From positions 413,983,198 to 414,047,197 of the forward strand of contig CM060990.1 of the NCBI GenBank assembly GCA_030765065.1: a DNA stretch of 64,000 bases, read 5' to 3'. The DNA comes from Deroplatys truncata. Lineage: Eukaryota > Arthropoda > Insecta > Mantodea > Mantidae. This document shows positions 1-64,000 of the stretch, one piece after another. Position 1 is the stretch's first letter, and each line of letters opens with the position of its first letter. Below the pieces are notes generated by a model that was not told where the DNA came from, did no database searches, and saw nothing but the letters and a program-made list of their open reading frames with translations. Both the position numbers and the translations under genes were made by a program.

Positions 1-958
1 CAGTAGCTTTAATGGACGGCCGGATGGTAGTGGCGGTTAATCCAGTCATGGTCCAGGTCTGAGTTTCGGCATCTACTCGTGGTACTGGCGAGGCAACAAC
101 AGAGCTAAATGTGCCAGATCGCAGGAGTGAAGGTTGGCGCGCATGGTAACGCCTCCGAGCTTCAGTGAAGGAGAGTTTTTCCTTTACCCGGATCTCCTGG
201 ATCGCCTTCTCGTCCAAGTACCGCGGAAAGTCGGCAAACGAAGCAGAATGAGACCCTTTACAATTAACGCAGACGGGGGCTGTTGAACAGGTACGTTCGT
301 GTGAGGGCTGGCTACATGTTGCACAGATGTTAACGGCACTCTTACATGAGACTTGCGTATGCCCAAAACGTTGGCATTTAAAACAACGCAGAGGTCTAGG
401 AATATAAGGCCTCACAGAAATCCGTTCGTACCCTGCGGAAATGCTCGTTGGCAGATCGACGCCTTCAAATGTAAGAAACAGGGTACGAGTGGGTAACAAT
501 ACGCCGTCGCGTTTGGCCTGCACTCGATGCACTGCAGTCACCTTTTGATCGTATAAATATTCTACTAGATCCTCGTCCGATATACCATTGAGGATATGGG
601 TGGTAACGACGCCCCGACAGGAGTTCAATGTTCGGTACTTCTCGACACGGATGGGATAACCGTGGAGAAGCGTAGCGCGCTACAATGTCTTAATTTGCTG
701 ATCGGACTTAGTTTGTGCCAATATAGAACCATTCCGTAGACGAGTGCAGGATTGAACCGCACCAGGAATAGCATCTATTCCCTTCTGAATTATAAAAGGC
801 TTCACCTTCTCAAAGTTTTGTGCTTCTTCTGTTCTTGAAATGACCAAGTTACAACCAGCTGACGGCGGTGCTACTTCTGTTACAATGACTTTTCGGCGCT
901 TGTTTGTATAAATGGAGGAAGGGTGCTCCATAGCGAAATAAATCCTCCACCATTGCAA
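1..958 (-). pseudogene. LINE copy 1 ORF1 (zinc-knuckle RNA-binding protein), broken, partial
   Basis: This is the N-terminal two thirds of the element's nucleic-acid-binding ORF1 protein, starting MQWWRIYFAMEHPSS at 958. A Leu codon that is TTG in the intact copies is TAG at 680-682, so translation would stop after 92 residues. Downstream sequence down to position 1 still aligns to the rest of ORF1, including the zinc-knuckle region near 270-400. The C-terminus is outside the window. The protein in intact copies would bind element RNA in a ribonucleoprotein particle; here it is presumed dead. Confidence 0.85.
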
Positions 959-1567
959 CCGTCTCCGACCTCGGGCTCTGACTTCCCAGGCGTTACCCCG
1001 GCTTGGGTGAGTGGCCTATCTATACCAAACTCAACCCAGGGTCACACCTCCCAGAACAATGACAGAGGGACCCAATTGCCGTCAGAAGTCAGCAGCTCAT
1101 GGAATGGCCCTCCCGCGGGACTGCAGTTGAACAGCGGATACGAACACAAACCCTACATGACGACCCCGGGTGGTGGGGATGACGCCATTACCCACTCACC
1201 CAGCTGCGCACCAGTGCGCAGGTATCCGTCAGGCTGTGTCCACGGAGGATTTAAATAAAAACATAAAAGGAATTAAAACTGTGTGGGCGTTTCGCACGCA
1301 AGGTAGGCCGGCGAAGAAGTAAAAGAGACGTGTAAATGAATGGGCGTGAGGCGAAATGTGCAGAAATAGAAGAGAAGAAAGAAACGATGGTGAGGTGCGA
1401 AATGAATGGAATGCAAAGAACGCACGAGAGCCTACCTTGTGTCCACCGGTCACGAGAAGAACCCACATCGACCGGATGGGGGTGAGGGGATGTATGTGGC
1501 GATGATTGGTTCGGGAACCACCGGGTGCGCCAATACCCGTACTCCCATAAGGTGAGCCCGTGAGGGG
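1..1567 (-). mobile_element. LINE copy 1, 5' portion (I-superfamily non-LTR retrotransposon)
   Basis: This is the 5' part of a LINE whose 3' part lies left of the window. The 5' UTR (959-1567) is about 609 nt and ends at the family's typical 5' terminus, where minus strand starts with a CCCC/GGGG palindrome followed by the CTCAC/GTGAG hairpin. Immediately beyond it, ORF2 reverse-transcriptase sequence of another copy begins, so copy 1 was inserted into copy 2. The target-site duplication cannot be seen because the 3' end is outside the window. The exact boundary is uncertain by 1-3 bases. Confidence 0.85.
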
Positions 1568-3644
1568 GACGGCCGATACAGCTCTGGAGACGGCGTTCGA
1601 GTAGATAAGTCCGCGTGAACGGCAATAAATCGCAAAATCATCAACAAAAAGGGACCATGAAATGCCAGGTGGAATACAATCAACAATGGGGTTGATAGCA
1701 ACTGCAAAATCTGTGACACTAAGTACCACGCCCTACGGTACTCCGTTCACTTGAATAAAACGACTAGATAAAACCGAGCCCACACGTACACGAAACACGC
1801 GGTCCGTCATAAACTGCGAAAGAAATAAGGGAAGACGACCGCGGATATTCCATGCGTAATGTGTACGTAAAACGCCCCCGCTCCAACAAGTGTCATAGGC
1901 TTTCTCCAGGTCAAAAAACACAGCCACGGTCTGACACTTTCTCAGAAATCCATTCATAATATGCGTTGAAAGGGACACCAGATGGTCGACGGTAGAGCAA
2001 TAGTGACGAAATCCACACTAAGCCTTTGCTAGAAGTTTCTGAGACTCAAGCCACCATGTCAACCGCCCGTTGATCATGCACTCCATCACCTTGCAAATGC
2101 AACTGGTGAGGGAGATAGGGCGGTAGCTGGTAGGAATTTGTCGATCCTTCCCGGGCTTAAGTATAGGGACAATGGTGGCTTCGCGCCAAACGGAAAGAAA
2201 AAACCGTTTTGCCAAATACGGTTATACACCTGTAAGAGAAAGAGTTTACTGTTGGCTGAAAGGTGCTTTAACATCAGGACATAAATGCCATCCGGGCCAG
2301 CAGCGGAGTGCCTAGAGCAATGAACAGCGTGCTCCAGATCCCTCACTGTAAAAAGATCGTTATAACATTCAGTGTTAGCAGACCGAAAATTATATGGTGC
2401 AGAATCCAGCCGGTCTTTAATAGAGCGAAAGCCGGCGGAATAATGGTCTGAACTGGAAACCGCCTCAAAGGTAGATCCCGGAGTGTTAGCGATGGTAGCC
2501 GGATCCACTATGATGGCATTAAAAACCTGAAGGCCAGAAACAGTACAATGCGACATTTTACCTGAGAAGCGACGAAGTGTATCCCAAACAACGGATGAAG
2601 GCGTAAAGCGATTAAAAGACTCGACAAAACGAGCCCACGACGCCTTCTTGCAATCCTGAATAATGCGACGGGCCCTGGCGCGCGATTGTTTAAAACTCAC
2701 CGAATTATCAAGTGTAGGGTGTCGCCGAAACACCCTAAGTGCAGTCCTACGGGAACGAACGGCGTCCCGACAATCCTGGTTCCACCACGGAACAGGATTT
2801 CTCCCAGGTTGAGAGGATGAACGTGGAATTGCGCGTTCGGCGGCAGCGAAAATCGTAGACGTAAGGTGCAGCACTAGTTTGTTAATGTCGGCGTAGGGCT
2901 GATCGTAAAAATGCACAAGGCTGGAATACAAGCTCCAGTCGGCTTTTGTGATTATCCAGGTAGGTACTCTGGAATGCTGTACGTGGTGTGACAGAAGAGA
3001 AACGACGCAGGGGAATGGTCGCTGGAGTAGGTGTCAGCGACGACGTTCCACTGAAGACGACTAGCAAGCTGGAGGGAGCAAATGGCAAGGTCCATGTGAG
3101 ATAATGTACCAAAAGAATCAGAAATAAAAGTAGGTGCACCTGGATTGAGGATGGAAAGATTGAACTGGTAAAAAATGTCGGAAAGAGGAGTTCCCCTCGC
3201 ACAAGCCCTTGGCGAACCCCACAGTGGGTGATGGGCATTAAAATCTCCCAGCAGAAGAAATGGTGTTGTGAGAGCGGACAGGAGAGGTCGAATGTCCGCG
3301 GGAGCGAGGGGAGACGACGGAGGTGAATATACAGAGCAAACAGAGAAGAAAAAACCGGGTAACTGCAATCTAATGGCAACAGCTTGCAAGTCGAACGTAA
3401 GAGCAAGAGTTTGAAAATGAACGTCGCTACGCACTAACAACATGACACCTCCATGAGCAGGAGCACCCTCCTCCTGTTCAAGATCGTAGTGAACCGGAGT
3501 GTACCCACGGAGATCGAAAGGGTCGTGAGGGCGAAGCTTGGTCTCCTGCAAACACACGACAGTAGGTGAATGGGAATGCAATAAAAGTTGTAGTTCCGCC
3601 CTATGCGATCGTACACCACGTACATTCCAGGTCAGGATAGCTAT
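1568..3644 (-). pseudogene. LINE copy 2 ORF2 fragment (endonuclease + RT), broken
   Basis: Endonuclease motifs are recognisable (QETKL near 3540, GDFNAHH near 3240), followed by the linker and the RT N-terminus (KPGKD, SYRPISLTSC near 2100-2160). The reading is split over at least four frame segments, 2952-3581, 2086-2931, 2018-2215 and 1733-1978, so several frameshifts are present. The start codon at 3642-3644 is ATA where intact copies have ATG. The fragment ends where copy 1 interrupts the RT domain, and the RNase H part lies left of the window. It is non-functional. Confidence 0.85.
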
Positions 3645-3664
3645 GAATAAAAGGGATAAACTGT

Positions 3665-4833
3665 CTACGTAGAAGGGCGGCTTAAAAGAATCTTTTGCTT
3701 AACCTTTGGGCTCGGGCTTTTTGTATGGAGTTGGCAGACTCCATAGCTTCTTCGGAGGGAGGGCCCACGCGCTCAGTGCCAGAAACCGATTCCAGCGCCG
3801 TGAATCGGTCTGGGTGGCAATGGGTGAGGGGTGGCGCTGAGCGCGGCTTGTCCCAGGACCTTCCTGGAACAGCGACCTCCGAGGAAGAGGAGAAGGTGAA
3901 TTTTTCTTACCGCGTTCACGCGGAGGGTCCTTCAGAAAATCTTCCCTACGAAGTTTCTGCTTGGGTTTCATTTCAGCGGCTTGCGACTTCATGGACTTTG
4001 GACCAGGTTTATAGGGCTTGGTAACGGTAGCTTTAATGGACGGCCGGATGGTAGTGGCGGTTAGTCCAGTCTTGGTCCAGGTCTAAGTTTCGGCAACTAC
4101 TCGTGGTACTGGCGAGGCAACAACAGAACTAAGTGTGTCAGATCGCAGGAGTGAAGGTTGCCGTGCATGATAACGCCTCCGGGCTTCAGTGAAGGAGAGT
4201 TTTTCCTTTACCCGGATTTCCTGGATCGCCTTCTCGTCCAAGTATCGTGGACAGTCGGCAAATGACGCAGAGTGAGACCCTTTGCATTTAACGCAGACGG
4301 GGGCTGTGGAACAGGTACGTTCGTGTGACGGCTGGCTACATGAGGCACAGATGGTAACGGCACTCTTACAGAAGACTTGCGTATGCCCAAAACGTTGGCA
4401 TGTGAAACAACGCAGAGTTCTAGGTTTATGCGGCCTCACAGAAATGCGTTCGTACCCTGCGGAAATGCTCGTGGGCAGATCGACGCCATCAAATGTTAGA
4501 AACAGGGTACGAGAGGGTACCAATACGCCGTCGCGTTTAGCCTGCACTCGATGCACTGCAGTCACCTTTTGATCGGATAGATATTCTACTAGATCCTCGT
4601 CCAATATACCATCGAGGCTATGGGTGGTAACGACGCACCGACAGGAATTCAATGTGTGGTGCTTCTCGACACGAATGGGATAACCGTGGAGAAGCGTAGC
4701 GCGCAACAAGGGCTTACTTAGCTGATCGGACGTAGTTTGTGCTAATAAGCAACCATTCCGTTAGCGAGTGCAGGATTGAACCGCACCAGCAATAGTATCT
4801 TTGCCCTTCTGAATTATAAAAGGGTTCACCTTC
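3665..4833 (-). pseudogene. LINE copy 2 ORF1 fragment, broken
   Basis: The C-terminal three quarters of ORF1 are present, with two zinc knuckles readable in the 4083-4709 frame (CFTCQRFGHTQVFC, then CASCSQPSHERTC, then CVKC with the spaced H and C). The C-terminal basic and proline-rich region reads in a second frame (3699-3992), so at least one frameshift separates them near 4000-4080. The N-terminus is cut at 4833 by the tail of copy 3. ORF1 ends 20 nt before the degenerate ORF2 start. Confidence 0.85.
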
Positions 4834-5163
4834 ATCTGATGATGATGATGATGAGATGCGGTTTAAGGGCACTAAACTGCTAAGGTCATCAGCGCCCTTA
4901 CAATGTATAAAATAGAAAGTCAAAACTATAATAGAACCGCATAATTAAAAAACGGGACACAAACCTGCGATGTCCAAAGATTTAAAACAACAATAATACA
5001 ACAATGCCAAAAACTAACACACTAAAAGCATAGGCAATAAAAGATTCAAACGTGTCAAGGACTGTAGAATGCGTGGGACATGAGCGCCTTTTGTCCTCTG
5101 GGGATTAGACTCCCCATAAAAACAGACAGAATAGAATTACTAAGCTAAAACACGCCCAACGCA

Positions 5164-7271
5164 TTAAATGCGCAGATTAAAATCACTGTCATGAATAAAA
5201 CGTAAAACACGTTCTACAGCACGCGTGTCGTCTGCAAAACATTGGCTAGGCCAACAGGCAGACCCACAAGAGCTAGCAATGCAGCTAAAACCTGACGCAC
5301 CGTTAAGAGCGCATCACATTGCCCACAGAGTGGTTCGGGGTCACCAATGAGCAAATACCAATGACTAAAAACACAATGTTCAATCCGCAAACGAGCTAAA
5401 ATTACCTCTTGCCGACGACACGAACGAGAAGAGGTACCCCAGATCAACGGGAAAGGCTTAACCTCCCGCAACTTGTTCCCCAGGAGGGCCGTCCACTCAT
5501 CGCGCCTAAGCGCGGGAGGATGCGGCGACGTAGAATAACACACGAATCTGACGAGGGAACAACAGAGGTAAAAAATCTGGGTAATAAAATCGCCGATTTG
5601 GCAGCGGCGTCGGCAGATTCATTACCTGAGATGCCCACATGACCTGGAATCCACATGAAGGAGGTGCTGGTGCCAGAGACACCAAGCGAGTGGAGCAGGT
5701 CATGAATGCGCTGATCTTAAGACTGAAGAAGGGGTCTCACTCTTCGGCATCGACGATAACCCAAGGTGCCAGAGGACCTCAGCGCGCAACCATGGAGGAA
5801 AACGCGTTTCCCCCCTTGAAAGGGTCGGCGCTGGCGTAACGTCTAACTGCCGAAGAAGCTGACGAAATCGAACCCCTGGAGGGAGCAAAGCAGAGGAGCT
5901 AACTAAATATTGCCGGTCAAGTGAATCATCGTAAAATGCCGCGAAGGACGGGTGGTCAGGCAAACTGGAGAGTCGACAGGCATAGCTACTCAAGAGCAAC
6001 TCACGCCTGAAGGACAGCGGAAGCTAGTTGGGAAGGCCCCTATAGCGACTCTAATACCACAATGATGAATGGGATTCAAACGACGTAACACAGATGGACG
6101 TGCCGATGAAAAGACAATACACCCGTAATCAAGTTTGGATCGGACCAAAGAGCAATAAAGACAGAGAAGGACGGTCCGATCAGCTCCCCAGGATGTGCTA
6201 CTTAAAACACGTAAAATATTAAGAGAACGGTCTCACTTTGCTTTTAAAAAGGATACGTGAGAAGTCCAGCTCAACTTTCGATCACATATACCCCAACAAT
6301 TTCACCTCGTCTGCAAACGGAAGCACCTCCGGCCCAAGATGGAGAGAGGGCGGAGGGAAATATTTCCTGCGCCAGAAGACGATGCAGACGGATTTCTCGG
6401 CGGAGAAATTAAAACCGTTGGCGTTACTCCAGGCGTAGAGACGGTCGATACAGCTCTGTAGACGGTTTTCGAGTAGACAAGTGCGCCGTGAACTGCAATA
6501 AATCGCAAAATCATCAACAAAAAGGGACGATGAAATGCCAGCTGGAATGCAATCAATAATGGGGTTGATAGCAACTGCAAAAAGTGTGACACTAAGTACC
6601 GAGTCTTGCGGTACTCCGTTCTCTTGAATAAAACCACTAGTTAAAACCGAGCCCACACGTACACGAAACACGCGGTCCGTCATAAACTCCCGAAGAAATA
6701 AGGGAAGACGACCGCGGATATTCCATGCGTAAAGTGTACGTAAAATGCCGCCCCTCCAACAAGTGTCATAAGCTTTCTCCAGGTCAAAAAACACAGCTAC
6801 GGTTTGACACTTTCTCAGAAATCCATTCATAATATGCGTCGACAGGGACACCAGATGTTCGACGGTAGAGCGATAGCGACAAAATCCGCAATGAGCGTGT
6901 GCTAGAAGTTTCTGAGACTCAAGCCACCATGTCAACCGCCCGTTGATCACGCGCTCCATCACCTTGCAAATGCAACTGGTGAGGGAGATAGGGAGGTAGC
7001 TGGAAGGAAGTTGGCGATCCTTCCCAGGCTTAAGTATAGGGACAATGCTGGCTTCGCGCCAAACGAAAGGAAAAGCGCCGTCTTGCCAAATACGGTTATA
7101 GACCTGTAAGAGAAAGAGTTTACTCTCGGATGAAAGGTGCTTTAACATCAGGACATGAATGCCATCCGGGCCAGGAGCGGAGTGCCTAGAGCAATGAAGA
7201 GCGTGCTCCAGCTCCCGTATTGTAAAAAGTTCGTTATAACATTCAGTGTTAGCAGACCGAAAATTATAAGG
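5164..7271 (-). pseudogene. LINE copy 3 ORF2, RT and RNase H portion, broken
   Basis: The RT core is readable as one 288-residue stretch (6282-7148) containing KPGKD, FDLEKAYD, an altered NGVPQDS (normally NGVPQGS) and the catalytic FVDD. Downstream frames are shifted repeatedly. RNase H sequence is spread over 5214-6000 in at least three frames, and much of its first third (TDGS region) is deleted between about 5700 and 5750. The stop corresponding to the family's C-terminus (SDFNLRI) is at 5164-5166. Confidence 0.85.
7257..7271. repeat. Target-site duplication of copy 4, left
   Basis: The sequence ccgaaaattataagg is repeated exactly at 13102-13116, at the two ends of copy 4. The duplicated bases are part of copy 3 ORF2, which proves copy 4 inserted there. 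Confidence 0.95.
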
Positions 7272-7286
7272 AAGGAATGTTGGTTT

Positions 7287-7319
7287 ACGGCGCTCAACTA
7301 CCAGGGTTATAAGCGCCGT
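7287..7319 (-). other. 3' terminal stem-loop of copy 4
   Basis: Arms acggcgct (7287-7294) and agcgccgt (7312-7319) pair perfectly around a 17-nt loop. The main-family copies have a 9-bp stem at the same place with the same 17-nt loop but C-G and G-C pairs exchanged at one position. In characterised LINEs such stem-loops are recognised by the element's own RT; that role here is inferred. Confidence 0.8.
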
Positions 7320-7493
7320 TCTAAAACAGGAAGGTAAAAACCAAAGGTAGACACAAAAGTTAAAAATCAGAGTAAAAGCGGAGGATAGGAATCAGAAGAG
7401 AAGCAAAGGAGAAGTCAAAGGTAAATAGACATAAAGAGGAGAATAAATATTAAACTTTAAGCACCGAGCGGTGAAGCTTCTCGGGTAGAAACA

Positions 7494-10400
7494 TTAAAAA
7501 CGCAGGGGTAAGGCAGCCTCGGATAAAAACTTAAAAAGCCTATCAACCGCGTGAGGAGTGTCCGCCAAGACCTCCGCAAGACTCGCCGGCAGCTGCAGAG
7601 CATTCCGAAGACGCGCCAGGGAGGCGCACTCCAACAACAGGTGGCGGACCGATAGACGTCCGCCGCACGCGGAACAAAGTGGAGCAGAGTCACCGCTAAA
7701 AAGATAGGCGTGGGTGAAATTGCAGTGGCCAATGCGTAAACGGGCTAAAAGAACTTCCTCACGGCGAGAAAAACGACTAGAAGTAACCCAGGGAACAGGA
7801 AGGTCCTTCACTACCCGAAGCTTGTTGCCGCGGAGAGCCACCCACTTCTCGCGCCAGCACGAGAGGACCGCTCTCCGCAAAACAAGCCAAAGGTCCTCCG
7901 ACGTTACCCGAGGGATGACAACATCGGGTTGGACTGTCGCCGCCTTAGCCGCCAAATCCGCTAGTCCATTTCCAGCCAAGCCGACGTGACCAGGTAGACA
8001 AGCACACTTCACGAAAACACCAGAAGCGTATAAAACGTGAAGGGCATCCTGGATTTGCTGTACAAGAGGATGGTAATTGTACAGCTCGCGTATACTCTGG
8101 AGTGCGCTAAGGCAATCACATAAAATAAGGCTGTTTCCCAAGTGGTGGCGGCGCACGTATAAAACGGCACGATATATGGCATACAGTTCAGCACAATAAA
8201 CGGAAGTGCCACCAGGAAGACCGAAGGTATGAGTTCCGGGCCCATGAACGTAAGCGCAACCAACACCGTTGGAGCACTTAGATCCGTCGGTGTAAATAAA
8301 AATCCAGCCATGGTAGCCGGACAGAAATTCTAAAAAACAAGCCCGTATACTGGACATAGGGAGCGTAGACCTCCGGTAAGCCGCCATTCCAAGATCAATG
8401 TGAGACGTCACACGAAGCCAAGAAGGAAACACCCTCTCCCCGGTAGGGAACATGCTGGGCAGTTCAATACCGTGCTGCCGAAGAAGCTCCCGGAAGCGAA
8501 CACCTGAGGGCCTGGGATATACGGAGCGGTCCCAATAACGTTCGTCCAGCGCGGCGTGGAAAAAGGAAGCGAACGTTGGATGGGTTGGCATACAGCGAAG
8601 CGCACAGCCATAATTGCCGAGGAGAAAAGCACGCCGATAACACAAAGGAGGTTCTGCCGACTCGGCGTAAAGGCTGAGAACTGGGCTAGTTGGAAACGCA
8701 CCAATAGCTAAGCGAATGCCACGATTGTGGACGGCGTCTAATGCCCTCAGCACAGATGGAGGGGCGGAGGAATAAACGACGCACACATAATCTAACTTGG
8801 ATCGGACTAGCGCGCGATACAGACGCAGCAAAACCGCCCGATCCGCTCCCCAAGACGTACCATTTAACACCCGCAAGAGACTTCGAGAACGATCACATCG
8901 AGCTTTCAATCGTGCAATATGTGATGACCAGCTAAGCTTCCTGTCAAACGTCAACCCCAAGAAACGCGCCTCGCCGGCAAAGGGCAGAAAGTCTGAACCG
9001 AAACGGAGAGAAGGTGGAAATCGTTCCCTACGGCGCCAGAAGTTAACGCAGGTGGTCTTCTCAGTGGAGAAACGAAAGCCAGTTCTAGAACTCCAAGAGT
9101 GAAGGTTGTCCAAACATTGCTGCAGGCGGCGTTCCAAAAACGACGTACGCTGAGAGGTACAGTACACGGCGAAATCGTCCACAAATAAACAGGACGACAC
9201 CCCTGGTGGAACACATTCGCAGATAGAATTAATCGCTACAGCGAAAAGTGTAACGCTTAGTACGGAGCCCTGAGGCACGCCGTTCTCTTGGATAAAAAGG
9301 TTCGAAAAAACCGAGCTGACCCGTACTCGAAAAACGCGGTCCGCCAGAAACTCCTGAAGGAACAGCGGCAAGCGTCCACGAAGGTTCCAGGCGTGTAGGG
9401 AACGCATAATCCCCGCCCGCCAACAGGTATCAAAAGCCTTCTCAAGGTCAAAGAAAATCGCAACGGTTTGACAGTTCCGCAGAAACCCGTTCATGATCTG
9501 CGTCGAGAGCGACACAAGGTGGTCTAGAGTTGAACGGCGTCGTCGAAAACCGCATTGGGTGTTGGACAGAAGGTTCCGAGTCTCCAACCACCATACCAAC
9601 CGCCCATTGATCATGCGTTCCAACACCTTGCAAACGCAACTGGTGAGGGAAATGGGACGGTAACTGGAAGGAAGGTGACGGTCCTTTCCAGGTTTCAAAA
9701 TGGGAATGATGATGGCCTCTCGCCACTTATCTGGAAATGTGGAAGCAACCCAAACGCGATTATAGAGTTCGAGCAGGAAGGTCTTACCCGCAGGAGGGAG
9801 GTGTGTTAACATTTGAACTTGGAGGCCATCGGACCCTGGCGCTGATAGGCGCGAAGTCGAAAGCGCGTAGTCCAACTCCGCCATGGTGAAAAGGCGATTA
9901 TAAAGCTCAAGATTACCAGAACGAAACGAGCAGCGCTGTGATTCTACGCGATCCTTGACAATAAGGAACTCGGGCGAATAAGAATCGGAGCTTGATACCT
10001 GTGCGAAAGCGCTGCCCAAAGTATTAGCCACGTCGAATGGAGCAACAACAGCTCCTACAGATGTGTGAAGACCAGCAATGGGCAGATGGGTCGATTTACC
10101 GGCTACATGCCTGAACTTATCCCAGACGATAGAGGAAGGTTTGCGGTGGTTAAAAGAAGAGACAAAGCGACTCCAGGACGTTTTTTGCTATCCCGAATAA
10201 TTTGCCTACACCGAGAACGCAGTTTCTTGTACTGGATCAGGTTCTCCAGGGTAGGGCGACGCTGGAAAAGCCGAAGAGAACGCCTGCGAGCACGAATGGC
10301 CGTTCGACATTCATCCGTTCACCAAGGGATCGGAAATCGCCGAGGGTGGGCGGTCGACCGAGGAATAGAGTGCGCAGCAGCAGAAAGAATAGTCTCTGTG

Positions 10401-11182
10401 AGATGCTGAACTAAAAAATTCACAGAGTCCTGCTCATTATACGTGAACACAGCCAACTGGGAGAAAAGGCTCCAATTGGCTCGGTCGAAGCGCCAGGTAG
10501 GCAAACGGGTGGAACACACAGCAGGAGTTAAGAGACTAAGAAGACAAGGGAAGTGGTCACTAGAGTGCAAATCAGAGATGACATTCCAGCGAAAGGAAAC
10601 TGCTAACCGTGGTGAACAAACCGCAATGTCAAGATGTGAACGAGTGTGGAAGGCATCAGAAAGAAAGGTAGGCTCCCCGGTGTTCAGAAGAGCGAGGTTA
10701 AAGCTATCGATAAAGTCGGCGATTAAGGTGCCTCTCGCACTAGCCCGAGATGAACCCCAAAGAGGGTGATGGGCATTGACATCTCCCACCAACACAAAAG
10801 GTGTGGGAAGCTGGGAAATGAGGTCGGCTAAATCTGTTGCCGAGATGTCGGCAGATGGCGGAAGATAAAGCGTACAGATGGTAAATCGGAGGGACGGCAG
10901 GTGAATCCGGACAGCAACCGACTGGATATCAGATTGAAGGGACACAGAGTCCACGAAAAGGTCATCTCTGATAAGCAGCATGGTGCCCCCGTGCGCAGGA
11001 ACATCATCTTCTGGTGGAAGATCACAACGCGCTGAGCGATACCGTGCAAGTTGAAAGGCGTCTTGCGGACGGAGCTTAGTCTCCTGCAAACAAAGAACCA
11101 GGGTCTCGTACTCGTTGAGCAAAAGTTCAAGCTCCGGTCGATGGGATCGAATACCTCGTATGTTCCAGTGTAGGATAGCTAT
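7494..11182 (-). pseudogene. LINE copy 4 ORF2 (endonuclease-RT-RNase H), lightly damaged
   Basis: The polyprotein nicks target DNA, reverse transcribes the element and carries RNase H. Endonuclease motifs: WNIRG, QETKL, GDVNAHH, SHLDIAV and SSDHFP. RT motifs: PGSDG, KPGKD, FDLEKAFD, NGVPQGS and FVDD. RNase H motifs: YTDGS, AEL, CDCLS and GNGLAD. A C-terminal CX2CX7HX4C knuckle follows. Three lesions are visible. The start codon is ATA (11180-11182). A Trp codon equivalent to the second W of the family's PWW motif is TGA at 10318-10320. One base is missing from an A-run (T-run on plus) near 10180-10186. With that base restored the length would equal the main family's 1229 codons. Confidence 0.92.
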
Positions 11183-11218
11183 TGTAATTAAAAGGAGGGT
11201 CGTAATCGGAAGAGGCGA

Positions 11219-12664
11219 CTATGACGAGAGCGGTGGACGAATTAAGCGACCCTTTTTCTTAGGTTGCGAACCAGCACCTTTAGGGGATGTTTTATCCTGC
11301 CGCTTCTTCATAGGCGGTCTGGCAGCGGCGGAGGAATCCTGCTCCATCTCCTCCACGGGGGAGGACCCCTTTCCAATAGAGAATTTCGGTTCGAGAACCT
11401 CTAACCGATTGGAAGTAGAGACCAGCGAAGATGTAGAGCGCCGTTCGGAGTCCGTCCCAGAAGAAGCCGCAGAAGAGGATCTATGAGAAGAGCATCGCGG
11501 ACTATTCTTCCCCTTCGACGTTCCCGGAACAGATGGAGGGGTGTCCTTCAGGAAGTCGGATCTGGTGTAGTGGGTCTTGAACTTCACCGGCAAAGCAGTG
11601 CTGGTAACGGCCTTTCCAGTCTTAGAGGAGGAAGGCAACGCCTGAGAATGCGATCGCACAGGAGGAAGTTGAGCAGGTACAGTCTTGGCAGATGTCGACG
11701 CAGTTGGCGAAGTCGAGGGCTTTGGAAGCGCGCGGGCGACAAGTATCTTATCTGAAATGGTGGCTCCGTTCAAATCGCTGGTCTGTGTGGCGATTTCCCG
11801 ACTCGGTGCCGGTTTAGCTGCACCGGAGCTATGCGTACCGGACCGCGGGACAGACGGTTGGCGGAAGTGCAGGAGCTTCCGGGCTTCTGAGAAGGACACC
11901 TTCTCCCTAACCCGGATCTCCTGGATCTCGCGTTCCTCTACAAAACGGGGGCAATCGCGGGAACTCGATGGATGTTCACCGCCGCAGTTAACACATGTCG
12001 GAGTGGATGTACATTCCCCATCATGGGAGATGTCACCACAGTTAACGCAGGTAGAGTTGCCATTACAAAAGTCGCTGGTGTGTTCAAAGCGCTGACACTT
12101 GTAGCATCGCAGCGGGTTAGGGATATACGGCCTGACTACAATGACCTCATAACCTGCCTTAATTCTTTGAGGGAGATCTACCCGATCAAAGGTAAGGAAC
12201 AGGGTACGAGTCGGCACGAATTCACCTCTGTCCTTCCGCTGAACGCGATATACCGCCGTAACACCTTGATCAGAGAGGTTGTCCAGAATCTCCTCATTAG
12301 ACATGCCGTCCAATGCACGGGTGTTCACCACGCCGCGCGAGGAGTTGAGAGTTCTATGCAGCTCGACACGAATAGGATAGATGGCTAGCAGTTTGGCTTT
12401 AAGCAGTTTCGATACCTGAGAAGCTGAAAGTGCATCAATCAGGAGCGTGCCATTACGAGAACGCACACAGGATTTAACAGGACCAGCAATGCTGTCCAAA
12501 TCCTTTTGAATCAGAAATGGAGTCACCGTGGTAAACTTTTGCCCTTCCTCAGTTCTCGAAATCACCAAGTAGCGAGGACCACTGGACTCGACTACTTCTT
12601 TTCCCTTCACAGGTTGCTTTAAGGTATTGGGTGTGTTGACCATAAAAGATAGTAAAGAATTCAT
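11219..12664 (-). CDS. LINE copy 4 ORF1, zinc-knuckle RNA-binding protein
   Basis: This is an open frame of 481 residues, if translation starts at the Met at 12664 (MNSLLSFMVNTPN). The frame stays open to 12760, but the longer start lies in the 5' UTR and matches nothing in the other family's ORF1. An RRM-like basic region (PRYLVISRTEEGQ onward) precedes three knuckles: CX2CX4HX4C (CYKCQRFEHTSDFC), CX2CX4HX3C (CVNCGDISHDGEC) and CX2CX3HX6C (CVNCGGEHPSSSRDC). The C-terminal third is Ser/Pro/Lys-rich and ends in a basic tail. Such proteins coat LINE RNA and act as nucleic-acid chaperones. It is intact, although its partner ORF2 is not. Confidence 0.9.
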   Translation of the reverse strand: MNSLLSFMVNTPNTLKQPVKGKEVVESSGPRYLVISRTEEGQKFTTVTPFLIQKDLDSIAGPVKSCVRSRNGTLLIDALSASQVSKLLKAKLLAIYPIRVELHRTLNSSRGVVNTRALDGMSNEEILDNLSDQGVTAVYRVQRKDRGEFVPTRTLFLTFDRVDLPQRIKAGYEVIVVRPYIPNPLRCYKCQRFEHTSDFCNGNSTCVNCGDISHDGECTSTPTCVNCGGEHPSSSRDCPRFVEEREIQEIRVREKVSFSEARKLLHFRQPSVPRSGTHSSGAAKPAPSREIATQTSDLNGATISDKILVARALPKPSTSPTASTSAKTVPAQLPPVRSHSQALPSSSKTGKAVTSTALPVKFKTHYTRSDFLKDTPPSVPGTSKGKNSPRCSSHRSSSAASSGTDSERRSTSSLVSTSNRLEVLEPKFSIGKGSSPVEEMEQDSSAAARPPMKKRQDKTSPKGAGSQPKKKGRLIRPPLSS

Positions 12665-13101
12665 CCCGCAGTGCTCCCCACCCACCACGGAGCCCAACAA
12701 GGGGTCATCCCACTGGGATGACAGGGCTACACACGGGATATAGCGGGCACGCCGTCCCACTCACCCTGGAGTTCAGTACAAAACCTAGTCCCGGCCGATT
12801 GGCTAGGGGTGGGTTAGTCCCTAGCCGCCCGTTTAGGTGAAGCAAATACCAAAGTGGTGTATTGGTATAGCGCATCCTACCTGAAAACTGTAAAACACAA
12901 CCAACCAGGCTCAGATACGCCTCCCTCAACCACCAGGATATTTCTTTCCACCGACACGGGTCTCCACGCACGGCCTACACGTGGGTGGGCGCTTTGACTG
13001 ACTCCCTCACCACTTGGAGGGGCCCACACCGAGGAACTCAGGGTGGCTCGGGACGCCGGGTGCGCCAAAAACCCGTACCTGCAAAGCAGGCCCCTGGGGG
13101 G
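12665..13101 (-). promoter_or_regulatory. 5' UTR of copy 4 with terminal hairpins
   Basis: Read on minus, the first bases form CCCC-A-GGGG, then the hairpin CCTGC-TTT-GCAGG (13078-13090), then CGGGT...ACCCG. The same order of hairpins occurs in the main family with different stem bases. LINE 5' UTRs usually contain an internal promoter; none is identified here by motif. Confidence 0.6.
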
Positions 13102-13116
13102 CCGAAAATTATAAGG
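13102..13116. repeat. Target-site duplication of copy 4, right
   Basis: Exact partner of 7257-7271 (ccgaaaattataagg). Confidence 0.95.
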
Positions 13117-14361
13117 TGCAGAATCCAGCCGGTCTTTAATAGAGCGAAAGCCGGCGGAATAATGGTCTGAACTGGAAACCGCCTCAAAGTAGATCCCAAA
13201 GTGCTAGCGATGGCAGCCGGATCCACTATGGTGGCATTCGAAACCTGAAGGCGAAAAACAGTACAATGCGACACTTTACCTGAGAAGCGACAAAGTTTAT
13301 CCCAAACAACGGATAAAGGCGTAAAGCGATTAAAAGACTCGACAAAACGAGTCCACGACGCCTTCTTGGTATCCTGAATAATGCGACGAGCCCTGGCGCG
13401 TGATTGTTTAAAAGTCACCAAATTATCAATTGTAGGGTGTCCCCGAAACACCCTAAGTGCAGTTCTACGGTCACGAACGGCGCCCCGTCAATCCTCGTTC
13501 CACCACGGAACAGGCTTTCGCCGAGGTTGAGAGGATGAACGGGGAATTGCCCGTTCGGCGGCAGAGAAAACTGTAGACGTAAGGTGTTGCACTATTTGGT
13601 TAATGTCTGCGAAGAGCCGATCGTCAAAATGCACGAGGCTGGAATACAAGCTCCATCGACTTTTCTGAATATCCAGGTGGGTACTCTGGAATGCTGGACG
13701 TGGTGAGATAGAAGAGAAACGACGCAGGGGTAATGGTCGCTGGAGTAGGTGTCAGCGACGACGTTCCACTGCAGACGACGAGCAAGCTGGAGTGAGCAAA
13801 CGGCTAGGTCCAGGTGAGAGAATGTACCAGAAGAATCAGAAATAAAAGTAGGTTCACCGGTATTGAGAATAGAAAGATTGAACCGGTAAAAAATGTCGGA
13901 TAGAACGGTTCCCCTCGCACAAGCCCTTGGCGAACCCCACAGTGGGTGATGGGCATTAAAATCTCCCAACAGAAGAAATGGTGTTAGGAGAGCGGACAGG
14001 AGAGCTCGAATGTCTGCGGGAGCGAGGGGAGACGATGGAGGTGAATACACAGAGCAAACAGAAAACAAAAAGCCGGGTAAGTGAAGGCGAACGGCAATAG
14101 CTTGCAAGTCGGATGTAAGTGTGATAGTTTGAAAGTGAACGTCGTTATGCACCAAAATCGTGACACCACCATGAGCAGGACTACCCTCCTCCGGTTCCAG
14201 GTCGTAGCGAACCGGAGTATACCCTCGGAGATCTAAAGGTTCATTAGGGCGAAGCTTAGTCTCCTGCAAACACACGAACATATGTGAATGGGAACGCAAT
14301 AAAAGTTGCAGTTCCGCCCTGTGCGATCTACACCACGTACATTCCAGCTCAGGATAGCCAT
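13102..14361 (-). pseudogene. LINE copy 3 ORF2, endonuclease and linker portion, broken
   Basis: The start ATG is at 14359-14361. A single base is missing about 11 codons later (GTGTAGATCG, where intact copies have GTGTACGATCG), shifting the frame. The endonuclease then reads openly (13592-14299) with QETKL, GDFNAHH and SHLDLAV. Another frameshift near 13680-13700 separates it from the linker (13038-13451 frame). It is non-functional. Confidence 0.85.
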
Positions 14362-14382
14362 TAAGAAAAAGGGATAAACTGT

Positions 14383-15092
14383 CTACTTAGAAGGGCGGCT
14401 TAAAATTACCTTTTGTTTAACCTTTGGGCTCAGGCTTTTAGTATGGTGTTGGTCAGACTCCATAGCCTCCTCGAAGGGAGGGCTCACGCGCTGAGAGCCA
14501 GAAACCGATTCATGCGCCGTGAATCGGTTCTGGGTGGCGATGGGTGAGGGGGGCCGCTGAGCGCGGCTTGTCCCAGGAGCTTCCTGGTACTGCAACCTTC
14601 GAGGAGGAGAAGGTGAACTTTTCTTACCGCGAGCACGCGGAGTGTCCTTCAGAAAATCTTCCCTACGAAGTTTCTACTTGGGTTTCTTTTCAGCGGCTTG
14701 CGGCTTCATGGACTTTGGATCAGGTTTATACGGCTTGGTAACTGTAGCCTTAATGGACGGCCGGATGGTAGTGGCGGTTAATCCAGTCATGGTCCAGGTC
14801 TGAGTTTCGGCATCTACTCGTGGTACTGGCGAGGCAACAACAGAACTAAATGTGCCAGATCGCAGGAGTGAAGGTTGGCGCGCATGATAACGCCTCTGGG
14901 CTTCAGCAAAGGAGAGTTTTTCCTTCACCCGGATCTCCTGGATCGCCTTCTCGTCCAAGTACCGCGGACAGTCGGCAAACGACGCAGAATGAGACCCTTT
15001 ACAATTAACGCAGACAGGGGCTGTTGAACAGGTACCTGCGTGTGAGGGCTGGCTACATGTTGCACAGATGTTAACGGCACTCTTGCATGAGA
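14383..15092 (-). pseudogene. LINE copy 3 ORF1, C-terminal half, broken
   Basis: The last zinc knuckle and the basic, Ser/Pro-rich C-terminal tail are recognisable (14674-14958, then 14383-14595 after a frameshift). The protein end (SRPSK) and the 21-nt gap before the ORF2 ATG match intact copies. The N-terminus is missing because of the 5' truncation. Confidence 0.8.
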
Positions 15093-15312
15093 CTTTTCTG
15101 CTCTTTAGACTGCAGAGTACGTTACTTTTATGATCTTCATAAAGATACAGAGATATAATACAGAATATAATATTTTAAAGAAACAGAATATGAAATGAAA
15201 TTTAAATCTATCCAGTATGATGCATTTCTGCTTCAAGTTAGATTACCTCAAGAACTTATTGAATCTGACTACTGATGTAAACTTTATGCTACTCTTTTTG
15301 GTTTGTAATGTG
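15093..15312. other. Non-element AT-rich DNA between copies 3 and 5
   Basis: These roughly 220 bp are AT-rich and do not resemble the LINE family. No coding potential, RNA gene or repeat is apparent. The last bases form the left target-site duplication of copy 5 (ccacagacaa, 15313-15322, repeated at 27306-27315). This stretch and the DNA after 27315 were therefore once contiguous. Confidence 0.75.
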
Positions 15313-15322
15313 CCACAGACAA
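15313..15322. repeat. Target-site duplication of copy 5, left
   Basis: ccacagacaa recurs at 27306-27315, 12 kb away, exactly at the two ends of copy 5 with copy 6 nested inside. Confidence 0.85.
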
Positions 15323-15632
15323 TGATAATGATGAGATGCGGTTTAAGGGCGCTAAACTGCTAAGGTCATCAGCGCTCTTACAATGTATAAAATATAAAGT
15401 CAAAAATATAAAAGATCCGCATAATTAAAAAACGGGACACAAACCCGCGATGTCAAAAAATTTAATACAACAATGCCAAAAACTAACATACTAAAAGCAT
15501 AGGCAATAAAAGATTCAAACGTGTCAAGGACTGTAGAATGCGAGGGACATGAGCGCCTTTTGTTCTCTGGGGATTAGAGTCCCCATAAAAACACACAGAA
15601 TAAAATGACTAAGCTAAAAGACGCTCAACGCA

Positions 15633-16825
15633 TTAAATGCGCAGATTAAAATCACTGTCATGAATAAAACGTAAAACTCATTCTACAGCACGCGTGTCGT
15701 CTGCCGAAACGTTGGCTAGGCAAACAGGCAGACCCACACGAGCACGCAATGCAGCTAAAACCTGACACTCTGTTAAAATGTGACGCACCGTTAAGGGCGC
15801 ATCACACTGCCAACAGAGTTGTGCTGGGTCACCACTGAGCAATTACCTATGACTAAAAACACAATGTCCAATCCGTAAACGAGCTAAAATTACCTCTTCC
15901 CGACGACACGAACGAGAAGAGGTACCCCAGACCAACGGGAAAGGCTTAACCTCCTGCAACTTGTTCCCCCGGAGAGCCGTCCACTCATCGCGCCAGCGCG
16001 AGAGAATGCGGCGACGTAAAATAACACACGAATCTGACGAGGGAACAACAGAGGTAAAAATCTGGGTAATAAAATCGCCGATTTGACAGCGGTGTCGGCA
16101 CACTCATTACCTGAGATTCCCACATGACCTGGGATCCACATGAAGGAGATGCTGGTGCCAGAGACACCAAGCGAGTGGAGCAGGTCATGAATGCGCTGTA
16201 CGAGTGGGTGGTAATGGTACAGCGCATTAATACTCTGAAGGACACTCAGAGAGTCCGTACAAATAAAACAGTGCCGTAAGTCGTGCCGCTGAATGTATAA
16301 AACAGATTGATAAAAGCTAAAAAGTTCGGCGGTAAAAATTGAACATTGTCCAGTAAACGAAACGTGAAACTATTTCCACCACAAAAAAGGCGCATCCTAC
16401 TCCACCATGTCTTAGATCCATCAGTAAAGATAAAATCAAAGTCCCCAAATTGCGACTGAAGGTCTAAAATAGCTGATCTAAAGACTGAAGAAGGTGTCTC
16501 ACTCTTCGGCATCGACGATAACCCAAGGTGACAGAGGGTCTCAGCGCGCAACCATGGAGGAAAACGCGTTTCCCCCCTTGAAAGGGTCGGTGCTGGCGTA
16601 ACGTCCAAACGCCGAAGAAGCTGACGAAATCGAACCTCTGGAGGAAGCAAAGCTGATGAGCTAACTAAATATTGCCGGTCAAGTGAATCCTCGTAAAATG
16701 CCGCAAAGGACGGGTGGTCAGGCAAGCTGGAGAGTCGACAGGCATAGCTACACAGGAGCAGCTCACGCCTGAAGGACAGCGAGGTCTGCAGCCTCAGCGT
16801 AAAGACTGGGCACGGGGTTAGTTGG
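15633..16825 (-). pseudogene. LINE copy 5 ORF2, RNase H portion, broken
   Basis: The family's C-terminal stop is at 15633-15635. RNase H sequence (TDGS near 16420, GNE.AD near 16095) is divided over at least three frames (16246-16725, 15985-16245, 15843-16103). One shift lies in a six-base homopolymer near 16381-16386, the same position as in copy 11. Confidence 0.85.
16815..16825. repeat. Target-site duplication of copy 6, left
   Basis: gggttagttgg is repeated exactly at 22865-22875. It is sequence of copy 5 ORF2. Confidence 0.95.
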
Positions 16826-16851
16826 ATGATGATGATGATGAGATGCGGTTT

Positions 16852-16886
16852 AAGGGCGCTAAACTACTAAGGTCATCAGCGCCCTT
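16852..16886 (-). other. 3' terminal stem-loop of copy 6
   Basis: aagggcgct (16852-16860) and agcgccctt (16878-16886) form a perfect 9-bp stem with a 17-nt loop, about 26 bases from the 3' end. The same structure is in copies 11, 12 and 13 and, with compensatory changes, in copy 4. It is probably the RT recognition element (inference from other LINE families). Confidence 0.8.
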
Positions 16887-16971
16887 ACAATGTATAAAAG
16901 ATAAAGTCAAAAGGATAAAATAACCGCATAATTAAAAAACGGGACAGAAACCCCCGAAGTCTAAAAAGGCT

Positions 16972-17064
16972 AAAATAACAATAATATAACAATAACAATA
17001 ATAATAACAACAATAACAACAATAAAAACAATAACAACCATATCAATAACAACAAAATAACAAT
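16972..17064. repeat. AAC/AAT microsatellite in copy 6 3' UTR
   Basis: An imperfect run of aac and aat units lies between the ORF2 stop and the terminal stem-loop. Longer or shorter versions occur at the same place in copies 11, 12 and 13, while copies 3, 5, 7, 8, 9 and 10 have at most a short seed. Confidence 0.85.
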
Positions 17065-17226
17065 ACAAATATCTAAAAAACCAACACACTAAAATCATGG
17101 TCACTAACAGAATAAAACGTGTCAAGAACTGTAGAATGTAAGGAACATGAGCGCCTTATGTCTGGGGAGAAGGGCCCCATGAAAACTAACAATATAAAAT
17201 CAAACAGCTAAAAGGCGCTCAGCGCA

Positions 17227-20200
17227 TCAAATGCGACGGCTAAAACCAATGTCAGTGATAAAACGTAAAAGACATTCTACAGCATGCGCATCGTCTGCCA
17301 ACACGTTGGCTAGGCCAACAGGCAGACCCACGCGAACGCGCAGTGGGGCTAAAACTTGACACTCGGTTAAAATGTTACGGACCGTTAAGGGCACGTCACA
17401 CTGACCACACAGAGGTGCGGGATCACCACTTAACAGGTATCTATGACTAAAAAGGCAATGTCCGATACGAAGGCGTGTTAAAAGTACCTCTTCCCGACGA
17501 GAAGCACGGGAAGAGGTAGCCCAGACTAGCGGAAGAGGTTTAACCTCCCGCAACTTGTTCCCCCGGAGGGCCGTCCACTCATCGCGCCAGCGCGAGAGGA
17601 TGCGGCGACGTAAAATAACACACGAATCTGACGAGGGAACAACAGAAGTAAAAAATCTGGGTAATAAAATCGCCGATTTCGCAGCGGCGTCGGCCGACTC
17701 ATTCCCTGAGATACCCACATGACCTGGAATCCACATAAAAGAGACGCTGATGCCAGAGGCACCTAGCGAATGGAGCAGGTCATGAATGCGCTGTACGAGG
17801 GGGTGGTAAGAGTACAGCGCTTTAATACTCTGAAGGGCACTCAGAGAGTCCGAACAAACAACACAACGCCGTAAGACATGCCGCTGAATGTATAAAACAC
17901 ATTGATAGATACTAAAAAGTTCGGCGGTATAAATCGAACATTGCCCGGGTAAACGAAAAGTAAAACTATGCGCACCTAAAACAAAGGCACATCCTGCTCC
18001 AACATCAGTCTTAGACCCATCAGTATAAATAAAATTACAGTCCCCGAATGTTGCCCGAAGTTCTAAAAATGCGGATCTAAGGACTGAAGCAGGGGTCTCA
18101 TTCTTCGGCATCGACGTCAGCCCAAGGTGGATGTGGGCCTCAGCGCGCGACCATGGAGGAAAGCGCGTTTCCCCTCGGGTAAGGGCCGGCGCTGGCGTAA
18201 CGTCCAAATGCCGAAGTAGCAGTCGAAATCGAACCCCTGGAGGGAGCAATGCAGAGGAGCTAACAAAATATTGGCGATCAAGCGAATCCTCGTAAAATAC
18301 ATCGAAGGACGGGTGGTTAGGCAAGCTTGAGAGTCGACAAGCATAGCTGCACAAAAGCATCTCACGCCGGAAGGACAGCGGAGGCTCTGCAGCTTCTGCG
18401 TACAGACTGGGTACAGGGCTAGTTGGAAAGGCCCCTGTAGCGACTCTTATGCCACGATGGTGAATGGCATTCAATCGACGTAACACAGATGGACGTGCCG
18501 ACGAATAAACAATACACCCGTAATCAAGCTTGGATCGGACCAAAGAGCGATAAAGGCGAAGAAGGACGGTCCGATCAGCTCCCCAGGATGTGCCACTTAA
18601 AACACGTAAAAGATTAAGAGAACGGTCACACTTTGCTTTTAAAAAGGAAACGTGCGAGGTCCAACACAACTTCCTGTCAAAAATCAACCCCAAAAATTTC
18701 GCCTCGTCTGCAAACGGAAGTATCCCTGGCCCAAGATGTAGAGTGGGCGGAGGGAAATACTTCCGGCGCCAAAAGTTGATGCAGACGGATTTCTCGGCGG
18801 AGAAATTAAAGCCGTTGGCGTTACTCCAGGCGTAGAGGCGGTCGATACAGCTCTGGAGACGGCGTTCGAGTAGACAGGTCCGCCGTGAACTGCAATAAAT
18901 AGCGAAATCGTCAACAAAAAGGGACGATGAAATGCCAGGTGGAATACAATCAACAATGGGGTTGATAGCAATCGCAAAAAGTGTGACACTGAGTACAGAG
19001 CCCTGCGGTACTCCGTTCTCTTGAATAAAACGACGAGATAAAACCGAGCCCACACGTACACGAAAGACGCGGTCCGTCATAAACTCCCGAAGAAATATGG
19101 GAAGACGACCGCGGATATTCCAATCGTGAAGTGTACGTAAAATGCCGCCCCTCCAACAAGTGTCATAAGCTTTCTCCAGGTCAAAAAATACAGCCACGGT
19201 TTGACACTTTCTCAGAAATCCATTCATAATATGCGTCGACAAGGACACCAGATGGTCGACGGTAGAGCCATAACGACGAAACCCGCACTGAGCGTTGGCT
19301 AGAAGTTTCTGAGACTCAAGCCACCATGTCAACCGCCCGTTGATCATGCGCTCCATCACCTTGCAAATGCAACTGGTGAGGGAGATAGGGCGGTAGCTGG
19401 AAGGTAGTTGGCGATCCTTCCCAGGCTTAAGTATAGGGACAATGGTGGCTTCGCGCCAAACGGAAGGAAAAATGCCGTCTTGCCAAATACGGTTATAGAC
19501 CTGTAAGAGAAATAGTTTACTGTCAGCTGAAAGGTTCTTTAACATCAGGACATGAATGCCGTCCGGCCCGGGAGCGGAGTGCCGAGAGCAATGAAGAGCG
19601 TGCTCCAGCTCCCTCATTGTGAATAGTTCGTTATAGCATTCATCATTAACAGACCGAAAAGTATATGATGCGGAATCCAGCCGGTCTTGAATAGAGCGAA
19701 AGCCGGTGGAATAATGGTCTGAACTGGAAACCGCCTCAAAGGCAGAACCCAGAGTGTTAGCGATGGCAGCCGGATCCACTATGGTGGCATTAGAGACCTG
19801 AAGGCCAGAAACAGTACAATGTGACACTTTACCTGAGAAGCGACGAAGTTTATCCCAAACAACGGATGAAGGCGTAAAACGATTAAAAGACTCGACAAAA
19901 CGAGCCCAAGATGCCTTCTTGCTATCCTGAATAATGCGACGAGCCCTGGCGCGCGATTGTTTAAAAGTCACCAAATTATCAAGTGTAGGGTGTCGCCGAA
20001 ACACCCTAAGTGCAGTCCTACGGGCACGAACGGCGTCCCGACAATCCTCGTTCCACCACGGAACAGGTGGCCGCCGAGGTTGGGAGGATGAACGGGGTAT
20101 TGCGCGTTCGGCGGCAGAGAAAATAACAGACGTAAGGTGCTGCACTAGTTGGTGAATGTCGGAGAAGGGCTGGTCGTCAAAATGCACGAGGCTGGAATAC

Positions 20201-20916
20201 AAGCTCCAGTCGGCTTTTGCGAATATCCAGGTAGGTACTCTGGAATGCTGTACGTGGTGCGACAGAAGAGAAACGATGCAGGGGTAATGGTCGCTGGAGT
20301 AGGTGTCAGCGACGACGTTCCACTGAAGACGACGGGCAAGCTGGAGTGAGCAAATTGCAAGGTCCAGGTGAGAAAATGTACCAGAAGAATCAGAAATAAA
20401 AGTAGGTGCACCTGTATTGAGGATGGAAAGATTGAACTGATAAAAAATGTCGGAAAGAAGAGTTCCCCTCGCACAAGCCCTTGGCGAACCCCATAGTGGG
20501 TGATGGGCATTAAAATCTCCCAACAGAAGAAATGGTGTTGGGAGAGCGGACAGGAGAGATCGAATGTCCGCGGGAGCGAGGGGAGACGATGGAGGTGTAT
20601 ACACAGAGCAAACAGAAAACAAAAAGCCGGGTAAGTGAAGGCGAACGGCAACAGCTTTCAAGTCAGATGTAAGTGTGACAGGTGTAAAATGAACGTCATT
20701 ACGCACCAAAATCATGACACCACCATGAGCAGGAGTACCCTCCTCCGGTTCAAGGTCGTAGCGAACCGGAGTATATCCTCGGAGATCAAAAGGATCGTGA
20801 GGGCGAAGCTTAGTCTCCTGCAAACATACGACCATAGGTGAATGGGAACGCAATAAAAGCTGCAGTTCCGCCCTATGCGATCGTACACCACGTACATTCC
20901 AGGTCAGGATAGCCAT
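17227..20916 (-). CDS. LINE copy 6 ORF2: endonuclease-reverse transcriptase-RNase H, intact frame
   Basis: This 1229-residue protein carries out target-primed reverse transcription. The APE endonuclease occupies 1-220: N7 in WNVRG, E34 in QETKL, GDFN at 133-136, D185 in SHLDL and SDH at 208-210. The RT spans about 440-760: PGPDG 449-453, KPGKD 497-501, FDLEKAYD with D579, NGVPQGS 634-640 and FVDD with D669/D670. RNase H spans about 960-1085: D966 (YTDGS), E999, D1023 (CSDS) and D1076 (GNESAD). A C-terminal knuckle follows with C1170, C1173 and C1186, but residue 1181 is Asn where every other readable copy has His (VRNILTEC against VRHILTEC). That may weaken metal binding. The start is the ATG 22 nt after ORF1. 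Confidence 0.96.
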   Translation of the reverse strand: MAILTWNVRGVRSHRAELQLLLRSHSPMVVCLQETKLRPHDPFDLRGYTPVRYDLEPEEGTPAHGGVMILVRNDVHFTPVTLTSDLKAVAVRLHLPGFLFSVCSVYTPPSSPLAPADIRSLLSALPTPFLLLGDFNAHHPLWGSPRACARGTLLSDIFYQFNLSILNTGAPTFISDSSGTFSHLDLAICSLQLARRLQWNVVADTYSSDHYPCIVSLLSHHVQHSRVPTWIFAKADWSLYSSLVHFDDQPFSDIHQLVQHLTSVIFSAAERAIPRSSSQPRRPPVPWWNEDCRDAVRARRTALRVFRRHPTLDNLVTFKQSRARARRIIQDSKKASWARFVESFNRFTPSSVVWDKLRRFSGKVSHCTVSGLQVSNATIVDPAAIANTLGSAFEAVSSSDHYSTGFRSIQDRLDSASYTFRSVNDECYNELFTMRELEHALHCSRHSAPGPDGIHVLMLKNLSADSKLFLLQVYNRIWQDGIFPSVWREATIVPILKPGKDRQLPSSYRPISLTSCICKVMERMINGRLTWWLESQKLLANAQCGFRRYGSTVDHLVSLSTHIMNGFLRKCQTVAVFFDLEKAYDTCWRGGILRTLHDWNIRGRLPIFLREFMTDRVFRVRVGSVLSRRFIQENGVPQGSVLSVTLFAIAINPIVDCIPPGISSSLFVDDFAIYCSSRRTCLLERRLQSCIDRLYAWSNANGFNFSAEKSVCINFWRRKYFPPPTLHLGPGILPFADEAKFLGLIFDRKLCWTSHVSFLKAKCDRSLNLLRVLSGTSWGADRTVLLRLYRSLVRSKLDYGCIVYSSARPSVLRRLNAIHHRGIRVATGAFPTSPVPSLYAEAAEPPLSFRREMLLCSYACRLSSLPNHPSFDVFYEDSLDRQYFVSSSALLPPGVRFRLLLRHLDVTPAPALTRGETRFPPWSRAEAHIHLGLTSMPKNETPASVLRSAFLELRATFGDCNFIYTDGSKTDVGAGCAFVLGAHSFTFRLPGQCSIYTAELFSIYQCVLYIQRHVLRRCVVCSDSLSALQSIKALYSYHPLVQRIHDLLHSLGASGISVSFMWIPGHVGISGNESADAAAKSAILLPRFFTSVVPSSDSCVILRRRILSRWRDEWTALRGNKLREVKPLPLVWATSSRASRREEVLLTRLRIGHCLFSHRYLLSGDPAPLCGQCDVPLTVRNILTECQVLAPLRVRVGLPVGLANVLADDAHAVECLLRFITDIGFSRRI

Positions 20917-20938
20917 TAAAAATAAGGGGATAAACTTT

Positions 20939-22255
20939 CTATTTAGAAGGGCGGCTTAAAATTACCTTTTGTTTAACCTTTGGGCTCGGGCTTTTGGTAT
21001 GGAGTTGGTCAGACTCCATAGCTTCCTCGGAGGGAGGGCCCACGCGCTCAGTGCCAGAAACCGATTCAAGCGCCGTGAATCGGTTCTGGGTGGCGATGGG
21101 TGAAGGGTGCCGCTGAGCGCGGCTTGTCCCAGGACCATCCTGGGACAGCGACCTCCGAGGAGGAGAAGGTGAACTTTGCTTACCGCGCGCACGCGGAGGG
21201 TCTTTCAAAAAATCTTCCCTACGAAGTTTCTGCTTGGGCTTCTTTTCAACGGCTTGCGACTTCATTGACTTGGGACCAGGTTTATACGGCTTGGTAACTG
21301 TAGCCTTAATAGACGGCCGGATGGTAGTGGCGGTTAATACAGTCAAGGTCCAGGTCTGAGTTTCGGCATCTACTCGTGGTACTGGCGAGGCAACAACAGA
21401 ACTAAATGTGCCAGATCGCAGGAGTGAAGGTTGGCGCGCATGGAAACACCTCCGGGCTTCAGCGAAGGAGAGTTTTTCCTTTACCCGGATCTGCTGGATC
21501 GCCTTCTCGTCCAAATACCGCGGACAGTCGGCAAACGAAGCAGAATGTGACCCTTTACAATTAACGCAGACGGGAGCTGTTGAACAGGTACCTTCGTGTG
21601 AGGGCTGGCTACATGTTGCACAGATGTTAACGGCACTCTTACAGGAGACTTGCGTATGCCCAAAACGTTGGCATTTAAAACAACGCAGAGGTCTAGGAAT
21701 ATAAGGCCTCACAGAAATCCGTTCGTACCCTGCGGAAATGCTCGTGGGCAGATCGACGCCATCAAATGTAATAAACAGGGTACGAGTGGGTACCAATACG
21801 CCGTCGCGTTTGGCCTGCACTCGATGGACCGCTGTCACCTTCTGGTCTGCATGATATTCTACCAGGTCCTCGTCCGATATACCATCGAGGCTATGGGTGG
21901 TAATAACGCCTCGACAGGAGTTCAATGTGCGGTGCTTCTCCACACGGATGGGATAGCCGTGGAGAAGCGTAGCGCGCAACAAGGTCTTACTTTGCTGATC
22001 GGATTTCGTTTGGGCTAATAAGGAACCATTCCGTAGACGAGTGCAGGACTGAACCGCACCAGCAATTGCATCAATGCCCTTTTGAATGATGAAAGGGTTC
22101 ACCTTCTCAAAGCTTTGTCCTTCTTCGGTTCGTGAAATGACCAAGTAACAACCAGTTGTCGGTGGTGTCACTTCTGTTACATAAACTTTTCGGCGCTTGT
22201 TAGTATTAATGGAGGAAGGGTGCTCCATAGCGAAATAAATCCTCCACCATTGCAA
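20939..22255 (-). CDS. LINE copy 6 ORF1: zinc-knuckle RNA-binding protein
   Basis: This is an open frame of 438 residues from MQWWRIYF. The Met at residue 10 (MEHPSS) is an alternative start and fits the shorter N-terminus of copy 4. Residues 36-185 form the RRM-like region seen before the knuckles in I- and Jockey-type ORF1 proteins. Three knuckles follow at 192-205 (CX2CX4HX4C), 212-224 (CX2CX4HX3C) and 230-244 (CX2CX3HX6C). The rest is rich in Lys, Ser and Pro. It should bind element RNA and form the particle with ORF2. The TAG stop is followed 22 nt later by the ORF2 ATG. Confidence 0.95.
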   Translation of the reverse strand: MQWWRIYFAMEHPSSINTNKRRKVYVTEVTPPTTGCYLVISRTEEGQSFEKVNPFIIQKGIDAIAGAVQSCTRLRNGSLLAQTKSDQQSKTLLRATLLHGYPIRVEKHRTLNSCRGVITTHSLDGISDEDLVEYHADQKVTAVHRVQAKRDGVLVPTRTLFITFDGVDLPTSISAGYERISVRPYIPRPLRCFKCQRFGHTQVSCKSAVNICATCSQPSHEGTCSTAPVCVNCKGSHSASFADCPRYLDEKAIQQIRVKEKLSFAEARRCFHARQPSLLRSGTFSSVVASPVPRVDAETQTWTLTVLTATTIRPSIKATVTKPYKPGPKSMKSQAVEKKPKQKLRREDFLKDPPRARGKQSSPSPPRRSLSQDGPGTSRAQRHPSPIATQNRFTALESVSGTERVGPPSEEAMESDQLHTKSPSPKVKQKVILSRPSK

Positions 22256-22552
22256 CCGTCTCCGACCTCGGGCTCTGACTTCTCGGGCGTTACCCCGGCT
22301 TGGGTGAGTGGCCTATCTATACCAGACTCACCCCAGGGTCACACCTCCCAGAACATAGACAGAGGGACCCAATCGCCGTCAGAAGTCAGCAGCTCATGCA
22401 ATGGCCCCCCCGCGGGACTGCAGTTGAACAGCGGATACGAACACAAGCCCTACATGACGACCCCGGGTGGTGGGGATGACGCCATTACCTACTCACCCAG
22501 CTGCGCACGCGGTGCGCGGGTATCCGTCAGGCTGTGTCCACGGAGGATTTAA
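22220..22552 (+). other. Antisense open frame across the 5' UTR / ORF1 start of copy 6
   Basis: This 110-codon frame on the opposite strand begins inside the start of ORF1 and runs into the 5' UTR. Equivalent frames are open in copies 1 (923-1258), 5 (26659-27072, stop lost), 11 (50780-51112) and 13 (59899-60243). No known domain is recognised (Pro/Ser/Gly-rich). It is absent from copy 4. It may be accidental; see findings. Confidence 0.25.
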
Positions 22553-22864
22553 ATAAAAGGATAAAAGAAACTAAAACAGTGTGGGCGTTTCGCACGCAAG
22601 GTAGGCCGGCGGGGAAGAAAAAGAGATATGCGAATGTCGTGGTGCGAAATGGTCGGAAAGTGATAAGGGAAGAAAGAGACGATGGTGAGGTGCGGTATGG
22701 ATGGAATGCAAAGAACGCACGAGAGCCTACCTTGTGTCCACCGGTCACGAGAAGAACCCACCTCGACCGGATGGGGGTGAGGGGATGAATATGGCGATGA
22801 TTGGCTCGGGAACCCCCGGGTGCGCCAAAAACCCGTACTCACATAAGGTGAGCCCCTGAGGGGA
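22256..22864 (-). promoter_or_regulatory. 5' UTR of copy 6 with terminal hairpins
   Basis: It is GC-rich, unlike the unique DNA in the window. Read on minus, it starts with the 11-nt palindrome CCCCTCAGGGG (22853-22863). The hairpin CTCAC-CTTAT-GTGAG (22838-22852) follows, then a CGGGT...ACCCG stem (22820-22838 region). Copies 1, 5, 11 and 13 have the same arrangement. An internal promoter is expected from LINE biology, but no specific promoter motif can be named from sequence alone. Confidence 0.65.
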
Positions 22865-22875
22865 GGGTTAGTTGG
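22865..22875. repeat. Target-site duplication of copy 6, right
   Basis: Exact partner of 16815-16825 (gggttagttgg). Confidence 0.95.
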
Positions 22876-25357
22876 AAAGGCCCCTGTAGCGACTCTAATA
22901 TCACGATGATGAATGCGATTCAAACAACGTAACACAGATTCACGTGCCGATGAAAAGACAATACACCCGTAATCAAGTTTGGATCGGACCAAAGAGCGAT
23001 AAAGACGCAGAAGGACGGTCCGATCAGCTCCCCAGGATGTGCCACTTAAAACACGTAAAATATTAAGAGAACGGTCACACTTTGCTTTTAAAAAGGATAC
23101 GTGAGAAGTCCAGCTCAACTTTCGATCAAATATCAACCCCAAAAAATTTCACCACGTCTGCAAACGGTAGCACCTCCCGTCCAAGATGGAGACAGGGCAG
23201 AGGGAAATATTTCCGGCGCCAGAGGTTGATGCAGACGGATTTCTCGGCGGAGAAATTAAAGCCGTTGGCGCTTCTCCAGGCATAGAGACGGTCGATACAG
23301 CTCTGGAGACGGCGTTCGAGTAGACAGGTCCGCCGTGAACTGCAATAAATGGCAAAATCATCAACAAAAAGGGAAGATGAAATGCCAGGTGGAATACAAT
23401 CAACATTGCGTTGATAGCAATTGCAAAAAGTGTGACACTAAGTACCGAGCCCGGCGGTACTCCTTTCTCTTGAATAAAACCACTAGATAAAACCGAGCCC
23501 ACACGTACACGAAACACGCGGTCCGTCATTAACTCCCGAAGAAATATGGGAAGATGACCGCGGATATTCCATGCGTAAAGTTTACGTAAAATGCCGCCCC
23601 TCCAACAAGTGTCATAAGCTTTCTCCAGGTCAAAAAACACAGCCACGGTTTGACACTTTCTCAGAAATCCATTCATAATATGCGTCGACAAGGACACCAG
23701 ATGGTCGACGGTAGAGCGATAGCGACGAAATCCGCACTGAGCGTTTGCTAGAAGTTTCTGAGACTCAAGCCACCATGGCAACCGCCCGTTGATCTTTCGC
23801 TCCATCACCTTGCAAATGCAACTGGTGTGGGAGATAGGGCGGTAGCTGGAAGGAAGTTGGCGATCCTTCCCAGGCTTAAGTATAGGGACAATGGTGGCTT
23901 CGCGCCAAACGAAAGGAAAAAACCGTCTTGTCAAATACGGTTATACACCTGTAAGAGAAAGAGTTTACTGTCGGCTGAAAGGTGCTTTAACATCAGGACA
24001 TGAATGCCATCCGGGCCAGGAGCGGAGTGCCTAGAGCAATGAACAGCGTGCTCCCACATTGTAAAAAGTGCGTTATAACATTCAGTGTTAGCAGACCGAA
24101 AATTATATGGTGCAGAATCCAGCCGGTCTTTAATAGAGCGAAAGCCGGCGGAATAATGGTCTGAACTGGAAACCTCCTCAAAGGCAGATCCCAGACTGTA
24201 AGCGATGGCAGCCGGATCCACTATGGTGGCATTAGAAACCTGAAAGCCAGAAACAGTACAATGAGACACTTTACCTGAGAAGCGACGAAGTTTATCCCAA
24301 ACAACGGATGAAGGCGTAAAGCGATTAAAAGACTCGACAAAACGAGCCCACGACGCCTTCTTGCTATCCTGAATAATGCGACGAGCCCTGGCGCGCAATT
24401 GTTTAAAAGTCACCAAATTATCAAGTGTAGGGTGTCGCCGAAACACCCTAAGTGCAGTCCTACGGGTACGAACGGCGTCCCGACAATCCTCGTTCTACCA
24501 CGGAACAGGCGGTCGCCGAGGTTGGAGGATGAACGGGGAATTGCGCGTTCGGCGGCAGAGTAAATCGTAGACGTAAGGTGCTGCACTAATTGGTTAATGT
24601 CGGCGAAGGGCTGATCGTAAAAATGCACGAGGCTGGAATATAAGCTCCAGTCGGCTTTTGTAAATATCCAGGTAGGTACTCTGGAATGATGTACGTGGTG
24701 CGACAGAAGAGAAACGATGCAGGGGTAATGGTCGCTGGAGTAGGTGTCAGCGACGACGTTCCACTGAAGACGATGAGCAAGCTGGAGTGAGCAAATGGCA
24801 AGGTCCAGGTGAGAGAATGTACCAGAAGAATCAGAAATAAAAGTAGGTGCACCTGTATTGAGGATGGAAAGATTAAACTGATAAAAAATGTCGGAAAGAA
24901 GAGTTCCCCTCGCACAAGCCCTTGGCGAACCCCACAGTGGGTGATGGGCATTAAAATCTCCCAACAGAAGAAATTGTGTTGGGAAAACGGACAGGAGAGC
25001 TCGATTGTCCGCGGGAGCGAGGGGAGACGATGGAGGTGAATACACAGAGCAAACAGAAAACAAAAAGCCGGGTAAGTGAAGGCGAACGGCAACAGTTTGC
25101 AAGTCGGATGTAAGTGTGATAGTTTGAAAATGAACGTCGTTACGCACTAACAACATGACACCTCCATGAGCAGGAGTACCCTCCTCCGGTTCATGGTCGT
25201 AGTGAACCGGAGTATATCCTCGGAGATCAAAAGGATCATGAGGGCGAAGCTTAGTCTCCTGCAAACAAACGACCATTGGTGAATGGGAACGCAATAAAAG
25301 TTGCAGTTCCGCCCTATGCGATCGTACACCACGTACATTCCAGGTCAGAATAGCCAT
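22865..25357 (-). pseudogene. LINE copy 5 ORF2, endonuclease and RT portion, broken
   Basis: The endonuclease is open from the ATG at 25357 for 315 codons. A base missing near 24515 (GGTTGGAGG where intact copies have GGTTGGGAGG) then shifts the frame. The linker reads at 23931-24446 and ends at a Trp-to-TGA change near 23934. The RT reads in another frame to about 23400, where a further shift separates it from the FVDD region. At least five lesions are visible. Confidence 0.88.
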
Positions 25358-25378
25358 TAAGAAAAAGGGGTAAACTGT

Positions 25379-26694
25379 CTATTTAGAAGCGCGGCTTAAA
25401 ATTACCTTTTGTTTAACCTTTGGGCTCGGGCTTTTTGTATGGATTTGGTGAGACTCCATAGCCTCCTCGAAGGGAGGGCCCACGCGCTCAGAGCCAGAAA
25501 CCGATTCAAGCGCCGTGTATCGGTTCTGGGTGGCGATGGGTGAAGGGTGCCGCTGAGCGCGGCTTGTCCCAGGATCTTCCTGGGTCTGCGACCTCCGAGG
25601 AGGAGAAGGTGAACTTTTGTTACCGCGCGCACGAGCAGGGTCCTTTAGAAAATCTTCCCTACGAAGTTTCTGCTTGGGTTTCTTTTCAGCGGCTTGCGAT
25701 TTCATTGACTTGGAACCAGGTTTATTCGGCTTGGTAACTGTAGGCTTAATGGACGGCCGGATGGTAGTGGCGGTTAATCCAGTCATGGTCCAGGTCTGAG
25801 TTTCGGCATCTACTGGTGGTACTGGCGAGGCAACAACAGAACTAAATGTGCCAGATCGCAGGAGTGAAGGTTGGCGCGCATGGTAACGCCTCCGGGCTTC
25901 AGCGAAGGACAGTTTTTCCTTTACCCGGATCTCCTGGATTTCTTTCTCGTCCAAGTACCGCGGACAGTCGGCAAATGATGCAGAATGAGACCCTTTGCAG
26001 TTAATGCAGACGGGGGCTGTGGTACAGGTACCTTCGTGTGACGGCTGGCTACATGAGGCACAGATGGTAACGGCACTCTTACAGGAGACTTGCGTATGCC
26101 CAAAACGTTGGCATATGAAACAACGCAGAGGTCTAGGTATATAGGGCCTCACAGCAATTCGCTCGTACCCTGCTGAAAGACTCGTGGGCAGATCGACGCC
26201 GTCGAACGTGATAAACAGGGTACGCATTGGTACCAAAATTCCGTCGCGTTTTGCCTGCACTCGATGAACGGCTGTCACCTTTTGGTCAGAAGGATAGCCG
26301 ACAAGTTCCTCGTCCGACATACCATCGAGGCAATGGGTGTTAATGACGCCTCGACAGGAATTCAAGGTGCGGTGTTCTCGACACGGATAGGATAACCGTG
26401 GAGAAGCGTGGCGCGCAACAAGGACGTACTTTGCTGTTCAGTTTTGGTTTGAACCAACAAGGAACCAATTCGAAGACGAGTGCAGGACTGAACCGCACCT
26501 GCAATAGCGTCAATGCCCTTTTGAATAATGAAAGGGTTCACCTTCTCAAAACTTTGTCCTTCTTCTGTTCGTGAAATGACCAAGTAACAACCAGATGTCG
26601 GCGGTGCTACTTCCGTTACATAGACTTTTCGGCGCTTGTTGTTAGTAATGGAGAAAGGGTGCTCCATAGCGAAATAAATCCTCCACCATTGCAA
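25379..26694 (-). pseudogene. LINE copy 5 ORF1, one frameshift
   Basis: ORF1 is otherwise complete: start at 26694, all three knuckles readable (CFICQRFGHTQVSC, CASCSQPSHEGTC, CINC...H...C) and the usual basic C-terminus. One base is missing near 26373 (gtgttctcg where intact copies have gtgcttctcg), so residues 1-110 and 111-438 are in different frames. Confidence 0.9.
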
Positions 26695-27305
26695 CCGTCT
26701 CCGACCTCGGGCTCTGACTTCCCGGGCGTTACCCCGGCTTGGGTGAGTGGCCTATCTATACCTATCTCACCCCAGGGTCACACCTCCCAGAACATAGACA
26801 GAGGGACCCAATGGCCGTCGGAAGTCAGCAGCTCATGCAATGGCCCCCCCGCGGGACTGCAGTTGAACAGCGGATACGAACACATACCCTACATAACGAC
26901 CCCGGGTGGTGGGGATGACACCATTACCCACTCACCCAGCTGCGCACGCGGTGCGCGGGTATCCGTCAGGCTGTGTCCACGGAAGATTAACATAAAAAGT
27001 CAAAAGAAACTAAAAGTGTGTGGGCGTTTCGCATTCAAGGTAGGCCGGCGAAGAAGTAAAAGGGACGTGTAAATGAATGGGCGTGGAGCGAAATGTGCAT
27101 ACACAGAAGAGAAGAAAGAAGCGATGGCGAGGGGCGACGTGGAATGAAATGCACAGAACGCACGAGAGCCTACCTTGAGTGCCCCGGTCACGAGAACGAA
27201 CCCACCTCGACCGGACGGGGATGAAAGGGTGAAAATGGCTATGGATGGCTCGGGTACCCCGGGTGCGCCTAACCTGTACTCACAAAAGGTGAGCCCCTGG
27301 GGGCA

Positions 27306-27315
27306 CCACAGACAA
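27306..27315. repeat. Target-site duplication of copy 5, right
   Basis: ccacagacaa, partner of 15313-15322. Beyond it the DNA is not LINE-derived. Confidence 0.85.
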
Positions 27316-28020
27316 CTCAAATGCATTGGTACTTTAGAAATATTTGATATAAGGGTACATAAGGACATAAAGAAGGTTTTTCAGTTTATTTTGAATTTAT
27401 GTTATCATATGAAAATAAATTACTTCCAACCAAATTGTACACTTAGCATTTAATTTCATTTACAGGTTTAAATGAAATATACTATACTCACCAAGATTTT
27501 TAAGGAAATAGCTCATTGTAAAGCTATTGGATACTTCATTTTCTATGATTAACAATTTCCAACTACTGACACAATTATTTTATATTCTAAAATGTGCCCA
27601 ACGTATTTAATTACACATGTCTGTAATCAATTATATTAATTGGCATTTTAGTCAAAACTATAAGTCCTGGTAAGATATTAGTTTTATACTCCAATATGGT
27701 TTTATAACATCACTCGCATTTTTAAAGTTATGTGATTTGATTAATAGTTCAATATTTAATTATTTCTTGAATATTCCAAATAGAGCTATCTGGGTGTTGA
27801 ATGATGCTGAACTGGAAGTGGTCTTCTACAAATATTTGTATAATTAAGAGAATTGGCAAGTACGGAGGCTTCACTTGGATGCATGGCCAACCCAATGGGA
27901 AGTTTTCTTATCAGAAAGCATGCTATTTGCTGGCAGAATCTGATATTCATAGTCCCTTAAAATTCAAGCACATATATTTCTCATGTAAATTATGACTACA
28001 ATAAGCATACACCATCATAG
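27316..28020. other. AT-rich non-element DNA
   Basis: No gene, RNA or repeat structure is apparent by eye. It lacks LINE sequence. A 64-codon plus-strand open frame at 27801-27995 shows no recognisable domain or splice context and is not annotated as a gene. Further remains of the mariner-like relic to the right could extend into 27800-28020 but are too decayed to call. Confidence 0.5.
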
Positions 28021-28024
28021 ATGA

Positions 28025-28550
28025 CATTGGAAATGATGTCCTTGTGCTGCCGCAAATCTCTTGTACCTTTTAAGAGAATTTGAATTAACACACCAATCCT
28101 TCAAGGCCATGTAAATGAAACCTTGCTTCATCCATAAAAAATCAAATGCAGGTGATTAGAGTAATCTTTAGCATCATCCAACACCAAATTGCAGAAATTA
28201 ACTCTGCTTACATTACTGTGTAGTTGCAATTCTGGAATTACAGTCATCTTATAGGGTTTTAGTTTTAAAAGTTTTAGTGGCATTCCAAGCTGAGTTTTAC
28301 AAAATTCCGGTGCAAGATTTATCAGAGATTTCTTTGGACTTTGTTACAGCTCTTCTCTGATGTCATTGAGTTTTTCATGTGTAAGAACATGGCAATTTAA
28401 TTTTAGTTTATCAAGCATAGAGCACGTTTCCATAGATCTATTAATCAGATTATGAACTGTTTCTCTATTAGGTACACAAACAGCAGGGAATCTGTCTATA
28501 AATTGCCGCCTCACTTCTCTGCAAGAGTTTGTGCTACAGGAATCTTACAT
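28025..28550 (-). pseudogene. Decayed mariner-like transposase relic (DUF4817-type HTH N-terminus)
   Basis: Read on minus, frames interrupted by stops spell the pattern of the HTH-type transposase proteins common in arthropods. A REVRRQFIDRFPAV..PNRETVHNLI stretch is followed by KLNDIREEL, an in-frame stop, QSPKKSL and KLKPYKMTVIPELQ. Next comes a degenerate FCNLVLDDA segment and a broken equivalent of the catalytic DEAWFH motif (FYG-stop-SKVSFTW). Stops and the lost Asp show it is dead. Family recognition is from memory of the conserved order of motifs; the extent at both ends is uncertain. Confidence 0.65.
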
Positions 28551-28819
28551 AATGATTGAGAGTGCTGAAGCACTTTTTGCCCATATAACAGCACTAACAC
28601 ACTATAACATGAAGCATGTGGTCTCAGATGTATCAAGCTATGTTCTAAGACTTCATATTAACTGATTAGCTGGCACATGGAGAGGAGGGAAATTGAAGGG
28701 GGAACAGAACCGGTTAGATACAATGCAGTGCAGTGCATGTCATGAACTACCCCATAATATGGCCACGCATCCAAACAAAAGGCTCCATATCACTCTTGTT
28801 ACCTGTGGGGATGAAATTA

Positions 28820-28888
<69 letters not shown>

Positions 28889-28889
28889 T
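28820..28889. repeat. (AAT)n microsatellite
   Basis: About 70 bp of uninterrupted aat units lie directly next to the left end of the candidate hAT-like element. Confidence 0.97.
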
Positions 28890-29105
28890 AGTGATGATAC
28901 AATATTACTATTTCTTGATACTGATTTTTAAGCACCAATATTTGATACTCGGTACTCAATTTATAAAAAAACTGAAAAGGCAATAGCTTGTTCACTGAAT
29001 TATGCTGTTATTAGTAGTTTTCTGTGTATAAACACATGTAACCAATTTGTATTGTATGCTAATTCGAAAACTGTTCGTGTTTGACATTCTCCTATTAGCG
29101 GCAAT

Positions 29106-29111
29106 TTTATT
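29106..29111 (-). promoter_or_regulatory. Possible polyadenylation signal AATAAA
   Basis: An AATAAA hexamer lies on minus about 215 nt after the stop of the frame at 29328-29543. In AT-rich DNA this is weak evidence by itself. Confidence 0.2.
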
Positions 29112-29327
29112 TTCTTGTTATATAATGCCACAGTATGTATTTTTTTCATCCGGTATTAAGTAATTAGCCACATAGCATTCAGAAACATAGTAAGTTTATG
29201 AATTAAACCTCTCTATTCACCCCTCATACATTAGTATACCATGTTTTACACAAAGACACACACATAATTAAGAATTTGAAGAAACAATGAAGGAGGTAAT
29301 ATATGAAATACAGGGATATAAAGGAAT

Positions 29328-29543
29328 CTAACGTTTAAGAACATGAGCATTCATGAATGAACAAATATTTCCATATGCTGTATTATCTTGCATGATAAGT
29401 TCCGATTTGTTTCTTCTGGATTCACAGATTTTGGTCACCGGAGTAGGTAAATGTAATGGCTGAGAATGAGTCACCAAGACAGGGGCTACTGCAGAAATGT
29501 GATTTAATGAGTCAGCTAAATCAGCTTCATTCACAACTTGGTT
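29328..29543 (-). CDS. Weak candidate terminal exon
   Basis: On minus, an AG acceptor (GCAG, just above 29543) opens a frame of about 71 codons ending in a stop at 29328-29330. The composition is protein-like (INQVVNEADLADSLNHISAV...). The pyrimidine tract before the acceptor is poor, and the frame lies inside the candidate hAT-like element, so it could be transposon-derived or chance. No family is recognised. Confidence 0.2.
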   Translation of the reverse strand, partial: NQVVNEADLADSLNHISAVAPVLVTHSQPLHLPTPVTKICESRRNKSELIMQDNTAYGNICSFMNAHVLKR

Positions 29544-30061
29544 AATGCTGCATGTTACGTGAGTACCTTATTCCTTCCCCCATTGTTTTACACATTTTCA
29601 TTTATACACAAGAGTCTATTGAATGTTGCAGTCAAGGTGTATCAAGAACTATAGTCCAGCAACTCTTTAGGGACAGTCCAAGGCAGTAACATGAAGTCTC
29701 AACTCCTTTCATTCCTTATCTAGCATAAAGTTAAGTGCAACAACTTTCATTAATGCAAAAAAATTTAAATGTATCAAGGATTTATCTGCAAGTAGTAGAC
29801 CTACTTCGCTACCACCGAGTATCGAGAGTATCGAGGTATCAACAAACACAGTTTAACATTTGGTATCAAGGTCACATCCCTAACAACAACACAAGATCCT
29901 CCCATTTTCTTTTACCCAAATTACGCACCGACGACCTAAACTGACAACTGGCTTATTTGTAATTTCTGTATGCAATACTGACAATTTAGTTAACATACTG
30001 TTTGAATAATGCATATCTTATTACAGTTTAATGATGTGCATTTGTGCATGCGTGCATGTGT

Positions 30062-30065
<4 letters not shown>

Positions 30066-30128
<63 letters not shown>
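30066..30128. repeat. (GT)n microsatellite
   Basis: About 63 bp of pure gt dinucleotide. Confidence 0.98.
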
Positions 30129-30129
<1 letters not shown>

Positions 30130-30199
30130 ATTGTATTTAACAGGTGCTTTTTTATTTGGCAAAATTTAACAGTTTAAAGGGTATACATATATTATAATT

Positions 30200-30366
30200 A
30201 CTGTAAATCAGGGTAACTTGGGATGGGGGTTAGTTGGAGCAAAGCATAATTTTCAGTTTTTGGATTGGGGTTTAACTTTGGAACAATGCATATTTTTGGC
30301 TTTTGTCAGGAAATACAGAAGCTGAAAAGTTACAGCTTCCATCACCGAGTTACCCAGATTTACAGT
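30200..30366. mobile_element. MITE-like element, 167 bp with about 22-bp terminal inverted repeats
   Basis: The left end starts ACTGTAAATC and continues into GGGTAACT. The reverse complement of the right end starts identically, and the two arms differ at 2-3 of about 22 positions. The interior has two imperfect direct copies of a 35-40 bp unit (ggggttagttgg... and ggggtttaactttgg...). No coding capacity. No clear target-site duplication is visible, so the superfamily is not assigned. Confidence 0.6.
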
Positions 30367-30639
30367 GTATCTCTGTAAATGACTAGATTATAAGTATTTC
30401 AAAACACATTCCATAGGTACACTATATTAATACTGTATGTTCTTTGTTTATACATTAATTTGTAAAAATCTCAAAGAAGGGATCTTAAGTTTACAGCAAT
30501 TCTGTGCACTATAGTATATATTTATACAACTTCACAATTTTTATAGCATGTATCTAAACAGGTTAAAATCTTTTTCCTAATTTACACATCCTCCATTGGC
30601 TCTTCACGAGTTATTAAATATATGTCAAAACTGACCACC

Positions 30640-30789
30640 TGATAGAACAGAACAGATGGACAGATTGACAGATGAGGATATAAGTTAATAAATAACTTCC
30701 TTTTGGTATTTGTAAAATCATTGGATTACAAAAAGGCTTTGTAATTGTACGTGCTGGAAAACTTTGTGCTTCCTCTAATGTTAAGTCTT
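30640..30789 (-). CDS. Weak candidate exon
   Basis: On minus, the frame after an AG acceptor (CTAACAG, exon from 30789) encodes EDLTLEEAQSFPARTITK and onward for about 50 codons. It starts in the phase required by the donor of the 31266-31431 exon. A donor in consistent phase (ATCAG/GTGG) exists near 30640. The acceptor's pyrimidine tract is weak and no homology is recognised. Confidence 0.2.
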
Positions 30790-31265
30790 CTGTTAGTTGC
30801 AACTCCTTCCAAAGGTTCTAGGCTTTCCATTCAGACCTGAGCAGGTCATCTAATGTATAAAGCAGCAAATAAATGAAAGACTTCTGAATTTTGCAAGCTT
30901 TTGCACACCAAAACATGATCTGCATCTTTATGTTTAAATAATCTCAATTCAAATTAATAATAATTCCAACTTTTAAAGAGATTTTTGCTAAAAGTAGGTT
31001 CCTATCAATAAGAATGCTATCTATAACAGTAGCATGCTGTTTATTGTATCTATATTGCTAACTCTTCTGCCATGTAACAGTATCTTAAAACGCAAGCATC
31101 TATCACTGCTCTCCAATACACTTATGCTTTTAGATCATTCAGTTTTGAACTGCTCGTCTTATTGAGCCATATAAAATTCCAATTGGCAGTTCAAATTTTG
31201 CTATTTTGGTATTTCAGTATCCCAACACTATATTAGCCTCATAAGCATGTAAATAAATAAAATAC

Positions 31266-31431
31266 CTGTTAGGTTTAGTTTTTGTATTGCTCTTATTGAT
31301 CCTCCAGCTTCCTTCCTCATTTCAATAACCATATTGTGAGATTCTTCTGCCTTTATGCTCTGTATAATGCCCAACTCTTGTGATAAAATATACCTTGCTT
31401 CTCTCTTTGATGTTACCACTGTTCCCATAAC
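31266..31431 (-). CDS. Probable internal exon of an unidentified host gene
   Basis: On minus, the frame is preceded by a good acceptor (T-rich tract then TTATTGCAG) and ends at a good donor (AACAG/GTATTT). It spans 166 nt, phase 0 in and phase 1 out. It encodes 55 residues starting VMGTVVTSKREARYILSQEL, with regular codon use, charged heptad-like spacing (ELGIIQSIKAEESHNMVIEMRKEAGG) and no stop. The family is not recognised. Splice context and composition both support coding; nothing else in the window confirms the gene. Confidence 0.45.
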
Positions 31432-31956
31432 CTGCAATAACATAAGAAAAATATAAGCACACAGTCAGGAGCATCAAGTTGTTGTTTAATTGCAGTTTTA
31501 CAATCTATAAGCTTCCTTGTAATAGTGATTTTGGTATTTTTATTGGAACAAATTTGCCGATTAAAAAAGGAATGAATGAAATAAGGGGATCACGTCTTAG
31601 TGCAAAAAATTAACCAATAGTGCATTTTTAAGGATAAAGAACTCCATAGAAACACTATCCAGCACTTATCCTAATTAAACATCTCTCTCAGCATTTCTAA
31701 ATGATATGAAGATATTTTATTTGTACCCAGTAAGGCAGAATGCATCAAGCAATATAAAATACAAGATACATATTCAAATTTATTCAGGCTGCCATGTAGG
31801 TAATTTGAAATTATTTATATTGTTACTTAAAAGTGAGCTTACTTGACTACTAAATAGTTTTAGCACGATGTCAGCGAACAAGTATGATATTGTTCCTAGT
31901 TCACAGCTAGGAACTCAGAAGTTTAAGGTAGATACCAGGTGAAAAAACACAAAATA

Positions 31957-34908
31957 GTGATGAAGATGATGATGATGAAATCGGGTTTAAGTGCGCTAAA
32001 CATCTAGGGTCATCAGCCCCTTACAATGTATAAAATTTAAAACCCAAAACTAAAATACGGGACTGTAACCCAAGGAGACGAAAACACTTAAAAACAAAAC
32101 AGCAAATTCTAAAAACCAACACACTAAAAGCATGGTCAATAAAATAGTAAAACAACGCATCAATAACTATAGAATGCGAGGGACATGAGTGCCATATGTC
32201 CACCGGGGAGAAGAATCCCCATTAAAAAAGACAATACAGAATCACAAAACTAAAAGACGCTCAGCGCATCAAATGCGCCGATTCAAATCGCTGTTACTGA
32301 TAAAACGTAAAAGACATTCTAAGGCATGCGCGTTGTCTGCAAAAACGTTGGCTATGCCAACAGGCAGACACACACGGACGCGCAATGGAGCTAAAACTTG
32401 ACACTCTGTTAAAATGTGACGTACCGTTAAGGGCGCATTTCACTGCTCACAAAGTGGTGCGGGGTCAACACTGAGCAGGTATCTATGACTAAAATGGCAA
32501 TTTCCGATCCGTAAAAGCGCTAAAATTACCTCTTCCTGACGAGAGGAGGGAGAAGAGATACGCCAGACTAACGGGAGAGGTTTAACCTCCCGCAACTTGT
32601 TCCCCTGGAGAGCCCTCCACTCATCGCGCCAAAGCCAGAGGATGCGGTGACTAAAATAACACACAATTCTGACGAGGGACCAACAGAGGTAAAAAAGCTG
32701 GGTGATAAAATCGCCGATTTGGCAGCGGCGTCGGCAGCCTCATTCCTTTAGATGCCTACATGACCTGGAATCCACACGAAGAACACACTGATGCCAGAAG
32801 AACCAAGCGAGTAGAGCTCGTCATGAATGCGCTGAACGAGCGGGCGGTAAGTGTACAGCGCCGCCAATACTTTGAAGAGCACTACCAGAGTCTGAACAAA
32901 TAAAACAGTGCCGTAAGTCGTGCCGCTAGACGTATAAAAGCAACTGATAAATACTAAAATGTTCGGCAGTAAAAATCGAACATTGCTCGGGTAAACGAAA
33001 GCTAAAACTACGTTGACCAAAAACAAAGGCACACCCTACCCCAACATCAGTCTTAGACCCATCAGTATATATAAAATGAAAGTTACCGAATTGCGCCTAA
33101 GGTTCTAAAAACGCGGATCTAAGGACTGAAGAAGGGGACTCATTCTTTGTCATCGAAGTTAACACAAGGTGACAGTGGGCCTGAGGGCGCAACCATGGAG
33201 GAAAACGCGTTTCCCCCCGGGGAAGGGCCGGCGCTGGCGTAACGTCCAGATGCCGAAGAAGCTGTCGAAATCTAACCCCTGGAGGGAGCAATGCAGAGGA
33301 GGTAATTAAACATTGTCGATCAAGCTAATCCTTGAAAAATAATTCTAAGAACGGGTGGTCAGGCAAACTTGAGATTCGACATGCATAGCTGCACAAAAGC
33401 ACCTCACGCCTGAAGGACAGCGGAGGTTCTGCAGCTTCAGCATAAGGACTGGGTACAGGAGGAAAGGCCCCTGTATCGACACTTATGCCACGATGGTGAA
33501 TGGCATTAAGACGACGTAACACAGATGGACGTGCCGAGGAATAGACAATACACCTATAATCAAGCTTGGACCACACAAAACAGCGATAAAGACGCAGAAG
33601 TATGCTCCGATCAGCTCCCCAGGTTGTGCCACTTAAAACACGTAAAAGATTAAGAGAACGGGCACACTTTGCTTTTAATAAGGAATTTGCGATGTTCAGC
33701 TCAGCTTTCTATCAAAAATCAACCCCAAAAATTTCACCTCGTCTGCAAACGGAGTATCTCGGGCCCAAGATGGAGAAAGGGCGGAGGGAAAGCATTCCGG
33801 CGCCAGAACTTCATACAGACGGATTTCTCGGCGGAGAAATTAAGGTCGTTGGCGTTACTCCAGACGTAGAGATGGTCGATACAGCTCTGGAGACGGCGTT
33901 CGATCAGACCGGTACGCCGTGAACTGCAATAAGTATCAAAATCGTCAACGAAAAGGGACGATGAAATACCAGGTGGAAGACGCTCGACAATGGGGTTGAT
34001 ATCAATCGCAAAAAGTATGACACTGAGTACAGAGCCCTGCGGTAAACCGTTCTCTTGAACAGAACTACTAGATAAAACCAAGCACACACGTACAAGAAAG
34101 ACGCGATCCGTCATAATCTCCCGAAGAAATATGGGAAGACGACCGCGTAAATTCCATGCGTGGAATGTACGTAGAACGCCGCCACTCCAACAAGTGTCGT
34201 AAGCTTTCTCCAGGTCAAAAAACACAGACACTGTTTAAAACTTTCTCAGCAATTCATTCATAATATGCGTCGACACAGACACCAGTTGGACGACGTTAGA
34301 GAGATGGCGACGATATCAGCACTGAGCGTTTGCTAGAAGTTTCTGAGACTCAAGCCACCATGTCAACCGCCCGTTGATCATGCGCTCCATCACCTTGCAA
34401 ACGCAACTGGTGAGGGAGATTGGGTGGTAGCTGGAATGTAGTTGGCGATCCTTCCCAGGCTTATGTAAGGGACAACGGTGGCTTCGCGCCAAACTGTAGG
34501 AAAAACGCTGTCTTGCCAAATACGGTTATAGACCGGTAAGAGAAAGAGTTTAAATTCGGCAGAGTGGTTCGTTAACATCAGGACATGAATGCCGTCCGGC
34601 CCAAGAGGGGAGTGCCTAGATAAAAGGAGGGCGTGTTGCAGCTCCCTCATTGTGAGAAGTTCATCATAACACTCCTAATTTGCAGACCAAAGAGTATAGG
34701 TCACGAAATCAAGCCGGTCTTTGAGAGTGCGAAAGCCGGCGGAATAATGGTCAGAACTGGAAACCACCTCAAAGCAGCACTCAGAGTGTTAGCAATGGCA
34801 GCCGGATCCGCTATGGTGCCATTGGAAACCTGAAGGCCAGACACACTACAATGTGACACTTTACCGAAAAAGCGACGAAGTTTATCCCAAACAACAGAGG
34901 AAGGTGTG
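31957..34908 (-). mobile_element. LINE copy 7, 3' half, degenerate
   Basis: It begins with an (ATC)n-type tail and a decayed terminal stem-loop (gtgcgct against agccc), then the 3' UTR and ORF2 up to the linker, where the tail of copy 8 abuts exactly. It is the outermost and most decayed copy of the right cluster, so it is probably the oldest insertion there. Confidence 0.88.
32269..34908 (-). pseudogene. LINE copy 7 ORF2 (RT and RNase H), broken
   Basis: RT motifs are readable in pieces (FVDDFDTYC near 33950, NGLPQGS near 34040, FFDLEKAYD near 34210). RNase H is divided among small frames (32440-33110) and has lost parts of its active-site region. More than six frame breaks are present. The endonuclease end is not in this window segment. 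Confidence 0.85.
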
Positions 34909-35234
34909 ATGATGATGATGATGATGAGATGCGGTTTAAGGGCGCTAAACTGCTGAGGTCATCAGCGCCCTTACAAAGTATAAAATTTAAAATCCAAAAA
35001 TAACAGACAGGTAAGAAACCACATAGTTAAAAACGGGACACAAACCCACGATGTCCTAAGAGGTAAAACACAATACACCAAGTTCTAAAACCAACAGACC
35101 AAAAACATGGTCAATAAAAGAGTAAAACGTGACAAACACTGTAGAATACGAGGAACATGAGCGTCACAGGTCCGCCGAAAGAAAAGCCCCAGTAAAACAA
35201 TAGAAAATCTCAAACCTAAAACACGCTCAGCGCA

Positions 35235-38200
35235 TCAAATGCGCCGATCACAACCACTGTCACTTACAAAACGTAAAAGCAATTCTACAGCACGCGCGTC
35301 GTCTGCAAAAGGGTTGGCTATGCCATTAGGCCGGCCCACACGAACGCGCAACGGAGCTAAAACCTGACACACCTCTAAAATGTGTCGCACCGTTAAGGGC
35401 GCATCACACTGCTCACAGATTTGTACTGGGTCACCACTGAGTAGATATCTATGACTAAAAATGCAATGTCCGATACGAAGGCGTGTTAAAATTACCTCTT
35501 TCCAACGAGAAGCACAGGAAGACGTAGCCCAAACTAACGGCAGAGGTTTAACCTCCCGCAACTTGTTCCCCCGGAGGGCCGTCCACTCATCGCTCCAAAG
35601 TGAGAGGATGCGGCGACGTTAAATAATAAACAAAGCTGACGAGAGAACAACAGAGGTAAAACGTCTGGGTGATAAAATCGCCGATTTGGCAGCGCCAACG
35701 GAAGAATCCTTCCCGGAGATGCCCACATGACCTGGAATCCACGCGAAGGGGAACCTGATGCCAGAAACACCAAGCGAGTGGAGCAGGTCATGAATGCACT
35801 GCACGAGTGGTTGGTAACTGTACAGCGCGCTAATACTTTGAAGAGCACTCAGGGGGTCTGAACATATAAAACAGTGCCGTAAGTCGTGCCACTGAATGTA
35901 TAAAAGAGACTGATAAATTCTATAAAGTTCGGCGGTAAAATAAGAACATTGCTCGGTTAAACGAAAGGCAAAACAGCAATTACCAAAAACAAAGGCACAC
36001 CTTACTCCAACATCAGTCTTAGACCCATCAGTATATATAAAATGAAAGGCACCTAATTGCGCCTGAGGTTCTAAATACGCGGATCTAAGGACAGAAGAAG
36101 TGGACTCAATCTATGTCATCGACGTTAACACAAGGTGACAGTGGGCCTCAGGGCGCAACCATGGAGGAAAACGCGTTTCCCCCGGGCAGGGGCCGGCGTT
36201 GGCGTAACCTCCAGATGTCGAAGGAGCTGTTGAAATCGAACCCCTGGAGGGAGCAATGCAGAGAAGCTAACTAAATATTGACAATTAAGCGACTCCGCGA
36301 AAAATAACTCTAAGGTCGGATGGTCAGGCAAGCTTGCGAGTCGACAGGCATAGCAGCAAAAAAGCATCTCACGCCTGGAGGACAACGGAGGCTCTGCAGC
36401 TTCAGCATACAGACTGGGTACAGGGCTAGTCTGAAAGGCCCCTGTAGCGACTCTGATACCACGATGATGAGTGCCATTCAAGCGATGTAACACAAATAGA
36501 CGTGTCGATGAATAGACAATGCACCCGTAATAAAGCTTGAATCGGACCAAAGAGCGATAAAACGCAGAAGAACCGTCCGATAAGCTCCCCAGGAGGTGCC
36601 AGTTAAAACACGTAAAATCTTAAGTGAACGGTCACACTTTGCTTCTAAGAAGGAAGCGTGAGAAGTCTAGCTCAGCTTTCGATCAAAGATCAACCCCAAA
36701 AATTTCACCTCGTCTGCAAGTGGAAGGACCTCCGACACACGATGGAGAGAGGGAGGAGGGAAAGCCTTCCGTCGAGAAGAATTAATACAGACGGATTTCT
36801 CGGCGGAGAAATTAAAGCCGTTGGCTTTACTCCAGGCGTAGAGACGGTCGATACAGCTCTGGAGACACCGTTCGAGTAGACAGGTCCGCCGTGATCTACA
36901 TTAAATGCCAAAATCGTCAACGAAATGGGACGATGAAATACCAGGTGGAATACAATCAACAATAGGGTTGATAGCAATCGCAAAATGTGTGACACGAGGT
37001 ACAGAGCTCCGCGGTACACCGTTCTCTTAAATAAAATGACTAGATAAAGCCGAGCCCACACGTACACGAAAGACGCGATCCGTCATAAACTTCCGAAGAA
37101 ATATGGGAAGTCGACCGCGTAAATTCCATGCGTGCAGTGTACGTAAAACACCGCCACTCCAACAAGTGTCGTAAGCTTTCTCCAGGTCAAAAGACACAGA
37201 CACTTTTTAAAACTTTCTCCGCAATCCATTCATAATATGTGTCGAAATAGATACCAGATGGACGAGGGTAGAGAGAATCCGACGAAATTCGCACTGAGTG
37301 TTCGCTTGAAGTTTCTGAGAGTCAAGCCACCATGTCAACCGCCCGTTGATCATGCGCTCCATCACCTTGCAAATGCAACTGGTGAGGGAGATTGGGCGGT
37401 AGCTAGAATGTGGTTGGCGATCCTTCCCAGGCTTAAGTATAGGGACAATGGAGGCTTCGCGCCAAACTGAAGGGAAAACACTGTCTTGCCAAATACGGTT
37501 ATAGACCGGTAAGAGAAAGAGTTTAATGTCGGCAGAATGGTTCGTTAACATCAGGACATGAATGCCGTCCGGCCCAGGAGGGAAGTGCCTAGATAGAAGA
37601 AGGGGTGTTGCAGCTCCCTCATTGTGAAAAGTTCATCATAACACTCCTGATTTGGAGACAAAAGAGTATAGGTCACGGAATCAAGCCGGTCTTTGAGACT
37701 GCGAAAGCCGGCGGAATAATAGCCAGAACTGGAAACCGCCTAAAAGGCAGCACCCAGAGTGTTAGCAATGGCAGCCAAATCCACTATGGTGACATTGAAT
37801 ACCTCAAGGCCAGACACAGTAGAATGTGACACTTTACCATATAAGCGACGAAGTTTATCCCAAACAACAGAGGAAGGTGTGAAGCCATTAAAGGCTCGAC
37901 AAAACGAGTCCAAGATGCCTTCTTGCTATCCTGAATAATGCAACGAGCACTGGCGCGTGATTGTTTAAAAGTAAACAAATTATCAAGTGTAGGGTGTAGC
38001 TGAAACACCCTAAGTGCAGTTCTACGGGCACAAACGGCAACCAGACACTCCTCGTTGCGCCAAGCAACAGGAATACGCCGAGGGTGAGAGGATGATCGGG
38101 GAATTGTGCGTTCGGCGGCAGATAGAATCGTAGACGTAAGGTGCTGCACCATGTGGTTAACGTCAGTGAAAAGCTGTTCCGCAAAAGACACGAGGCTGGA

Positions 38201-38919
38201 ATACAATCTCCAATCGGCTTTTCTGAATATCCAGGTAGGTACTCTGGAATGCTGGACGTGGTGAGACAAAAGAGAAACGATGCAGGACAAATGGTCGCTG
38301 GAGTAGGTGTCAGCAACTACGTTTCACTGGAGACGACTAGCAAGCTAGATGGAGCAAACGGCAAGGTCTAAGTGAGAGAACGAACCAGAAGAATCAGAAA
38401 TAAAAGTAGGGTACCTGTATTGAGGATAAATAGGTTGAACTGATCAAAAACGTCGGAAAGAATAGTTCTCTTCTCACAAGGCCTTGGTGAGCCCCACAGG
38501 GGGTGATGGGCATTAAAATCTCCCAACAGAATAAATGGTGTTGTGAGAGCGGACAGAAGATCTCGAAAGTCCGTGCGAGCGAGGGATAACGATGGAGCTG
38601 AATTCACAGAGCAAGCAGAAAAGAAAAAGCCTGGTAATTGAAGCCTAACGGCAACAGCTTTCAAGTCGGACGTAATTGTGAGAGTTTGAAAATGAACGTC
38701 GTTACGCAATAATAACATGACACTTCCATGAGCAGGAGTACCCTCATTCGGTTCAAGATCGTAGCGAATGGGAGTGTACCCTAGGAAATCAAAAGGGTCG
38801 TGAGGGCGAAGCTTGGTCTCCTGCAAACACATGACCATAGGTGAATGGGAACGAAATAAAAGTTGCAGTTCCGCCCTTTGCGATCGTACGCCACGTACAT
38901 TCCAGGTCAGGATAGCCAT
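35235..38919 (-). pseudogene. LINE copy 8 ORF2, broken
   Basis: The start ATG is at 38917-38919 (MAILTWNVRGVRS). The endonuclease reads openly for about 180 codons with QETKL and GDFNAHH. Frames change repeatedly afterwards: linker at 37784-38290, RT N-terminus at 37207-37551, and a VDD motif region degraded near 36900-36920 with missing bases. The RNase H segments have several shifts and the C-terminal stop is at 35235. Confidence 0.87.
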
Positions 38920-38939
38920 CAAGAAAAGGGATAAACTGT

Positions 38940-40255
38940 CTACGTAGAACGGCGGCTGAAAATAACCTTATGCTTAACCTTGGGACTCGTGATTTTTGTA
39001 TGGAGTTGGTCAGACTCCTTGGCTTCTCGAAAGGAGGGCCCACGCGATCAGTGCCAGAAACCGATTCAAGCGCCGTGAATCGGTTCTGGGTGGCAATGGG
39101 TGAAGGTGACGGCTGATCGCGGCTAGTCCCAGAAGCATCCTGGGACTGCGACCTTTGAAGAGGAGAAGGTGAACTCTTCTTACCGCGTGTACACGGAGGG
39201 TCCTTCATAAAATCTTCTCTACGAAATTTCTGCTTCGATTTTTTCTCAGTGCCTTGTATCTTCATAACCTTTGGACCAGGTTTAGAGGGCTTGATAACAG
39301 TAGCTGAAATGGACGGCCGGATGATAGTGGCGGTCAATGTAGTTATGTTGCAGGTTTGAGTCTCTGCTTCCATCCGGTGTACTGGCGAGGCAACAACAGA
39401 ACTGAATGTTTCCGATCGCAGGAGCGATGGTTGGCGCGCATGGTAACGCCTACGGGCTTCGGCGAAGGAGAGTCTCTAATTTACCCGGATCTCCTAGATC
39501 GCTTTCTCGTCCGAGTACCGCGGACAATCGGCAAATGAAGAAGAATGAGACCCTTAGCAATTAACGCAGACGGGGGATGTTGAACAGGTAACTTCATGTG
39601 AAGGATGGCTACATGATGCACAGATGGATACGGCACTCTTACAAGAGACTTGTGTATGCCCAAAACGCTGGCATTTGAAACAAGGCAGAGGTCTAGGAAT
39701 ATAGGGGCTTACAGCAACACGTTCGTACCCTGCTGAAATAGTAGTGGGCAGATCGACGCCATCGAACGTGAAAAACAGGGTACCCGTAGGTACCTACACA
39801 CCGTCGCGTTTAGCCTGCACTCGATTAACCGCTGTCACCTTTTGGTCAGAAACATATTCGACAAGCTCATCGTCTGATAATCCGTCGAGTCTGTGAGTGT
39901 TGACTAATTCTCGACAGGAATTCAAGGTGCGGTGCTTCTCAACACGGATAGGATAACCGTGAAGAAGCGTGGCGCGCAGCAATGTCTTACTTTGTTGATC
40001 GGACTTACTCTGAACCAACAATAAACCATTTCGTAGGCGAGTGAAGGAATAAACGGGACCAGCATTTGTGCCAATGCCCTTCTGTATGATAAAAGGGTTC
40101 ACCTTCTTGAATGATTGTCCTTCCTCTGTACGGGTAATCACTAAGTACCAACCAGCTGTTGGCGGTGCTACATCTGTTACAATAACCTTTCGGCACTTGT
40201 TGTTTATAATGAAGAAAGGGTGCTCCATATCGAAACAAATCCTCCACCATTGCAA
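38940..40255 (-). pseudogene. LINE copy 8 ORF1, broken
   Basis: The N-terminus reads from 40255 for 153 codons and then stops at a point corresponding to the VPTRTLF region (cctacacac). The zinc-knuckle region is present near 39540-39690 but interrupted by stops, and the C-terminal basic region is in the 38789-39373 frame. The 20-nt ORF1-ORF2 gap is conserved. Confidence 0.85.
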
Positions 40256-40306
40256 CCGTCTCCGACCTCGGGCTCTGCCTTCCCGGGCGTTACCCCGGCT
40301 TGGGTG

Positions 40307-43300
40307 ATGATGATGGTGGTAATGATGAGATGGGGCTTAAGAGCGCTCAACAGACAAGGTTATTAGCGCCCTTACAATTTATACAATATAAAATTTAAAA
40401 GTAAAAAAACTTAAAAACCACGCACAGACCCGCTTGGTCAAAAACACTAAAAAAACACAACAGAAGAAATACTAAAATCTACACACTAAAATCATGGTCA
40501 ATAAAAGACTAAAACGTGTCAAGAGCTGTAAAACGCATGGGACATGAGCGCTATATGTCCACTGGGGAGGAGTGCCCCCATTAAAGGTATAATATAAAAT
40601 CAAACAGCTAAAAGGCGCTTAGCACATCAAATGCGACGTCTAAAACCAATGCCAGCGATGAAACGTAAAAGCCATTCTACAGCATGCGCGTCGTCTGCCA
40701 AAACGTTGGCCATGCCAAGAGGCACACCCACGCGTACGCGCAATGGAGCTAAAGCTTGATACTCTGTTAAAATGTGACGCAACGTTAATGGCATATCACA
40801 CTGACCACACAGTGGTGCGGGGTCACCACTAAACAGGTATCTATGACTAAAAAGGCAATGCCCGATTCTTAGACGAGCTAAAATCACCTCTTCCCGCGAG
40901 AAGAACGAGAAGAGGTGCTCCAGATTTACGGGAGAGGTTTAACCTCCCGAAACTTGTTCCCCCGGCGGGGGGTACACTCATCGCGCCAAAGCGAGAGGAT
41001 GCGGTGGCGAAAAATAACACTCAAATCAGACGAGGGAACAACAGAGGTAAAGAATCTGGAGGATAAAATCGCCGATTTGGCAGCAGCGTCGGCAGACTCA
41101 TTCCCTGAGATGGCCACATGACCTGGAATCTAAACGAAGGACACACTGATGCCAGATTCACCAAGTGTGTGGGGCAGGTCATGAATGCGCTGTACGAGCG
41201 GGCGGTAATTGTACAGCGCGCGAATACTCTGAAGAGCACTCAGGGAGTCTGAACAAATAAAACAGTGCCGTAAGTCGTGTCGCTGAAAGTATAAAACAGA
41301 CTGATAAATGCTAAAACGTTTCGCGGTAAAAATCGAACATTGCCCCGGTAAACGAAAGGTAAAACTATTTTCACCACAAAAAGGCACATCCTACTTCAGC
41401 ATCAGTCTTAGATCCATCAGTAAAGATAAAACGAAAGTCCCCGAAATGCGACTTAAGTTCTAAAAACGCTGATCTAAAGACTGAAGAAGGGGTCTCATTC
41501 TTCGGCATCGACGATAACCCAAGGTGACAGAGGGCCTCAGCGCGCAACCAAGGAGGAAAACACGTTTCCCCCTGGAAACGGCCGGCGATAGCGTAACGTC
41601 CAAATGCCGAAGAAGCTGTCGAAACCGAACCCCTGTATGGAGCAATGCAGAGGAGGTAACGAAACATGTCGATCAAGGAATCTTCGAAAAATAGGTCGAA
41701 GGAGGGTTGGTCTGGCAAGCTTGAAAGTCGGCATGCGTAGCCGCACAATAGCATCTCACTCCTGAAGGACAGCGGAGGCTGTGCAGCTTCAGCATATAAA
41801 CTAGATACAGGGCTGGTTGGAAAGGCCCGCGTAGCGACACTTATGTCACGATGGTGAAAGGCATTCAATCGACGAAATACAGATGGACGTGCCGACGAAT
41901 AGAAAATGCACCCGTAATCAAGCTTTGATCGGACCAAGGAGAGATAAAGACGCAGATGAACGGACCTATAAGCTACCCAGGATGTGATACTTAAAACACG
42001 TAAACGATTAAGAGAACGTTCACACTTTGCTTTTAAAAAGGAAATGTGAAAAGTCCAGCTCAGCTTTCGATCAAAGACCAACCCCAAAAACTTCACCTCG
42101 TCTGCAAATGGAAGGACCTCCGACCCAAGATGGAGAGAGGGCGGAGGGAATGTCTTCCTGCGCCAGAAAATGATGCAGACGGATTTCTCGGCGGAGAAAT
42201 TAAAGCCGTTGGCGTTACTCCAGGCGTAGAGACGGGCCAACACAGCTATATAGACCGCATTTGAGCAGACAGGTCCGCCGTGAACTACAGTAAATGGCAA
42301 AATCATAAAGAAAATGGACGATGAAATGCCAGCCGGAATACAATCAACAATGAGGTGGATAGCTATCGCAAAATGTGTGACACTGAGTACAGAACCCTGC
42401 GGTACTCCGTTCTCTTGAATAAAAGGATCAGATAAAACCGAGCCCACACGTACACGAAAGGCGCGGTCCGTTATAAACTCCCGAAGAAATATGGGAAGAC
42501 GACCGCGGAGATTCCATGCGTGAATTGTACGTAAAATGCCGCCCCTCCAGCAAGTGTCAAAGCTTTCTCCAGGTCATAAAACACAGGCACTGTTTGATAT
42601 TTTCTCAGAAATCCGTTCATAATATGGGTCAACAGACACACCAGACTGTCGACGGTAGAGTGATGGCGATGAAATCTGCAATGAGCGTTCTCTAGGAGTT
42701 TCTGAGGCTCAAGCCACCATGTCAACCGCCCGTTGAACACGCGCTCCATCACCTTGCAAATGCAACAGGGGAGTGAGATAGGGCGGTAGCTGGAAGGCAT
42801 ATGGCGATCCTTTCCAGGCTTAAGGATAGGGACAATGCAGGCTCCGCTCCAAACAGAAGGAAACAGGCCGTCTTGACAAATACGGTTATAGACCCGTAAG
42901 AGAAAGAATTTACTGTCAGCTGAAGGGTTCTGTAGCATCAGGACATAAATGCCGTCCTTCCCAGCAGCGGAGTGCCCAGAGCAATGGAGAACGTGCTCCA
43001 GCTCCCGCATTGTGAAAGTTGCATTGTAACATTTGGTATTAGCAGACCGAAAATCGTAGGGCTCCGAATCCAGCCGGTCTTTGAGATTACGAATGTCCGC
43101 GGAATAATGGGCAGAACTGGAAACCGCCTCAAAGGCAGCACCCAGAGTGTAAGCAATGGCAGCCGGATCCACTATGGTAGCATTGAAAACTTGAAGGCCA
43201 GACAGAGTACAATGTAACACTTTACCAGAGAAGCGACGAAGTTTATCCCAAATAACAGAGGAAGGTGTGAAGCGAATAAAAGACTCGACGGAACGAGTCC

Positions 43301-44140
43301 AAGATGCCTTCTTGCTATCCTGAATAATGCGGCGAGCTCTGGCGCGGATTGTTTAAAAGTAACCAAATTATCAAGTGTAGGGTGTCGCTAAAACACCCTA
43401 AGTGCAGTTCTACGGGCACAAACGGCAACCAGACACTCCTCGATGCGCCCAGGAACAGGAATCCGTCGAGTATGAGGATGAACGGGGAATTGCGCGTCCG
43501 GCGGCAGATAGTATCGTAGAAGTAAGGTGCCGCAACATTTGGTTAACGTCAGAAAAGGGCTGGTACTGAAAGCACACGAGGCTGGAATACAATCTCAAGT
43601 CGGTCTTTTCGAGTATCCAGGTAGGAACACTGGAATGCTGGACGTGGTGAGAAAAAAAAAACGATGCAGGGGTAATGGACGCTGGAGTAGGAATCAGCTA
43701 CGACGTTCCACTGCAGACAACTAGCAAGCTGGACGGAGCAAACGGCAAGGTCTAAATGAGAGAATGAACCAGAAGAATCAGAAATAAAAGTAGGTTCACC
43801 TATATTGAGGATAGAGAGGTTGAACTGATCAAATATGTCGGAAAGAAGAGTTCCCCTCGCACAAGCCCTTGGCCAACCCCACAGGGAGTATTGGGCATTA
43901 AATTCTCGCAACAAAAGAAATGGTGTTGGGAGAGCGGACAGGAGATCGAGAACGTCCGCGTGAGCGAAGGGAGACGATGGAGGCAAATACACAGAGCAAA
44001 CGGAAAAGAAAAAGCCGGGTAAGTGAAGTGTAACGGCAACAGTTTGCAATTCGGACGTAAGTGTGAGAGTTTGAAAAAGAACGTCGTTACTCACTAAAAT
44101 CATGACACCTCTATGAGCAGGAGTACCCTCCTCCGGTTCA
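40307..44140 (-). mobile_element. LINE copy 9, 3' two thirds, degenerate
   Basis: The tail is an interrupted atg/gtg repeat followed by a stem-loop with one mismatch (agagcgct/agcgcccttt). The copy runs to the endonuclease part of ORF2, where it ends exactly at the tail of copy 10. It was inserted into the 5' UTR of copy 8. Confidence 0.9.
40627..44140 (-). pseudogene. LINE copy 9 ORF2, broken and partial
   Basis: Endonuclease sequence (43549-44130) lacks its first roughly 55 residues because of the copy 10 interruption. It contains an altered REFNAQY in place of GDFNAHH. The RT is split between 42471-43220 and 41371-42447; the FVDD region reads IFFMILPF because of a shift. RNase H covers 40926-41450 in several frames and the C-terminus ends at 40627. 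Confidence 0.87.
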
Positions 44141-44476
44141 CTGATGATGATGATGATGATGAGATGCAGTTTAAGGGAACTAACCGCTACGGTCATCAGC
44201 GCCCGTACAAAGTATAAAAGTTACAGTCCAAAAATAAAAGTCCTAATAAAAACAGCATAATTAAAAACCGGGACACAAAGCCGCGATGTCCAAAGGTAAA
44301 AATGAAAGCACCAAATTCCAAAAACGAAAACACTATAAGAATGGTCAATTAAAGAGTCAAACAACGTGTCAAGAACTGTAGAATGCGAGGGATACGAGCG
44401 CCAGATGTCCATGGGGAAGTAGATGCCCCATTAAAAAGACAATATAAAACCACACAGGCAAAAGACGCTCAGCGCA

Positions 44477-45362
44477 TTAAATGCGTCGGCTGAGGCCAAT
44501 GTCACAGATAAAACGTAAAAGACATTCTACAGCACGCGCGTCGTCTCCGAAAACGTTGGCTAGGCCAACAGGCAGACAAACACGAATGCGCAACGCAGCT
44601 AAAACTTGACACTCTGCTAAAATGTGACGCACCGTTAAGGGCGCATCACACTGCTCACAGAGTGGTGCGAGGTCACCACTGAGCAGGTATCTATGGCTAA
44701 AAAGACACTGTCTGATTCGTAAACGAGCTAAAAGTACCTCTTCCCGACGAGAAGAACGAGAAGAGGTAACTCAGACTAACGGAAGAGGTTTAACCTCCCG
44801 AAACTTGTTCCCCCTAAGAGCCGCCCACTCTTTGCGCCAGCGCGAAAGGATACTGTACCGTAAAATAACATAAAAATCTGAGGAAGGAACAACACAGGTA
44901 AAACATCTGGGTATTAAAATGGCCGATTAGGCAGGGGCGTCGGAAGACTCGTTGCCTGAGATGCCTACATGACCTGGAATCCACACGAATGTGACGCTGA
45001 TGCCAGAAGAACTAAGCCAGTGGAGCAGGTCATGAATGCGCTGAACGAGCGGGTGGTAACTATACAGCGCGTGAATACTCTGAAGGCACTCAGAGAGTCC
45101 ATACAAACAACACAGCGACGTAAGCCGTGCCGCTTAATGTATAAAACACATTGATAGATACTAAAAAGTTCGGCGGTATAAATCGAACATTGCCCGGGTA
45201 AACGAAAAGTAAAACTCTGTGCACCAAAAGAAAGGCACATCCTACTCCAACATCAGTCTTAGACCTATCGGTATATATAAAATAACAGTCCCCAAACTGC
45301 GGCTGTAGTTCTAAAAAAGCGGATCTAAGGACGGAAGCAGGGGTCTCATTCTTCGGCATCGT
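44477..45362 (-). pseudogene. LINE copy 10 ORF2, RNase H portion, broken
   Basis: The C-terminal stop is at 44477-44479. The RNase H start (MPKNETPASVLRSAFLEL, TDRSKTDVG) is readable at 45090-45359, with the TDGS motif changed to TDRS, and the frame shifts near 45235. The rest is in small frames with stops. It is non-functional. Confidence 0.87.
45352..45362. repeat. Target-site duplication of copy 11, left
   Basis: ttcggcatcgt is repeated at 51427-51437 inside copy 10. Confidence 0.95.
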
Positions 45363-45520
45363 GTGATGATGATGATGATGATATGCGGTTTAAGGGCGCT
45401 AAACTGCTATGGTCATCAGCGCCCGTACAGTGTATAAAAGATAAGGTCAAAATATAAAACAGGTAAAAGAACCGCATATTTAAAAACGGGACCCAAACCC
45501 GCGATGATCAAAAAGCTAAA

Positions 45521-45620
45521 TCTAACAATATAACAATAACAAATAAAACAATAACAATAATAACAATAACAACAATAACAATAAAAACAATAATAACAAT
45601 AACAACAATAATAAGAACAA
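45521..45620. repeat. AAC/AAT microsatellite in copy 11 3' UTR
   Basis: Imperfect aac and aat units at the same relative position as in copies 6, 12 and 13. Confidence 0.85.
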
Positions 45621-45787
45621 GACAAAGATCTGAAAAACAACACACTAAAAGCATAGGCAGTAAAGGATTAAAACGTGTCAGGAACTGTAGAATGCGAGGG
45701 ACATGAGCGCCATATGTCCACTGGGGATAAGAGTTCCCATAAAAAACCGACAGGATAAAAGTACGAAGCTAACAGACGCCCAACGCA

Positions 45788-48700
45788 TTAAATGCGCAGA
45801 TTAAAATCACTGTCATGAATAAAACGTAAAACACATTCCACAGCATGCGTGTCGTCTGCCAAAACGTTGGCTAGGCCAACAGGCAGACCCACACGAGCAC
45901 GCAATGCAGCTAAAACCTGACACTCTGTTAAAATGTGACGCACCGTTAAGGGCACGTCACACTGCCCACAGAGTGGCGAGGGGTCACCACTCAGCAAATA
46001 CTTATGACTAAAAATGCAATGTCCGATACGAAGGCGTGTTAAAATTACCTCTTCCCGACGAGAAGCACGGGAAGAGGTAGCCCAGACTAACGGGAGAGGC
46101 TTAACCTCCCGCAACTTGTTCCCCCGGAGGGCCGTCCACTCATCGCTCCAAAGCGAGAGGATGCGGCGACGTAAAACAATAAACAAATCTGACGAGGGAA
46201 CAACAGAGGTAAAACGTCTGGGTGATAAAATCGCCGACTTGGCAGCGACATCGGCAGACTCATTACCTGAGATGCCCACATGACCTGGAATCCACAAGAA
46301 GGAGACGCTGATGCCAGAGACATCAAGCGAGTGGAGCAGGTCATGAATGCGCTGTACGAGCGGGTGGTAACTGTACAGCGAGCTAATACTTTGAAGAGCA
46401 CTCAGGGAGTCGGAACAAATAAAACAGTGCCGTAAGTCGTGCCGCTGAATATATAAAAGAGACTGATAAATGCTAAAAAGTTCGGCGGTAAAAATCGAAC
46501 ATTGCTCTGGTAAACGAAAGGTAAAACTATTTCCACCACAAAAAAGGCACATGCTACTCCTGCATCAGTCTTAGATCCATCAGTAAAGATAAAAGGCAAG
46601 TCCCCGAATTGCGACTGAAGTTCTAAAAACGCTGATCTAAAGACTGAAGAAGGGGTCTCATTCTTCGGCATTGACGATAACCCAAGGTGACAGAGGGCCT
46701 CAGCGCGCGACCATGGAGGAAAACGCGTTTCCCCCCTTGGAAGGGCCGGCGCTGGCGTAACGTCCAAATGCCGAAGTAGCAGTCGAAATCGAACCCCTGG
46801 AGGGAGCAATGCAGAGGAGCTAACTAAATATTGCCGGTCAAGTGAATCCTCGATAAATGCCGCGAAAGACGGGTGGTCAGGCAAGCTTGAGAGTCGACAG
46901 GCATAGCTGCACAAGAGCATCTCACGCCTGGAGGACAGCGGAGGCTCTGCAGCTTCAGCATAAAGACTGGGCACGGGGCTAGTTGGAAAGGCCCCTGTAG
47001 CGACTCTAAGACCACGATGATGAATGGGATTCAAACGACGTAACACAAATGGACGTGCCGACGAATAAGCAAAACACCCGTAATCAAGTTTGGATCGGAC
47101 CAAAGAGCGATAAAGGCGAAGAAGGACGGTCCGATCAGCTCCCCAGGATGTGCCACTTAAAACACGTAAACGATTAAGAGAACGGTCACACTTTGCTTTT
47201 AAAAAGGAAACGTGCGAAGTCCAACACAACTTCCTATCAAAAATCAACCCCAAAAATTTCGCGTCGTCTGCAAACGGAAGTATCCCTGGCCCAAGATGGA
47301 GAGAGGGCGGAGGGAAATACTTCCGGCGCCAGAAGTTGATGCAGACGGATTTCTCGGCGGAGAAATTAAAGCCGTTGGCGTTACTCCAGGCGTAGAGACG
47401 GTCGATACAGCTCTGGAGACGGCGTTCGAGTAGACAGGTCCGCCGTGAACTGCAATAAATAGCGAAATCGTCAACAAAAAGGGACGATGAAATGCCAGGT
47501 GGAATACAATGAACAATGGGGTTGATAGCAATCGCAAAAAGTGTGACACTGGGTACAGGGCCCTGCGGTACTTCGTTCTCTTGAATAAAACGACGAGATA
47601 AAACCGAGCCCACACGTACACGAAAGACGCGGTCCGTCATAAACTCCCGAAGAAATATGGGAAGACGACCGCGGATATTCCAATCGTGAAGTGTACGTAA
47701 AATGCCGCCCCTCCAACAAGTGTCATAAGCTTTCTCCAGGTCAAAAAATACAGCCACGGTTTGACACTTTCTCAGAAATCCATTCATAATATGCGTCGAC
47801 AAGGACACCAGATGGTCGACGGTAGAGCGATAGCAACGAAACCCGCACTGAGTGTTCGCTAGAAGTTTCTGAGACTCAAGCCACCATGTCAACCGCCCGT
47901 TGATCATGCGCTCCATCACCTTACAAACGCAACTGGTGAGGGAGATAGGGCGGTAGCTGGAAGGTAGTTGGCGATCCTTCCCAGGCTTAAGTATGGGGAC
48001 AATGGTGGCTTCGCGCCAAACGGAAGGAAAAATGCCGTCTTGCCAAATACGGTTATAGACCTGTAAGAGAAATAGTTTACTGTCGGCTGAAAGGTTCTTT
48101 AACATCAGGACATGAATGCCGTCCGGCCCGGAAGCGGAGTGCCGAGAGCAATGAAGAGCGTGCTCCAGCTCCCTCATTGTGAATAGTTCGTTATAGCATT
48201 CATCATTAACAGACCTAAAAGTATATGATGCGGAATCCTGCCGGTCTTTAATAGAGCGAAAGCCGGCGGAATAATGGTCTGAACTGGAAACCGCCTCAAA
48301 GGCAGAACCCAGAGTGTTAGCGATGGCAGCCGGATCCACTATGGTGGCATTAGAAACCTGAAGGCCAGAAACAGTACATTGCGACACTTTACCTGAGAAG
48401 CGACGAAGTTTATCCCAAACAACGGATGAAGGCGTAAAACGATTAAAAGACTCGACAAAACGAGCCCAAGATGCCTTCTTGCTATCCTGAATAATGCGAC
48501 GAGCCCTGGCGCGCGATTGTTTAAAAGTCACCAAATTAGCAAGTGTAGGGTGGCGCCGAAACACCCTAAGTGCAGTCCTACGGGCACGAACGACGTCCCG
48601 ACAATCCTCGTTCCACCACGGAACAGGTGGCCGCCGAGGTTGGGAGGATGAACGGGGTATTGCGCGTTCGGCGGCTGAGAAAATAATAGACGTAAGGTGC

Positions 48701-49476
48701 TGCACTAGTTGATTAATGTCGGAGAAGGGCTGGTCGTCAAAATGCACGAGGCTGGAATACAAGCTCCAGTCGGCTTTTGCGAATATCCAGGTAAGTACTC
48801 TGGAATGCTGTACGTGGTGCGACAGAAGAGAAACGATGCAGGGGAAATGGTCGCTGGAGTAGGTGTCAGCGACGACGTTCCACTGAAGGCGACGTGCAAG
48901 CTGGATTGAGCAAAGGGCAAGGTCCAGGTGAGAGAAAGTACCAGAAGAATCAGAAATAAAAGTAGGTGCACCTGTATTGAGGATGGAAAGATTGAACTGA
49001 TAAAAAATGTCGGAAAGAAGAGTTCCCCTCGCACAAGCCCTTGGCGAACCCCATAGTGGGTGATGGGCATTAAAATCTCCCAACAGAAGAAATGGTGTTG
49101 GGAGAGCGGACAGGAGAGCTCGAATGTCCGCGGGAGCGAGGGGAGACGATGGAGGTGAATATACAGAGCAAACAGAAAACAAAAAGCCGGGTAAGTGAAG
49201 GCGAACGGCAACAGCTTGCAAGTCGGATGTAAGTGTGCCAGGTGTAAAATGAACGCCGTTACGCACTAAGAACATGACACCTCCATGAGCAGGAGTACCC
49301 TCCTCCGGTTCAAGGTCGTAGCGAACCGGAGTATATCCTCGGAGATCAAAAGGATCGTGAGGGCGAAGTTTAGTCTCCTGCAAACATACGACCATAGGCG
49401 AATGGGAACGCAATAAAAGTTGCAATTCCGCCCTATGCGATCGTACACCACGTACATTCTAGGTCAGGATAGCCAT
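45788..49476 (-). pseudogene. LINE copy 11 ORF2, near-intact (nonsense at codon 6, one frameshift)
   Basis: The protein would be the usual endonuclease-RT-RNase H. Codon 6 (Trp of MAILTW) is TAG at 49459-49461. From there 1007 codons downstream of the next Met (49425) are open and include QETKL, GDFNAHH, FDLEKAYD and FVDD. NGVPQGS has changed to NEVPQGP. A homopolymer of six A (46540-46545 on plus) shifts the frame between TDGSKTDAGVACAF and the rest of RNase H, which is open from 46552 to the stop at 45788. The C-terminal knuckle CX2CX7HX4C is intact. Confidence 0.93.
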
Positions 49477-49498
49477 TAAGAATAAGGGGATAAACTTT

Positions 49499-50815
49499 CT
49501 ATTTAGAAGGGCGGCTTAAAATTACCTTTTGTTTAACCTTTGGGCTCGGGCTTTTGGTATGGAGTTGGTCAGACTCCATAGCTTCCTCGGAGGGAGGGCC
49601 CACGCGCTCAGTGCCAGAAACCGATTCAAGCGCCGTGAATCGGTTCTTGGTGGCGATGGGTGAATGGTGCCGCTGAGCGCGGCTTGTCCCAGAACCATCC
49701 TGGGACAGCGACCTCCGAGGAGGAGAAGGTGAACTTTTGTTACCGCGCGCACGTGGAGGGTCTTTCAAAAAATCTTCCCTACGAAGTTTCTGCTTGGGCT
49801 TCTTTTCAACGGCTTGCGACTTCATTGACTTGGGACCAGGTTTATACGGCTTGGTAACTGTAGCCTTAATGGACGGCCGGATGGTAGTGGCGGTTAATCC
49901 AGTCAAGGTCCAGGTCTGAGTTTCGGCATCCACTCGTGGTACTGGCGAGGCAACAACAGAACTAAATGTGCCAGATCGCAGGAGTGAAGGTTGACGCGCA
50001 TGGAAACGCCTCCGGGCTTCAGCGAAGGAGAGTTTTTCCTTTACCCGGATCTCCTGGATCGCCTTCTCGTCCAAATACCGCGGACAGTCGGCAAACGAAG
50101 CAGAATGTGACCCTTTACAATTAACGCAGACGGGGGCTGTTGAACAGGTACCTTCGTGTGAGGGCTGGCTACATGTTGCACAGATGTTAACGGCACTCTT
50201 ACAGGAGACTTGCGTATGCCCAAAACGTTGGCATTTAAAACAACGCAGAGATCTAGGAATATAAGGCCTCACAGAAATCCGTTCGTACCCTGCGGAAATG
50301 CTCGTGGGCAGATCGACGCCATCAAATGTAATAAACAGGGTACGAGTGGGTACCAACGCGCCGTCGCGTTTGGCCTGCACTCGATGCACTGCAGTGACCT
50401 TTTGATCAGATAGATATTCTACGAGATCCTCGTCCGATATACCATCGAGGCTATGGGTGGTAACGACGCCCCGACAGGAGTTCAATGTGCGGTGCTTCTC
50501 AACACGGATGAAGTAACCGTGGAGAAGCGTAGCGCGCAACAAGGTCTTACTTTGCTGATCGGACTTAGTTTGTGCCAATAAGGAACCATTCCGTAGACGA
50601 GTGCATGATTGAACCGCACCAGCAATAGCATCTATTCCCTTCTGAATTATAAAAGGGTTCACCTTCTCAAAGTTTTGTCCTTCTTCTGTTCTCGAAATGA
50701 CCAAGTAACAACCAGATGACGGCGGTGCTACTTCTGTTACAATAACTTTTCGGCGCTTGTTTGTATTAATGGAGGAAGGGTGCTCCATAGCGAGATAAAT
50801 CCTCCACCATTGCAA
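49499..50815 (-). CDS. LINE copy 11 ORF1: zinc-knuckle RNA-binding protein
   Basis: This is an open 438-codon frame, the same length as in copies 6 and 13. The three knuckles are intact at about residues 192-205, 212-224 and 230-244. Its N-terminal segment reads KVIVTEVAPPSSG where copies 6 and 13 have KVYVTEVTPPTTG, so it belongs to a different ORF1 subtype, shared with copies 1 and 8. The ORF2 start follows the stop by 22 nt. The protein may still be functional in trans although the ORF2 of this copy is broken. Confidence 0.95.
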   Translation of the reverse strand: MQWWRIYLAMEHPSSINTNKRRKVIVTEVAPPSSGCYLVISRTEEGQNFEKVNPFIIQKGIDAIAGAVQSCTRLRNGSLLAQTKSDQQSKTLLRATLLHGYFIRVEKHRTLNSCRGVVTTHSLDGISDEDLVEYLSDQKVTAVHRVQAKRDGALVPTRTLFITFDGVDLPTSISAGYERISVRPYIPRSLRCFKCQRFGHTQVSCKSAVNICATCSQPSHEGTCSTAPVCVNCKGSHSASFADCPRYLDEKAIQEIRVKEKLSFAEARRRFHARQPSLLRSGTFSSVVASPVPRVDAETQTWTLTGLTATTIRPSIKATVTKPYKPGPKSMKSQAVEKKPKQKLRREDFLKDPPRARGNKSSPSPPRRSLSQDGSGTSRAQRHHSPIATKNRFTALESVSGTERVGPPSEEAMESDQLHTKSPSPKVKQKVILSRPSK

Positions 50816-51426
50816 CCGTCTCCGACCTCGGGCTCTGACTTCTCGGGCGTTACGCCGGCTTGGGTGAGTGGCCTATCTATACCAGACTCACCCCAGGGTC
50901 ACACCTCCCAGAACATAGACAGAGGGACCCAATCGCCGTCAGAAGTCAGCAGCTCATGCAATGGCCCCCCCGCGGGACTGCAGTTGAACAGCGGATACGA
51001 ACACAAACCCTACATGACGACCCCGGGTGGTGGGGATGACGCCATTACCCACTCACCCAGCTGCGCACGCGGTGCGCGGGTATCCGTCAGGCTGTGTCCA
51101 CGGAGGATTTAAATAAAAAGATAAAAGAAACTAAAACTGTGTGGGCGTTTCGCACGCAAGGTAGGCCGGCGGGGAAGAAAAAGAGAGATATGCGAATGTC
51201 GTGGTGCGAAATGGCCGGAAAGTGATAAGGGAAGAAAGAAACGATGGTGAGGTGCGGTATGGATGGAATGAAAAGAACGCACGAGAGCCTACCTTGTGTC
51301 CACCGGTCACTTGAAGAACCCACCTCGACCGGATGGGGGTGAGGGGATGAATATGGCGATGATTGGCTCGGGAACCCCCGGGTGCGCCAAAAACCCGTAC
51401 TCACAGAAGGTGAGCCCCTGAGGGGA
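50816..51426 (-). promoter_or_regulatory. 5' UTR of copy 11
   Basis: 611 nt, GC-rich, with the same terminal hairpins as copy 6. The antisense frame at 50780-51112 is open for 110 codons. Confidence 0.6.
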
Positions 51427-51437
51427 TTCGGCATCGT
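51427..51437. repeat. Target-site duplication of copy 11, right
   Basis: Exact partner of 45352-45362 (ttcggcatcgt). Confidence 0.95.
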
Positions 51438-53544
51438 CGTTAACCCACGGTGACAGTGGGCCTCAGCGCGCGACCATGGAGGAAAACCCGTTTCCCCCCG
51501 TGGAAGGGCCAGCGCTGGCGTAACGTCCAAATGCCAAAGTAGTAGTCGAAATCGAACCCCTGGATGGAGCAATGCAGACTTGCTAACTATATATTGGCGA
51601 TCAAGCGAATTCTCAAAAAAGATCGCGAAGGACGGGTGGTCAGGCGAGCATGAGAATCCACAGACATAGCTGCACAAAAGCATCTCACGCCGGAAGGACA
51701 GCGGAGGCTCTGCAGCTTCAGCATACAGACCGGGAGGAGGGCTGGTTGGAAAGGCCCCTGTTGCGACCCTTATGCCACGATGGTGAATGTCATTCAATCG
51801 ACGTAACACAGATGGACGTGCCGACGAATAAACAATGCACCTGTAATCAAGCTTGGTTCGGACCAAAGAGCGATAAAGGCGAAGAAGGACGGTCCGATCG
51901 GATCCCCAGGATGTGCCACTTAAAACACGTAAAAGATTAAGAGAACAGTTACATTTTGCTTTTAAAAAGGAAATATGCGAGGTCCAACACAACTTCCTAT
52001 CAAAAATCAACACCAAAAATTTCGCCTCGTCTGGAAACGGAAGTATTCCTGGCCCAAGATGGAGAGAGGGCGGAGGGAATGCCTTCCGGCGCTAGTAATT
52101 GATACAGACGGATTTTTCGGCGGAGAATTTAAAGCAGTTGACGCCACTCCAGGAGTAGAGACGGCCGATACAGCTCTGGAGACGGCGTTCGAGTAGACAG
52201 GTCCGCTGTGAACTGCAATAGATAGCAAAATCTTCAACAAAAAGGAACGATAAATTGCCAGGTGGAAGACAATCAACAATGTGGTTGATAGCAATCGCAA
52301 AAAGTGTGACACTGGGTACAGAGCCCTCCGGTACTCCTTTCTCTTGAATAAAACGGCTAGATAAAACCGAGCCCACGCGTAGACGAAAGAAACGGTCCGT
52401 CATAAACTTCCGAAGAAATTAGGGAAGACGACCGCGGAAATTCCATGCATGGAGTGTACGTAAGATGCCGCCTTTCCAACAAGTGCCATAGCATTCTCCA
52501 GGTCAAAAAACAAAGCCACTGTTTGACACTTTGTCAGAAATCCGATCATAATGTGCGTCGACAGAGACACCAGATGGTCGACGGTAGAGCGATAGCGACG
52601 AAGTCCACACTGAGCGTTCGCCAGAAGATTCTGAGGCTCAAGTCACCATGTCAACCGCCCATTGATCATGCGCTCCATCACCTTACAAACGCAACTGGTG
52701 AGGGAGATAGGGGGGTACCTGGAAGGTGGTTGGCGATTCTTACCAGGCTTAAGTATAGGGACAACGGTGGCTTCACTCAAAACGGAAGGAAAAAGGCCGT
52801 CCTGCCAAATACGATTATAGACCCGTAAGAGAAAGCGCTTACTGTCGGCTGAAAGGTTCTTTAACAGCAGAACATGAATGCCATCCGGCCCAGGAGCGGA
52901 GTGCCTAGAGCAATGAGTAGCGTGCTTCAGCTCCCTCATTGTAAATACAGCATTATAACATTCCGTATTATCAGACCGAAAATTATAGGTTGCGGAATCC
53001 AGGCGGCCTTTGATAGTGCGAAAGCCGGCGTAATAATTGTCTGAACTGAAAACCGCCTAAAGGCACCACCCAGAGTGTAAGCGATGGCAGCCGGATTCAC
53101 TATGGTGGCATTGGAAACCCGAAGGCCAGAAACAGTACAATGCGACACTTTACCTGTGAAGCGACGAAGCTTACCCCAAAAAAACAGATAAAGGCGTAAA
53201 GTGAATAACAGACTCGACAAAACGAGTCCACGACGCCTTCTTGCTATCCTGAATAATGCGACGAGCCCTGGCGCGGAATATTTTAAAAGTCACAAAACTA
53301 TGAAGTGTAGGGTGTCGCCGAAACACCATAAGTGCAGTTCTACGGGCACGAACGGCGTCCCGACAATCCTCGTTCCACCACGGAATAGGCGTTCGCCGAG
53401 GTTAAGGGGATGAACGGGGAATTGCGCCTTCGGCGGCAGAGAAAATTGTTAACGTCCACTGTAGACGACTAGCAAGCTGGAGTGAGCAAACGGCAAGGTC
53501 CAAAAGAGAAAATGTACCGGAAGAATCAGAAAGAAACGTAGGTG
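51427..53544 (-). mobile_element. LINE copy 10, middle segment
   Basis: Copy 10 resumes after copy 11 and covers the RT and part of the endonuclease. Near 53448 about 190 bp relative to intact copies have been deleted between the linker and the endonuclease. It ends at 53544, where the tail of copy 12 begins. Confidence 0.9.
51427..53544 (-). pseudogene. LINE copy 10 ORF2, RT and endonuclease portion, broken
   Basis: RT fragments are readable (51087-52016 for the region after the catalytic core, 52092-52403 with FVEDF in place of FVDDF, 52643-52939 with KPGKN). Repeated frame changes, an altered catalytic motif and an internal deletion of about 190 bp show it is dead. Confidence 0.88.
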
Positions 53545-53688
53545 TGATGATGATATGCGGTTTAAGGGCGCTAAACTGCTAAGGTCATCAGCGCCCTTAC
53601 AATGAATAAAATATTGTCAAAGTATAAATGACAGGTAAAAGAACCGCATAATTAAAAAACGGGACACAAACACGCAATGTCAAGAAAG

Positions 53689-53762
53689 CTAAAAATAACA
53701 ATATAACAATAACAATAATAACAATAACAACAATAATAACAATAACAACAATAATAACAATG
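53689..53762. repeat. AAC/AAT microsatellite in copy 12 3' UTR
   Basis: Imperfect aac and aat units in the same position as in copies 6, 11 and 13. Confidence 0.85.
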
Positions 53763-53926
53763 CAAATATCCGAAAAATCAACACACTAAAAGCATAGGAA
53801 ATAAAAGATTAAAACGTGTCAAGAACTGTAGAATGCGAGGGACATGAGCGCCATATGTCCACTGGGGAGGAAGTCCCTATTAAAACATACAGAATAAAAT
53901 AACAAAGCTAAAAGACGCTCAGCGCA

Positions 53927-54474
53927 TCAAATGCGACGATTAAAACCAATGTCACTTATAAAACGTAAAAGACATTCTACAGCATGCGCGTCGTCTGCCA
54001 AAACGTTGGCTATGCCTACAGGCAGACCCACGCGAACGCGCAGTGGAGCTAAAACTTGACACTCAGTTAAAATGTGACGCACGTTAAGAGCACGTCACAC
54101 TGCTGACACAGTGGAGCGGGATCGCCACTGAGCAGGTAACTATGACTAAAACGGCAATGTCCAATTCGTAAACGGGCTAAAAGTACCTCTTCCCGACGTG
54201 AAGAACGAGAAGAGGTACCCCAGTTTAACGGGAGAGGCTTAACCTCCCGCAACTTGTTCCCCCGGAGGGACGTCCACTCATCGCGCCAGCGCGAGAGGAT
54301 GCGGCGACGTAAAATAACACACGAATCTGACGAGGGAACAACAGAGGTAAAAAATCTGGGTAATAAAATCGCCGATTTCGCAGCGGCGTCGACAGACTCA
54401 TTACCTGAGATGCCCACTTGACCTGGAATCCACGTGAAGGAGACGCTGATGCCAGAGACACCAAGCGAGTGGAG
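53927..54474 (-). pseudogene. LINE copy 12 ORF2, C-terminal portion, broken
   Basis: RNase H end (GNESVDAAAK) and the C-terminal region. One base is missing near 54085 (gcacgttaag where intact copies have gcaccgttaag), which destroys the frame inside the CX2CX7HX4C knuckle. The family stop is at 53927-53929. Confidence 0.88.
54462..54474. repeat. Target-site duplication of copy 13, left
   Basis: caagcgagtggag is repeated at 60543-60555; it is copy 12 ORF2 sequence. Confidence 0.96.
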
Positions 54475-54490
54475 TAAGTAAGTAAGTAAG
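54475..54490. repeat. (TAAG)4 tail of copy 13
   Basis: Four exact taag units directly between the target-site duplication and the 3' end of the element (atatgcgg). On minus this is a (CTTA)n tail. Confidence 0.95.
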
Positions 54491-54501
54491 ATATGCGGTT
54501 T

Positions 54502-54536
54502 AAGGGCGCTAAACTGCTACGGTCATCAGCGCCCTT
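54502..54536 (-). other. 3' terminal stem-loop of copy 13
   Basis: aagggcgct and agcgccctt pair perfectly over 9 bp with a 17-nt loop, as in copy 6. Confidence 0.8.
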
Positions 54537-54639
54537 ACAATGTATAAAAGATAATGTCAAAATATAAAACAGGTAAAAGAACCGCATAGTTAAAAACGGG
54601 ACACAAACCCGCGATGTTCAAATAGCTAACACCAACAAC

Positions 54640-54745
54640 AGAATAATAACAAAATAACAATAACAACAATAATAACAATAACAATAATAACAATAACAAT
54701 AACAAGAACAACAATAATAACAAGAATAACAATAACAACAATACA
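54640..54745. repeat. AAC/AAT microsatellite in copy 13 3' UTR
   Basis: The longest of the four versions of this internal repeat. A leucine-rich antisense open frame here is only its translation. Confidence 0.85.
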
Positions 54746-54907
54746 AAGGTCTGAAAAACCAACACACTAAAAGCAAGGGCTATAAAAGATTAAAACGTGT
54801 CAGGAACTGTAGAACGCGAGGGACATGAGCGTCATATGTCCACTGGGGATAAGAGTTCCCATAAAACAGACAGAATAAAAGTACTAAGCCAACAGACGCC
54901 CAACGCA

Positions 54908-57900
54908 TTAAATGCGCAGATTAAAATCACTGTCATGAATAAAACGTAAAACACATTCTACAGCACGCGTGTCGTCTGCCAAAACGTTGGCTAGGCCAAC
55001 AGGCAGACCCACACGAGCACGCAATGCAGCTAAAACCTGACACTCTGTTAAAATGTGACGCACCGTTAAGGGCACGTCACACTGCCCACAGAGTGGTGCG
55101 GGGTCACCACTGAGCAAATACCTATGACTAAAAACACAATGTCCAATCCGTAGACGAGCTAAAATTACCTCTTCCCGACGACAAGAACGAGAAGAGGTAC
55201 CCCAGATTAACAGGAGAGGCTTAACCTCCCGCAACTTGTTCCCCCGGAGGGCCGTCCACTCATCGCGCCAGCGCGAGAGGATGCGGCGACGTAAAATAGC
55301 ACACGAATCTGACGAGGGAACAACAGAGGTAAAAAATCTGGGTAATAAAATCGCCGATTTCGCAGCGGCGTCGGCAGACTCATTCCCTGAGATGCCCACA
55401 TGACCTGGAATCCACATGAAGGACACGCTGATGCCAGAGACACCAAGCGAGTGGAGCAGGTCATGTATGCGCTGTACAAGCGGGTGGTAATGGTACAGCG
55501 CAGTAATAGTCTGAAGGGCACTCAGAGAGTCCGTACAAATAAAACAGTGCTGTAAGGCGTGCCGCTGAATGTATAAAATAGATTGATAAATACTAAAAAG
55601 TTCGGCGGTAAAAATTGAACATTGTGCAGGTAAACGAAACTTAAAACTACAGTGACCAGAAACAAAGGCACATCCAACTCCAGCTTCAGTCTTAGATCCA
55701 TCGGTAAAGATAAAATGGAAGTCCCCGAATTGAGCCCGTACTTCTAAAAAAGCCGATCTAAAGACTGAAGCAGGGGTCTCAGCCTTCGGCATTGACGTTA
55801 GCCCAAGGTGACAGTGGGCCTCAGCGCGGGACCATGGAGGAAAACGCGTTTCTCCCCGTGGAAGGGCCGGCGCTGGCGTAACGTCCAAATGCCGAAGTAG
55901 CAGTCGAAATCGAACCCCTGGAGGGAGCAATGCAGAGGAGCTAACTAAATATTGCCGGTCAAGCGAATCCTCGTAAAATACATCGAAGGACGGGTGGTTA
56001 GGCAAGCTTGAGAGTCGACAAGCATAGCTGCACAAGAGCATCTCACGCCTGAAGGACAGCGGAGGCTCTGCAGCTTCTGCGTACAGACTGGGTACAGGGC
56101 TAGTTGGAAAGGCCCCTGTAGCGACCCTTATGCCACGATGGTGAATGGCATTCAATCGACGTAACACAGATGGACGTGCCGACGAATAAACAATACACCC
56201 GTAATCAAGCTTGGATCGGACCAAAGAGCGATAAAGGCGAAGAAGGACGGTCCGATCAGCTCCCCAGGATGTGCCACTTAAAACACGTAAAATATTAAGA
56301 GAACGGTCACACTTTGCTTTTAAAAAGGAAACGTGCGAGGTCCAACACAACTTCCTGTCAAAAATCAACCCCAAAAATTTCGCCTCGTCTGCAAAAGGAA
56401 GTATCCCAGGCCCAAGATGGAGTGAGGGTGGAGGGAAATACTTCCGGCGCCAAAAGTTGATGCAGACGGATTTCTCGGCGGAGAAATTAAAGCCGTTGGC
56501 GTTACTCCAGGCGTAGAGACGGTCGATACAGCTCTGGAGACGGCGTTCGAGTAGACAGGTCCGCCGTGAACTACAATAAATAGCGAAATCGTCAACAAAA
56601 AGGGACGATGAAATGCCAGGTGGAATACAATGAACAATGGGGTTGATAGCAATCGCAAAAAGTGTGACACTGAGTACAGAGCCCTGCGGTACTCCGTTCT
56701 CTTGAATAAAACGACGAGATAAAACCGAGCCCACACGTACACGAAAGACGCGGTCCGTCATAAACTCCCGAAGAAATATGGGAAGACGACCGCGGATATT
56801 CCAATCGTGAAGTGTACATAAAATGCCGCCCCTCCAACAAGTGTCATAAGCTTTCTCCAGGTCAAAAAATACAGCCACGGTTTGACACTTTCTCAGAAAT
56901 CCATTCATAATATGCGTCGACAAGGACACCAGATGGTCGACGGTAGAGCGATAACGACGAAACCCGCACTGAGCGTTCGCTAGAAGTTTCTGAGACTCAA
57001 GCCACCATGTCAACCGCCCGTTTATCATGCGCTCCATCACCTTGCAAATGCAACTGGTGAGGGAGATAGGGCGGTAGCTGGAAGGTAGTTGGCGATCCTT
57101 CCCAGGCTTAAGAATAGGGACAATGGTGGCTTCGCGCCAAACGGAAGGAAAAATGCCGTCTTGCCAAATACGGTTATAGACCTGTAAGAGAAATAGTTTA
57201 CTGTCGGCTGAAAGGTTCTTTAACATCAGGACATGAATGCCGTCCGGCCCGGGAGCGGAGTGCCGAGAGCAATGAAGAGCGTGCTCCAGCTCCCTCATTG
57301 TGAATAGTTCGTTATAGCATTCATCATTAGCAGACCGAAAAGTATATGATGCGGAATCCTGCCGGTCTTTAATACAGCGAAAGCCGGCGGAATAATGGTC
57401 TGAATGGGATACCGCCTCAAAGGCAGCACCCAGAGTGTTAGCGATGGCAGCCGGATCCACTATGGTGGCATTAGAAACCTGAAGGCCAGAAACAGTACAA
57501 TGTGACACTTTACCTGAGAAGCGACGAAGTTTATCCCAAACAACGGATGAAGGCGTAAAGCGATTAAAATACTCGACAAAACGAGCCCAAGATGCCTTCT
57601 TGCTATCCTGAATAATGCGACGAGCCCTGGCGCGCGATTGTTTAAAAGTCACCAAATTATCAAGTGTAGGGTGTCGCCGAAACACCCTAAGCGCAGTCCT
57701 ACGGGCTCGAACGGCGTCCCGACAATCCTCGTTCCACCACGGAACAGGTGGCCGCCGAGGTTGGGAGGATGAACGGGGTATTGCGCGTTCGGCGGCAGAG
57801 AAAATAACAGACGTAAGGTGCTGCACTAGGTGGTGAATGTCGGAGAAGGGCTGATCGTCAAAATGCACGAGGCTGGAATACAAGCTCCAGTCGGCTTTTG

Positions 57901-58597
57901 CGAATATCCAGGTAGGTACTCTGGAATGCTGTACGTGGTGCGACAGAAGAGAAACGATGCAGGGGTAATGGTCGCTGGAGTAGGTGTCAGCGACGGCGTT
58001 CCACTGAAGACGACGTGCAAGCTGGAGTGAGCAAATTGCAAGGTCCAGGTGAGAAAATGTACCAGAAGAATCAGAAATAAAAGTAGGTGCACCTGTATTG
58101 AGGATGGAAAGATTGAACTGATAAAAAATGTCGGAAAGAAGAGTTCCCCTCGCACAAGCCCTTGGCGAACCCCATAGTGGGTGATGGGCATTAAAATCTC
58201 CCAACAGAAGAAATGGTGTTGGGAGAGCGGACAGGAGAGCTCGAATGTCCGCGGGAGCGAGGGGAGACGATGGAGGTGTATACACAGAACAAACAGAAAA
58301 GAAAAAACCGGGTAACTGCAGTCTAATGGCAACAGCTTGCAAGTCGGACGTAAGTGTGATAGGATGAAAATGAACGTCATTACGCACCAACAACATGACA
58401 CCTCCATGAGCAGGAGCACCCTCCTCCGGTTCAAGATCGTAGCGAACCGGAGTGTACCCTCGGAGATCGAAAGGGTCGTGAGGGCGAAGCTTGGTCTCCT
58501 GCAAACACACGACCATAGGTGAATGGGAACGCAATAAAAGTTGCAGTTCCGCCCTATGCGATCGTACACCACGTACATTCCAGCTCAGGATAGCCAT
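54908..58597 (-). CDS. LINE copy 13 ORF2: endonuclease-reverse transcriptase-RNase H, intact
   Basis: 1229 residues, same length as copy 6. Endonuclease: WNVRG (6-10), QETKL (33-37), GDFNAHH (133-139), SHLDLAI and SSDHYP (207-212). RT: PGPDG, KPGKD, FDLEKAYD (Asp about 579), NGVPQGS and FVDD (about 667-670). RNase H: FTDGS (Asp about 966), TAEL, CTDSLS and GNESAD. The C-terminal knuckle CGQCDVPLTVRHILTEC keeps all four ligands, unlike copy 6. The protein would nick chromosomal DNA and copy the element RNA from the exposed 3' end in the nucleus. The start is the ATG 20 nt after the ORF1 stop. Confidence 0.97.
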   Translation of the reverse strand: MAILSWNVRGVRSHRAELQLLLRSHSPMVVCLQETKLRPHDPFDLRGYTPVRYDLEPEEGAPAHGGVMLLVRNDVHFHPITLTSDLQAVAIRLQLPGFFFSVCSVYTPPSSPLAPADIRALLSALPTPFLLLGDFNAHHPLWGSPRACARGTLLSDIFYQFNLSILNTGAPTFISDSSGTFSHLDLAICSLQLARRLQWNAVADTYSSDHYPCIVSLLSHHVQHSRVPTWIFAKADWSLYSSLVHFDDQPFSDIHHLVQHLTSVIFSAAERAIPRSSSQPRRPPVPWWNEDCRDAVRARRTALRVFRRHPTLDNLVTFKQSRARARRIIQDSKKASWARFVEYFNRFTPSSVVWDKLRRFSGKVSHCTVSGLQVSNATIVDPAAIANTLGAAFEAVSHSDHYSAGFRCIKDRQDSASYTFRSANDECYNELFTMRELEHALHCSRHSAPGPDGIHVLMLKNLSADSKLFLLQVYNRIWQDGIFPSVWREATIVPILKPGKDRQLPSSYRPISLTSCICKVMERMINGRLTWWLESQKLLANAQCGFRRYRSTVDHLVSLSTHIMNGFLRKCQTVAVFFDLEKAYDTCWRGGILCTLHDWNIRGRLPIFLREFMTDRVFRVRVGSVLSRRFIQENGVPQGSVLSVTLFAIAINPIVHCIPPGISSSLFVDDFAIYCSSRRTCLLERRLQSCIDRLYAWSNANGFNFSAEKSVCINFWRRKYFPPPSLHLGPGILPFADEAKFLGLIFDRKLCWTSHVSFLKAKCDRSLNILRVLSGTSWGADRTVLLRLYRSLVRSKLDYGCIVYSSARPSVLRRLNAIHHRGIRVATGAFPTSPVPSLYAEAAEPPLSFRREMLLCSYACRLSSLPNHPSFDVFYEDSLDRQYLVSSSALLPPGVRFRLLLRHLDVTPAPALPRGETRFPPWSRAEAHCHLGLTSMPKAETPASVFRSAFLEVRAQFGDFHFIFTDGSKTEAGVGCAFVSGHCSFKFRLPAQCSIFTAELFSIYQSILYIQRHALQHCFICTDSLSALQTITALYHYHPLVQRIHDLLHSLGVSGISVSFMWIPGHVGISGNESADAAAKSAILLPRFFTSVVPSSDSCAILRRRILSRWRDEWTALRGNKLREVKPLLLIWGTSSRSCRREEVILARLRIGHCVFSHRYLLSGDPAPLCGQCDVPLTVRHILTECQVLAALRARVGLPVGLANVLADDTRAVECVLRFIHDSDFNLRI

Positions 58598-58617
58598 GAA
58601 TAAAAGGGATAAACTGT

Positions 58618-59934
58618 CTACTTAGAAGGGCGGCTTAAAATTACCTTTTGTTTAACCTTTGGGCTCGGGCTTTTTGTATGCAGTTGGTCAGACTCCATAG
58701 CTTCCTCGGAGGGAGGGCCCACGCGCTCAGTGCCAGAAACCGATTCAAGCGCCGTGAATCGGTTCTGGGTGGCGATGGGTGAGGGGTGCCGCTGAGCGCG
58801 GCTTGTCCCAGGACCTTCCTGGGACAGCGACCTCCGAGGAGGAGAAGGTGAACTTTTGCTACCGCGCGCACGCGGAGGGTCTTTCAAGAAATCTTCCCTA
58901 CGTAGTTTCTGCTTGGGATTCTTTTCAGCGGCTTGCGACTTCATTGACTTTGGACCAGGTTTATAAGGCTTGGTAACAGTAGCTTTAATAGACGGCCGGA
59001 TGGTAGTGGCGGTTAATCCAGTCAAGGTCCAGGTCTGAGTTTCGGCATCTACTCGTGGTACTGGCGAGGCAACAACAGAACTAAACGTGCCAGATCGCAG
59101 GAGTGAAGGTTGGCGCGCATGGTAACGCCTCCGGGCTTCAGCGAAGGAGAGTTTTTCCTTTACCCGGATCTCCTGGATCGCCTTCTCGTCCAAGTACCGC
59201 GGACAGTCGGCAAACGAAGCAGAATGAGACCCTTTGCAATTAACGCAGACGGGGGCTGTTGAACAGGTACCTTCGTGTGAGGGCTGGCTACATGTTGCAC
59301 AGATGTTAACGGCACTCTTACATGAGACTTGCGTATGCCCAAAACGTTGGCATTTAAAACAACGCAGAGGTCTAGGAATATAAGGCCTCACAGAAATCCG
59401 TTCGTACCCTGCGGAAATGCTCGTGGGCAGATCGACGCCATCAAATGTAATAAACAGGGTACGAGTGGGTACCAATACGCCGTCGCGTTTGGCCTGCACT
59501 CGATGGTCCGCTGTCACCTTCTGGTCTGCAAGATATTCTACCAGGTCTTCGTTCGATATACCATCGAGGCTATGGGTGGTAATAACGCCTCGACAGGAAT
59601 TCAATGTGCGGTGTTTCTCGACACGGATAGGATAGCCGTGGAGAAGCGTAGCGCGCAACAAGGTCTTACTTTGCAGATCGGATTTCGTTTGGGCTAATAA
59701 GGAACCATTCCGTAGACGAGTGCAGGACTGAACCGCACCAGCAATTGCATCAATGCCCTTTTGAATGATGAAAGGGTTCACCTTCTCAAAGCTTTGTCCT
59801 TCTTCGGTTCGTGAAATGACCAAGTAACAACCAGTTGTCGGTGGTGTCACTTCTGTTACATAGACTTTTCGGCGCTTGTTAGTAGTAATGGAGGAAGGGT
59901 GCTCCATAGCGAAATAAATTCTCCACCATTGCAA
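58618..59934 (-). CDS. LINE copy 13 ORF1: zinc-knuckle RNA-binding protein, intact
   Basis: 438 residues from MQWWRIYFAMEHPSS, with a second possible start at the Met at residue 10. An RRM-like region precedes the knuckles CFKCQRFGHTQVSC, CATCSQPSHEGTC and CVNC...H...C, and the C-terminus is Lys/Ser/Pro-rich. It is close to copy 6 ORF1, with the same KVYVTEVTPPTTG subtype. It presumably binds the element RNA in cis with ORF2. Confidence 0.96.
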   Translation of the reverse strand: MQWWRIYFAMEHPSSITTNKRRKVYVTEVTPPTTGCYLVISRTEEGQSFEKVNPFIIQKGIDAIAGAVQSCTRLRNGSLLAQTKSDLQSKTLLRATLLHGYPIRVEKHRTLNSCRGVITTHSLDGISNEDLVEYLADQKVTADHRVQAKRDGVLVPTRTLFITFDGVDLPTSISAGYERISVRPYIPRPLRCFKCQRFGHTQVSCKSAVNICATCSQPSHEGTCSTAPVCVNCKGSHSASFADCPRYLDEKAIQEIRVKEKLSFAEARRRYHARQPSLLRSGTFSSVVASPVPRVDAETQTWTLTGLTATTIRPSIKATVTKPYKPGPKSMKSQAAEKNPKQKLRREDFLKDPPRARGSKSSPSPPRRSLSQEGPGTSRAQRHPSPIATQNRFTALESVSGTERVGPPSEEAMESDQLHTKSPSPKVKQKVILSRPSK

Positions 59935-60542
59935 CCGTCTCCGACCTCGGGCTCTGACTTCTCGGGCGTTACCCCGGCTTGGGTGAGTGGCCTATCTATA
60001 CCAGACTCACCCCAGGGTCACACCTCCCAGAACATAGACAGAGGGACCCAATCGCCGTCAGAAGTCAGCAGCTCAGGCAATGGCCCCCCCGCGGGACTGC
60101 AGTTGAACAGCGGATACGAACACATACCCTACATGACGACCCCGGGTGGTGGGGATGACGCCATTACCCACTCACCCAGCTGCGCACGCGGTGCGCGGGT
60201 ATCCGTCAGGCTGTGTCCACGGAGGATTGAAATAAAAAGATAAAAGAAACTAAAACTGTGTGGGCGTTTCGCACGCAAGGTAGGCCGGCGGGGAAGAAAA
60301 AGAGATATGCGAATGTCATGGTGCGAAATGGCCGGAAAGTGATAAGGGAAGAAAGAAACGATGGTGAGGTGCGGTATGAATGGAATGTAAAGAACGCACG
60401 AGAGCCTACCTTGTGTCCACCGGTCACTTGAAGAACCCACCTCGACCGGATGGGGGTGAGGGGATGAATGTGGCGATGAATGGCTCGGGAACCCCCGGGT
60501 GCGCCAAAAACCCGTACTCACATAAGGTGAGCCTCTGAGGGG
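59935..60542 (-). promoter_or_regulatory. 5' UTR of copy 13
   Basis: 608 nt with the family's terminal hairpins. The palindrome has one change (CCCCTCAGAGG on minus), which weakens one pair. The antisense frame (59899-60243) is open for 114 codons. Confidence 0.6.
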
Positions 60543-60555
60543 CAAGCGAGTGGAG
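60543..60555. repeat. Target-site duplication of copy 13, right
   Basis: Exact partner of 54462-54474 (caagcgagtggag). Confidence 0.96.
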
Positions 60556-63500
60556 CAGGTCATGTATGCGCTGTACGAGTGGGTGGTAATGGTACAGCGC
60601 AGTAATACTCTGAAGGGCAGTCAGAGAGTCCGTACAAATAAAACAGTGCCGTAAGTCGTGCCGCTGAATGTATAAAACGGATTGATAAATGCTAAAACGT
60701 TCGGCGGTAAAAATTGAACATTGTCGAGGTAAACGAAAAGTAAAACTCTGTACACCAAAAAAAAGGCACATCTTACTCCAATATCAGTCTTAGACCCATC
60801 AGTGTATATAAAATGACAGTCCCCGAACTGCGCCTGTAGTTCTAAAAAGGCGGATCTAAAAACAGAAGCAGCGGTCGCATTTTTCGGCATCGACGTTAGC
60901 CCAAGGTGGATGTGAGCCTCAGCGCGCGACCATGGAGGAAAACGCGTTTCCCCTCGGGTAAGGTCCGGCGATGGCGTAACGTCCAAATGCCGAAGTTGCA
61001 GTCGAAATAGAACCCCTGGAGGGAGCAATGCAGAGGAGCTAACTAAATATTGCCGATCAAGCGAATCCTCGTAAAATGTCGGGAAGGACGGGTGGTCAGG
61101 CAAGCTGGAGAGTCGACAAGCATAGCTGCACAAGAGCATCTCACGCCTGAAGGACAGCGGAGGCTCTGCAGCTTCTGCGTACAGACTGGGTACAGGGCTA
61201 GTTGGAAAGGCCCCTGTAGCGACTCTTATGCCACGATGGTGAATGGCATTCAATCGACGTAACACAAATGGACGTGCCGACGAATAAACAATACACCCGT
61301 AATCAAGCTCGGATCGGACCAAAGAGCGATAAAGACGAAGAAGGACGGTCCGATCAGCTTCCCAGGATGTGCCACTTAAAATACGTAAAAGATTAAGAGA
61401 ACGGTCTCACTTAGGTTTTAAAAAGGAAACGTGAGAAGTCCAGCTCAGCTTCCGGTCAAAGATCAACCCCAAAAATTTCACCTCGTCTGCAAATGGAAGG
61501 ACCTCCGACCCAAGATGGAGAGAGGACGGAGGAAAAGCCTTCCGGCGCCAGAAGTTGATGCAGACGGATTTCTCGGCGGAGAAATTAAAACCGTTAGCGT
61601 TACTCCAGGCGTAGAGACGGTCGATACAGCTCTGGATACGGTGTTCGAGGAGACAGGTCCGCCGTGAACTGCAATAAAAGGCAAAATCATCAACAAAAAG
61701 GGACGATGAAATGCCAGGTGGAATACAATCAACAATAGGGTTGATAGCAATCGCAAAAAGTGTGACACTGAGTACAGAGCCTTGCGGTACTCCGTTCTCT
61801 TGAATAAAACAACTAGATAAAACCTAGCCCACACGTACACGAAAGACGCGGTCCGTCATAAACTCCCGAAGAAATATGGGAAGACGACCGCGTATATTCC
61901 ATGCGTGAAGTGTACGTAAAATGCCGCCCCTCCAACAAGTGTCATAAGCTTTCTCCAGGTCAAAAAATACAGCCACGGTTTGACACTTTCTCAGAAATCC
62001 ATTCATAATATGCGTCGACAAGGACACCAGATGGTCGACGGTAGAGCGATAGCCACGAAATCCGCACTGAGCGTTCGCTAGAAGTTTCTGAGACTCAAGC
62101 CACCATGTCAACCGCCCGTTGATCATGCGCTCCATCACCTTGCAAATGCAACTGGTGAGGGAGATAGGGCGGTAGCTGGAAGGTAGTTGGCGATCCTTCC
62201 AAGCTAAGTATAGGGACAATGCCGGCTTCGCGCCAAACGGAAGGAAAAAAGCCGTCTTGCCAAATACGGTTATAGTCCTGTAAGAGAAAGAGTTTACTGT
62301 CGGCTGAAAGGTGCTTTAACATCACGACATGTATGCCGTCCGGGCCAGGAGCGGAGTGCCTAGAGCAATTAAGAGCGTGCTCCAGCTCCCTCATTGTAAA
62401 AAGTTCGTTGTAACATTCAGTGTTAGCAGACCGAAAATTATATGGTGCAGAATCCAGCCGGTCTTTAATAGAGCGAAAGACGGCGGAATAATGGTGTAAA
62501 CTGGAAACCGCTCAAAGGCAGATCCCAGGGTGTTAGCGATGGCAGCCGGATCCACTATGGTGGCATTAGAAACCTGAAGGCCAGAAATAGTACAATGCGA
62601 CACTTTACCTGAGAAACGACGAAGTTTATCCCAAACAACAGATGAAGGCGTAAAGCGATTAAAAGACTCGACAAAACGAGCCCACGACGCCTTCTTGCTA
62701 TCCTGCATAGTGCGACGAGCCCAGGCGCGCCATTGTTTAAAAGTCAACAAATTAACAAGTGTAGGGTGTCGCCCAAACACCTTAAGTGCAGTCCTACGAG
62801 CACGAACGGCGGCCCAAAAATCCTCGTTCCACCACGGAACAGGCATTCGCCGAGGTTGAAAGGATGAACGGGGAATTGCGCGTTCGGCAGCAGAGAAAAT
62901 AGTAGAGGTAAGGTACTGCACTAGTTGGTTAATGTCGGTGAAGGGCTGGTCGTCAAAATGCACGAGGCTGGAACACAAGCTCCTGTCGGCTTTTGGGAAT
63001 ATCCAGGTAGGCACTCTGGAATGTAGTACGTGGTGTGACAGAAGAGAAACGATGAAGGGGTAATGGTCGCTGGAATAGGTGTCAGCGACGACGTTCCACT
63101 GCAGACGACTAGCAAGCTGGAGTGAGCAAACGGCAAGGTCCAGGTGTGAGAATGTACCAGAAGAATCAGAAATAAAATTAGGCTTACCTGTATTGAGGAT
63201 TGAAAGATTGAACTGGTAAAAAATGTCGGAAAGAAGAGTTCCCCTCGCACAAGCCCTTGGCGAACCCCATAGTGGGTGATGGGCATTAAAATCTCCCAAC
63301 AGAAGAACTGGTCTTGGGAGAGCGGACAGGAGAGCCCGAATGTCCGCGGGAGCGAGGGGAAACGATGGAGGTGAATACACAGAACAAACGGAAAAGAAAA
63401 AACCGGGTAACTGCAGTCGAATGGCAACAGCTTGCAAGTCGGACGTAAGTGTGAAAGTTTGAAAATGAACGTCATTACGCACAAAAATCATAACACCACC

Positions 63501-63692
63501 ATGAGCAGGAGTACCCTCCTCCGGTTCAAGGTCGTAGCGAACCGGAGTGTACCCTCGATGATCGAAAGGGTCTTGAGGGCGAAGCTTGGTCTCCTGCAAA
63601 CATACGACCATAGGTGAATGGGAACGCAATAAAAGCTGCAGTTCCGCCCTATGCGATCGAACACCACGTAAATTCCAGCTCAGGATAGCCAT
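60556..63692 (-). pseudogene. LINE copy 12 ORF2, N-terminal to RNase H portion, broken
   Basis: The start is at 63692 (MAILSWNLRGVRS), and 400 codons are open through the endonuclease and linker. Lesions: a missing base near 62510 (accgctcaaagg), two missing bases near 62204 in the KPGKD region, a Ser-to-TAG nonsense near 61826 (VGS region), and a frame break in an A-run near 60765 within RNase H. FVDD and FDLEKAYD are still readable. Confidence 0.9.
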
Positions 63693-63710
63693 GAATAAAA
63701 GGAATAAACT

Positions 63711-64000
63711 CTCTACTTAAAGGGCGGCTTAAAAGAATCTTTTGCTTAACCTTTGGGCTCGGGCTTTTTGTATGGAGTTGGTCAGACTCCATAGCTTCCT
63801 CGGAGGGAGGGCCCACGCGCTCGGTGCCAGAAACCGATTCAAGCGCCGTGAATCGGTTCTGGGTGGCGATGAGTAAGGGGTGCCGCTGAGCGCGTCTTGT
63901 CCCAGGACCTTCCTGGGACAGCGACCTCCGAGGAGGTGAAGGTGTACTTTTGTTACCGCGCGCACGCGGAGGGTCTTTCAAAAAATCTTCCCTAAGAAGT
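63711..64000 (-). pseudogene. LINE copy 12 ORF1, C-terminal portion, partial
   Basis: The basic C-terminal region (KDPPRARGNKS...KSPSPKVKQK) is readable from the window edge. The end reads KILLSRPLSREF where intact copies have KVILSRPSK and a stop: a missing base near 63719 carries the frame past the normal stop into the ORF2 start region. The N-terminal three quarters lie outside the window. Confidence 0.75.

Follow-up and report, generated by a model that had tools for sequence, protein, structure and literature searches.

Nesting of one LINE family (family A) in the orientation of its own host copies is a strong, genome-wide bias in Deroplatys truncata, neither an absolute rule nor a peculiarity of the locus described here (the window, a stretch of 64,000 nucleotides). 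Family A also hits its own older copies far above its share of the genome. Our leading account, which we hold with middling confidence, is that the window is a slice of family-A nests built by self-insertion that is mostly same-way, with the orientation partly sequence-driven and an extra factor contributed by an insertion complex held at existing copies.

The nested array and its elements

The LINE content of the window consists of 12 family-A copies or parts (E1–E4 and H_A–H_H) and one copy of a relative, family B. When the window was compared by BLAST with its own copy E1 (window 60542–54487, minus), all family-A segments fell on the minus strand, and the family-B copy is also minus; the original prediction of 13 related LINE copies on a single strand was thus correct. 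The features are as follows ("A" numbers are positions in family A).

1..1567, minus: E4, 5' part of a family-A LINE (A 1–1566) in H_H at A 4025; 3' end beyond the window
1568..4833, minus: H_H, A 758–4025, directly after the H_G tail; not a clean nest
4853..7268, minus: H_G 3' part, A 3197–6053 with a gap
7269..13101, minus: family-B LINE within H_G, parallel to its host; TSD CTTATAATTTTCGG
13102..15095, minus: H_G first part, A 1213–3208, 5' side cut in AT-rich DNA
15333..16826, minus: H_F 3' part, A 4435–6053
16840..22863, minus: E3, full-length family-A LINE within H_F; TSD TCCAACTAACCC
22864..27303, minus: H_F first part, A 2–4447, inserted in AT-rich non-LINE DNA; TSD TTGTCTGTGG
27304..31983, strandless: AT-rich non-LINE DNA separating the two nests; GC 33–34% in the 2-kb bins it contains
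31984..34907, minus: H_E, A 2987–6046, outermost visible layer of the right-hand nest, with AT-rich DNA at its end
34926..40307, minus: H_D, A 557–6053; 3' flank is H_E at A 2987
40327..44140, minus: H_C, A 2110–6053; 3' flank is H_D at A 557
44161..45359, minus: H_B 3' part; 3' flank is H_C at A 2110
45380..51425, minus: E2, full-length family-A LINE within H_B, (ATC)n tail; TSD ACGATGCCGAA
51427..53544, minus: H_B first part, A 2454–2543 and 2738–4758
53552..54486, minus: H_A 3' part, A 5087–6053; 3' flank is H_B at A 2454
54487..60542, minus: E1, full-length family-A LINE within H_A, (CTTA)n tail; TSD CTCCACTCGCTTG
54908–58621 and 58618–59991, minus: stretches holding ORF2 and ORF1 of E1, respectively; both open
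60543..64000, minus: H_A 5' part, A 1637–5099, host of E1, continuing beyond the window

It had also been claimed that every identifiable nest runs parallel to its host. This stands for the four nests (three of A in A, one of B in A) that retain both junctions and a target-site duplication (TSD, read by eye). Five further links show a single junction each, with the other ends outside the window (the 3' flanks of H_A, H_B, H_C, and H_D, and the start of E4). The step from H_G to H_H falls short of a clean nest: H_G is truncated at A position 1213, next to AT-rich DNA on that side, and its tail is followed by A position 758. The AT-rich stretch that holds H_F also borders the end of H_E; over its 4.7 kb there is no frame of at least 80 aa. 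Four of the window's frames were scanned with Pfam and the remaining ones were judged by eye.

Family A has an ORF1 frame (457 aa, no Pfam match) upstream of an ORF2 frame (1237 aa) with Pfam matches to Exo_endo_phos, RVT_1, and RNase_H. CCHC-like motifs are recognizable by eye, and the tails are not poly(A) but (ATC)n or (CTTA)n. This content (APE-type endonuclease, RT, and RNase H in ORF2, with a separate ORF1) matches that of the I superfamily of non-LTR retrotransposons, to which we take family A to belong; the RNase H and the tails set it apart from the L1 clade, judged by these features rather than by a tree. Family B is 65–73% identical to family A over most alignable segments.

TSDs of at least 9 bp flank 31 of 42 two-ended elements (six of the 31 set by eye; 11 lacked a TSD), a sample drawn from 55 element pairs after setting aside 11 that were one-ended, L027 (the duplicate of L026), and L029. 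The TSDs are 9–14 bp long, and such short duplications are in line with expectation for target-primed reverse transcription. The family is young and apparently recently active. There are 9,372 RT-motif copies in the 4.29-Gb genome, which would amount to ~1% of it at ~5 kb per copy, and 3,539 intact 5' ends.

Self-insertion and orientation across the genome

Outside the window, 10 of the 37 sampled TSD-intact insertions lie in family A. By extrapolation, ~35–50% of the 3,539 intact 5' ends would lie within A, the lower figure coming from hand arithmetic on uniform totals. Nests of this family thus form by insertion into existing copies.

All ten of these self-insertions are same-way; the other 27 insertions lie elsewhere, with one ambiguous case omitted. 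The tally combines two samples (7 in A and 24 elsewhere, plus 3 and 3) and leaves out C14:2256243, an insertion at a tail junction; in the second sample, three of ten elements were missing an end or had no TSD, and the TSD at C13:171461157 was set by eye. A broader, hand-merged set of A-in-A junctions from best-match copies outside the window is same-orientation in 28 of 28 cases, in a set that omits L031 and C14:2256243 and in which many members have one junction seen or flanks from differing host positions. The probability of such an outcome by chance is 0.5^28 = 3.7e-9, and a chance run is ruled out. The junction census over the sampled loci and the window gives 87 same, 2 opposite, and 75 without an A flank, with some places counted twice. 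At the junctions of the searched copies in 60 loci, no opposite case was found; farther off, opposite A fragments are present in L018 and L057.

True opposite nests do exist. Ten elements at C1 sites with close opposite neighbors comprised two clean opposite nests, both with TSDs (C1:4134130 and C1:15033329), two same-way nests, and six that were non-self or could not be assigned. These two, together with more found through whole-genome patterns, rule out an absolute orientation rule. The whole-genome junction patterns (four 60-bp pattern windows, 29 places, approximate motif models) returned 20 same (9 + 11) and 9 opposite (2 + 7). The orientation of nested pairs elsewhere, the check that the original prediction had proposed, is therefore nonrandom in both the samples and the motif windows, with genuine exceptions.

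How much of this bias could the target sequence supply? The sense strand of family A is 56.5% pyrimidine, and positions −6 to +5 around the nick are 63% pyrimidine at 26 non-self targets (L019 was omitted here and from the predicted ratios). Because the element's sense strand supplies a pyrimidine-rich top strand, a mild preference for such strands predicts ~1.8-fold of the same-way bias (whole-element same:opposite ratio of 1.55–1.94:1, or 1.20–2.26:1 by a second estimate). In the four pattern windows, target-sequence preference alone predicts a same share of 0.28–0.38, against which the observed 20:9 has a tail probability of ≤0.0008 (≤0.0013 with local duplicates merged), with the caveat that conservation of the two ORF1-side motifs may differ. 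Extrapolating, ~86–87% of A-in-A insertions would be same-orientation, with excess odds over sequence of 3.6 (1.6–8.6); an 86% share is in some tension with the 28 of 28 of the best-match sample (0.015). Target sequence does not account for a further three- to fourfold of the bias.

It is unlikely, in our view, that target-sequence asymmetry is the whole story, i.e., that an endonuclease favoring pyrimidine-rich top strands meets a LINE sense strand of that kind, so that self-insertions come out mostly same-way, as in the human CLIQUEs (see below). Such an account agrees with the strand composition and with the position of both TSD-bearing opposite nests on C1 in the start of ORF1, which is mostly predicted to favor the opposite orientation. 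It also has a parallel in the inverted:direct ratio of 0.38 for adjacent full-length Alu pairs within CLIQUEs, given in the available part of PMC3215922. However, the whole-element ratio that it predicts is small, same beats opposite even where the motif favors opposite, and the large share of insertions in self is left without an account. The suggestion that the family has an orientation-specific preference for its own sequence survives as a statistical bias, with the family over-represented among its own targets and an excess beyond pyrimidine preference, but not as an absolute preference.

Regional polarity and local duplication

A serious rival for the extra bias is regional polarity, whereby replication-fork direction or regional transcription would fix the orientation of A regardless of the immediate host. 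We consider this possible, if improbable, and retain it because non-self insertions track their region: all ten TSD-bearing ones with an A copy listed within 300 kb point the same way as the nearest such copy. The other 17 of the 27 have no listed neighbor at that distance; among the ten, one neighbor duplicates the insertion itself, and some insertions share a cluster. Host-relative targeting alone does not predict this agreement. Orientation is coherent out to 300 kb (consecutive A copies no more than 300 kb apart are same in 70 cases and opposite in 2 in the best-match sample; 47 of 56 are same in the position-ordered C1 list), the strand changes over near 371.2 Mb on C16 and near 198.4 Mb on C13, and within 1 Mb family B agrees with the nearest A copy 18 times out of 24. 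Against regional polarity, the ten opposite nests (of which two probably stem from a single duplicated event) split 5 with to 5 against the regional majority at 1 Mb and 4 to 4 at 300 kb, so that neither a regional-only nor a host-only account fits them. Moreover, in a control of the 150 best RVT_1 matches, families pooled, there is no coherence at 100–300 kb (2 to 3 on C1–C16), and one cluster, at C1:4.08–4.35 Mb, is of mixed orientation.

Local duplication multiplies some same-way nests: the pairs L026/L027, L043/L044, L010/L012, and L013/L015 share junctions, and common junctions lie 13–68 kb apart. A stronger form of this idea, in which tandem duplication and unequal recombination amplify direct nests and inverted pairs disappear, the bias then arising after insertion, seems to us quite unlikely. 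It draws on those shared junctions and on flanks whose two sides come from differing host positions (L015, L016, L037, L040, L043, L044, and L056). In addition, at distances of 20 kb or less the best RVT_1 matches pair same-way (17 to 2 on C1–C16), and human direct Alu pairs exceed inverted ones out to 350 kb, according to the portion of PMC3215922 that was available. Yet the 13 TSD-intact A-in-A insertions occupy 13 distinct host positions, and so are not copies of a single event. Genome-wide, the 903|1 junction (a nest at host position 903) occurs at just five places, three exact (one on C14, and C16:239.01 and 239.03 Mb, which are a local duplicate) and two with two mismatches.

Composite mobilization, in which a host 5' part and its insert would move as a unit, was rejected for this junction on the same count, as a junction present at five places has not been mass-mobilized. 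A second repeated junction, 62|1, is present on C1 and C2.

Known systems, a possible mechanism, and implications

HeT-A, TART, and TAHRE form telomeric arrays of head-to-tail, one-way LINEs that resemble those of family A. However, they attach to chromosome ends without TSDs, whereas in this analysis family A inserts into internal DNA with TSDs; the window itself is located 414 Mb into a 707-Mb contig. G2/Jockey-3, at Drosophila centromeres, is an island-concentrated non-LTR element; it belongs to a clade other than that of family A. Its transcripts remain at cognate DNA, as stated in the accessible part of a preprint (PMC10827089). In the text of PMC6516634 that was accessible, which concerns these islands, the word "nested" is absent and "orientation" appears just twice, in unrelated senses.

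One-way nested arrays have known precedents in piRNA clusters, and the window had been likened to a unistrand cluster of the flamenco type, in which selection for antisense piRNAs would retain one orientation. The likeness is real, in that flamenco and flam-like clusters of Drosophila are large arrays of one-way elements, the present array is nested and one-way, and its sequence holds nothing that excludes transcription through it. The anatomy nevertheless makes this reading very improbable. Flamenco clusters combine Gypsy/ERV content with antisense selection, and flam-like strand bias is exclusively Gypsy-driven, at least in the part of PMC10643416 that was available. The window, instead of mainly antisense Gypsy-type elements, contains family A, its relative family B, and AT-rich DNA; family A forms one-way clusters on many chromosomes, and copies with open frames lie inside the array.

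CLIQUEs, the catenated L1-endonuclease queues of the human genome, are retroelement clusters biased toward one orientation, a bias that their authors tie to target sites borne on the elements. As described in the accessible text of PMC3215922, they are strings of Alu, L1, and SVA with a median of 638 bp and with target sites enriched at TSDs and A-rich parts. In contrast, the elements nested in family A are full 6-kb copies, with insertion points scattered along the body.

The nearest counterparts are Zepp and ZeppL of green algae (Coccomyxa/Chlorella and Chlamydomonas), self-nesting LINEs whose nests grow by insertion into their own copies and which are thought to mark centromeres there (PMC8226300, PMC3446292, each in its available part). 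No animal LINE with same-way self-nesting was found in the literature, as covered by listings and the openings of abstracts, with most subscription papers outside this scope. There are differences: Zepp is of L1 type, whereas family A carries an RNase H domain and ends in (ATC)n or (CTTA)n. In Coccomyxa, each chromosome has strictly one Zepp cluster, probably centromeric, whereas family A occurs at many places on many chromosomes; among the matches listed, single contigs (e.g., C1, C2, C11, and C13) hold several clusters as well as isolated copies. Some copies of the C14 cluster are embedded in, or adjacent to, a 97-bp satellite.

On our best reading, family A would work like the algal Zepp, its nests expanding by self-insertion and local duplication. 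The element inserts with TSDs of 9–14 bp, in keeping with target-primed reverse transcription, and its own older copies are preferred targets; the pyrimidine-rich top-strand preference would give part of the same-way bias. For the extra factor, our best guess is that the insertion complex may be held at existing copies via their transcripts or RNA–DNA pairing. Held there through RNA, it would preferentially use the antisense strand, which is complementary to the element RNA, and nicking of that strand is what same-way insertion requires. Local duplication adds to some of the same-way nests. A bolder reading is RNA-guided self-targeting, in which the element RNA pairs with homologous DNA, or a nascent copy transcript tethers the complex there, and the complementary antisense strand is nicked. 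We regard this reading as conceivable but doubtful.

An array that is nested and one-way is not necessarily a piRNA cluster, as a self-inserting family builds such arrays in many places. In a genome of several gigabases, self-nesting of an I-type LINE, together with a bias beyond target sequence, would make LINE target choice testable through the comparison of self and non-self sites. If RNA-guided self-targeting were true, it would deliver self-preference and same-way orientation in one step, and LINE nests would be self-propagating.

Two nests in the window

In the genome assembly (4.29 Gb, 818 contigs), the window lies at C16:413983198-414047197. BLAST against one of its own copies finds 12 copies or parts of family A, a LINE of ~6.06 kb, and one copy of family B that is 65–73% identical to A across most alignable segments; minus is the sense strand of all of them. 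Because ORF2 of family A encodes an APE-type endonuclease, a reverse transcriptase, and an RNase H, the family is placed with the I-type LINEs. At its 3′ end, a tail of (ATC)n or (CTTA)n comes after a conserved block.

Nested elements in the window (E1–E4, family-A inserts; H_A–H_H, family-A host copies or parts; A positions are coordinates on the reference copy)
E1 in H_A, minus: both junctions and a target-site duplication (TSD)
E2 in H_B, minus: both junctions and TSD
E3 in H_F, minus: both junctions and TSD
Family-B element in H_G, minus: both junctions and TSD
Chain H_A, H_B, H_C, H_D, H_E, minus: 3′ flanks only, at A positions 2454, 2110, 557, and 2987
E4 in H_H, minus: putative, from the 5′ junction of E4

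The nesting order of the chain is that suggested by the 3′ flanks alone. H_F sits, with its own TSD, in AT-rich non-LINE DNA, so the window holds two nests parted by ordinary DNA. The original prediction of a one-way array is right, all 13 copies sharing one strand. There is no single continuous nest, and H_G and H_H, neighboring incomplete A copies, form no clean one. Family B (window 7269–13101) is a separate LINE with apparently fewer close copies than A; it shares clusters with A, usually in the same orientation (18/24 within 1 Mb).

Nesting outside the window

Searches with the family-A 5′ and 3′ ends scored the best 40 of ~1,400 candidates for each end, and 30 loci per end were fetched with 1.5-kb flanks. 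In these loci, each junction of a searched copy with a family-A flank is same-way (insert oriented as its host). Hand merging of the best-match copies beyond the window yields 28 A-in-A junctions, and all 28 are same-way, many of them known from one junction or having flanks from different host positions. Flanks were paired for 55 elements, of which 42 were kept after exclusions; a TSD is present in 31 (seven in A, 24 elsewhere), and ten more elements added three TSD insertions in A and three elsewhere. All 10 TSD-intact insertions in A outside the window are same-way. A junction census covering the window and the loci fetched up to that point, in which some places entered twice, gave 87 same, two opposite (both from copies just 80–84% identical to the reference), and 75 without an A flank. 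One-way nesting is not peculiar to the window locus.

When 100 exact RT-motif copies on C1 are listed by position, some clusters prove to be of mixed orientation. Ten of these copies, picked for close opposite neighbors, were examined for flanks: two are opposite A-in-A insertions with TSDs (host positions 568–580 and 733–743), which rules out an absolute same-way rule, two are same-way A-in-A, and six are non-self or undetermined. Separately, a two-mismatch 903|1 junction occurs twice on opposite strands, 3 kb apart (C16:270612426 and 270615417), which suggests an inverted duplication.

Self-enrichment and target sequence

An RT 32-mer (up to three mismatches) has 9,372 copies genome-wide and exact family-A 5′ ends number 3,539; if each copy is taken as 5 kb, family A makes up ~1% of the genome. 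Yet 10/37 sampled TSD-intact insertions landed in A, and by extrapolation ~35–50% of intact 5′ ends lie in A (the lower figure from uniform totals). Self-enrichment is therefore strong. The same or nearly the same site was used on different contigs at host position 903 (fetched loci L016 and L101) and at 3765–3779 (L014/L015 and L102), hinting at insertion hot spots inside family A.

Target sequence alone could set part of the orientation bias, and human CLIQUEs, whose one-way bias is linked to target sites (PMC3215922), are a precedent. Judged from 26 non-self targets, insertion mildly favors a top strand rich in pyrimidines, which make up 56.5% of the family-A sense strand; sequence by itself therefore predicts a same-way excess over the whole element (same:opposite 1.55–1.94:1 by PWM, 1.20–2.26:1 by conditional models). 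This does not fit all observations. Whole-genome gapped patterns, which require an intact 5′ end ≤60 bases from a host motif and are independent of best-match sampling, gave nine same and two opposite in RT-motif windows and 11 and seven in ORF1-start windows. For the four probed windows, sequence predicts a same-way share of 28–38%, whereas 20/29 were observed (tail probability ≤0.0008), or 18/26 after hand-merging local duplicates (≤0.0013). The same-way excess thus goes past the target-motif prediction. A rough extrapolation puts the A-in-A same-way share at ~86%, with excess odds of 3.6 (1.6–8.6) over sequence, from few windows and approximate models, and motif conservation may vary. That nested pairs elsewhere would depart from random orientation is borne out both in the best-match sample (28/28) and in the four motif windows (20/29).

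Regional structure and a possible RNA tether

Family A inserts with TSDs, and local duplication adds copies: several locus pairs have identical junctions, and several elements are flanked by different host positions. Duplication with loss of inverted pairs, for which the scarcity of inverted human Alu pairs is a precedent (also PMC3215922), explains part of the bias but does not fit all observations. Among the best 150 RVT_1 hits, pairs ≤20 kb apart on C1–C16 are 17 same versus two opposite, and pairs 100–300 kb apart show no same-way excess (two versus three). Consecutive A copies ≤300 kb apart are same-way in 70/72 cases in the best-match sample and in 40/54 and 47/56 in two counts on C1. 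At distances above 1 Mb, the two orientations balance out in the best-match sample (35 versus 34).

A regional polarity that sets insertion orientation likewise accounts for part. All 10 non-self TSD insertions with another A copy ≤300 kb away share the nearest copy's orientation (17/27 have no such neighbor among the matches listed), which speaks for a regional influence; host-relative targeting by itself does not predict it. Regional polarity also does not fit all observations. Among the matches listed, minus copies predominate to the left and plus copies to the right of two points, near C16 371.2 Mb (with exceptions on C16) and near C13 198.4 Mb, so that the elements face away from a center.

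Other structures were seen at fetched loci. The most uniform family-A cluster (C14:1.57–1.96 Mb; L014, L049) includes a 97-bp tandem satellite, in both orientations, that hosts or flanks several A insertions. L018, L112, and L022 have stacked 5′ ends, with starts cut near 121, 537, 224, 105, 1410, or 1430 that directly precede another element start. Near-identical copies at the 3′ ends of L039–L068 share one 3′ block, which is followed variously by an (ATC)n, (CTTA)n, or (CCTTA)n tail.

For the extra same-way factor, we infer RNA tethering: the insertion complex would be held through RNA at existing A copies, and the antisense strand would as a result be preferentially nicked. Drosophila Jockey-3 transcripts remain at cognate DNA, according to a preprint (PMC10827089), which makes such cis-tethering plausible, although this is no evidence for family A itself. 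Compared with Zepp as described in PMC3446292, family A works alike but is neither L1-type nor confined to one cluster per chromosome, and so is no Zepp member.

Of the two readings first offered for the array, a flamenco-type piRNA cluster is unsupported, the content of such clusters, as described in PMC10643416, being unlike that of the family-A array. Self-targeting is supported by the self-enrichment and a strong same-way bias beyond the target motif, with exceptions in the opposite TSD-bearing insertions. Unusual though the LINE family is, the window's array is an ordinary case of it.
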